From Lepidurus packardi (Eukaryota > Arthropoda > Branchiopoda > Notostraca > Triopsidae), in assembly GCA_023053545.1 (NCBI GenBank), contig JAKZAN010000005.1:7068001-7132000 (forward strand): a DNA stretch of 64,000 nucleotides, written 5' to 3'. Shown piece after piece: positions 1 to 64,000 of the stretch (its first letter is position 1; each line of letters starts with the position of its first letter). The notes under the pieces were generated by a model, which ran no database searches, was not told the origin of the DNA, and saw only the letters and a program-made list of their open reading frames with translations. Position numbers and translations under genes: made by a program.

Positions 1-332
1 CTACACAAAGACAGAGCGGGAAATAAAGGAATGGGAAAACGGCGGGAAAAAAATCAGCCAGGCCACAGACAACGAAAAAGGAAACGAAAACCGCACTCCC
101 ATGCAGGACCCTCAATAGAGCTCCAGCCGTCGTCCGCTTCCCTTCTTTGAATTGTAAATGAAAACGAGGGTAGGATAACCCTGGCCAACAAAGGAGGGTT
201 GAAGCCGAACGATGTGCACGAGTACTAAAAACTTAAAATATTAGCACAAGGTCACTATAGACAACTTAAGCAAATCAGGAAGATTCGGAAACTATGGTTT
301 GGAAACTATATGATCGTAATAAACTGTAGAAA

Positions 333-350
333 CGAGTCGTATACGACTCG
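333..350. repeat. Perfect 18-bp palindrome
   Basis: The 18 bases CGAGTCGTATACGACTCG equal their own reverse complement. It is centred on GTATAC and stands alone in non-coding DNA. It could bind a dimeric protein or be chance; no other copy was noticed. Confidence 0.85.
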
Positions 351-3300
351 CGTGAAAAACGGTCAAAATAAAGGGGAAAACAAGAGTAGGACGAAAGCGA
401 TTTTATTGCTTGCACTTTTCTTTCAAGTGCAGGTTTTTGTAAGTTTATAGAGCACGTCTCTTTCGATGCTTTATCGTCGTAGCAGCAACAGCACCTGATT
501 GCAATTGCCCTCCGTTTTCGCTCCCCCCATCACAATTTAAAACCCGTTTTACTTACTTCTGGCATTTGTGTTGTGCTTCACAGGAACTATAACACTATAA
601 CAGTATAACCCTAAAGCGCAACATGCAGGATTATCGACCCTTGGACGCTTTTATACATCCTCGATGTGGATACACTCTCCCTGCACTTCACTTTGAGTTC
701 TTGATACATTGCAAAAACTCGTCTAGTAAACCCAAAAAGTGAACATAAGAGACTATAATTGTCCTTCAAAACAACCTCGAAACAGGAAGTGAAACTGCAA
801 GCTTACTTTATATGCAGCCTAAAGAGCCCATTTTCTCTCATGCTTAGCAAGTCTCTGGCATATATACTGGGTTTTTATCTTTATACATGCAGCATTTTGG
901 AGGCAAGGCTTTTTGTGTAATTTACCTGCACCAGATGAGAATCTTGGGCCCGAAATAATAACCAGCAATAATACGGAATTTGGAACGGAGCATTCTTCTC
1001 CCAGGAAACATAAACATGGAATTCGCTGACACCATCTGGACTGCTCACGTATGTTCGATTGCAATCTTGAATAACAAAGAAAGGAAATACAGTATGTAAA
1101 TTAGCCCTGTCGTACCAATAAGTTTACCAAGGTTTCCGAATTTTCCTTATTCCTAATATACCTTAAAACAATAATAAACAAAACTGTGAGTTTCAGACTT
1201 GAGAAAGGTATACGAAGATATATATTTGGGAACAAATCGACTATGGAGCAAGCTCGACGAATTTTAAAAACAGAAATTGGATTTGCTTCCGGACTCGCAA
1301 GGGTGTCATCTATCACGTCACGGCCTGGGCTAACACAAGAAACAAAATTGGAACTCAATTCGCATACGTCTTGTGAAATTACTAAAGCCCAAGTGCCCTG
1401 ACACAGACGCGAAAAGTCGACAAGTGACACACACACACCGAATCCCGAAACGAAGAAAAGACAAAAAAAGGCTGTTGTCAGAAATCGACGCGTTTCTTCT
1501 GCCAAACGACTTATGAAAGAAACGTCACTTCTGCCTGATGGAGTGCTTGCTGATGGATCCAATTCGGATCTTGTATACGGCTGCGATCCATGGAAAGTTC
1601 GCCTACTTCTTTTTCCTATTGACATTTACTTGTCACTCTTATATTCCCTTCCACAAAATGCCCATCAGATCTTTCACTAAAGATTGCAATCAAAATTCCA
1701 GCGGAACATTCAAGACTTGCTACTGTATTTGCTTTGAAATGCTAATGAATACTTAAAATACTTGCTATAGTAACGGCTTCAATTTTGTTTTACTCTAAAT
1801 ATATTTTATTATTTATTTAAGGCAAGAAACAAACAGGCTAATTCCGATACCGCCGTTAGGCTTTTGGTTTCCTTTCCTACCCCCTGAACCCCAAACGTGA
1901 ATCCCAAGCTTACTCAGTCGGGAAATGTTGAGGTTAGGCGAAAGCGTTTCAGGCTGCGTCAGCAATTCTCCTCCTTGCCGGGCCCAAGTGAGGATCCAAA
2001 AGGAGGATAACAATATGCAAAACAGTCCCGTTGCTGCTCTAGCTTCCTCCATACTTGTCTTCTGTCGTCGCTGTGACGGGTGGTCTGTGCACTGAAAAGT
2101 CCGCTGGTCTAAAGACAAAGCAAATATACAAAAGAGAAGCGGGACGTTAGGGAGAAAAAAGGAAAGAAATGCAAGTCTGGAAAGAAGATTAAACACTGCG
2201 ACAAAAAAAAATCTACATTACGCATATAGATCACGCTCGGAATGAGGGAGTTTTTTAAATTTCATTTCATTACAAAAGCCTTCCAGATGACGTGGTTGCG
2301 ATCAAAACACGCCTGTTTTTCGGGAAACAATGCTGGAACCAGAGCTAAGAAAAAAGCTTCCCGACTGCGGGAAAATGCATTCTCAACCTTAGTTCGGGAA
2401 GAAGCACGGTCTATATTTTCTAGGATTTTTTTCTTTCCTCTACGGCTTTCTAGCAGGTTCTGTCATAATGGTGCAATGGACTAAAAGGTCTGAGTCTCTT
2501 GCTCGTTCTTCGTACTGCTGCAGGGTAGATAAGGCTTCTAACTCGTTAATGGGCCACTTGTCACGTCAAGGCTGTGAAATCCATCGGGGTGACCCGGGAA
2601 AAACACATACAAGTATACGCCTACTCGTACACAATGAACCACGCCCATGACCTGTCCCTGCCTTTCCCCCATCAGACTTGGTTATATGGAACGTGTACTG
2701 GAATTGAGACCTTTATCGTCTTTCCGCTCTACATCAACTCGTTCTCCTTGGCTAGGCAACACAGAACAGTTTTCTGCTCGGTTAGCAATCGATGATAAGC
2801 ATGAGAGCTTGGACAGTCCTCAAACAGTGAAGGCAAGTTTCAAAAGAGTCCATATTAAGGAGTCCTTTTCTCCCTCACTTGACTTTTAGAAAGCGTTTAA
2901 CTTAAACCGTTTACCAAAATTAATTCTGTGCATGCGCAAATTATAAGGAAAAGAGTAATTCGGTTACAGCAGCATCCTAACTCGCTAAAGTTCTTAAGCC
3001 CTTGCTTCAATGCTCAAAATGTGAAGCTTATCATAAGAGAAGGCCATGAATAGGACATAGCTTTTCTTTGCTTCCTTTTTACTTTAACGGGATTGAGTGC
3101 ATTTTTGATTAAACTAATTCATTTCCTGTGTTCGCAAGCCTGACTCTTTCCGGCTTTCCACATCCACACACGAGCCTGTTGGTTGGTTGACTGCCTGGCT
3201 GGCTGGCGTAAAAGTAAAACTCCGTTGGGGGTAACAGAAGTATAGAGAACACCATCCGGATGAAATCTGGGAAGCAAGCTCGCAACTCGTAGCAACTCGG

Positions 3301-5934
3301 CAAAGCGGAAGACGGCACGGAAGTTACTTACGGGACTTTCCCACTCCCAGTTCGGACAACTTTCTGTCATCTCAGCACAAAAATACGCAGCTTTTCTTAC
3401 ACAAATTATCCCTATACTTCTTCCAACATCCTGACAAAGAAAAGTGCAGCTTACTTTAAACTCTGAAATGGAGCATAATTCAAAGAAACACACAAAAAAA
3501 ACAGTGAAATGCTCTTTTTTCTTACCGACTAACATCAAAGTACTCAGCCCCACACTTTTTTTATTATTATTTTAAGTAGTATATTAAAAGTTATAGCTTT
3601 TCTATAGCAAATTAAATAAAGCGTGAAAGCAATATAGAGAAATATTTTCGCTTTGTTCTAGTCGCGCATTTTCATTTATTATAGAGTTTGGGGGTTCCCG
3701 AATGGACTGATGTGCCTCGGCTGTCAAATATAAAAGCATAAAAGTGCCCTATAAGCAGAATCAGGAGTTTGAAGAGCAATAAAACTTGATCGTGGCCAAT
3801 TCCTTTTGTGTTCCTGCTCGCCCGGCAGGACCTTTTCTGATGACGTAGAGAGGGAGCTGGAAGGCATTATATACCCTTGCCTGCAGTGGGAGCACAATAA
3901 CGGCGGGCATTTCCAGATCAAGTTCATCATCTATGTAAACGAGAATGTCATCCTTTCTCTCTTGAAGCGGTATCCAGAAACAGAAAGGTATGGAGTTTCC
4001 AACACCGCTTATCCAGAAGCTACCGGTTTTTTGGCCGAGCTTCAAGTCTCGTAAAACGCCCAATCCAATCCCAACTTTCATAGAGGAACGTATATAGAAA
4101 CAGAGGGAAAAGAGTGACTTACACGAGACAGGGACAACAGGAAAGCGCTATATCAAAAATTGGCGTATTTTTCGAGCGTTGTATGTAAGAGATAGCTAGC
4201 TAGCCCTATTCCCAGTTAGCCTTGCAAAGGCAAAAGAATTTTTTCTCTTTTTTCCCGCTGGAGGAAAGAGAGGGAGGGTGAAAAACACAAGAAAAGGCAC
4301 GAACACAGCATCCGCAGGAAAAAGCTACCGTAGCACCCAGTGCCTCGTGCTCATAGAAAGCTCGAGAATGTACTGAAGCTTGAAAAGCTGAAGAGAATTT
4401 GCTACAGAAATGAAAAGCAGAAAGAGCATATCAAGATTGCCTCGTTCGTGCAGCTTTTCGGGGTCGCTCCCGGTTGTCTCAAAGAGAACATCTTGTATAC
4501 ATGACACAACATCAAGGAATGACATTATCGGTATTGCCCCAAATGTCAAGCAATTTGAAATCATCAAAAGTTTCCAAAATAATCATATTTTAAGCCCCCT
4601 CCTCCCCCAAAAATAAAAACGAAAAGTCATGACAGATGGCTTATTCAGCCAAAAGGAAGACGGTCCTTGTTAGCATATATAAGCATCCACCCTTTGTGAC
4701 ATATCAATATCTACTTATATCAATATATGGTCTAAAACATGTCTTCATATGCATTCTGAGCCGTTCCTGAGCGGTTTGAAAGCAATACCGTTTTTCCTTT
4801 CACGTACACGAAGTTATCGAAAAAGTTGTCTAGCCGTAACGTTCAGGATGTCGTGCACAGTACAAGCTGTTCACTTTTGGAAGACGTTTAGTAGAACTAG
4901 AGTGAGGCTATTACTGTCAAAACTTTGCGGAATTTTCTAGTGTAATTTCATTAAATTTAGAAATTGTTAAAAAAGAGTAGTTAAACTCATTAAAACGAGA
5001 AAGGAAATCTTTTCCTAACGAGCTCAAGTTTCAAATATACGTTTACCAAAATGTACAGTACTGTTTACAGGTTACGATGCTTGCCAGGAACTAATTACCG
5101 CGCTTGGTTTTCAAATCTACAAACCTAATTTGCATACAATTACGCCAACATTAGGCCACGTTACGCCAACAGGTACACTTTGATTGTACACCAAAGCTCA
5201 AAATGCGGCCACTCCCATGTCCCAATTACTGTCTTTCGCTCCTGATAGATGTCTTGTTAAAAAATATTCCCTTAAGCAAGAAGTTAAAAATTGAAGAGAA
5301 CTTGACGGGATGCACGACGATACGACGTTCCCGAGCCTCGAAGCCTGAACCTGGGAAACTCATAAGCGACACCTGTCTTCTCCCCAGGGAACGGATCCAA
5401 ACTTGTCGAAAAATGTCTGAAGCTCGACTCGACTATTTGCGCAATATCTGCAACAGTAGACGAGAACACTGTCCCTTTTTTTGCTCTTCTTTACCAATGC
5501 AAGAGAAAAGAGCTGGACAATGAATGGATGTAATCCATTTTGCTACAGTTATTACGGAGTTGGGAGCAAAAAGGACTATTAAACGCGTCCGGTGGACCAT
5601 TCTTTTCAAGATAATGCCTTAAGATCTTTAATGGGTCTCTCACTTTTTACTCCGGTTCTCCCACTCAAGGAAGAAAAGGTCCTTAGATAGACAAGTAACC
5701 ACAATTTCATCCACATTGGCTACGTAGTAGTAATGTCCCCAAGAACCTTTCCCCGCCCTTTTTTCTCTCCCTTGGCCCTCTAATCTTTCCTACGCTCGGC
5801 GTCTTGTCACCTTCCCGCTCCTTTTGTTCCCCGTAAACATCTCCGCCTGATGAATGTGGTCTCATTAACATAAATCAAGTGGATGTGTTGGTTTAGCTTT
5901 AGCTGGGCTTTTAGGTTAAAGTGCCATGCTTTGA

Positions 5935-5947
5935 CCCCCCCCCCCCC
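5935..5947. repeat. Homopolymer C tract (13 bases)
   Basis: A run of 13 C residues follows TTTGA and is followed by TTTCTTT. It is a simple low-complexity tract whose exact length is prone to sequencing error. Confidence 0.9.
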
Positions 5948-7864
5948 TTTCTTTGTAACCATTTTATAGCCTGTGTGTCCCACCATTAAGGAAAATTACC
6001 TTTCAGTCACTTTCTCACCAGAGATGAAAACAAAGCCGGTAACTCCGCCTCCATGGCACGCAAATCCGACGTTCTCAAGGTTCGGGCACGTTTCAACCCC
6101 GCAACGAGTAAACACACAACACTAAACAGAACTCCAAGTTATGCCACGACGGAAGTCTGCACAAAGACTAAAAGCCCAAGCAAGAAATCACACCAGCTGT
6201 ATACTATACAAGTGCAGACGCAGACTCGTCCTCATCGCAGAGCTTCAGCTCGGGAGTCCTTGGATCAAGCGCAGCATTGTCCCCCATTAGACGCCACAGT
6301 GCAACGTGGTCCAGGTGGTTCGTATAGTATACAGAAGGACAAGAACCTAGCTCCCGAATCTGAGAAAGGCTTTTAAAATAAAAATAAAATAGGATTAGTT
6401 GCGCAGAATTTGCATAAATCCTTTTTAATTAAATCCAAAAACTTGCCAACGTTAAGAGCGAAGCAACCAAGCATAAATTGTATCTGAAAAAAAGAAAAGA
6501 ATAAATGAATGAATTAACTCCCAAATGCGCCTTTCGTACTTGCCAAACTGTGGGCGAAAACTTTGCTTTTATTTTTTTCATTGAAACAAATATTTAGAAA
6601 CCCGGAAAAGGCTGAAAAACTTATAGGAAGATGGAATAAACGGTTATGGTTTGGCTGCGGTTGGCGAATGGGCTATAAATGAAAAGTGAAACTGTGTGTT
6701 GGAGTTTTGTGCGAGAGCACTAGGTAGCTTTTGGTTGACCAAATATAAGTCGTTTCTCTTTTTATAGAGCCGCATCTTGGTCGACACCGAGCAAGGCCGC
6801 TCTAATGAGAATAAGTTTCTTTCGGGCGCCAACTTCTTCGCACTCGTGAACCCTGTGAGCTGTGTAAGCCAACGATCTGGAGCAAAGCTGTGTACAGCTT
6901 TCAGACGTTTTAGCTAAACTGAACTTTCTTTTTCTCATCCCAGAAAAATCCAAGTTAAGCTTCCTAAGCATTAGATTCTGCTTTTTTTTTCTTTTATAAA
7001 AGGAGTTAGGCCAATCAATACTCGCTTGGAAAAGCAAAAGAATTGCTGAAACGTAAATGTGTCGTCACGCAACACAAGTTATTACGTCACGGTATCCGAA
7101 GCTTATAGCCCCAATAACCCCGAAAAATAGCTATATTTTCTATCGAAGCTCGGAATTATCAAGTGGCTTTGAAAATGGAAGCAGTGAAACAATTTCCTGC
7201 AATTTTGACACAGTTCCAACAGCTTTGGCTATAAAAGCCCCATGTTTCATCAAGCAATAGGCACCCCCGAATCTCGATTATAAGCTGACGGAGGCCCGGG
7301 GGTTTTGGAGTTGCTGAAAAGCCAAAAACAATTGCGGAAGCCCACCCCATCTCCTCGTCTTCGCCATGCAAATAATGAGATTGGGAGCTCTTGCTCTTCC
7401 TCTTCAAACCCAAATGGCACACATACCAAACACTGGAACTATTTTTTCCCTCTTCCCCCTCCCGCCGCTCTTCAATTTGTCATCAGTAATAACCACCCTC
7501 ATCTCCGCATATCAAAGCCAAAACCTAAAAACGCAGAACCCCAGAAGTGAAAGTAGGAAGTAAAAAAAGCAAAAAAAATCTTCCCTCTATCTCTCCAGAG
7601 CTGTCTTCTAGCCCTCCATTGCTTGTTAGCTTGGTAATGCTCCGGTACACCAATCATCGTTCATTCTATGCCTGTCTTATTTTCCCAACATCGCTCCGAT
7701 GGTTTTCCTATCTAACTTTTATATAACTCGAGTTATGTGCCCTGCATAATAATGAAAAACCAAATCATTCGGGTCTACTCAACGGACCAAACATGCACCA
7801 AGTCCCTTGGAACCCTCCCATTACCACAGTTAAAAGCCAAGCTTGTAACCGTATATATATGTAA

Positions 7865-7889
7865 CTATCTATCTATCTATCGATAGATA
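7865..7889. repeat. ATCT tetranucleotide tract with palindromic end
   Basis: About four CTAT units run into CGATAGATA, so 7874-7889 is a perfect 16-bp palindrome. An AT-rich patch (about 7917-8010) follows, in which TCAGTA(C/T)TAAAAAAA occurs twice. It looks like a microsatellite and its flank. Confidence 0.75.
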
Positions 7890-10453
7890 AATCTTCTCTC
7901 AATCAGTCAGTACTAAAAAAAGTATTATATCTATAGTTTGCGTTTATATTATATCTACTATATCATCTATATATTAATTATATCTGTACTATGTCAGTAT
8001 TAAAAAAAATTGTCCCGAAGCCTTTGGTTTTATCAAGCTCACCATAACTTGATCAAACCAGATAGGAAATGTTATTCACGGGCTGTATAGGAAGCCGGTC
8101 TTAAAAAAGAAGGAAAGGAATGTTCTCGAAATGTCAAGTCTAATCTCACTCCTTTGGCGAAGCAACGAATCTCCGAATTCCAAATTCGATTTATTTTCCC
8201 TGAAAGTCGTACTGTACTAATGGGACACCCTCTTAAAGCACGGGTTCCATATCCCAACATTTGCATAACAAGTTCCTTTCAAATGTACCCAAAACTTCCC
8301 CCCTTCCGCTCCTTTCTCACCTAAAATAAAAAAAGGTGAGTGCAAAGAGAAAAAAACGTAAAGCTATTTATCCTGGACGGGTACATACGATTAGTCTTTT
8401 AAGATCAACAATACTATGTGCCCTCGTGATGCCAAGGCTACAAACATGAGACATTTCCGTACTAATTTTTCTCTCGCAAGTGAAGCAGATTCGATAGGAT
8501 AAAACGCAAACCGTATTGAAAAGGCTGGGAGGGTAAGAAAAGAGGGTAGAAACTGGCGGAGCGAAAAGAAAGGGAACTTGTATGCTTGGAATGATAAGGA
8601 CTGCCTGTGCTAGTGCTGCCTCTGAACACCCTACGAGGACAAAAAAGAAAAGGACAAAAAAGGGATTTTATAGAGAAACCTTTATGGGAAACAAAAGAAG
8701 GTGATTTCGTCAACTTAACTGCAACTTGCTCGATATACGTTGCTCATCCCGCGCTCCCATCGCAAAAGGGGGTGATTTCTTCACCAGGCACTGTTAACCC
8801 CCAATGCAATCTTTGTTTCTCTATTGCTGGTAACTCTCCAACCATTACTCGTCGAGCAGTATACAGGGGACCCTCTTTTGAACGAAGTGATGTACAGTGG
8901 CTTTCAGTCTTTCAGCATCGAAAAACTAACGCTATGGGGCACATCTCGGCAAAACGAATTTACCACGATGGACTACTAGCAAGTTTGGCTATAGGGAACA
9001 GGGAAGTATATATTGTAATGGACAAAAAGAGGCAACGACTTGCTTTCAAGTTCTCAGGAAGTCGGAGAGAAATCATGGAATTTGCTGTGGCTTGGGAGAC
9101 AGCTACGAGAGAAACTTCATGGTGTGAAAGTTAATAGGAATTTTATGTGATTCTGAATTGAACTTCACTCAAATTTATTTCGCCAAACCACAAGATGAAA
9201 GAGAAAAACGCGGAAACTTATTGTGGTACACAATATATGGATATGGATGTAACCTATTACTTTGGTACGAGTGATGAACTTTGTATTCCGATAGTCCTAA
9301 ATAAAGGCACGGGAAAGCTTGCCGCGCCCTTTGCAATTAAACGAGCGTTCGGGCGGGAATAGTATAAAGGAAAAAATAAGCCAACTGCATAACCACACCC
9401 AAGGATCTTAGGAAATCATTAGGCGAACTTTTGGGGCTGATGAAATGCAAATAAGAACTCGTCGTGAACAATATTTCCCTTTCTTGACGAGTTTTTCCTA
9501 TAACGATGACTTATGGCTGCTTGGCTTTGGTTACTATGAAAAGAAGTGTATCAGTGTAAAGAAATAAAAAAATTTCAACTTGGAGCCTGAGGGAGTTTCT
9601 TTTCTGTTTTCAATAATCCTCTTAGCACTTATCTTAATAAGTTCAGAGAGATGACTATATGAAGACAAGACGACTTCAATTATAGCTTATACATACGGAT
9701 ACATAGAAAAAGTCGTTAAAAAAAGAATGAGAAGGTGGCGCTGAAATGTGAAATTCACGATAAGGAATATTTGATTGAAGGCATGGGTATTGTCAAAGAG
9801 AAAAAAAATCTAGTGAACGACGTTTCTTTCTCTTTGGTCTTTTTTTTCGCGTGTGGAAGTGAGCTACAGCCTTGATTTGGTATCAAGGGAGTCTGTGTAA
9901 AGAAATAGAGATACGTGGTTATGAGGGAGCGTATTTGCTTACTTTGTTTGCGAGGCACAAGTCCCAAAGTGCTTGCCGTGGTCAAGTGTCATACACTCGG
10001 TTCGTCATAGCTACTTGAAGGTGGAATTATGGCTCCCTATTTGGCCGTTAACAATGCCCCAGATCTTTTTCTATAACGACAAGAGGCTAGCGCACAGGTC
10101 ACAAATATCGATAAACTATTCTTTACGCTACCAAAGGGCTAAAAAGGAAAAAATCCCAGAGAAAAAGCGCAAAAAATAGCATAAAAAGCTCCATTTACCA
10201 CGATTGTTTACTGCATTACTACCTCAACGAATATCTTATCTAACAATCTTATCAGCGAATATAGAACCGGATTAGCGAGCCTGGTTCCCGAAAGCAGCAT
10301 TCTTCCACAAAACAATTAATATATACGGCTAGAAGCATAAGTGCATTCGCCTAAAATGGTGGGAAACAATGTTTGCAAGAAATGTCTGGTGGCGCCACTT
10401 GTTTATTTACAGTTATCTTCACAAGGCTTTCTTGGTGTAGAAACATGTTATAA

Positions 10454-11748
10454 ATGGATATCGAAACTATTTTGGCTTTGACTGGCCTCGGCTTGGACGC
10501 GATAGCATTCTTAGTTAGTTATTTTGGTTATAAAAATAGTGTGCGCATTACAAAGGCCCTTCAAGTAAGCTTTGTCACGTATTATTTTAATCCCTTATAC
10601 GTTCTAGTTATACCCAAATGCATAAAAAACATCAGAAGAGTCAAAGATATGGGACCCTCCCCTTGATCGCATTTGGTGCTTTGCTTGTACAATCTTTTCT
10701 TTTCGTAAAGTTTTATTTCTGAGAGTAAGTACTATTTAGGATGCGGAGATCTATGCACTTGACCAATCTCTCGTGCCAAAAATTAAAGACAAGAATTATG
10801 GTTACGAGCCTTACGGAGTGATCCACGGTAAAGTTGGCGCATTAAGCTCTCCGCTGAAAAGCAAAAATGGAACACAGGGAGTTATTCATCGAAATATTTT
10901 ATTGGAAGATCGGGTGTGTCGCGACGGAGCAGGTTTTTGGTACGAGAAGTTTTTTTTTATATCGTTTTGCCTTAATGTTTTTATCGTGTCTTAGGTTTTC
11001 CAACAGCCGGGAAATAAAACGAGAAGTAAAAGAAGTGCCATGGGCTATAGAGTCTTCCTCGGGGTATTTCTACGGTCCACTGCGTGTCCACGTGGTTAAT
11101 CCTCTTCAAACTGCTGAAGTAGAATTGACCAAATTGAGTGACGAGTATCACAAGAAAGAAGGCAATATGGGTACAACCCTTCTCGAATGGTTCAGAGGTG
11201 AACACGTGAAGGGAATTCAAGAAATAGAAGAGATGCTAATCAAAGGCACGCTCCTAACCGGAATTGGGGAACTTGTTTTGACCCCAGACTCTGCCATTCA
11301 CTTACAAGTGCCTCGTAATGGACTGCCTTTTATCTTGACACCTTTACCATTGTCTCGTGTTATTGAAGAGTATAAAGAGAGCCAGACGACGCACCGAATA
11401 TCGTGCTGGCTTTTTGGAGCCGTGGGTGTTTACTTATGCTACGTCCTTTCACGGAAATATGGACGCGCTTTTCTTACCTGGTGGCAAGACCAAAAAGAAT
11501 CTACCGAGTTTGAGAGGATTCGGCTAGAAAGAACCGCTCAATCAGCCAACGCTGACGATACTGAAAACACGGATGGTTCTTCATCGCGTAATAATTGCGT
11601 GGTTTGCTTAGCAAACCCTAAGGAAATCATTTTGTTGCCTTGCGGCCACGTATGCTTATGTGTAGATTGCTTTCCTTTACTAAATGATAGAAGTTGTCCT
11701 GTATGTCGGGAAGATGTAAAAAGTGTAGCACGAGCTTATGTATCCTAA
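10454..11748 (+). CDS. Mitochondrial E3 ubiquitin ligase MUL1 (MULAN/MAPL)
   Basis: Three coding exons: 10454-10564, 10740-10939 and 10995-11748, giving 354 residues, close to the roughly 352 usual for the family. The family is an outer mitochondrial membrane ubiquitin and SUMO ligase that controls mitofusin turnover and mitochondrial shape. Seen here: an N-terminal hydrophobic helix (about residues 5-25), a central BAM/GIDE-type domain with the GIQEIEEML and LLTGIGELVL stretches, a second membrane helix (WLFGAVGVYLCYVL), and a C-terminal C3HC4 RING (CVVC, PCGHVCLC, CPVC). The gene ends 89 bp from the convergent CTU1 stop, so the 3' UTRs probably overlap. The exon 2/3 junction joins a split Trp codon. 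Confidence 0.93.
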
Positions 11749-11837
11749 ATCGTAACATTGTAATATGAAGCGATTTCGTGATTCGATAGTCTTTATAATG
11801 TATCCAAAGCAACGGATTACAGTTCATGTATATAATT

Positions 11838-13139
11838 TCACCAAGATGTGTCCTTTGGTCGTACTATTTCCACGGTTAATTCTTGTTTGTTTTCGCTATG
11901 GTTATTTAACCCGAGGGCAGCAAAGGCCTTGTGTGTTTTGCCTAATGCCAGTCTTGGTTTACCTCTCTGTAAACCTTCGAGCAAAACGCAAGCTTTACAG
12001 ACAGCTTGACTTGATACGTAGCCACATTTCGTACAAACACCTTGACGAGGCATTTTGACTCCACTTTTTACGCCAAATTGCTCTCCTATATAAGTAAAGA
12101 ATCAATAAATACATGTAAACTATCAAAGAGGACAATAACCTGAATGGATTATGTCTAGAATGACTGACGGTCGTATCCGTTCCAGGTCTTTTAGCAAAGT
12201 TCGAGCATGTCCTCGATAGGCATTTGGGGCATACACGCACTCCGTGGAGAAGTAATCCAATTTACCGAAATACGCGTAGAGGACGATTTCCTTTTCATAA
12301 GTGTACTTAAAAGGTTTGGCTCTGGATAAACTTCCTTCACTACCCTAAGCACACCAAATAAAAACAATAGATTTTCTATGCAGAGGGTCAAATGAGATTA
12401 TTACGGTCACGATAGCTGTACAGCGCTGTAACCGCGCAATATCACCTCGGAGAAGATTCATCAACACCGTTTCTGCGATGTCATCTGCATTATGACCAGT
12501 TACTATTAAATCAGCTTCTAACAATGCAGCACCTCTATCTAAGGCTTGGCGACGAAACACTCCACAAAAGGTACAGTTGTTTTTTCTCCCAACCTTAAAA
12601 GGGTATGGTCATTTCAACACTTTTTAAGTAAAACTTTACTTGTTGCACTATGGCATCCATAGTCCAGCCATAAAGATCATCATATGAAAGAACAGTCAAG
12701 GGCAAACCGTATTGCTCTTTATTCCGTTTTACTGTTTCCAGACTGTCGTCTCGATAGCCTATAAGGCAATTATGAAGAATTATTACTTAGAAAAGGAGGC
12801 TTTCTATCGCTACCAGTAATTCCTTCATCTATGGAAAGCAAAAAAAGCTCCAATCCATAATTATAGCGCTCATTTAGTAGCTTCATGGTATGAGCAAGAA
12901 CTGTAGAATCTTTCCCGCCTGATGCCGCAATAGCTACTTTCTGACCAGGCCGAAATATCTTGGATTGGACGATAGTGTGATGAATTTCCGTCTCGAAAGC
13001 CCAGAAGAAGCACTCTTTGCATAATGCATCACCGGTTTTCGGTCTCTGTCGAAATCGAATTATTTCTAATATCGTAATTAAGTATATGTACTTTTAAAAT
13101 AGCGTTATTTTTGCAACAAGCTGAGCAAAGTGTTGGCAT
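11838..13139 (-). CDS. Cytoplasmic tRNA 2-thiolation protein 1 (CTU1/NCS6)
   Basis: Six coding exons: 13139-13092, 13045-12814, 12758-12640, 12593-12405, 12344-12140 and 12085-11838. With CTU2 the family thiolates wobble uridine 34 of tRNA-Lys, tRNA-Glu and tRNA-Gln, using sulfur carried by URM1. The protein starts with two CxxC pairs (CSAC, CKEC) of a zinc ribbon. It then has the PP-loop ATP pyrophosphatase motif SGGKDST, the [10 protein letters not shown] and [16 protein letters not shown] signatures, and a C-terminal zinc domain ([25 protein letters not shown]). The frame is open across all junctions. The start codon lies only 21 nt after the stop of the PIGY-like reading frame on the same strand, suggesting a shared transcript. 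Confidence 0.93.
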
Positions 13140-13160
13140 TTTCAATGCAGCTTTCAATAT

Positions 13161-13267
13161 TCAGTTATTTATAAACAGCTGCCAGCCAATCCACGCACCA
13201 AGGCAGCAAACCAACGCTATGGGCACGGTTGCTGGTATAAGGAATATGTAGTATAAGTAGCTTTCTG
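13161..13267 (-). CDS. PIGY-like GPI-GlcNAc transferase subunit, C-terminal exon
   Basis: The last about 35 codons read as a hydrophobic segment (YYIFLIPATVPIALVCCL) followed by GAWIGWQLFINN. PIGY, a roughly 71-residue subunit of the complex that starts GPI-anchor synthesis at the ER, ends with the same layout: LLPITIP, an aromatic TM helix, then W-x-G-x-x-L-F-x-x-N. An acceptor (TTTCAATGATAG) sits just upstream at 13268. The first exon, with the other TM helix, was not identified; the frame stays open upstream to about 13532 but that part looks unlike PIGY. An in-frame ATG at 13274 could start a 37-residue product. The assignment rests on a short match and is tentative. Confidence 0.45.
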
Positions 13268-13873
13268 CTATCATTGAAAGTGGAAATAAGATAAATAACC
13301 TTTTATTGACAAAAACTGAACGCGAAAACACATGATTTGAACATGGAGGATATGGTGTGAGGGTGGGGGATTCTATACACAAAATCGACCTCACCGCAAC
13401 ACTAGCACCATCTATTTCCGGACTGCAAAGTTCTAAGGAAACGTAAAATCTAGTTTTTGAATATGTACAGCGACCTTTGTCTCCAAACGACCTGTCACTT
13501 TGTTCCTTTACAGCGTTTAATAGCTTATACATACAATGCGAATCAACACATAAAAATTCTACTATACCCTCTTTTACGTTGGTATCGTAAGCGTCGAAGC
13601 ACCTTGCAATCGGTGCAATATTCTGAAAGAATCGATCATTACAAACCCAACGATCGATAGTAAGTAAGAGACATTAAAATTTAAATTTTCAACCGTTTTA
13701 TTTTAAATCTTATTTACAATGGGCAAAAAAGATGAGATGAATATGACTTTATACAAGATGGTTTCACACCGGATACAACCCGATGGCTCCGTAAATAAAC
13801 TTTCTAATGCACTTAGGATTTCCAAAGCAATTTGTAGAGATCTTCGCGAAAATAGTTCAGAAAGATACGAAGC
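13268..13873. other. Spacer between PIGY-like exon and histone H1
   Basis: This stretch should hold the missing 5' part of the PIGY-like gene and the 3' UTR of H1. Several GT donors are present on the minus strand, but none gave a convincing first exon in phase with the 13267 acceptor. No other gene was recognised. Confidence 0.4.
13697..13702 (-). promoter_or_regulatory. Poly(A) signal AATAAA downstream of H1
   Basis: AATAAA on the minus strand, about 170 nt after the H1 stop. I saw no histone 3' stem-loop in the interval, so this H1 message is probably polyadenylated. Confidence 0.5.
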
Positions 13874-14718
13874 TTATTTTTTCGCGGTAGTGGCTTTTTT
13901 CGTTGTTGCCTTCTTGGCTACAACTTTGGGTTTTGCGGGCGAAGCCTTTGCCGGGGCAGCCTTTGCAGTCTTGCTCTTCTTGGGTGAAGATTTGGCGACA
14001 ATCTTGGGCTTGGGAGCAGCGGGCTTCTTGGTAGCCTTTGGTTTGGGAGGTTTCGCAGCAGCGGCTTTTGCAACAACCTTCTTAGCGGGACTGGCAGTAG
14101 CTTTCTTGGTGGTAACCTTAGGCTTCTTAGCAGCAACAGCTTCCTTCTTGGGAGAAGCTTTGACAGCTTTGGGCTTGGCAACTTTCTTAGTTCCAGTAGC
14201 TTTAGGGACTTCGGCTTTCTTCGCAGCGGGCTTCTTGACAACAGCTTTTTTGGGCTTAGCTTCGACAGCTGGAGCAGCTTTGGGTTTCTTCTCAGCAGCA
14301 TTCAAACGAAAAGAACCAGAAGCTCCTTTAGCTCCCTTGGTGTTCTTGAAGGTGCCCGAAGTAACACCGCGTTTCAAAGCTTGCTTCAGGTGAGTGTTTG
14401 CGACTTTGGCATCAGCACCAACGTTGTAGTTGGCCAATATATACTTAAGGACGGCTTGACGGGAAGAGCCGTTGCGCTCCTTCAAAGCGTTGATTGCAGC
14501 AACAACCATCTCACCTATTGAGACGAAAGAAATTGCAGTATTAGTACAAGGTGTCAAATTAAACATATATAGTGTGGGAAATTACCATATGGTGGATGAG
14601 CTGCGGGAGTCTTGGGCTTCTTCTGCTTAGGAGCCTTCTCGGCTTTGGCCTTAGATTTAGGTGGCGATTGTTGAGCAGCAACAGCGGGCACGGGGGATGG
14701 AGTAGCGTTATCTGCCAT
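13874..14718 (-). CDS. Linker histone H1 (spliced, replacement-like)
   Basis: Two exons, 14718-14586 and 14514-13874, encode 257 residues. Linker histones bind the nucleosome dyad and linker DNA and compact chromatin in the nucleus. Residues about 1-40 are a Pro/Ala/Lys-rich N-terminal tail. The winged-helix globular domain follows (HPPYGEMVVAAINALKERNG, then SSRQAVLKYILANYNVG, and GVTSGTFKNTKGAKGASGSF). The rest is a Lys/Ala/Pro tail with repeated KKPAAKK, SPKK and ASPAK elements, the usual CDK-site context. The intron splits the Gly codon at the start of the globular domain. An intron, no visible stem-loop and an AATAAA signal suggest a replication-independent variant. A 224-codon frame on the opposite strand is a by-product of the Lys/Ala codons. 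Confidence 0.95.
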
Positions 14719-16999
14719 GGTAATTGATGAAGATTTGCAACACGACGAACTTCCAAAAACTTTGGATGACGATTGGTAAATGTGTGATGGAGCTCTGTCC
14801 CGCCGCCCGGCCTCAAGTACCTGAGAAGCGGACCATGAAAGCAGAGACCGGTCCGTGTAAATTGGGAAGCGGCAACATGGACCCCGCGAGCGTGGAGCTC
14901 TGTGCTTGTATGCGTCGCAAAATAAATTAATTAGTCTACTCACCTATAGTGTACTTAATAATAACTATACACACTTTTGTTCATCACATATCCAGCTAAA
15001 ATGCCCTTTTTTTTCAGAAGAATCCGTCAAAGAGTTACAGAGAAATTAAACTTTTTCTGGCCTCACACAGCTCGAACGATGAATAGTAGGTCCTTTAGGC
15101 CTTCATTATGGATTAATTAGGTTCTGTAATACATGATTGTTTTAAGTCAAATTAAAGTATATTCATCTATTTATAAAATTGTGAAATTATTTTGCCGTTT
15201 GTAGCTGATGCGAGCCGAAAATTTAATTTCAAAGTGTTCCGAGGAAACACACTCGACCATCGGCGAAGCCATGACGGCGAGCGAGTTGTCCGTTGATGCT
15301 CAAACTTTCAAACGATCTTACTGAACAACCACGTACGTTTATGAGATGAAACTTTGTTGAAAAATACAGCAACAATTCTTGAATAAGTACATATAAATTT
15401 CATTACATTTAATTATATTTAAGTTACTAAATTTTGATGTTGCCTTTTGTCCTATGCTAGGCCAGCTGAATCGTCAGGGTGACGTCAAGCCTTCCTCCTT
15501 TCTCGCATTTGTTTTACAATATTCTTTATAATTCATGAGATACTTAACGGATCTCGATATTAGTTATGCATACTTGAGGATTATTTTGTCATGCGTTTTT
15601 CAATCTTAAAATGATAGCGTTCCGTACTGTATTTGTACAGAAATTTGAAAAAAACTTCGATGCGTATTGGGCTGATGCAGCCAAGAATGAACTAATGGGC
15701 TCAGATTCGTCGTCCAGACTTCTAAACCCAAAGGAAGTTTTTTTACATTTTGTACCAAATTATGAATCGTTTGTACAAAACATATACATTCAAGTATATT
15801 AAATGGTTTTTTGCTTTTGTATTACTATAAAGATCGACATGACTCGACAGGGTTTGTTCAAAAAATGAACATGAATATGTCAGAAGCGAGAGGTGGCGAG
15901 TCAACATTTCGAGCGATGATCAATGGCGGACCCGTCTCCCGCGAACTAAAGTTAATATTTCTGGAATTTCTAATCTGAGTTTACTTCTAGGGCGAAGTGG
16001 GAAGAATTGATGGCAAATGACTATAGACACTCAAGTCAGTTCCCTAAACCTTAAGTATAGGGCATCAATATGTTCATTAGTATCTCGAAACCCTTTTTCA
16101 ATTGCATTTCTTACATATTTTTAAGGAGGTCAGTGCGCTTCGTCACCGTAAGGAAAACGTTCGATTTTGCGACTTGAGAAAATTTTTTTTTACGGCAAAT
16201 TACAGTGGAACTTCGTACATCGTCTAAGTTATACCACAATAGGCGAAGTTAAACACGAACACTTTTTATTCGCCTACTGAAATTTGTTTATTGGCTTGAC
16301 TTTTTTTGCAACTAAAATAAGGAATTGCTTCCGTAACATCGGTATATCTAAAATCTTTACGCATAACTTGTCCCTGGCTTTGAATTTTTTTTTTTCGTTT
16401 TAGTAAAGGAGAATTTGCAAATGTACAACTTTGTGTGAACGACCAAAAGAAAAAAAAAATGAAAAAAACGTAGAGAATTCAAGGAAATAAAAGGGGATTC
16501 CCGCACCGCATCTTCACACGTTATACATGTTAGCAATCACATCCTTGTTTCCATCTTCCTACCCAATATTATCCAGTTTCCTGTTACCACGCTACATATC
16601 AAACGCACTGACAGAGCCGCACAAGTTTGCATTGTGCACAACACATTTAATAGCAGACACTATCAAGTCAAAAACAAAGACAATTTGTACTGTCATCTCT
16701 CAAAAACTTTTGTTAAGAGGGAAACCTCAAGATCTGCCTCATGTCTTTTGCTTTTCCTGCGTATGCTTAAAAATCAACGAGGCTGCATTGGTTAACCTAT
16801 AACAAAAGACCCTTCCAAAGAATTGGCCTGGCAAAAACTGTTAAAAAGTGGACACTATTTTAGGCTAGGGCATATGAGGAACATGACGACACTTTGAAAT
16901 CCTATTTAGAGAGCCAAGAACTGCCGCATTTTTTGCATCTGCTCAAACTAACCCATAATTCATCCATCGGCCGTCGTCACGATAGTTATTTAATGGCGC
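14719..16999. other. Intergenic, with unassigned exon-like segments
   Basis: No gene recognised. Some + strand pieces look exon-like: an ATG frame at 15001 with a basic, aromatic N-terminus and a donor-like GTAGGT near 15089; a GC-richer segment at 15210-15325 after an acceptor-like TTTGTAG; an open frame at 15611-15802; a GC-richer segment at about 15835-15945 after TATAAAG; and a short segment at about 16127-16148 between TTTTTAAG and GTAAGG. I could not join them into one frame. The left edge is the promoter side of H1, the right edge the 3' flank of the MAP kinase kinase gene. Confidence 0.35.
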
Positions 17000-18245
17000 T
17001 TAAACACCCATAAGTTCCAGAATCTCGGAGGCAAAGGCTGATATATCGGTTTGCTTAGTAGCGTGCAATTTAACGAAGGGATGTTCCAGCAACTGCTTAT
17101 ACGTGGGACGCTTCAAGTAATCTTTTTTTAAACTAAAACAAGAATAATGAAAAAAGTAATTAAAACCCGTACTAATAATAATATTTCTGATTACCAATGA
17201 TGAACAAAGTCGACGAATTCTGGCGTAAAGGAGCCGGCTGGTAAACTAGGTGGATCTCCCAAAACGACCTGTTTCACTTGATCAAACGGAGTACCCCATT
17301 GGTTGTACGGGAACGTGCCCGTAGCTAGTTCAAATAAAGAAATTCCCAAGGACCAGACGTCGGAACGTACGTCATACTTATCCGGGCTACCCATAGGATC
17401 AATCCGCTCGGGCTAAAAGATTTCGTAACAGTTAAACTACCGAGAAAAAGTTTTGAAAGCGTGAGCTTACCGCCATATAAGGTTTGCATCCTGCATCAAT
17501 GGTTTTAGCCACCGAATTGACCAAATAGCCCGAAATGCCAAAGTCGCACATTTTGACTTCACCCTTCCGGTTGATGAGGATGTTGGACGGTTTGACATCA
17601 CGGTGAATTACGTGCAATTCCGCGTGAAGATAATGCAATGCGCATACTACTGCATAGACTACTTGGCCCAAAAAGTCTTCGGGTAAGCGGCGGCCATGTT
17701 TAAAAGCAGCCATATAAAACTTGTCCAAAGACGTGCCCATGCATTCCATGCAAATCCAGACATCCCCTTCCCTGAACAAAGCACCGTAGAATGTTACGGT
17801 ATAGGGACAGTCTGAGGAACGCATGGAGATGTCCAAATCCATCAACAAGCGCTTCTGCTCTTGTGTGTTGACTGTTACTGGTATACGCTACATCGTGCGA
17901 AAAAGAAAAAAAATTACTTATTATAGTCAAGTTTCTAGTCAGCGAATTATGATTTACTTTAACGGCCATGATTGTGTCGCTGAGACGGTGCCTCATTTTC
18001 TCTACTATGCCATAAGCTCCTTGTCCCAAGAGTCCAAGCGGTTCCAAATCGTCCGCTTCGACTTCAAATGTGCGGTCATTGATGGTGATCGTTGTACGTT
18101 TGTCCAAATCCCGTGGAGGAGCTACTGGAACTTCTGGTTCAGTAGGCATTGTGATTTTGGGCAAAGATTTCTTGGTTCTTTTGTCTAAGATGTTCAACTT
18201 ACAAATTATAAACTCAAGAACTCAAATAAAATTACTTTGAAGCAT
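17000..18245 (-). CDS. Dual-specificity MAP kinase kinase 3/6 (p38 activator)
   Basis: Five coding exons: 18245-18236, 18184-17958, 17887-17471, 17412-17195 and 17132-17000, encoding 334 residues as in MKK3/MKK6. The family phosphorylates Thr and Tyr of p38 kinases in stress signalling. Seen: a basic N-terminal docking stretch (KRTKKSLPKI), the PPRDLD and DDLEPL signatures, glycine loop GQGAYG (57-62), ATP lysine K79, HRD at 174-176, DFG at 194-196, the activating S204 and T208 in SVAKT, and the PERI substrate motif. The first coding exon has only 10 nt (ATG plus seven bases), placed because it restores the family-like start MLQNKRTKK. The exon probably begins at 18497 after a 5' UTR intron (18592-18498). 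Confidence 0.93.
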
Positions 18246-19021
18246 TTTGAAACTTTAAACAAGGGCCTCAAGGTAACAGGACCTTCAACACTTCAGGAGA
18301 AAGAAAGATATAAAATCCAAGTGACGGGGGAAAGGCAAGCTGATCTAGTCAAGCAGTGGCACCGAGTATTCCATATTGTAACACGATTCCATGGTTCCGG
18401 CTTGAGAAACACTTGACGATTAAGACGGACAAAAGATAATTACTGCCTGCCTTGGTATTCTGTAAAGAACTAAAAAATTTATTCTCCCTTCAGATCACTG
18501 CAAACAAAATAAATTAAGTAAAGCAAGTCTGCTTTCTTTTACGCAACTTTGGTATCTGTAACTCTTACATATCTCAAATAAGGTTTACTTACAACGTGAC
18601 TGCTGTATTAAACAATTGTTTCGAATTTCAAAGAAAACGCTTATATAGCCAGTCAAATATAGCAAAAATCTCCGCCGTTTATCGATGAATCACCAAAACA
18701 CCCAAACACAACAAAAACGACTACAGCCAAGGGGGAACGTACCACAAATGTAACTGAGAAAGAAAAAGACCCCAGCGCCGTCTGGGCCTGAAAACCCTTT
18801 CAACCAATCAGAGCGCTTAATTAAAGAATTCTGATACAACTATTCTATTTAGCATATGTAGCCTTCCAGTTAAGTACTCATAACAGGAGCTTTTACATAG
18901 AAACATAAAGGACAGACAAGGACACTACTTTTTAGAAAAGGCAAAATAGACGTAATTAAACTGCTGGTAAGCGAAAAAAGTACCTCCTTTGGACCCTAAC
19001 CCCCAAGATTAGTTATACACT
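18246..19021. other. 5' leader and promoter side of the MAP2K gene; 3' flank of the zinc-finger gene
   Basis: On the minus strand a GTAAGT donor at 18592 and a TTTGCAG acceptor ending at 18498 fit an intron in the MAP2K 5' UTR. The 5' UTR would then include a 15-codon upstream ORF (18392-18345) whose ATG has A at -3 and G at +4. No further gene is visible. Confidence 0.45.
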
Positions 19022-20144
19022 TTACCGATGGGTCTTATGATGAAGAGCCAATTTTTTCTTGTTAGTAAACATTTCGAAGCAAATGTTACAGGTGTAAGTC
19101 ATCTTATCTTTGACCGGGACCACTCCATGCGTAGTTACATGTTTTTGTAAATGCTCGTTCCGGGTGAAGCTAATGTTGCAAATAGAGCAAGTGTAGGGTT
19201 TATGGTTAGAATGGACGTTAATATGTCGGTTCCTGTGTTCTCGGCGCGAGAATTTTCTATAGCAGATGGGGCATTCGAAGGGTTTTTCTTTGGTATGGGT
19301 AAGTAAATGCCTATCACGGTGATGTTTGCGTAGAAACGACTTGAAACAAATAGGACATTCATTCTGGCCAGTGTTGCAGACGCTTCCGATACTGCTGCTG
19401 GTGCTACTACTACTACGCGAAGGCATTTCTGCATCAGTTTCGATTTTAACGTCCGGGCGTTTGCATGTCTGTCGATGCTGGGCAAAATCATAACGCCGCG
19501 TGAACTGTTGGTGACATATGAGACAAGTGCAAGGCGCTTGGGGCTTCGCTGTACCTTCCGAAGAACCTGCACAACTTTTCATATGCTTTTCGCGCTTGTC
19601 TGATCTATAGGGAATGCCGCAAGCGTCGCAAGTAATAATTTTTCTTCGCCGATTGCCAGGCGGTTGTGGCGAGCCTGCTACACTTCCCGAGCGCTGAACT
19701 TCATGAGGCTTTTCAACCCAAACGCAACCTTTTGCCAAAGTTTTGGCATGGCTCGCCACATGATCTTTGGACAAGAAATTCAGGCCGCAAGAGCAGGAAA
19801 ACGTTGTCGTTTCCAAATTCCCATGAGCTAGTATATGTTTCTGTAAGCTTTCTAAGCTTTCAAAACCGTTTTTGCATTCGTGGCAGAAGGAAGAGCGGAT
19901 TTGGAAGTGGTTGTTGGGTGCCAAAGGTGCATTGGGATTGGGTGGCATCGGCTCCGGCAATGATGGCGCGATTGCAGGGGCTTGAAAGTAGTTTGAAGGA
20001 CCTTGGTAGTGTCCATGAACGTAATTAGTCGCTGTGGGATTAAAATGTCCATAGATTCCTGAAAAGAGTCAAGGTCAGGAGCTTAGTTTGACGAATAACA
20101 GCACAACTAGCTATGAAGCGTCTCTCACCTTCTCTAGCAGCCAT
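19022..20144 (-). CDS. C2H2 zinc-finger protein, about eight fingers
   Basis: Two exons, 20144-20129 and 20058-19022, encode 350 residues. The first exon carries only MAARE plus one base. After a Pro/Asn-rich N-terminus come about eight zinc-binding units: CHEC, a short CSC-type, two degenerate C2HC units (CDACG and CLICHQQF), then four classical fingers (CPICFKSF, CPICYRKF, CSICNISF, CNICFEMF). The CPICFKSF and CPICYRKF fingers are followed by linkers resembling TGEKP (THTKEKPFEC, VHSNHKPYTC). A Ser-rich stretch (RSSSSTSSSIGS) separates the two halves. Such tandem fingers usually bind DNA in the nucleus, so a transcription factor is likely, but I cannot assign a named orthologue. The gene lies downstream of ZFR on the same strand. 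Confidence 0.85.
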
Positions 20145-20758
20145 AACGCTAGAACTGGCAAGAAAGTGAAAGCCCGGTGACTCCAGCGTAGTTCTTGTGA
20201 CGACGAAATTAACTCTAACAAGCTTCTTCAGTTGGCAGTGGCAGTCCCAGATGTAATGGAAAGTTGGTAGATATCAAGTAAGACATACAAGGGCAACCGC
20301 GAGCTGCAAAGCCTGTAGAAAGAACACACGTTAATAACTGAAACGGGGTTCCTGTTGCAATATTAAAAAATTAGATCATCGCTTTATAATAAAATCTTAC
20401 TTTCTTGCCTAAGTGTACCAAGAAGACGCAAATTTTTGGATCAAATCTAACACTTTTTTCTAGCTGTCAACTGTCAACATTTTATTAGTACCAGGATTGA
20501 CCGTTAGTCTTTCCTTGAACAGGTAGTGGCGCGCAACTCAATTGTTTTGAAACAAAAGGAATTATTGATAATTTGATAGAACAACGTTCTTAAGTCCGTG
20601 TATACTAAATCAGCAAGGAGACAAAAATGAAAGTGAAATTCTAACACTTGTCAATTAGACATCAGGAAGGACAATGGTCAAACAGTACGCACAAAACATG
20701 AAATTCCATCAATTTGTTGAACCTCATATGGTTATCAGTTACGGTCATAATGCCTTTA
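20145..20758. other. Spacer between ZFR and the zinc-finger gene
   Basis: This 614-bp interval holds the ZFR 3' UTR and the promoter and 5' UTR of the zinc-finger gene, both on the minus strand. No coding potential is evident. Confidence 0.5.

Positions 20759-20760
<2 letters not shown>
20755..20760 (-). promoter_or_regulatory. AATAAA overlapping the ZFR stop codon
   Basis: The ZFR reading frame ends GTC TAA TAAAGG, so AATAAA begins inside the stop codon. If used, the 3' UTR would be only about 10-30 nt long. Confidence 0.45.
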
Positions 20761-25459
<4,699 letters not shown>

Positions 25460-25847
25460 TATTATTAGAAATAATACCGGCAAACTTCACAAAAGTCATG
25501 AAACGCCACTAATTGTGACAGAATTAGCCGCTACCAAGCGGAAGGCGCTGTGTCGTTTTCAAAATGGCGCTAGAGAGTATGAAAGAGAAGAAGAATGTTT
25601 AAAAGTTTCTTCATCCTACCAAAACCGTATTAGCGCTAGTGTCGCTTTTCAAAATGAAAAGTACTTTCCATAGCATTCGAGGTTCAAAAATATCCCGCTG
25701 CAGGCGCTTTTTCTACAATAATGGTTACAAAGCTTAGGTACAATTCGACGAACGCTCTTTGATAATGGATTGCTTATATTTATATTGTCACGTGTACTCA
25801 CGATTTTTGGTTTCAAATACAAACCGTAGTATCTTATTTACGTCATT
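25460..25847. promoter_or_regulatory. Divergent promoter region ZFR / FDXR
   Basis: The 388 bp separate two start codons facing away from each other, so both promoters must lie here or in the first introns. No clear TATA box was identified. Confidence 0.6.
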
Positions 25848-27672
25848 ATGAATTTACGGGCATGTCAGACCACCTGCCGCTGGTTCAGGTGTTACAAAAG
25901 TGCGAACACCAGTTTATCTTCTGCCAGCTCATGGAAGACGGCAAATAATGTGAGATTTGTGTCCACTCGAGTTTGTATCGTCGGAAGTGGACCGGCTGGT
26001 TTTTATACCGGACAATTTTTACTTAAAGTAATACTCATAAAATACGTGGATTGGACTAATCTGGTGTTCGAAAGGGAAACGATTTAATAGAAGTCGATAT
26101 CTACGAAAGATTGCCAGCACCCTTTGGCTTAGTCAGATACGGTGTCGCTCCAGACCATCCCGAAGTTAAAAACGTCATAAATACCTTCACAAACACTGCC
26201 ACGAGTCCCAGAGTTAAGTTCTTTGGCAACGTGAGTGTAGGGACCAATGTTTCTTTAGCCGAACTCAGGGAAGCTTACCATATCGTTATCTTGGTAAACC
26301 AAAATATTTTCATAGCGTAATCAACATTCAATTCGTTCTGCTATAGGCTTATGGAGCTGCTCAAGATAAATGGATAGGTATTCCAGGCGAAACCTTGCCA
26401 AATGTAGTGTCAGGTCGAAAATTTGTCGGCTGGTATAACGGCCTCCCAGAAGATAAAGATTTGGAAGTTGACTTAAAAACTGACACTGCAGTCATCGTTG
26501 GACAAGGAAATGTTGCGTTGGATATTGCTCGTATCCTGTTAACTCCTGTAGATATCTTAGCGGTACACGACTACCCTGAGAAGGTAAAGGAAGTGTGTTT
26601 TTTTATAAATTTTGGTTTTCTCAGAAAACAGATATTTCGGCCTATTCCTTACGAGAACTTAGATCCAGTCAAATCAAACGCGTTTACATTGTTGGGAGAC
26701 GAGGGCCACTGCAAGTTGCTTTCACAATTAAAGAGTTACGTGAACTCGTTAAGTTGCCCTCCACCCGCGCCCATGTTCAAATTAATAATATCCCGTCCAT
26801 CGAAGCGATTATTCCCAGTAAGTATCCGTACTTTTTTAAAAATAAAATTACTTCAAGTATTCATTTAAGAGATTTTTTTTTCATTATATTAGGCTTAAAC
26901 AGACCAAGAAAGCGGTTAACTGAACTTATGATTAGCTCCGCACAATCAGACCTGCGTGCAGAGTTTAAAAAGGAATGGCACTTGAAATTTTGGGCTAGCC
27001 CAATAGAAATTTTGCCAAACGAAACCAATTCGGGAATTGGTTCTATCGTGTTAAGTATTAATAGACTGAAAGGAGACCCAGCATCGGAAAGCGCGAATGT
27101 GGAAGACACGGGTTTGAGAGAAACCATTCCTTGTGGGTTAATTCTTCGAAGCATCGGCTATAAAAGCCTACCCTTAAGTGCTGAGTTACCCTTTGATATC
27201 CAACGTGGGGTCATAAAACAGGAGGAGGGAAGGGTACAAAATATGCCTGGTAACGAACTTAAATCTAGTTTTTCTGGGCAAACAAGTTGTAATCCTTTGC
27301 TTAAGGTGTATACTGTAGCGGATGGTTAGCTACAGGTCCAGTTGGGGTAATAGCTACTACCCTGGCCAGTGCCCATCAAGTAGGGAAGACTATTTTAGAA
27401 GATTTAAAAAGGGAAGAATTCCTCAATGTTAAGCAGGAAAAGCCAGGTTCAAAATTAATTAACCAGATTCTACAAGACAGAGGTAATACATACATTTTTA
27501 GCTAATTTTCGTGTATTTCAATGTGATTTTAGGAGTGAACCCAGTCAGTTTTGATGACTGGCTAAGACTGGATGAAGAAGAAAAACGACGTGGTTCACAG
27601 ATGCATAAACCGAGGGAGAAAATAGTCGATATCAAGGAAATGCTAAATTTGGTCGAGAAAAAAGGGGAATGA
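25848..27672 (+). CDS. NADPH:adrenodoxin oxidoreductase, mitochondrial (FDXR)
   Basis: Seven exons encode 500 residues: 25848-26027, 26075-26293, 26347-26583, 26625-26817, 26893-27249, 27306-27482 and 27533-27672. The flavoenzyme passes electrons from NADPH to mitochondrial ferredoxin for Fe-S cluster and steroid synthesis. Seen: a basic, Ser-rich presequence (about 1-38), the FAD motif VGSGPAG (45-51), [27 protein letters not shown], the NADP-binding [17 protein letters not shown] and [46 protein letters not shown] followed by GPVGVIATT, and the C-terminal [10 protein letters not shown] and KPREK. An apparent break near 27325 is explained by the intron 27250-27305, which restores PGVYCSGW. 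The stop lies 63 bp from the convergent CNPY stop. Confidence 0.95.
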
Positions 27673-27735
27673 AAAGGATCAGTTAGCAATGTAATCTAGA
27701 TTGTATTGAGTTTCGGCACGTATTGCAGTATTGGA

Positions 27736-28801
27736 CTATAGTTCCTGTTTTACCACAACTGGACTAGAGTCACCTTTCTCGTGAAGACATTTTTGCATGT
27801 CTTTGGGAAGTGCTCGCTCCACGCAAAGGAAATGAGACAAAGTTTTTTGGCCTTGATTTTCGAAATACCATGAGTGGATGTCATCTTCATAAGATTCCAA
27901 GAAATTTTCGCACTATCGTAGAAGGGTTGAGACAGTAATTAAGAAAATACATGCGTGAAAATAAGGATTTTACCTGAGCTTTTAACTGAGAAACTTCAGC
28001 CGAGGGTTTGTTCCATAATTCATACGGAATTCCTAGCTCAACCTTCACTCCTTTAGCTCTAAAAAAAGATGGCTTAGCGTACTTCTGTTACAACATCGTT
28101 ATCTTAGGAGTGATGACACAACTTACACTAAACCGTGAAGTGTTTGGAATGTTTGGCTCATACCCTTGGCAAAGCGGGTAGAGTCTTTACGTTCTTTATG
28201 GATATTATACTGCAGGATTCTCTCGCAGAGGCCTTCCATTGATTCAATTAGACGTAGCTCCCTAGAAGAGATAAGGAAAAGATATGAAACTCTGAATGTT
28301 CATTTTAGTAAAATTATTACGAATGTTTATATTCTTTCCGGACCTTCTTCTTGTTATTCTCAATACTGTAACCGGTTTCTAGCATGTCATGGCTTTTTCC
28401 AGTTTCTTGCAGTTTGCTTTCCAACTCTGCAGTGACGATTTTGCATACTAAAAATCAAGCAATTGTTGTAAGAAAAATGTTGAATTTTGGTTTCCCGGTT
28501 TGATTTGAAACCGGAATAGAGCAACCAACGCCATCTTTATCTACCAAACATAATTTTCGAGTGTTATTTCATCTTTACCCAAGTCTTTCTCGACATTTCG
28601 TACAGGTACAGTACAATGATGCTTTATAACATGCATATTACAGCCGTTTTATTTCTAGATTGTAGCACATATATGAATCATAGTCCAGGTCTGGTGCTGC
28701 TTACCTTCACAATCGTCAGCAAACTTAACTCCGTCCTCGTCTGCGCCACGTATGGCAGGATAGTTTAGTAGAGCGGATAAAAATATGATTAAGAAATTCA
28801 T
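27736..28801 (-). CDS. Canopy family ER chaperone (CNPY3/4-like)
   Basis: Five exons encode 206 residues: 28801-28705, 28447-28321, 28261-28127, 28058-27974 and 27912-27736. CNPY3/CNPY4 are ER lumen proteins; CNPY3 assists Toll-like receptor folding together with gp96. Seen: a signal peptide ([20 protein letters not shown]), six cysteines in saposin-like spacing ([30 protein letters not shown]), and family signatures [39 protein letters not shown]. The C-terminus is VVVKQEL; KQEL resembles a KDEL-type ER retrieval signal. It shares a 193-bp divergent promoter region with the NUDT8 gene. Confidence 0.9.
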
Positions 28802-28994
28802 TCTTTAGAGTACTAATCTACGTCAATTGTGTGTTCAAAGTTAAAACAACAAAAAATCAACAGTCGTCGCGATTATGAGTAAAATAACCGTTTCCTACAA
28901 ATCGATTTCTAAGCTCAGAATCGATTAAATTGCGCAAACTTTATTATACATACATCGAATTTTAACACAAGCCAATTTTTGGAACGAACGAAAG
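28802..28994. promoter_or_regulatory. Divergent promoter region CNPY / NUDT8
   Basis: Only 193 bp separate the two divergent start codons. The stretch is AT-rich, with no recognisable TATA box. Confidence 0.6.
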
Positions 28995-29717
28995 ATGCTA
29001 CTCATATTGAACATACTACGACCTGCCCTAGCAAAAAGCATATGCCTTTATGCCCGTATTAGCACATACAAATCAGATTTTAACTTCCAGTCTGTTCTAC
29101 TGGCTGAATCCCGGTCAAAAACCATGGAGCGGGCAAAGCATTTGAAACCATTACAAGGCCCCTCATCTTCAAAACCCTTCCGCGCAGCTGCGGTATTGGT
29201 TCCTATATGTGAAATTGATGGCCAAATTGGTCTGCTTTACACGTTACGCTCAGCGACTTTACGGAAACATAAACGTGAAGTGAGTTTTCCTGGAGGCATG
29301 TCCGAAACGGAGGAAGAACCTGTCAAGACAGCTCTGCGCGAAACGGAAGAAGAACTCGGCATTCCACGCAGTACTGTTGACGTTTGGACATCTCTCCCTA
29401 GCATTGGTAGTAGAGGAAGCGGGACTAACGTAATCCCAGTTTTGGGGTACGTAGGAAAGTTGGAACTGAAGTCTATGAACGTTAGCCCGGATGAAGTAGA
29501 ACTACCTTTCTTTCGAACCTTGCAAAACTTATGTGATCCTGCCAACCATGCGCAAACCCAATTCCGTCAAGGTTATAGTCTTCCCGTATTTCTGGGTGAA
29601 CCCCGAATTTGGGGTCTGACTGCCTTAATAACTCACCAAGTACTTAGCGTTCTAGTTCCTGAAGCATTCAGGTTAAGACTGAAGTTCATAACCCCAGTTA
29701 CGAAAGTTAATAAATGA
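28995..29717 (+). CDS. Mitochondrial Nudix hydrolase, NUDT8-like CoA diphosphatase
   Basis: A single exon of 240 codons. NUDT8 and relatives hydrolyse coenzyme A and its esters to phosphopantetheine and 3',5'-ADP in mitochondria. The Nudix box is complete at about residues 101-123 (G-x5-E-x7-RE-x2-EE-x-G). It is preceded by LLYTLRS, the KHKREVSFPGG stretch typical of the CoA-diphosphatase subgroup, and AAVLVP. Downstream are VIPVLGYVG, PDEVE and PVFLGEPRIWGLTA with a later ITH, as in NUDT8. The basic, serine-containing N-terminus (about 40 residues) could be a mitochondrial presequence. No intron is needed, unlike most neighbours. Confidence 0.9.
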   Translation: MLLILNILRPALAKSICLYARISTYKSDFNFQSVLLAESRSKTMERAKHLKPLQGPSSSKPFRAAAVLVPICEIDGQIGLLYTLRSATLRKHKREVSFPGGMSETEEEPVKTALRETEEELGIPRSTVDVWTSLPSIGSRGSGTNVIPVLGYVGKLELKSMNVSPDEVELPFFRTLQNLCDPANHAQTQFRQGYSLPVFLGEPRIWGLTALITHQVLSVLVPEAFRLRLKFITPVTKVNK

Positions 29718-29851
29718 CATTAAACGTAACACCAACTTGACTAGTTTAGTTAGATGGAATTAAAAAATATATACTAAATTGGAGGCGAGATTGTATTGCG
29801 CCTTGTCCACGCCAAGCATTATACAAGATGATCTCAGGGCAGATGGATAAT

Positions 29852-30715
29852 TTACTTCTTGTAACCACAGCTGGAGCGACGACCACGAGCACGTTCAAAA
29901 CTGCGTCCCTTGGAGCGAACGTACGGCTTAGTGTGGCTGCCAGGAACACCAGGAGCTGGGCCGAAATGTTTCTGTGCTTCACGCTGTTTACGGGGTCCTA
30001 GAAAAAGTTGGCGATGAAAGTAATTGGTCAGCACATTGTATAGAAGTATTTACCTTGAAGAAGGACTGTGTTCTTGCCAGTAGGCGCACGAAGAGCAAGT
30101 TGGTCAAATGTAATTACTTGGCCTCCTGCTTTCAAAATGCGAGCACGTGCTGAATCTGACACACGCAGAGCACACAACTATGAAAAAAAACAGTTTTTAA
30201 AGTGTGCATTTCAGTTTTGGGATTAAAGATTAAAGCTTACTGTTAGCTTGGGAACTTCGAAGATACGGACATCATCAGTGATGGAACCAACAACGACGGC
30301 GATCTTGTTGTCCCTACCCTTGGCTTTCATCTTGCGAACAAGGCGAGCTAAAGAAAGAGGTGCCCTGTTGATCTTGGACATAAACAACCTCTTCAGAATA
30401 ATTCTGTTGAACTTGGACCTCGTGCGACGGGCCAAATAACGGTACAACTAGAATATCAATAAAGTCATTGCGACTATGTAAAGGAACAAAACATTATGGT
30501 AACTTACTTTGACCAAAAGTCTGAGGTAAACATTCTCTGACCTGGGTTCGGTACGAACCACTTTACGGTCGTACTTATGGCTGATGTCGATACCCTGAAA
30601 ATAATAGCATTCACAAGTTAGAACAACAAAGAATTATAAATGCTGAACACCACGAATAGATGACTCCCAATTAAAGGGATAAACTAAGATAATATGGAAA
30701 ACATGCACTCACCAT
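29852..30715 (-). CDS. 60S ribosomal protein L18 (eL18)
   Basis: Five coding exons: 30715-30713 (the ATG alone), 30594-30508, 30447-30241, 30177-30054 and 29997-29852. The product has 188 residues, identical in length to human RPL18. It is a structural protein of the large ribosomal subunit. Seen: [65 protein letters not shown], and the basic C-terminus [20 protein letters not shown]. The start codon is cut off by an intron directly after ATG, common in ribosomal protein genes. A pyrimidine-rich stretch (CGTCTCTTCG) lies about 20-30 nt upstream of the ATG and could belong to a TOP-type leader. Convergent with NUDT8 (134 bp) and divergent from the sphingosine kinase gene. Confidence 0.96.
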
Positions 30716-30943
30716 CTTTGCCGGACAAACGAAGAGACGGTCAACGTTGCCGAATTTGGATTGAATGTTATGCTTGTGTTTTTGTGTCAGACATGAATTT
30801 AATAAGTCAGATAAATAATATAATAATCTGATGTGTTTATAATTATATATATTTTTGGAATATTGAGAATTTAAGGAAATTATAAATTACTATTTTTGCA
30901 ACAAAGCTTCAGCTGACTCAGTAAATAAACAAAGCAGGGAACG
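30716..30943. promoter_or_regulatory. Divergent promoter region RPL18 / sphingosine kinase
   Basis: The 228 bp between divergent start codons include an AT-rich core (TATAATTATATATATTTTTGG near 30838-30858) that could serve as a TATA-like element for either gene. Confidence 0.55.
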
Positions 30944-33005
30944 ATGGAGGCTGAAGCGGACGAAACAGTCTTTAAAGATGAGTTTTTTTGCTGTCATAAA
31001 GGCTACGTAGGAACTGCGTGTACGGTAACATTATCAAGGAAGTTCCTAAGTATTCACCATAGTAGACATTTGACGCATAGTGACGAAAAATATGCCATTG
31101 ACGACGTCATTGGATGTCACATTCTTCGGAATAAAGCTTCGCGAAAGAGCAGGTCTTTAGCCAATTCGATAGTGGGTTTATCTGCAATGGATATGTCAGA
31201 AAACGTAACGTATTCACTTATTTTTGTAGAATTTTTTGTATATGTTCAATTCCATAGCCACAAGAGCTTCAAGGGGTACCTTCGACTTCTGGTCAGCAAA
31301 ACAGCAAACAAGAGGACATAATCAGCGTCTATCTATCAATCTATATCTATCCCATGAAACATAAATCTATTCCTGTTTCTTGGAAAAAAAAACGGGTCCG
31401 CCAAAATGTCCTATTACGATTCAGAATGAATGAAGATTTTGAAAGTAACTTTGACACTGCCTTGCAATGGAAAGTCGCTATAATGTATATGACAAGACGC
31501 ATTCCATTCCAAACCAAAAATGGTAGGACCATACATGTTCCTGTCGATTCAGGTCTATTAAACTTGGCAACTGCTAGACTTGAAGCCAACATTGCTACAC
31601 GAGCACAAGAGACTACTTGTATTCCTGAATCCGAAGAGTGGACCTGGTCTTGCCAAGAAGAATTTTCATCAGGTTGTTGCACTGATGCTTTCGGAAGCCG
31701 ATTTGGGCTATGATTTGGTGGTGACCGAAGGTTTAGGCCACGCTCAAAGTCACGTCCAAACGACAGATTTGACAGATTACCGCGGCATCGTAATCGTTTC
31801 TGGAGACGGCTTACTCTTTGAAGTAATAACCCACATTACAAAGTGTCGTTTCTAAAAATGCAGTAAAATAGGTGTATAACGGTTTATGCTACCGCAAAGA
31901 TTGGGAAGAGGCTTTGAAAATCCCAATAGGTATCATTCCGGCTGGTTCAGGAAATGGCTTAGCCAGAAGCATAGCTGACGCACTTGATGAACCCTACGTT
32001 GCCAATCCTATCCTTTCCAGCACTCTGAACATCATTCATGCCAACCCTTCTCCTTTAAACTTGGTGTTGGTTCAAACGCCTATCAAAGTATGAATATTTA
32101 ATCAGTGTAGGTTCTTAATATCTACATCTTCTGCCAGAAATACTTGTCTTTCTTATCGGTTGGATGGGGCCTAATTGCCGATATTGACATTGAAAGCGAG
32201 AAGTTGAGGTCCATTGGCGAAGCTCGTTTCACGGTTTGGGCCATCGCTAGATTGATAAGTATACAGCTTTTGGATTTACATGAATAATGCATATTATTCT
32301 CATAGATTTGCGAGTTTACAAAGGCAAGCTATCTTTCTTGCCGGCTACTGTCCGTCCAGAAGATCATCACGCTAAATCCAAACTACAGCCTGCTCAAGAA
32401 TTAGAAGACGTTGTTGCTTCTTCTCGTGTCAATATTCACAACGAGCATTCCAAAGAAGTATTAGAGACTCTAGAAGAAGTCGTGAAACAAAACTGCTCAG
32501 AAATGACAGCTAACACTACCAACGGTCCTGATTTTGGGCCCAAATCCATGTTTCCAGCGTTAAATGAACCCGTGCCCGCTGGTTGGACCGTCTACGAAGG
32601 CGATTTTCTGTTGGTGTACTCCGCCAGCCAAAAGTTTCTGGGCACGGATAATATGTTCGCCCCTAAATCCAAACCATCCGATGGGTTAATTTGGCTCATG
32701 GTAATCAAAGCTGGGCCGAACAAGAGCCAACTTCTACAGGTAATAATACTGACACTTTTTTCAAGTTTAGCTCTTAATCAAACTTATTTATTTACCCTAT
32801 TTCCTTGGTTTGGAAAAAGCTGCTGACTGCTTTGAGTGATGGCTCGCACGTAAAGCAGCCTTGGTTGCAATTAATTCCTGTTAAAGCCTTTCGCCTCGAA
32901 CCTTTGACTCCGGAAGGCAATTTAACTGTAGATGGCGAGCGGATACCTGTGGGTCCCGTTCAAGCTGAAGTTATGGCTCAAACTGGCTGCATAATGACTC
33001 GTTAA
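30944..33005 (+). CDS. Sphingosine kinase (SPHK1/2 family)
   Basis: Seven exons encode 575 residues: 30944-31204, 31258-31522, 31578-31822, 31872-32087, 32138-32258, 32306-32739 and 32820-33005. The enzyme makes sphingosine-1-phosphate from sphingosine and ATP. An N-terminal extension (about 1-175), ending in the lineage-typical SVYLSIYIYP and VLLRF stretches, precedes the DAGK-type catalytic domain. That domain has C1 LLVFLNPKSGPG, C2 SGDGLLFEVYNGL with catalytic Asp about 252, C3 IPIGIIPAGSGNGLARS, C4 VGWGLIADIDIESEKLR with ARFTVWAIARL, and C5 LTVDGERIPVGPVQAEV near the C-terminus. An acidic insert (about 320-400) separates C4 and the last part, as in other SPHKs. The exon 1/2 junction was chosen because it alone keeps the frame with a usual intron length. 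Confidence 0.92.
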
Positions 33006-33249
33006 TTTGGTACTTGGTTACGGATAAAATGATTTTAGTCATGGGAAAATCAAACGGGTTGCCTTAGTCTTGTGATATAGTAAAGCTGACAGAACATGTA
33101 ATGTGATTCTAACATGGTAAAAAGAAATTATACAAAGAAAAGACAAACATTCCATGAAAATGCCAAATATCAATACATTACAGATTGTTCTCCAACAAAA
33201 TAGTTTTTCCAGAACTTTTTCACTGAAGCGAACAGTAAACTTGTTCGTG

Positions 33250-35941
33250 TCAGGATTTATCCCGAGGAACATCCTTTTTCACCTGAGCGAGTACAAGTGT
33301 AATACTTATGCAATTCGAAATCTTGGGAATCTTACTTGGAATGCGACACAAGCCAACCATGATCGAGGAGAAGGCATTTCATCCACTACGTTCCACGCAT
33401 CGTGGAATACGTCGTAGCATTCCACACTATCGTGGTAGCGATCCCAACCCTCTTGACCACCCATAACATACACCTTCCCATCCACAATAGCCACGCCTAC
33501 GTATGAACGTACGCACGCTTTAAAAGCGAGTTTCAGCTTAAGTTAAGCACATTGTTACCTGGCCTATACCGTTTTTCGCACATAGGAGCCCGAAATTCCC
33601 ACGTGTTGGTACTCAGGTCATAACGTTCTACTTTATTTGTGTTCTCAGTGGACGCGTGCCATCCTCCTAAGAAATTAAACGAAACAAACAACAAATATAA
33701 ACCCTTCGAATACTTTTACTCAAATTACCGATAACTAAGATTTTGCCATGCAGAACACAAGCTGCTGCTCCACTTCGTTTGATAAGCATAGGAGCCAGTT
33801 CTGTCCACATATTAGCTCTGGGGTCGTATCGTTGGACAGTATCGATACCGTCACCTTCCTCCTTAATAGCACCACCTTAAACAATGCAGTTTAAGCTGAG
33901 TTCACTCAAAGTGAAAAAAATAGTTACCCAATACGTAAAGAAACCCCTCATAAGCCACTACAGCAGGACTAGTTATAGCAGTTTTCATTTTAGCCACTTG
34001 TTCCCATTGGTTTTTTCTCGGGTCATATTTTTCAACCGAATCAAGTCTGTGTGACCCTTGCCAGCCGCCTACTGCAAACAAACAACCATCTAAGACTGTC
34101 AATCCTTTAGGAACAAGAATTAAACTTGATTCAAATGAGAATTATTTTATTTTTACCTAATTCTGAGCGTGGTACCAGCATGGGAGGCATTTGCTGCCAG
34201 GCATCACAGCAAAGAGGATCGTACCTCCACAAAAAATTGGATACGTTGCCATCAGGAAACTCTCCACCCGCCAAGAAAAGCACGTTATGCCCCGACACAG
34301 CCAATCCATGTTTACTTAATATTATCAGCCTCATTAGAACCAATTTTTGTCGATAATTTTTTGGGGAAAATACCTTAAGGCGTAGGGTAAACAGGCTAGT
34401 ACTTGCCATTGCCTTTTGACTGGATTGTAACATTCTACGGATCGTAATACGACTTTATCATCTTCTCCACCTGCGGCCACAATAACCTAATAAAGTCAAG
34501 CGTTTAAGTTTTTTGTTCCATTTTGTTTTTTTCCGATTAGATCAGTTTAAAGATAAGAAGACGAACGAAATAAAATGCACACATAAAAGAAAAAAATAGC
34601 GAGATCTTTAAATAAATTCGTACCTGAAGTGTATGCGCATTATCTCGCAGCCTGGTACGAGCACAGTGCAATTCTGGGCGACGATCTGGGAGCAAATGGT
34701 ACAGGCGGGATTCTTCAAGCAATTCTAGGCATCGAGACGAAGCAGTGATACATTCTTCGCACGCTATATAATCGTGGAGAAAATATGGGCTAATCAGAGG
34801 CAATCGTACGTGTTCTAATACCTGGAGCAAAAGACCTGTAAGCTAGTTTAAGAAATAATCTAGGCAGCTACTTCATAGAACATTTCATTTCTCAAGGAAT
34901 CGTGCTTCAGCCAACGCAGAACTGCTAAAAAGACAGACTCTTCTTTGTCCGCGTTCAGGCCATCGTGGCGGATAATTTCAACTAGTCTTTGGGCACTTAA
35001 GGCTAGAAATTCTTCTTGTTCAGCAACAGCCATAAAGTTCCTAAGAAAGAAATTATTTTCAAAAGAACCGAAAGAATGGGACTGATGTATAATTTGCACT
35101 GTAAAGTGAAGGCTTCAGCTCTTTCTTGCAGCTGCGAGCAGCCGTGAGTCTCAGCGAAACATTGAATACCAACGCAATTGGAAGCGTCCATATGTTCTTC
35201 CAAAAACCTGCAACATGCATCCTTAACGCACAAAATCTAAAAAAGCAACTAAAGATCTACGTTTTAGATTCACGAACTTAGATTACTTGAAGGAGATTCG
35301 AAGCTGAAAGTAGGTTTTGTACATTGGCTTGAGTAATGACAACCTGGCTGGTATACGCATATTGCAGCAACAGGCAAATGCTACAAGCATCCACACCGTT
35401 TAATGTGACAACTTCTTGTTGGGATTCCGCTAATGTGCTTGTGAACATGGCTTTGAAATATGGACTTGCTGCCGCTAATACGGCTCGATGGCCAGGGTAT
35501 TCTTCATGGTCTACTTTTAAAATTACGTCACAGAATTGACGAGATAATCTGAGTTCATTCAACCCCTCCAATACCTAGTAAAGAAAGCGACTGAAACGTG
35601 CTTCCCAGAGAGCCCTTTGATTGGAAATTTACCGAGCTTGAATGAGACGACTTGCAGAACTTATACTCATCCGAGCTAGGGCCATCGAACTCAGCAACAG
35701 TACTAGAATCGCTATCGGATCCATTGTCTGCAGTTGTGTAGGTATGATCCACGTGAGGTGAGCTCATCAAAGCGTTTAATATCGCTGCTCGAGGCGAAGA
35801 TCCTACTGGCATCCGTGGGTTAAATCTCCGCAAAGGAACACCATTAGCTGGGGCATGATGGTCGCGAAGTACGTTCATCATGTGCTGCAAAGTTGGGTTG
35901 GCGTTTAGCATATAAGCTCCACGTGAACGATAAGCGCGCAT
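33250..35941 (-). CDS. BTB-BACK-Kelch protein (KLHL24/35-like)
   Basis: Twelve exons encode 672 residues: 35941-35633, 35574-35287, 35236-35100, 35040-34872, 34821-34624, 34486-34374, 34314-34157, 34104-33928, 33875-33729, 33666-33559, 33517-33336 and 33282-33250. KLHL proteins are substrate adaptors for Cullin-3 ubiquitin ligases. Seen: a Ser/Asp-rich N-terminal region (1-103); a BTB domain (RQFCDVILKVDHEEYPGHRA, YFKAMFTS, LLQYAYTSQV); a BACK domain (about 200-360: FLEEHMDASNCVGI, EFLALS, VLRWLKHD, HVRLPLISPYF); then about six Kelch repeats (LFAVGGW, VYVMGGQ, repeated VE-x-YD). The second half matches the KLHL24/35 layout best, but the exact orthologue is not certain. The last exon adds only 10 residues. 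Most of the gene is duplicated after the gap. Confidence 0.9.
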
Positions 35942-36429
35942 TCTTTTCTTAAAGGCCAAAGCTTATTAAATCTCTTACGATATCATATTACCCCCATTTT
36001 TCTTGTGGTCATTAGCCAGTTCAACGAACACAACACAAGCAACCTTTTAGGTTCCAAACAGGCGGCGCTCGTCTGAGGCCACGCCTATTGAAATTTAACA
36101 ACCAATGATGTGTGATGTGCGAAATGTTTTTTTTCTTTAATCTTTAATGGATTAAGTATAAAATTAACGGATATAAAACAAAGAACATGACCAGATAAAA
36201 AGAAATCATGAACAAAGATGTTTGGTGTTTTAATATATGAAACATGTGTAAATACAAGATTCTAAAAGCTGCTCGACAACTCGTTCCTTCTAAAAAGCTG
36301 AGAAAAAGGCTAACACCATATAGTATGACACATCAAGCATCAACATACAATCATTCCTATACAGCAAAAATCTAATCCATTCTTTTTTGTGTTCAGATTT
36401 TCGGATGAAGTAATATTTTTTCGTTTAAT
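35942..36429. other. Spacer between KLHL and MGRN1/RNF157
   Basis: Both genes are on the minus strand, so this 488-bp interval holds the MGRN1 3' end and the KLHL promoter. No other gene is visible. It occurs again at 56912-57399. Confidence 0.5.
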
Positions 36430-38777
36430 TCATGGCAAATTTCCATCCAGTTCGTTATCAGCTTTCGGCAAAAGCTTCTTGGTAGATCCTGCCGAACTGA
36501 AACTCTCTCCGGATGACCGTAAGGAAGCGTGACTCAATGGTTGCGGGGTGCCAGGAGTGGAATTAGTTGATGATCCAGTTTTGGGCGAGTGTAAACGTTC
36601 AGTGCCGCTTTTAACTCTTCTAAGCCCGCCATTTACCTTCTGGCTTTTATGACCCACAGATCGTCTTCCCAGGCTGCTTAATTGCGACTGGGAATGAACA
36701 GATTGGGTTTGGCTTAGCAGCAAGGCATTCACAGCCTCTACTTTAGCTTTCAACTTGCCCTGCCCATTCCCGTCTTCCAAGGCTGTGGAATCTGTTTCCA
36801 TCTCATACTCGGGGTCAAATTCTCGTTCGATCTTTCTTTCCAAGTTCAGAGTTTCTCCCACAGAAGCCAAAATTTCCCCGCATGTAGGACAGTCTTCCTC
36901 GGAATGCTCTAGGTGTAAATTATCTTTCCCAATTTCGCTTACAACCTCGACAGAGGAAGGTAGAGTTTCTTCTGGATTAAATTCCAGCTTCCTGGCAATA
37001 CTTTCTTCTAAGCCTGCTTCAATGCTTGAAGGTGACGCCAAGTCCTTGCTACGATGACGTCCTGATTGGCTTCGAGAACTGCTTCTTCGAGCTGCAAAGT
37101 TGGCCGGAATCTACACATCAATTTTGAACATAGATTCCACGAATATTTTTTTTCGAGTTTGTTACTTCTTCTGGCTGAATAATGCCATTAATATTGGACA
37201 TAGTTGACGGACTTCGCACAGGCTTCCGAACCCTTAAAAAAATTGTTTACGAGAAAAGAAATGACGAGCCATGCTGTACTTTTTACTGCCGTTCTCTTCA
37301 CTGTCTCTAGCAAACAAGTATGGCCCATTTAAAGCTTCCACTAACGCCACAGCTTCGTATCCAGCCGGAATTCCTTCTTGGTTAGCTGGGGCACTGTTTT
37401 CGGCACTTGGGTCCCTCCCTTCAACGATTTTCTGAACCGCGCGTATTTGTAAAAGCGCTCGGAAAGGAACGCGGCATATTGGACAGTTATTTGCCTACCG
37501 AAAACTCATTGCTTATGAAATTAAGTAGGTTAACTGCAAGAACCTGATAACGTAAAGAATCAGCGCAGGCACTGCACAAACACAAATGTCGACAAGGTAA
37601 AATCAGGGTATCTCGTACATCTGACATGCAAATAATGCACTCCGACGCATTATCATCCAAATCGTCGCCAATACTCTAAAAAAATGTGCGACTTGATTTC
37701 ACTTCTAAGGTAGGAAGCATTACCTTTATATTCTCGTTATGCTTATTTTCAATGCCATAAATTTCTTGCAGCAAATAGCACAGGCCATCCACAAATAACT
37801 TTTGTTTTAGAGGTTTAATAAAGTACGAGCCATCTGTGTGCTTTTCTACGACCGCATAAGTCGTGTGAGATTGGCGAGGGTCTGAAATAGAATATTTAAA
37901 ACAAAGCTGCTGAGTTAAAGTGTGTTTTCACCTTCTCCTTCTTCGGCGACGACTTGGATTGCCACTGGGATTAATTCAGTATCAAAACTGAAAGATAAAT
38001 CTTCTTCGTTAAATAACGCAGGGTAAAATACATGCGAAGGTTGGGTAAACTGTTGGTTAGCACCCATAGGATAAAAATAAGGTCCAGCTTTGCAGGTATC
38101 ATGCCTGGACCGGTACCTATAGCGAAAATACACGATATAACGGCATTACTAAATACGTATAGAAGTCTTACATGACACCTTGGCTTTGTACTTCTTCAAA
38201 GCAAAAGTAATGTATGGAAACTGAGCAAGGTATGTCACTATCGAGCATAAATTCGATATTGAAGCCCACGTTCTCAGGAGTACTTTGTAACGTGTCATCT
38301 TTCGATGGATCTAAAGGGGCTTTGACAAGGCGTAGAGATTCCTTCCGTATGTTAACTAATGCTTTTAAGGTTCGGGTTGGATCGTTGGCTTGCGGAGCAG
38401 CATAGGGAAACTGAAATATATATGACAGAGATGTTTAAGTTCAGGGTCTTTTCTTTAGCTTTCTAGAGGGAGGTTTTACCGGGGCGGGCCGGCCACCCAG
38501 AAGATTTATATCAGAATTATCGCCAAATAAGTAAGCTTCTGGAAGCTGCACATCGAAACGCTCTCCCCCCATGATAAAATGACTACCAAAGAAGCTTCCT
38601 GTACAAAATAAAATTTCACTACTAACGTAAATTAAATAAAATTAGAACAACCAAAATAATAAAAGAGTATGCTATAAATAAGGTATAACCATTTTTGGGA
38701 GGGTAGTGATAAGCGAAATTCGGGCGAACGATAATCTCCTCTTCATCGGCTTCCAGCCTGCTATTGAAAAGACCCAT
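36430..38777 (-). CDS. E3 ubiquitin ligase MGRN1/RNF157 (mahogunin family)
   Basis: Nine exons encode 627 residues: 38777-38690, 38598-38480, 38410-38172, 38116-37932, 37881-37724, 37675-37544, 37494-37280, 37232-37166 and 37110-36430. The family ubiquitinates TSG101 and melanocortin-pathway targets in the cytoplasm and endosomes. Seen: MG at the start (possible N-myristoylation), SFFGSHFIMGGERFD, LVNIRKESLRLV, SQ-type substrate-binding domain ending in IPVAIQVVAEEGE, LLQEIYGIENK, and a C3HC4 RING at about 276-314 (CIIC, PCRHLCLC, CPIC, with FRALLQIRAVQK). YEAVALVEALNGPY follows, then a long Ser/Glu-rich tail. Divergent from the caspase gene by 1.16 kb. An identical copy lies at 57400-59747. 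Confidence 0.93.
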
Positions 38778-39941
38778 TTTATTACAAAAAATAGTGTAAA
38801 ACTGCACAGCTATTATTCCTAATAGCACTGCCGATCCCCCGAATCCTTATTTTTATTTTTATATAGATTTATAAATACGAGTATCCGTCACCTAGTGGTG
38901 AACATAATTACTTTAACATAGATGCAGCGCGCTTTATCTTTTAAAATACATATATTTACAATGGCAAAATTCCACGCTTCAATAAACGATTACGGTTTTT
39001 CGTATGTAAAAAACTACATGTATCTAGTATATAAGAGGTATGTACGCCCACAGGAAAAATGTTGAATGTAAATCGCCAAGTTGTGATTCATGCCAAAATT
39101 GACCTTTAAATCTTGGACATATTGACCTGAAAACCACATTATATAGTTGAAAATCATGTGAAATTAATGTTGATGTAGTTTAGTTGAATTAGGAAAAAAG
39201 TAATTTTTGACCATCATGCAAATACCTACTAAGTAAGAGAGGTATATATGTCTACAGATGCAAAGGATTGAAAACTGTAAAAAAAAAAATTTATTGTGAA
39301 TCGTAAAATTGGACCTTTGGAGTGCTCACCTGCTCTCCAATATGTTTTATATGTACAAAGGTAATGTTTTCTTAGACGCGAGAGGTGTCTACGTCTACAG
39401 GTATACAATAGGAAAAAATAAAAAAATTTGAGTGTGAATCGCAAAATAGACGGCGCGTATAAGATTTAAAAATACACATACTAATGGATTTTTATAAAAA
39501 TTGAGATCCTTAGTACATTTTTTCTGATTTTGACAGCACCGTACAATCCCTCGACCCTTTTAGCGTACTTTTTTCTTCTTTTCTTTAACGCCTCTGCATT
39601 TGAAAGGAAGGGTTTAATCTATGATTTAAAAGGAAATAGTGAGTAACCTCTGTGTGGTGAGGAGGATAGGGATTGAGATAATTCGCCTATGTCGATAAGC
39701 GTTTTTTTTTTTTTAGTATTATCGTGGTTAAGTTATCAGTTAGTCAGAAAATGCACAACTCCATCCGTTCGTTTCGTACATATTGCCTGCGTGCGGTTTA
39801 CATAAACCTAACCAAGTTGTTTCTTTTTAGAGTCTTTTTAGCTCTGCCATTTTCAGTAAGACTTTAGCTTAATGAGCCCATTTCGACAGATCAGTAAATG
39901 TTCAATAATTATTTGTTGTCTGTTATTTGTAAGTTACAAGT
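38778..39941. promoter_or_regulatory. Divergent upstream region MGRN1 / caspase
   Basis: This 1164-bp AT-rich interval separates two divergent genes and should contain both promoters. It includes a degenerate direct repeat (listed separately) and a T tract near 39700-39713. No coding gene is evident. Confidence 0.5.
39237..39451. repeat. Degenerate direct repeat, two copies about 142 bp apart
   Basis: Copies at about 39237-39314 and 39379-39451 share GAGAGGT, GTCTACAG, an A-rich tract ending AAATTT, and TGTGAATCG(T/C)AAAAT. A weaker relative may lie near 39070. The function is unknown; they sit between divergent promoters. Confidence 0.5.
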
Positions 39942-41380
39942 ATGGACGTAATTGACGCCCAAGTGACCTCAGATACTTCCAGACAAGGCCATGCGGAAGT
40001 ATTAGAATTTAAAGAAAGCCCTCAACAAGACATCGTGGAGGTATCAAATGTTGCAAAAATAGACAAAAAAAACATTCGCAATGCGTCCACTCCTGTTATG
40101 TAAGCTACCGAAGGGCCATTGTTTTACAATTATTAATTCTGAGTTACTTGAACTAGCGGAAATACGAATGTGCTCGAGTATGATTTGAACTATTATATGC
40201 AACATAAAAAGCGGGGTCACGCTTATATTTTCCACCACGTCAAATATATGCCTCACCTATGTATCAAGAAGCGGAAAGATACCAACTCTGATTTGGAAGC
40301 AATGAAAAAAGTTCTGGACGTTCTCGGCTTCGATGTCAAGTGGTTTACGGATGCCAATCGAGAAAAGGTGTCTGAAAAGATCGTCAAGCGTAAGTCGTCA
40401 CATATAAGCCTTTCTTTATTCTACTACAACATACAATTACTATTTCAGTATCAAAAATGGACCACTCGGATTCTGATTGCGTACTAATTGCGGTGTTTAC
40501 ACACGGAGAACGAGACAAACTTTACGCGTGTGATGGCAAATACAAACCTACAGTATTATGGGAGCCTTTTCTACCAAGCAATTGCCCTTCCTTAGCCGGA
40601 AAACCAAAAATTATCATCATACAGGTTAGTCATCAATTGATATATTATCGGAAAAAAAAAAGATCTCAATTATACAAGGCTTGTCGAGGAGCACGAGTTG
40701 ACGCAGGAACATCTTTTAAAGTGGGAGCCGATAGCTCTGGAATGCAAACTGAAATAGACGCAGCTGCTACTCGTTCTGTCGAAAGCGGTATCTTCCCGTT
40801 TTCGATACCGTTTCATGCCGATTTAGTGATTGCAAGTAGCACACTGCCAGGTAGCTATTAACACATATGGATAATCACTTTATGTGTACCGTCTTTTGTG
40901 GTAAAATTAGGTTTCTATTCCTTTCGAAATGAACTTAAATCAGTTGACTACTGGTCGATAAGTTTATTTGGAATCTTTCCTTTCTTCGTTCCTCGTGACC
41001 TCTTCCAATGGCCAAGTATTGATATCGGCTACAAATTTTCTAGAGCTAACCTTTTTTTCTCGGCAGTCTGGATGCGAAATCGGAGAGTGGAGGCGGAAGC
41101 AAGCACTAGCACCGACGCAAGTAAGACGCAACGTCTTGGCTCCTGGTTTATTCAAACTTTGATCAAGGTACTCGAGGAATTTAGCGATACAGAAGACTTG
41201 CTTTCAATGTTAACTATAACAGCCTGTCAAGTTGCTACCAGGTTTGAAACTTATTCCGATGATGATTACTTAAACCTGAAAAAGCAGATCCCATGTATCC
41301 AATCTACGCTCACTCGCAAAGTATTCTTTCATCCGAACCCGCCAGCTCCTAAAGCAAACAAAACTTTTAAGCTTTTCTGA
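39942..41380 (+). CDS. Executioner caspase (caspase-3/7-like)
   Basis: Six exons encode 367 residues: 39942-40099, 40157-40389, 40449-40624, 40679-40850, 40911-40961 and 41067-41380. Executioner caspases are cysteine proteases that cleave after aspartate during apoptosis. A short prodomain (about 60-70 residues, no CARD or DED) precedes the p20 part, with the P1-binding Arg in KKRKDTNSD, catalytic His149 in FTHGERD and catalytic Cys191 in QACRG. A likely inter-subunit cleavage site is TEID216-A. The small subunit carries FYSFRN, GSWFIQTL and KQIPCIQSTLTRKVFF. Between FYSFRN and GSWFIQ the model has about 34 residues where caspase-3 has four; another splice choice could shorten this. An identical copy lies at 60912-62350. 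Confidence 0.92.
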
Positions 41381-42041
41381 TTGACGTCTATCATCTTAAC
41401 TACATTAGAAAAGTTCTATCCATGTCTTGCCTAGTCGTCATTTTGTCCCTAAACACTTTGCTTTCAAAGCAAAAATGTTATTCCTTAATACGTAACAGGT
41501 AATTGCGAAATTTCATCTGCTTTTCCTGCAAGTTGTTGAAAAATAAACTTGTTTATAACGTTTGACTTGAACATCTAACTGAAAGGGTGGGACGTATAAT
41601 CAAATTGAAACGGTTGGATATACATCCCACCCGTCTTTCTTCGTGAGACGTGTGCCCGCTTCTTACAATTGAAGCAAGTACCGTGGTACCGCCTTTCGTA
41701 TTCCCATGCGTTGTTTACTTGTCTGCAAATGTCCAGTCATCGAAAACAAAACTCTTGACAATTAGATCCATTCCCAGGAGTGCGCTATTCATGGATTTTT
41801 TTAGATGATTGTCCATAAGCCAGGTCTGAAAAGTTAGTTTGACAGAACAGAAAGCTAACAACAACTTTAGCTTTAGTGATGTTCTATACAAGGTGTCCAA
41901 AGCTACGTTCAAGCAGGTTGATATGGTAACACGACTGACAAACGGGTTGTTTGATCAATGGAAGCAGTTCGAGGCATGATGAAAGTTTTCTTTTGATCAG
42001 AGCCATATGTTTCCCATCGTTGAAGCAAGCAAGGCTGAATC
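41381..42041. other. Spacer between caspase and dynein genes
   Basis: This 661-bp interval holds the caspase 3' UTR and the promoter of the dynein gene, both on the plus strand. A palindrome-like ACCGTGGTACC lies at about 41680. No gene seen. Confidence 0.5.
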
Positions 42042-45000
42042 ATGGGTGAAAAACCTCCTGAAAACTTACTTAGCGACTCTCGTTTGGAATTTCTCGCAAC
42101 GGTTGTTCACAAATCCTTGAGGCTAAAAGCCGACCGATGGGCGAAACTAATTGCAGTTGACGAAGCACGCCGCACAATCCAGGTTCCTTTCCATTATTGT
42201 AACTGCCTGACTCACTTTTACATACTATATTACTCTCCCCTTTATTTCACAGGAATTTCTTGATCAAGAGGGTATCCCCTTGCTAATTATTAGTCAGACG
42301 GGACCGGGAGTACTTTCCGTTTCCAGTGCTCCAATCAGCCCAAGCAATCCTCTCACTGGACCGGGCGCCTCAAGCTCTCGCTTGAAATCTGTTTATTTTC
42401 TCAAGAAAAGGGCCGAAGCTGTATCACGGGTTGACCCCAGGTCTTCACTCTTGTTTGGCGATATCAGTCCTCAGCCGCTGGAGCAAGTCATGTCTTTCCT
42501 TGATGACGTAACTTTCCACTCTCTAATTACATAACCATTCTTGAACCACTGTCACAAAAATCTCTCGTTTTGAATTTTCTTCATTAATATACATTTGAAT
42601 TATGGGTAGGTTGTGGTTCCTACAATCGAGAGCTCCGTAACTGAGCAAGGTTACCCTTCTTTAATCGTCCAAGACCTACAACGAGAAGCTCGGGCTCTTC
42701 GAGGGGCTGTCGCCCGCGTTAGAGGCACTCTAGAGGGCCAAACTGTTCTTCCGGTGACTTGGCGAGGGCCACTTGAAAGGGAAGAACACCCACCTTTGAC
42801 CTCCCGATCAGCCGCTTTCTTGTCTCGAACCGACCTTGAGCAAGCGGTGCAAGGCTGGTCGCAGCAACTTGCACCAATCTTGGCAGACGATACGAAAGCT
42901 GAGTTTCTTCCTAGAAATTCGCCCCAAGAAGGCAATACGAAAAACCCCAACAGAACCAAGACTTACCTTTCGTTTGTAAACAGAAATCAGCTACTGGAAG
43001 AATAGAGCTCAAGATCTGGAAGGCATTTTTGGGCAAATGAAAAAAGAAAATGTACGGAAAATGGCCGCAAATCTGGAACAAGCGAAAAGCGCCTATGCCG
43101 ACACATTTCGCGGTCTTCTCAAGCAAGTTGTTACAGGTAAATTAGCTTCCCACCACAAAATAATAAAAACAGGAAATAAAAATATAAGAAATTAGCACTT
43201 TATCTTACCTTCTTTTTTAGCTTTGGCAGAATCTCAAGACATTGCGTTACACCTGAAACCCTTAGCTCGACCCCTAGAAACCATAGAATCGGCAGAAATG
43301 TCTGAACTCCATGCCCCTTTGAAAGCCATGTTCCATTCCATAGCCCTAGTTTGGGTTTCATGCACGCATTACCGAAAACCTGCACGATTTCTAAATCTTC
43401 TTCAACAACTAGCCAACTTGATTATCGATAAAGCACGGACGTTCCTGGATCCTCGTTCGTTATTCAGCGGAGAGCCCGAAGAGTCCATGGAAAGGATTGC
43501 CACCGTGTTAGAAACTACGACACTTTACAAATCATTGTACAAAGAACAAAGAAGTTTGATTGCTCCATTATTTAAGCGCTTTAATGGAAAAGTGGAAGCA
43601 CAAGAATGGCAGTTCTCAAATCGCCTTATTTTTGGACGTTTAGAGTTTTTCATAAATCGATTGCAAGTCATCAAGAACATGTTCGTGACCTTCCAAGAAT
43701 ATGGCCGTTTGAGTCGAGTCGAGCTTAGCACTGGAAGTGGGCGGAATCTCTCCTTGCAATTGACCAATATCTGTACACAGTTCGCTGAGCTAAGAGCGCC
43801 GTTTCTGTCGGGCATCTCTGGCGATTGTTTAGAGCCCGAAAATGAAGTTTTCAATTCCGCGGTCAAGGGATTTGAAAGAGGAATTAACGCTCTGGAGAAG
43901 AAATTGTGCGCTGTTTTGGGTCACGCTCTGGACGATTGCACCCATCCCCAAGCTGCAGGCAAGGTGGTAAGTTTACTGGGCACCTTTATGGAACATCCCG
44001 TTCTCCAAGCTCGTTTACAGCAAAGTTTCCCGCATTTGGCGGATATGGCATTGCAAGAAATTAAAGTTTGCCAAGATCTCTACCTAAAATTGGCCTCACA
44101 AACGTCGCGCTCTGACAGCACTCGTCCTCCTACCGCGGCCGCAGTCTTCAATTTACGCGAATTGGATAAACGAGCCTTGGGACCGGTAAAAGCCTTGCAG
44201 AACTTGAGCATTACATCCCAAACTCCCCAGGCTCATCAAGCGTTTGAGCGATATGAACAATTAACGGAGCAACTAAAGTGCTTGGAAGCGATCGTGGTGT
44301 GTAACTGGGCCAAGAACCTGGGACCCGTACTATCGTCAGTGACGCAGCCATTGCTGGTTCGGAATAGACATTTTGTCGCTGCTAATGTCCACTCTCACGT
44401 AAGCTAATTATATTAAGGTCCAATGCAAAGTAGATGACTATGATCTTTTGTTGGGGCGTTAGTTTGCCGTCGCGCTGTGGGAAGCACGGAGCCTTTTGCA
44501 GTTAGAAGTAAAAATCCCTCTCGAAGCTCAAGAAATGGCTGCGAAACACGGCCATTACCAAGCGTTGTTAAATTCGGTAGATTTGATCGTTACGAGCTAC
44601 CGTAACATCAAGAGCATGACTTCCTACCAATTAAACGCGCTACTACGCCCTCGTTTAGAAACACTGGAAGACCTCGTGGAACTCGCATTAGTTGAGCGTA
44701 CATGGGATACACCTGCCCTTACTTTGGACCCCTTTTTACAACAGCTGGAGCAAATAGTTCTAGCTGTGGAGTCCACTTTGAACGAGTTGTTCAGTTTGCT
44801 GGAATCGATCAAAAGTGTCACAAGCCTATGGTGCAAAGCGCCCTTGTTGGACCGCATGGATGTAGCTATAGAGAATCATGATCTGGTTTCGAAAAGATAC
44901 GGTGAAATTGCCGTTGGAGGCAAGAAAATCGAAAGTGTACTAGGAAAGATAAGGATTTTGCTAGAAATCGAGCATGAAAATGAAGCGTGGACGGCGTTCA

Positions 45001-48000
45001 TTGGCGTCGTTGAGAAAATCGTACTTGAGGGTCTCCTGCGGACTGTGGGAATTAGCTTCAGTTATCTCTTGGATCATACTCATCCCAGGTATTGCTCTTC
45101 TTCAGCTATGGTAGAAGTTTCCTTGGAGCTCCAGAAATGTGGACCTGTTTTTAACCCTTCTTTGAATGATGACGACCCGAAAGGCTTAAAACAGCTATTT
45201 GAACAGAATGTCAATCATATCCTTCATGTTGCGGGTCACGTTCAGCGTTTGTCTCGCCAAGACAGTTATCAGGTAAAAAAAAAAAAAAAATTTTACACCA
45301 ATAAATGTGTCTACTTGAAATTGATGAGAGATTTATGTATTATAAGTATATTTCTGCATTTATTTCTGGTTAGGCAGAAGTAGCAGAGAATCATGATGTT
45401 CTAGACATGCGAAACAAGCTCTGGGATCGGCTTAATAAGGCTTTGAACCATGCTCGCGGTTTTCGACGGGAATTCGACAAATATTCGCATCTGTGGGCCT
45501 CTGATATGCATGATTTCTTGCTCAGGTTTGTCCAGACAGCTTGCCCGCTGGCACCTGTGGTAGAAGATAGCAAAACGCGCTTAACAAGCGTGCTGGAGTC
45601 TGAGTTTAGCCCTCCCACGTTAGAGAATTATCAGGAGCAGTTGCAGTACCTGCAGAAACTACAAATTGAGCTTTTCATCCACGAAAATTACCGCTTGGTA
45701 GACAATTGGCTGAAGGTTCATGTCCAACCGGCGATGCACGGCTTGGAGCAGTTGATAGAGTCTTGGAAGCAATTGTTCATCCAGCATTTAACCGAACACG
45801 TCACGGACAGTTTGGAGGAATTAGAGCAGTTCATCCAAGACGCGGAAGAAGGTTTATTAAGACCTGTCGCACCTGATGGACAAGGAGGAGCTGCTTTATT
45901 GACGGTTATGGCTCATTTAGCTGACGTGAAAAACCGCCAAGTTTCCATTGATGCCCTTTTTCCCGAACTTGGCCAAGCTGCACAGCTTTTGAGAATGTAT
46001 GACCACGAACTTTCTGAAGAGCTACTTCTCATCTTGAACGTACGTCAATTGTTAAGTTTTCTAATAACCTGTGACATGCAACGAATAACTTAATGCAGAG
46101 CTGTAAGAAAGCCGCCGTAATGGACACTGTTTTCGTTCATAGGAATTGCCCGGAAGATGGAAAAGACTGAAACAAGCAGCCCAAGCAGCTCGCCAGCAAG
46201 TAGCATCTTTGCAAGCGAATGAAATTGCCACATTGAGACGAGCTATTATAGCGTTCGACAGTAAACAGCTGCAGTTTCGCGAAGAATTCCATAAACTGCA
46301 CTTCTTTCGGTACGATTGCGCGGATGCGTATATCCAGCTGGATGGTTCCAGTAAGAAGTTGGGCGTTCTGGAGACGGAAATGCGAAATCTGGTTGAGTCT
46401 GCTGCGTTATTTGAAGTCAACGTCACCGAATTTAAGCCGCTAAAAAACTGCAGAAAGGAAACTACCATGTTAAAGCATCTCTGGGATTATATCTTTATCG
46501 TGCGAACGAGCGTGGAGCATTGGAAAACGACACCTTGGAAAGATATTGACGTTGAACGTATGGAAATCGAATGTAAACACTTCGCCAAGAATATCCGAGG
46601 TTTAGATAAAGAAATGCGTAATTGGGACGCTTTTACTGGCTTGGAAAGCGCTGTAAAGAACTTGCTAACGTCCTTGAAAGCTGTAGCTGAGCTGCAGAAT
46701 ACAGCAGTTAAGGAACGACATTGGGCGCAGTTGATCGAGGCCACCAAACGTAAACCGTACTTGCGGGAAAACTTCACTGTCAATTTTGTAACAGACCAAG
46801 ACACGACGTTAGCGGATCTACTAGCTTTGCATTTGCACCGATACGAAGAAGAAGTAAGGGCTGTAGTAGACCGAGCGGTCAGAGAAGTCTCTATGGAACG
46901 AGTCCTACGAGAATTGGAAGCAACGTGGGCCTTGTTGGAGTTAGGAAGAGAAAGTCACCCACGCACGGGTTTGACGCTATTGAAAGCCAATGATGAACTC
47001 ATCGCCACTTTGGAAGATAATCAAGTACAATTGCAAACACTGGCAACTTCCAAATACGTCGCACATCTCATGGGTGAAGTCTTAGCTTGGCAAAAGAAAC
47101 TCGCGTTGGCCGATTCTGTCATTTGCCAATGGTGTGATGTTCAAAGGTCGTGGAGTCATTTAGAGTCAATTTTTGTGGGCTCAGAAGATATCCGGAAGCA
47201 ACTACCAGCTGATTCCCAACGATTCGACGACACCAATCAAGGTTTTCAAGATCTCTTGAGCCAACTTTTGAGTCAACCCAACGTAATCGCAGTCGCAACA
47301 AAGCCAGGATTGCTAGTCCAGCTTGAATTCCTGCAGGACCAGCTCACCTTATGCGAAAAGGCTTTAGCGGAGTACTTGGAATGCAAACGCACTGCTTTTC
47401 CTCGGTTTTACTTCGTAGCCACGGCTGATTTATTAGACATCTTATCGAACGGAAACCAGTGCACGTTGGTCCAAAAGCACTTGACAAAATTATTTGATTC
47501 CGTAGCAAAACTGAAGATAGAGAATAAAACTGGATGTAAAGAAGGCACACAGGAAGCTTTAGGCATGTTTGCAAAGGATGGAGAGTACGTGAACTTTGAC
47601 ACACCGTTGGAATGTACCGGAATGGTGGAAGTATGGTTGAACAGTCTAGTCCGGACCATGCGTTCTACTTTGCAGTATTGGCTGCAAGAAGCTGTGGCTA
47701 CGTATGAAGAAAAACCTCGAGATCAATGGCTGTTGGAATACCCTGCTCAAGTGGCTTTAACTGCGTCGCAAATCTGGTGGGCTGCAGAAGTACAAGTGGC
47801 ATTCCAGCGCCTTGAAGAAGGCTATGAAAACGCCATGAAAGATCTCTACCGAAAACAGGTTGCTCAGTTGCACGCGCTAATTAATCAACTCCTGGGAGAT
47901 CTGACAGGTCAAGAACGCCAAAAGATCATGACTTTGTGTACTATCGATGTCCACGCCAGAGATGTCGTTGCGAAGCTAATCCAACAGAAAGTGGAATCTA

Positions 48001-51000
48001 GCAGTGCCTTTGCTTGGCAAGCTCAGCTTCGACATCGGTATTTTGTCCATTTAAGTAGTAAACAAGTTTGGAGGTTGAATTTTCTCTTTTAGGTGGAATG
48101 AAGTTCAGAAAGACTGCTGGGTAGATATTTGCGATGCCCAATTTCGTTATTGGTACGAGTATTTAGGCAATACCCCTCGTCTGGTCATTACTCCCCTGAC
48201 TGATCGCTGTTACATTACACTAACTCAGGTAAGGAGCATTGAATTTTCGGTTCTATTCGGTTGAGTTTTCTAAAGATAGGAATTGTAATTTTGTTGATAT
48301 TTTAGAGTTTACATTTGACGATGGGAGGAGCACCTTCCGGTCCTGCTGGTACTGGCAAAACTGAAACTTCGAAAGATCTCGGGAGAGCCTTAGGCATGAT
48401 GGTTTATGTTTTCAACTGCTCAGAACAAATGGACTATAAATCTTGCGGCAATATTTATAAAGGTCTGGCCCAGACTGGTGCGTGGGGTTGTTTTGACGAA
48501 TTCAATCGAATTACTGTAGAAGTACTGTCAGTCGTCGCTGTGCAAGTTAAAAGCATTCTGGACTCTGTGCGTTTAAGAAAGGAGAAATTTAATTTCATGG
48601 GGGAAGAAATTGCGTTGCAGCCGTCAGTAGGTCTGTTTGTAACCATGAACCCAGGTTACGCGGGCCGGACAGAGTTGCCCGAGAACGTGAAAGCGCTTTT
48701 CAGGCCTTGTGCTATGATTGTGCCCGATTTTGACCTAATTTGTGAAATTATGTTGGTCGCCGAAGGTTTTTTGGAAGCGAAAGCCCTCGCTAGGAAGTTT
48801 GTCACGCTCTATTCGTTATGTCGTCAATTACTTTCCCAGCAAGATCATTACGACTGGGGATTGCGGGCCATCAAGTCTGTTTTGGTCGTTGCCGGCTCTT
48901 CTAAGAGAAGCAACCACTCTTGGACGGAAGAACAAGTGTTAATGGGAGCTTTGCGAGATGCCAATTTGCCTAAACTAGTTACTGATGACGTTCCAGTTTT
49001 CTTGTCATTGGTTGGAGATCTATTTCCTAGTGTGGATAGTCCACGACTAGGAGATGCGGCCATGGATCGGATTGTAAGGCAAGCAGCTCTCGATCTTAAA
49101 TTGCAGCCCGAAGACGTCTTTGTGACCCGAGTCCTCCAGTTACACGAATTACTACAAGTCCGCCATTCCGTTTTTATGCTGGGTAAAGCTGGGACGGGCA
49201 AGACACAGGTTTGGAAGACGTTGCTCAAAGCGTATTCGCTGTTACGTCTGCGGCCGGTCTGTATTGATCTGGACCCTAAAGCCGTGACGAGCGACGAGCT
49301 TTTCGGGTTTGTCAATCCCACGACCCGGGAATGGAGGGATGGCTTGTTTTCTTCCATCATACGCGACCAAGCTGCTCTTACGAACAACTCACCAAAGTGG
49401 ATCGTCTTGGATGGAGATATTGACCCACTCTGGATCGAATCCCTGAATACGCTCATGGATGACAACAAGGTCCTAACCTTGGCGAGTAACGAACGTGTTT
49501 CTCTGACTCCGCATATGCGCCTAATCTTCGAAATTTCACACTTAAAGTCTGCTACGCCTTCGACAGTGTCCAGGGCAGGAATTCTGCATTTAAACCAACA
49601 AGATCTGGGCTGGACACCATACGTAACGAGTTGGATTGAGACGAGAACGAATAGCAGCGAAAGAGCACATCTGTCTATACTCATGGACAAGTACGTGCCG
49701 AGTTGCTTGGAAGTCTTGAGGAGCCGTTTCAAGCCGGTAATTCCCTTACCGGAAATCTGCCACCTGCAAATGCTCTGCAAACTGTTAGACTGCCTCCTTG
49801 TACCCGAGCATCTTTCAGCAGACAGTCCCCGTGATCTTTATGAGCAGTATTATGTATTTGCATGCGTATGGGCCTTCGGCTCTGCTCTCAATCCAGAACA
49901 GGTAACATAGGACCCGTACTTCTTATCCTTTTGCTATCAATCTATACTTTGCTATTAATCTTGTTTCCTTATTCTATTCTTGGATCACTTTAACTAGACA
50001 TGCAATCAAAGGTTCGAGTTTAGCCAATGGTGGCTCAGCGAATTCAAATCCATTCGCTTTCCGGCCGGAGGTTCAGTGTTTGACTTTTGCATTGATCCAG
50101 AGATTCGCGAGTTCATTCCGTGGTCTGATCGTGTTCCTAAATTCGAACCCGATCCAGAACTACCGATCCATGTACGTTTCTTTTAATTTAAAGAAATATT
50201 AATTTAAATTATTTTATGATTAATTAAATAAATTTAGCTTATTATTTTTCAAAACAATTTTAGATGACGATTGTCCCGACAGTTCAAACCACTTGCTTGA
50301 GGTATTTCATGGACCTACTTTTGGCTGCTCATCAGCCGTTGCTAGTAGTTGGACCAGCTGGTTGTGGCAAAACTGCCTTGGTGGAGGAGCTCCTGGCCTC
50401 CTTACCGGAGGATTTCACGAGCTCAGTTGTCCCGTTCCATTACTACATGACCTCCGAAATGGTCCAAGCGATCTTGGAGAAACCCTTGGAAAAGAAAGCA
50501 GGCAAAATCTACGCTCCTCCTGCTAACAAGCGTTTAGTGGTCTTTATCGATGATATTAACGCGCCCATGGTTGATTTGTATGGTACTATCCAAGCGCACA
50601 CATTGCTTAGACAGCAACTGAGCTACGGGCATTGGTACGACCGATTCCGTCTCACCCAAAAAGAAATACGGAACGTGCAATACATTGCATGTATGAACCC
50701 CGCATCGGGTAGTTTCACGCTCGATTCCCGTCTACAGCGCCACTTCTTGACCTTCGCAGTCAGCAATCCGACCACGGAAGCTATTCACCAAATTTATGGC
50801 ACATGGCTGCAGAAGCATTTAAGTAATCCCTTGCAGAAATTCCCCCCAAGCTTACCCAACTTGGTACCCGGTTTGGTGGCAGCATCCATGGCGCTACACA
50901 CGAAACTGTGCCAGGTGTTTCAGCCCACGAGTGCCAAATTCCACTACGGTTATAACATGCGAGACTTGGCTGCTGTTTTTAAAGGCTTACTGTTCAGCAA

Positions 51001-54000
51001 CTCCGAAACTTTAATCACTGCCTTGGATTTGGTGCGATTGTGGGTCCACGAATTCCAGCGCGTGTACGGCGACCGGTTAGCGGATGATAAAGACTTGGAA
51101 TTATTTCGAAAAGTTTTATCCGACACCGTGAAGAAATGTTTTGACGTACGTACAGCCTTAAATTTTCCATACTATATAAAATAAACTTCATTGCCTTTTT
51201 ATTCTCACAGAGACAAGGTGGAAGCGAAGTGGAGTCTTGCTCGGGATTTTTTGTACGTCTTTTTAAATGAATTTCGTTGGGATTATCATAATTATTATCT
51301 TTCTTAGGATGTGGATGAAGTTGCTGTCTTGAAGCAGCCTTTAATCTTCTGCCATTTCTCAAGAGGATTAGGCGACTCCAAGTACTGTCCTGCTGACGAC
51401 TGGTCGGTTATTCAACCCGTTTTACACCAAGCATTGGCTTCCTACAATGATCTCAATCCGGTGATGGACCTCGTTCTCTTTGAAGACGCAATGGCACACG
51501 TGTGTCGCATTAATCGAATTTTAGAGTCTTCGAGGGGAAATGCACTCTTGATTGGCGTAGGTGGCAGTGGCAAGCAAAGTTTAGCTCGTTTAGCAGCGTC
51601 CATTTCTGGCTTTGATGTTTGCCAACTATCCACTCGCAAAGGATATGGGGTTTCTGATCTCAAAACAGATCTGTCAGTTTTATGCCTCAAAGCTGGAATG
51701 AAGAAATTACCCATTGTTTTGCTTATCACTGACGCACACTTAACTGACGAGCAAATTCTGGGACCTATTAACGACTTTCTAGCGGCGGGGGAGGTATCGG
51801 GCTTGTTCGCCGACGATGAAGTCGAAAACATTGTATCGGGCGTTCGTAACGAGGTAAAAGCCTTGGGATTGGTGGACTCGTGGGACACTTGCTGGCGTTT
51901 TTTCTTGGACCAAGTCCGTCGTCATTTGCATATCGTTCTATGCTGCTCGCCGGTTGGACCAACGCTTCGCCTTCGGTGTCAAAGGTTTCCAGCATTATTG
52001 GCATCCATGACGCTAGATTGGTTCTTACCATGGCCTCCCGAAGCCCTTTTGTCCGTTTCGTTGCGGTTCCTGCAAAATATGCCCATTTTAGCTGAGCAAT
52101 TCGCTGCGGGGGGCGTCTCAGTTCATGGCTCACGTCCATTCAAGTGTGAATGACGCCTCTCGTACTTTCCTTCAAGTCGAAGGTCGGTACAGTTATACCA
52201 CCCCCAAGTCCTTTTTAGAGCAATTGCAACTCTACCAACGGCTGCTTAACCAGCAGCATTCGGATTTACGAGGTAAAGTTGAAAGGCTCGAGAACGGATT
52301 GGAGAAACTGCGCAACGCTTCAATTCAGGGTGGATGAACTTAAAGAACGTCTAGCTGTCCAAGAAGTGGAGTTGAAGCAAAAGAAGGAAGATGCGGATCG
52401 ACTTATCCAAGTTGTACGAGTAGAGACGGAGAAAGTGACCCGTGAAAAGGGATTAGCGGACATCGAAGAGGAGAAAGTAGCCGATATCGCATTACAAGTA
52501 TCCCAGAAGCAAAAAGAATGCGAGGAAGATCTAATCAGAGCTGAACCTGCCTTGGCAGCGGCCCAGGAGGCTCTCAATACCTTGAACAAAGCCAATCTAA
52601 CCGAACTCAAGTCGTTTGGCACTCCTCCGTCAGCTGTGACCAACGTAGCAGCAGCTGTTTTAGTCTTATTAGCTCCGAACGGAAAAGTAGCTAAAGATCG
52701 ATCATGGCGGGCGGGGAAGGTCATGATGGCTCGCGTGGACCAGTTTTTGGATGCGCTAATTAATTACGATAAAGAGCATATTCATCCCGAAGTTATAAAA
52801 GCTATTCAACCATATATGGATAATCCAGAATTCGATCCGGAACTAGTTCGTTCCAAATCAGTAGCCGCAGCCGGTACTATTTTCAAGTTTTTCAAGAATT
52901 CTAGCATTCTTTTATTAATGCCTAGTTGTTCCATAGGGTTGTGCTCCTGGGTCATCAATATTATCAAGTTTTATGATGTTTATTGCGATGTAGAGCCCAA
53001 GAGAAGGGCTCTGGAGCAAGCCAATGCTGAATTGGCAGCTGCGCAGGATAAAGTCGCTGCAGTACGCGCCAAAGTGGCGGTACGTTTGACAACTAACTGT
53101 AAAATTCATATTATTAATTGATGTTATGAACGATCTAGAGTCTAGAAGCAACGCTGCAGCAGTTGACTGCCGATTTCCAGCAAGCTATGGAAGAGAAAAA
53201 GCAAAGTCAAGCACAGGCTGAAGCTACGCACCGAACATTGGAGCAAGCACATCGTCTATTGAGTGGTTTAGCCTCCGAGAAGGTTCGCTGGGCCCACGCT
53301 GTTGAAAAGTTAATCCTTTTTAGGACAGTAATTCTTATATTAATAATTTTTCTAATGACTTATAGTTTAAAGAAGAACGAAAATACGCTACCGGGGGATG
53401 TCTTACTGGCTACCGCATTCATTTCATATGCGGGCTGCTTTAGTAAGCAGTGCCGGCAAGATTTGATGCAGAAGACGTGGCTCCCTTTCCTAAGAGCTCA
53501 GGCTGGGGCTACTCCCATTTTACTGGCGCCTGATGCCGATCCTGTGGCATTGCTTGCCGACCCGGCTCAGGTAGCGGAATGGAATAACGAAGGATTACCG
53601 GCAGACCGTATGTCAGTAGAAAACGCAGCAATTCTCACTACTTGCGATCGCTGGCCTTTGATTATTGACCCGCAATTACAAGGCATTAAGTGGGTTAAGG
53701 GACATTACAGTTCCCAATTACAAGTCACCCAGTTGGGTCAGAAAGGGTTCCTGGAATCCCTGGAGCGATGTTTGCGCGAAGGCTTGCCTTTACTCATTGA
53801 AGACCTCGGAGAGGATATTGACAACGTTTTGGACCCGTTATTAGGGCGTCTGTTCATCAAGAAAGGAAGGTAACGTATTACTTGCATTTCACAAAAAATT
53901 AATTGAGGATGCAGTGGATCATTGCCATTAAAAGTCTCGCTGTCGTTATTACAGGGCAATTAAGATGAACGATAAGGAAATTGAGTACAATTCAGATTTC

Positions 54001-54915
54001 CGTCTCATTTTGCATACCAAGCTTCCAAATCCACATTATCGTCCCGAGTTACAAGCGCAAACTACGCTAATTAATTTTACAGTTACCCGAGCTGGTTTGG
54101 AAGAGCAGTTGTTGGCAGAAGTGGGTGCGCATGGAGAGACCGGACTTGGAACAGCGTAGAGTAGGTTGCGTTTACAGTCGAAGGAATTCGTGTTGATTTT
54201 TTCTTTTGGGGTTAGGCCGAGCTGATTAAGCAAGAGAACGATTTCAAAATTTCCTTGAAGAAACTGGAAGATGATTTATTGCTCCGTTTATCGAAAGCAG
54301 AAGGACAGTTTTTGGCAGACGCTTGTTTAGTGGATTCGTTAGAAAACACCAAGAGAACTTCTACAGATATTGCGGCGAGAGCTTTGGAGGCTTCCAATGC
54401 TGCCGTGCTTATCAACGAAATAAGAGAATTATATAGACCAGCAGCTTCTCGGGCTTCTTTGTTGTATTTCGTAATCAGTGAACTACATCAGCTCAATCCA
54501 ATCTATCAATTCTCGTTGAAGGTGTGAAAACCAAGACGAGATGTTTAAAAAAAAAAATCATGACATGTTTTTTCTTCTTTTTCTGATACAGGCATTTGTA
54601 GGTGTTTTCCAGAAAGCTATCGAAAGAGCTGCTCCCTGTCATGAAGTGTCGACTCGCGTAAACCACCTCATTGAGGAAATAACCTACTCCATTTTCTCGT
54701 ACACCTCCCGTGGTCTCTTTGAACAAGATAAGCTCGTTTTCACCGCCCAAATGGCTTTTCAGGTTTGAGCTTAACTTTTATAACCAGTTTATTATCTTCA
54801 GTTTTCTAATGTTAGATTTTATTGGCGGCTGGAGAAATTGACGCTATGGAGCTAGACTTTTTGTTACGTTTTTCCCGTAAGCTCCAGCGTTTCGAGTCAA
54901 GTCGACTTCTTATCT
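42042..54915 (+). CDS. Axonemal dynein heavy chain, outer-arm DNAH9/11/17 type (3' truncated by gap)
   Basis: Twenty exons give about 3,780 of roughly 4,450 residues: 42042-42182, 42253-42507, 42610-42902, 42991-43136, 43221-44398, 44463-45272, 45374-46039, 46143-48037, 48093-48228, 48306-49901, 49998-50171, 50264-51145, 51308-52873, 52937-53079, 53139-53308, 53366-53869, 53955-54160, 54216-54521, 54592-54762 and 54816 to the gap. It is a ciliary motor ATPase. Order: DHC N1 and N2 tail; AAA1 P-loop [13 protein letters not shown]2 [12 protein letters not shown]3 [12 protein letters not shown]4 GVGGSGKQS; stalk coiled coil and microtubule-binding domain; AAA5 ([23 protein letters not shown]); start of AAA6. 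Three single-base frameshifts (52108-52113, 52328-52330, 54123-54125) break the frame. The exon 3/4 junction is the least certain. Confidence 0.93.
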
Positions 54916-55015
54916 NNNNNNNNNNNNNNNNNNNNNNNNNNNNNNNNNNNNNNNNNNNNNNNNNNNNNNNNNNNNNNNNNNNNNNNNNNNNNNNNNNNNN
55001 NNNNNNNNNNNNNNN
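54916..55015. other. Assembly gap (100 N)
   Basis: Exactly 100 N, the conventional size for a gap of unknown length. It cuts the dynein gene on the left and exon 8 of the second KLHL copy on the right. Confidence 0.99.
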
Positions 55016-56911
55016 TCTGTGTGACCCTTGCCAGCCGCCTACTGCAAACAAACAACCATCTAAGACTGTCAATCCTTTAGGAACAAGAATTAAACTTGAT
55101 TCAAATGAGAATTATTTTATTTTTACCTAATTCTGAGCGTGGTACCAGCATGGGAGGCATTTGCTGCCAGGCATCACAGCAAAGAGGATCGTACCTCCAC
55201 AAAAAATTGGATACGTTGCCATCAGGAAACTCTCCACCCGCCAAGAAAAGCACGTTATGCCCCGACACAGCCAATCCATGTTTACTTAATATTATCAGCC
55301 TCATTAGAACCAATTTTTGTCGATAATTTTTTGGGGAAAATACCTTAAGGCGTAGGGTAAACAGGCTAGTACTTGCCATTGCCTTTTGACTGGATTGTAA
55401 CATTCTACGGATCGTAATACGACTTTATCATCTTCTCCACCTGCGGCCACAATAACCTAATAAAGTCAAGCGTTTAAGTTTTTTGTTCCATTTTGTTTTT
55501 TTCCGATTAGATCAGTTTAAAGATAAGAAGACGAACGAAATAAAATGCACACATAAAAGAAAAAAATAGCGAGATCTTTAAATAAATTCGTACCTGAAGT
55601 GTATGCGCATTATCTCGCAGCCTGGTACGAGCACAGTGCAATTCTGGGCGACGATCTGGGAGCAAATGGTACAGGCGGGATTCTTCAAGCAATTCTAGGC
55701 ATCGAGACGAAGCAGTGATACATTCTTCGCACGCTATATAATCGTGGAGAAAATATGGGCTAATCAGAGGCAATCGTACGTGTTCTAATACCTGGAGCAA
55801 AAGACCTGTAAGCTAGTTTAAGAAATAATCTAGGCAGCTACTTCATAGAACATTTCATTTCTCAAGGAATCGTGCTTCAGCCAACGCAGAACTGCTAAAA
55901 AGACAGACTCTTCTTTGTCCGCGTTCAGGCCATCGTGGCGGATAATTTCAACTAGTCTTTGGGCACTTAAGGCTAGAAATTCTTCTTGTTCAGCAACAGC
56001 CATAAAGTTCCTAAGAAAGAAATTATTTTCAAAAGAACCGAAAGAATGGGACTGATGTATAATTTGCACTGTAAAGTGAAGGCTTCAGCTCTTTCTTGCA
56101 GCTGCGAGCAGCCGTGAGTCTCAGCGAAACATTGAATACCAACGCAATTGGAAGCGTCCATATGTTCTTCCAAAAACCTGCAACATGCATCCTTAACGCA
56201 CAAAATCTAAAAAAGCAACTAAAGATCTACGTTTTAGATTCACGAACTTAGATTACTTGAAGGAGATTCGAAGCTGAAAGTAGGTTTTGTACATTGGCTT
56301 GAGTAATGACAACCTGGCTGGTATACGCATATTGCAGCAACAGGCAAATGCTACAAGCATCCACACCGTTTAATGTGACAACTTCTTGTTGGGATTCCGC
56401 TAATGTGCTTGTGAACATGGCTTTGAAATATGGACTTGCTGCCGCTAATACGGCTCGATGGCCAGGGTATTCTTCATGGTCTACTTTTAAAATTACGTCA
56501 CAGAATTGACGAGATAATCTGAGTTCATTCAACCCCTCCAATACCTAGTAAAGAAAGCGACTGAAACGTGCTTCCCAGAGAGCCCTTTGATTGGAAATTT
56601 ACCGAGCTTGAATGAGACGACTTGCAGAACTTATACTCATCCGAGCTAGGGCCATCGAACTCAGCAACAGTACTAGAATCGCTATCGGATCCATTGTCTG
56701 CAGTTGTGTAGGTATGATCCACGTGAGGTGAGCTCATCAAAGCGTTTAATATCGCTGCTCGAGGCGAAGATCCTACTGGCATCCGTGGGTTAAATCTCCG
56801 CAAAGGAACACCATTAGCTGGGGCATGATGGTCGCGAAGTACGTTCATCATGTGCTGCAAAGTTGGGTTGGCGTTTAGCATATAAGCTCCACGTGAACGA
56901 TAAGCGCGCAT
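55016..56911 (-). CDS. KLHL protein, second copy, 3' part missing
   Basis: This is the same as 34046-35941: exons 1-7 and the first 59 nt of exon 8 (56911-56603, 56544-56257, 56206-56070, 56010-55842, 55791-55594, 55456-55344, 55284-55127, 55074-55016). The remaining Kelch repeats are lost in the gap. Probably not a separate gene. Confidence 0.88.
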
Positions 56912-57399
56912 TCTTTTCTTAAAGGCCAAAGCTTATTAAATCTCTTACGATATCATATTACCCCCATTTTTCTTGTGGTCATTAGCCAGTTCAACGAACA
57001 CAACACAAGCAACCTTTTAGGTTCCAAACAGGCGGCGCTCGTCTGAGGCCACGCCTATTGAAATTTAACAACCAATGATGTGTGATGTGCGAAATGTTTT
57101 TTTTCTTTAATCTTTAATGGATTAAGTATAAAATTAACGGATATAAAACAAAGAACATGACCAGATAAAAAGAAATCATGAACAAAGATGTTTGGTGTTT
57201 TAATATATGAAACATGTGTAAATACAAGATTCTAAAAGCTGCTCGACAACTCGTTCCTTCTAAAAAGCTGAGAAAAAGGCTAACACCATATAGTATGACA
57301 CATCAAGCATCAACATACAATCATTCCTATACAGCAAAAATCTAATCCATTCTTTTTTGTGTTCAGATTTTCGGATGAAGTAATATTTTTTCGTTTAAT

Positions 57400-59747
57400 T
57401 CATGGCAAATTTCCATCCAGTTCGTTATCAGCTTTCGGCAAAAGCTTCTTGGTAGATCCTGCCGAACTGAAACTCTCTCCGGATGACCGTAAGGAAGCGT
57501 GACTCAATGGTTGCGGGGTGCCAGGAGTGGAATTAGTTGATGATCCAGTTTTGGGCGAGTGTAAACGTTCAGTGCCGCTTTTAACTCTTCTAAGCCCGCC
57601 ATTTACCTTCTGGCTTTTATGACCCACAGATCGTCTTCCCAGGCTGCTTAATTGCGACTGGGAATGAACAGATTGGGTTTGGCTTAGCAGCAAGGCATTC
57701 ACAGCCTCTACTTTAGCTTTCAACTTGCCCTGCCCATTCCCGTCTTCCAAGGCTGTGGAATCTGTTTCCATCTCATACTCGGGGTCAAATTCTCGTTCGA
57801 TCTTTCTTTCCAAGTTCAGAGTTTCTCCCACAGAAGCCAAAATTTCCCCGCATGTAGGACAGTCTTCCTCGGAATGCTCTAGGTGTAAATTATCTTTCCC
57901 AATTTCGCTTACAACCTCGACAGAGGAAGGTAGAGTTTCTTCTGGATTAAATTCCAGCTTCCTGGCAATACTTTCTTCTAAGCCTGCTTCAATGCTTGAA
58001 GGTGACGCCAAGTCCTTGCTACGATGACGTCCTGATTGGCTTCGAGAACTGCTTCTTCGAGCTGCAAAGTTGGCCGGAATCTACACATCAATTTTGAACA
58101 TAGATTCCACGAATATTTTTTTTCGAGTTTGTTACTTCTTCTGGCTGAATAATGCCATTAATATTGGACATAGTTGACGGACTTCGCACAGGCTTCCGAA
58201 CCCTTAAAAAAATTGTTTACGAGAAAAGAAATGACGAGCCATGCTGTACTTTTTACTGCCGTTCTCTTCACTGTCTCTAGCAAACAAGTATGGCCCATTT
58301 AAAGCTTCCACTAACGCCACAGCTTCGTATCCAGCCGGAATTCCTTCTTGGTTAGCTGGGGCACTGTTTTCGGCACTTGGGTCCCTCCCTTCAACGATTT
58401 TCTGAACCGCGCGTATTTGTAAAAGCGCTCGGAAAGGAACGCGGCATATTGGACAGTTATTTGCCTACCGAAAACTCATTGCTTATGAAATTAAGTAGGT
58501 TAACTGCAAGAACCTGATAACGTAAAGAATCAGCGCAGGCACTGCACAAACACAAATGTCGACAAGGTAAAATCAGGGTATCTCGTACATCTGACATGCA
58601 AATAATGCACTCCGACGCATTATCATCCAAATCGTCGCCAATACTCTAAAAAAATGTGCGACTTGATTTCACTTCTAAGGTAGGAAGCATTACCTTTATA
58701 TTCTCGTTATGCTTATTTTCAATGCCATAAATTTCTTGCAGCAAATAGCACAGGCCATCCACAAATAACTTTTGTTTTAGAGGTTTAATAAAGTACGAGC
58801 CATCTGTGTGCTTTTCTACGACCGCATAAGTCGTGTGAGATTGGCGAGGGTCTGAAATAGAATATTTAAAACAAAGCTGCTGAGTTAAAGTGTGTTTTCA
58901 CCTTCTCCTTCTTCGGCGACGACTTGGATTGCCACTGGGATTAATTCAGTATCAAAACTGAAAGATAAATCTTCTTCGTTAAATAACGCAGGGTAAAATA
59001 CATGCGAAGGTTGGGTAAACTGTTGGTTAGCACCCATAGGATAAAAATAAGGTCCAGCTTTGCAGGTATCATGCCTGGACCGGTACCTATAGCGAAAATA
59101 CACGATATAACGGCATTACTAAATACGTATAGAAGTCTTACATGACACCTTGGCTTTGTACTTCTTCAAAGCAAAAGTAATGTATGGAAACTGAGCAAGG
59201 TATGTCACTATCGAGCATAAATTCGATATTGAAGCCCACGTTCTCAGGAGTACTTTGTAACGTGTCATCTTTCGATGGATCTAAAGGGGCTTTGACAAGG
59301 CGTAGAGATTCCTTCCGTATGTTAACTAATGCTTTTAAGGTTCGGGTTGGATCGTTGGCTTGCGGAGCAGCATAGGGAAACTGAAATATATATGACAGAG
59401 ATGTTTAAGTTCAGGGTCTTTTCTTTAGCTTTCTAGAGGGAGGTTTTACCGGGGCGGGCCGGCCACCCAGAAGATTTATATCAGAATTATCGCCAAATAA
59501 GTAAGCTTCTGGAAGCTGCACATCGAAACGCTCTCCCCCCATGATAAAATGACTACCAAAGAAGCTTCCTGTACAAAATAAAATTTCACTACTAACGTAA
59601 ATTAAATAAAATTAGAACAACCAAAATAATAAAAGAGTATGCTATAAATAAGGTATAACCATTTTTGGGAGGGTAGTGATAAGCGAAATTCGGGCGAACG
59701 ATAATCTCCTCTTCATCGGCTTCCAGCCTGCTATTGAAAAGACCCAT
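57400..59747 (-). CDS. MGRN1/RNF157, second copy
   Basis: All nine exons of the gene at 36430-38777 recur here with identical translations (first exon 59747-59660, last exon 58080-57400). Because introns and flanks are also unchanged, this is most simply the same locus assembled twice. Confidence 0.88.
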
Positions 59748-60911
59748 TTTATTACAAAAAATAGTGTAAAACTGCACAGCTATTATTCCTAATAGCACTG
59801 CCGATCCCCCGAATCCTTATTTTTATTTTTATATAGATTTATAAATACGAGTATCCGTCACCTAGTGGTGAACATAATTACTTTAACATAGATGCAGCGC
59901 GCTTTATCTTTTAAAATACATATATTTACAATGGCAAAATTCCACGCTTCAATAAACGATTACGGTTTTTCGTATGTAAAAAACTACATGTATCTAGTAT
60001 ATAAGAGGTATGTACGCCCACAGGAAAAATGTTGAATGTAAATCGCCAAGTTGTGATTCATGCCAAAATTGACCTTTAAATCTTGGACATATTGACCTGA
60101 AAACCACATTATATAGTTGAAAATCATGTGAAATTAATGTTGATGTAGTTTAGTTGAATTAGGAAAAAAGTAATTTTTGACCATCATGCAAATACCTACT
60201 AAGTAAGAGAGGTATATATGTCTACAGATGCAAAGGATTGAAAACTGTAAAAAAAAAAATTTATTGTGAATCGTAAAATTGGACCTTTGGAGTGCTCACC
60301 TGCTCTCCAATATGTTTTATATGTACAAAGGTAATGTTTTCTTAGACGCGAGAGGTGTCTACGTCTACAGGTATACAATAGGAAAAAATAAAAAAATTTG
60401 AGTGTGAATCGCAAAATAGACGGCGCGTATAAGATTTAAAAATACACATACTAATGGATTTTTATAAAAATTGAGATCCTTAGTACATTTTTTCTGATTT
60501 TGACAGCACCGTACAATCCCTCGACCCTTTTAGCGTACTTTTTTCTTCTTTTCTTTAACGCCTCTGCATTTGAAAGGAAGGGTTTAATCTATGATTTAAA
60601 AGGAAATAGTGAGTAACCTCTGTGTGGTGAGGAGGATAGGGATTGAGATAATTCGCCTATGTCGATAAGCGTTTTTTTTTTTTTAGTATTATCGTGGTTA
60701 AGTTATCAGTTAGTCAGAAAATGCACAACTCCATCCGTTCGTTTCGTACATATTGCCTGCGTGCGGTTTACATAAACCTAACCAAGTTGTTTCTTTTTAG
60801 AGTCTTTTTAGCTCTGCCATTTTCAGTAAGACTTTAGCTTAATGAGCCCATTTCGACAGATCAGTAAATGTTCAATAATTATTTGTTGTCTGTTATTTGT
60901 AAGTTACAAGT

Positions 60912-62350
60912 ATGGACGTAATTGACGCCCAAGTGACCTCAGATACTTCCAGACAAGGCCATGCGGAAGTATTAGAATTTAAAGAAAGCCCTCAACAAGA
61001 CATCGTGGAGGTATCAAATGTTGCAAAAATAGACAAAAAAAACATTCGCAATGCGTCCACTCCTGTTATGTAAGCTACCGAAGGGCCATTGTTTTACAAT
61101 TATTAATTCTGAGTTACTTGAACTAGCGGAAATACGAATGTGCTCGAGTATGATTTGAACTATTATATGCAACATAAAAAGCGGGGTCACGCTTATATTT
61201 TCCACCACGTCAAATATATGCCTCACCTATGTATCAAGAAGCGGAAAGATACCAACTCTGATTTGGAAGCAATGAAAAAAGTTCTGGACGTTCTCGGCTT
61301 CGATGTCAAGTGGTTTACGGATGCCAATCGAGAAAAGGTGTCTGAAAAGATCGTCAAGCGTAAGTCGTCACATATAAGCCTTTCTTTATTCTACTACAAC
61401 ATACAATTACTATTTCAGTATCAAAAATGGACCACTCGGATTCTGATTGCGTACTAATTGCGGTGTTTACACACGGAGAACGAGACAAACTTTACGCGTG
61501 TGATGGCAAATACAAACCTACAGTATTATGGGAGCCTTTTCTACCAAGCAATTGCCCTTCCTTAGCCGGAAAACCAAAAATTATCATCATACAGGTTAGT
61601 CATCAATTGATATATTATCGGAAAAAAAAAAGATCTCAATTATACAAGGCTTGTCGAGGAGCACGAGTTGACGCAGGAACATCTTTTAAAGTGGGAGCCG
61701 ATAGCTCTGGAATGCAAACTGAAATAGACGCAGCTGCTACTCGTTCTGTCGAAAGCGGTATCTTCCCGTTTTCGATACCGTTTCATGCCGATTTAGTGAT
61801 TGCAAGTAGCACACTGCCAGGTAGCTATTAACACATATGGATAATCACTTTATGTGTACCGTCTTTTGTGGTAAAATTAGGTTTCTATTCCTTTCGAAAT
61901 GAACTTAAATCAGTTGACTACTGGTCGATAAGTTTATTTGGAATCTTTCCTTTCTTCGTTCCTCGTGACCTCTTCCAATGGCCAAGTATTGATATCGGCT
62001 ACAAATTTTCTAGAGCTAACCTTTTTTTCTCGGCAGTCTGGATGCGAAATCGGAGAGTGGAGGCGGAAGCAAGCACTAGCACCGACGCAAGTAAGACGCA
62101 ACGTCTTGGCTCCTGGTTTATTCAAACTTTGATCAAGGTACTCGAGGAATTTAGCGATACAGAAGACTTGCTTTCAATGTTAACTATAACAGCCTGTCAA
62201 GTTGCTACCAGGTTTGAAACTTATTCCGATGATGATTACTTAAACCTGAAAAAGCAGATCCCATGTATCCAATCTACGCTCACTCGCAAAGTATTCTTTC
62301 ATCCGAACCCGCCAGCTCCTAAAGCAAACAAAACTTTTAAGCTTTTCTGA
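60912..62350 (+). CDS. Executioner caspase, second copy
   Basis: Exons 60912-61069, 61127-61359, 61419-61594, 61649-61820, 61881-61931 and 62037-62350 repeat the caspase at 39942-41380 with the same active-site residues. Counting both copies would double the caspase number wrongly if the block is an assembly duplicate. Confidence 0.88.
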
Positions 62351-63011
62351 TTGACGTCTATCATCTTAACTACATTAGAAAAGTTCTATCCATGTCTTGC
62401 CTAGTCGTCATTTTGTCCCTAAACACTTTGCTTTCAAAGCAAAAATGTTATTCCTTAATACGTAACAGGTAATTGCGAAATTTCATCTGCTTTTCCTGCA
62501 AGTTGTTGAAAAATAAACTTGTTTATAACGTTTGACTTGAACATCTAACTGAAAGGGTGGGACGTATAATCAAATTGAAACGGTTGGATATACATCCCAC
62601 CCGTCTTTCTTCGTGAGACGTGTGCCCGCTTCTTACAATTGAAGCAAGTACCGTGGTACCGCCTTTCGTATTCCCATGCGTTGTTTACTTGTCTGCAAAT
62701 GTCCAGTCATCGAAAACAAAACTCTTGACAATTAGATCCATTCCCAGGAGTGCGCTATTCATGGATTTTTTTAGATGATTGTCCATAAGCCAGGTCTGAA
62801 AAGTTAGTTTGACAGAACAGAAAGCTAACAACAACTTTAGCTTTAGTGATGTTCTATACAAGGTGTCCAAAGCTACGTTCAAGCAGGTTGATATGGTAAC
62901 ACGACTGACAAACGGGTTGTTTGATCAATGGAAGCAGTTCGAGGCATGATGAAAGTTTTCTTTTGATCAGAGCCATATGTTTCCCATCGTTGAAGCAAGC
63001 AAGGCTGAATC

Positions 63012-64000
63012 ATGGGTGAAAAACCTCCTGAAAACTTACTTAGCGACTCTCGTTTGGAATTTCTCGCAACGGTTGTTCACAAATCCTTGAGGCTAAAAGC
63101 CGACCGATGGGCGAAACTAATTGCAGTTGACGAAGCACGCCGCACAATCCAGGTTCCTTTCCATTATTGTAACTGCCTGACTCACTTTTACATACTATAT
63201 TACTCTCCCCTTTATTTCACAGGAATTTCTTGATCAAGAGGGTATCCCCTTGCTAATTATTAGTCAGACGGGACCGGGAGTACTTTCCGTTTCCAGTGCT
63301 CCAATCAGCCCAAGCAATCCTCTCACTGGACCGGGCGCCTCAAGCTCTCGCTTGAAATCTGTTTATTTTCTCAAGAAAAGGGCCGAAGCTGTATCACGGG
63401 TTGACCCCAGGTCTTCACTCTTGTTTGGCGATATCAGTCCTCAGCCGCTGGAGCAAGTCATGTCTTTCCTTGATGACGTAACTTTCCACTCTCTAATTAC
63501 ATAACCATTCTTGAACCACTGTCACAAAAATCTCTCGTTTTGAATTTTCTTCATTAATATACATTTGAATTATGGGTAGGTTGTGGTTCCTACAATCGAG
63601 AGCTCCGTAACTGAGCAAGGTTACCCTTCTTTAATCGTCCAAGACCTACAACGAGAAGCTCGGGCTCTTCGAGGGGCTGTCGCCCGCGTTAGAGGCACTC
63701 TAGAGGGCCAAACTGTTCTTCCGGTGACTTGGCGAGGGCCACTTGAAAGGGAAGAACACCCACCTTTGACCTCCCGATCAGCCGCTTTCTTGTCTCGAAC
63801 CGACCTTGAGCAAGCGGTGCAAGGCTGGTCGCAGCAACTTGCACCAATCTTGGCAGACGATACGAAAGCTGAGTTTCTTCCTAGAAATTCGCCCCAAGAA
63901 GGCAATACGAAAAACCCCAACAGAACCAAGACTTACCTTTCGTTTGTAAACAGAAATCAGCTACTGGAAGAATAGAGCTCAAGATCTGGAAGGCATTTTT
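63012..64000 (+). CDS. Axonemal dynein heavy chain, second copy of the 5' end
   Basis: Exons 63012-63152, 63223-63477, 63580-63872 and the start of exon 4 (63961 to the window end) repeat 42042-43030. If the right-hand contig continues, the missing 3' end of the dynein gene may lie beyond the window. Confidence 0.88.

Follow-up and report, generated by a model that had tools for sequence, protein, structure and literature searches.

We analyzed a 64,000-base stretch of Lepidurus packardi DNA, referred to here as the window, which corresponds to positions 7068001-7132000 of the scaffold with the working label C4. Coordinates are given in window numbering, continued past 64000 where the downstream sequence is described. 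The only run of N in the window, exactly 100 bases long, separates a left contig from a right contig. The gap is preceded in the left contig by KLHL and RING frames on the minus strand and by a caspase and an axonemal dynein heavy chain on the plus strand. The features recognized there are as follows.

33309-33542, minus strand: kelch frame of KLHL
33905-34141, minus strand: KLHL frame with a kelch repeat (Kelch_1, E 1.2e-16)
35281-35574, minus strand: BTB/POZ domain of KLHL, inside the repeated block (BTB, E 2.9e-28)
37490-37675, minus strand: RING frame (zf-C3HC4_3, E 1.7e-11) of a putative MGRN1, the name given in the original prediction
40394-41380, plus strand: caspase domain pieces in two adjacent frames (Peptidase_C14, E 8.4e-17 and 5e-9)
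43196-54915, plus strand: axonemal dynein heavy chain, copy A, cut by the contig end and continued in the right contig to about 78513

Three plus-strand genes lie farther to the left. A match to the diacylglycerol-kinase catalytic domain at 31562-31852 belongs to a gene that runs on to about 33000 and adjoins KLHL, and which we take, by eye, to be sphingosine-kinase-like. The frames at about 26060-27502 presumably represent an adrenodoxin-reductase-like gene and those at 28929-29714 a Nudix-hydrolase-like gene, both judged by eye. A tRNA scan of the window found no tRNA genes.

The dynein gene crosses from one contig into the other. Its domains follow in the order DHC_N1, DHC_N2, AAA_6, AAA_5, AAA_7, AAA_8, MT and AAA_9 from 43196 onward, and in the right contig these are followed by Dynein_heavy (D6), AAA_lid_11 and Dynein_C, whose profile is matched up to its last position, at C4:7146513 (78513 in window numbering). 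The expectation that the dynein continues past 64000 was thus borne out. The original prediction had also put the end of the left contig in dynein AAA6, which needs correction: the contig ends after the AAA_9 match and before the D6 (AAA6) match, in a frame that lies between the two. The last frame of the left contig, read in its counterpart in the right contig, matches dynein axonemal heavy chain 9 at residues 3762-3810, ahead of the D6 match.

A repeated block on both sides of the gap

The two contigs share a long block, present once at the tail of the left contig (copy A) and once at the head of the right contig (copy B).

34046-54915, plus strand: copy A (20,870 bp), which forms the tail of the left contig and has its final base directly before the gap
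54916-55015, no strand: gap of 100 N separating the two contigs
55016-64000 in the window and on to 75881 (C4:7143881), plus strand: copy B, head of the right contig, 20,866 bp

A base-by-base comparison within the window found 34046-43030 and 55016-64000 identical at 8,985 of 8,985 positions, and copy B starts immediately behind the gap, both as originally predicted. Starting at the contig's first base, copy B has no leftward extension. We followed the block beyond the window in 144 kb of C4, comprising the window extended by 20 kb on its upstream and 60 kb on its downstream side. The earlier estimate of an overlap of at least 9 kb holds as a lower bound, and the full extent is 20.9 kb. Likewise, the earlier report that no difference was seen between the copies is correct inside the window, but four single-base differences follow downstream of it. 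A and B match exactly over their first 18,067 bp; the remainder differs by four one-base insertions in A and by no substitutions, for an overall identity of 99.98%. The match extends from the tip of one contig to the tip of the other where the two face each other across a gap of fixed length. A megablast comparison of the 144 kb against itself revealed, at its settings, no repeats besides A and B. A separate repeat search of the window found one direct family, the A/B pair, and no inverted repeat pair.

The four insertions are listed by their positions in copy A.

52113, plus strand: extra G (G6 in A, G5 in B), shifting the dynein frame; its place within the run is arbitrary
52330, plus strand: extra G (G3 in A, G2 in B), shifting the dynein frame
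54125, plus strand: extra G (G3 in A, G2 in B), shifting the dynein frame
54873, plus strand: extra T (T5 in A, T4 in B), 43 bases short of the contig end, shifting the dynein frame

All four are in homopolymers, and their distances to the end of copy A are 2,803, 2,586, 791 and 43 bases. Under random placement, all four differences would fall in the final 2,803 of 20,870 bp with a probability of 3.3e-4, a value computed after seeing the data. We compared the reading frames of the two copies with dynein axonemal heavy chain 9. Copy B contains a 603-residue frame at 72278-74086 that is broken in A by the first two insertions, and the B translation aligns through both of these sites with dynein axonemal heavy chain 9 (PDB 8j07, E 5.1e-218). 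B is also in frame with this protein at the third site (E 1.4e-28) and at the fourth (E 4.7e-9), and copy A departs from the frame at each of the four. The consensus quality is accordingly lower in A, with four frame-shifting homopolymer insertions in its last 2.8 kb, while B stays in frame. Judged from the assembled bases, the insertions are most simply read as long-read errors that went uncorrected where the contig tip was thinly covered. We do not favor the view that copy A is a pseudogene: all four changes are confined to the 2.8 kb next to the gap, and the preceding 18 kb, with its introns, has none.

We determined how often the block and its flanks occur in the genome (108,557,554 bases in 344 contigs). 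Four probes from the block (34046-35000, 37500-41500, 43000-47500 and 52000-54915, which sum to 12,373 of its 20,870 bp) each matched the genome at full length twice, both times on C4. The left flank (31500-34045) had one place. The right flank (3,119 bp after 75881) had one full place and a 63-bp piece at 79% identity on contig C112, inside another dynein gene. The flank probes and the block probes, the latter spanning 12,373 of the block's 20,870 bp, uncovered neither a third copy nor another junction. A sequenced junction between the units is absent, and the N gap is the sole boundary between the copies.

The probe at 37500-41500 additionally matched two 198-bp pieces, at 74-75% identity, elsewhere on C4 near 12.94 Mb. 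These pieces, at about 12,941,304-12,948,207, resemble 40433-40627 in the caspase region and perhaps mark related caspase genes. Such weakly related sequence, on C4 and on C112, is ordinary.

Origin of the repeat

False duplications with this arrangement have been described in other assemblies. In the account of Rhie et al. (2021, PMC8081667), homotype false duplications often lie at contig boundaries, are about a read length long and arise from dovetailing branch ends of the assembly graph; after scaffolding, they appear as tandem copies with a gap between them and differing consensus quality. The text of Ko et al. (2022, PMC9516828) that treats this point states that an assembly gap most often separates false duplications, a pattern the authors did not observe for true duplications. 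Read depth, discordant reads and k-mer copy number are further criteria in this literature. The locus described here lies at a contig boundary, its copies stand in tandem with a scaffold gap between them, and the match reaches both edges of the gap exactly. It shares with the duplications described in these two papers the dovetail of facing contig ends, whose 20,870/20,866 bp may be about the length of a long read, and tandem copies across a gap. It also shares with them the lack of haplotype variants and the lower consensus quality of one copy. Compared by assembly sequence alone, the locus showed no difference from homotype false duplications as these sources present them. Our literature search returned no paper on negative gaps.

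A similar geometry has been named duplicated overlapping contigs (DOCs) by Kelley and Salzberg (2010, PMC2864568). As DOCs are characterized there, adjacent scaffolded contigs align at their facing ends and carry unshared sequence on opposite sides, as do the two contigs here. In that description, however, DOCs are attributed to divergence between haplotypes and assessed with mate pairs, whereas the copies at this locus are free of substitutions.

The identity of the copies, their tip-to-tip geometry, the single-copy flanks, the pattern of differences and the continuity of the dynein together argue that the 21-kb repeat is very probably a homotype false duplication, that is, an assembly artefact rather than a real gene duplication. 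The original prediction of two overlapping contigs scaffolded in series is supported by the dovetail, by the probed flanks being single copy, by the clustering of differences at a contig tip and by genes that are completed across the copies. We infer that the block is single copy in the genome.

We considered whether the two contigs might instead derive from the two parental haplotypes, both retained in the primary scaffold. Such a heterotype false duplication would have a geometry identical to that of a homotype one, and the findings reported in PMC9516828 make heterotype duplication the main source of false duplications in several assemblies. A haplotype split normally brings substitutions, however, and none is present in 20.9 kb that includes introns and intergenic parts. 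This explanation would thus require two haplotypes that are identical here, and the four differences that do exist resemble read errors grouped at one contig tip. Judged from the assembly, there are no haplotype-specific variants between the copies, only the four homopolymer insertions near the tip. We regard a heterotype origin as very unlikely.

A real tandem duplication would be a still less probable source of the repeat. It would have to be extremely recent and free of substitutions, and would involve a KLHL-RING-caspase-dynein unit of more than 20.9 kb whose junction was lost in the gap. In its favor, the copies are in the same orientation on one scaffold, and contigs broken inside two near-identical units would dovetail in the same way. 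Nevertheless, the parts of the two units that are not seen, among them the ends of the dynein and of KLHL, would have to fall wholly within the gap, and the probed flanks are single copy in the genome. The lack of any substitution also speaks against a real duplication, as does the finding that A and B differ only by homopolymer insertions, which cluster at the tip of one contig and disrupt the dynein. Chance or membership in a repeat family can be rejected: an exact match of 18 kb makes a chance origin impossible, each probe has two full copies, and the flanks are single copy where probed.

Under the homotype explanation, one stretch of chromosome would have been assembled as two contigs whose facing ends dovetail by 20.9 kb, an overlap of approximately the length of one long read. 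The contigs may have been left unmerged because of an unmerged read overlap or a branch in the assembly graph. The scaffolder would then have ordered and oriented them correctly and separated them by a fixed gap of 100 N, doubling their common end. The predicted true order is a single series of KLHL (minus strand), RING/MGRN1-like (minus), caspase (plus) and axonemal dynein (plus), with the dynein finished in the right contig. The KLHL copy in B is cut: the first base of the right contig corresponds to 34046, which lies within the Kelch_1 match, and the remainder of the gene is missing from that side. When A and B are taken as one, the gene truncations at the gap vanish.

A homotype false duplication at this locus would hold no new biology, and it matters for users of the assembly. 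Gene counts would be inflated here by second copies of the RING/MGRN1-like and caspase genes and by partial second models of KLHL and the dynein. The dynein model drawn from the left contig would be frame-shifted and truncated, and the scaffold would be about 21 kb too long at this locus. Before caspases or dyneins are said to have expanded in this species, the overlap should be counted as one copy.

Probable ciliate sequence in the same assembly

We searched the genome for Dynein_C and obtained 27 matches, 15 on small contigs (C112 and higher numbers) and 12 on C1, C2, C4 and C6. The small-contig matches contain 39 in-frame stops (26 TAA, 13 TAG and no TGA), distributed over 14 of the 15. The 12 matches on the large contigs contain five (four TAG, one TAA and no TGA), and introns may account for these, the genes being spliced. 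On C112, a 609-residue frame for a dynein C-terminus is open under translation table 6, which reads TAA and TAG as glutamine; under tables 1 and 4 it is not open. The frame includes six TAA/TAG codons and terminates at TGA, and its alignment with axonemal dyneins reaches the ends of those proteins (E 2.8e-191).

Some of the small contigs carry CCCCAA arrays at their ends. C325 (51,320 bases) starts with one. The first matches listed for a six-unit CCCCAA pattern are on C73 and C74: C73 has a forward array at 6-95 and a reverse array at 142450-142656, and C74 has a forward array at 2-229 and reverse arrays at 95068-95271 and from 139532 on. Over the whole genome, the pattern had 3,769 forward and 4,168 reverse matches. 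The reversed-letter control gave 3,822 forward and 4,264 reverse matches; it describes the same array and is hence uninformative as a control.

Glutamine-coding TAA and TAG codons together with CCCCAA telomeres are a mark of ciliate macronuclear chromosomes. The reading of TAA and TAG as glutamine and the CCCCAA arrays suggest that a ciliate is present in the assembly, which on these sequence features probably holds ciliate macronuclear chromosomes beside those of the animal. The source may be a symbiont, a food organism or a contaminant. Probable ciliate contigs include C73, C74, C112, C266, C325 and others up to C328. The inner reverse array of C74, at about 95068-95271, possibly reflects two joined ciliate chromosomes or an internal telomere site.
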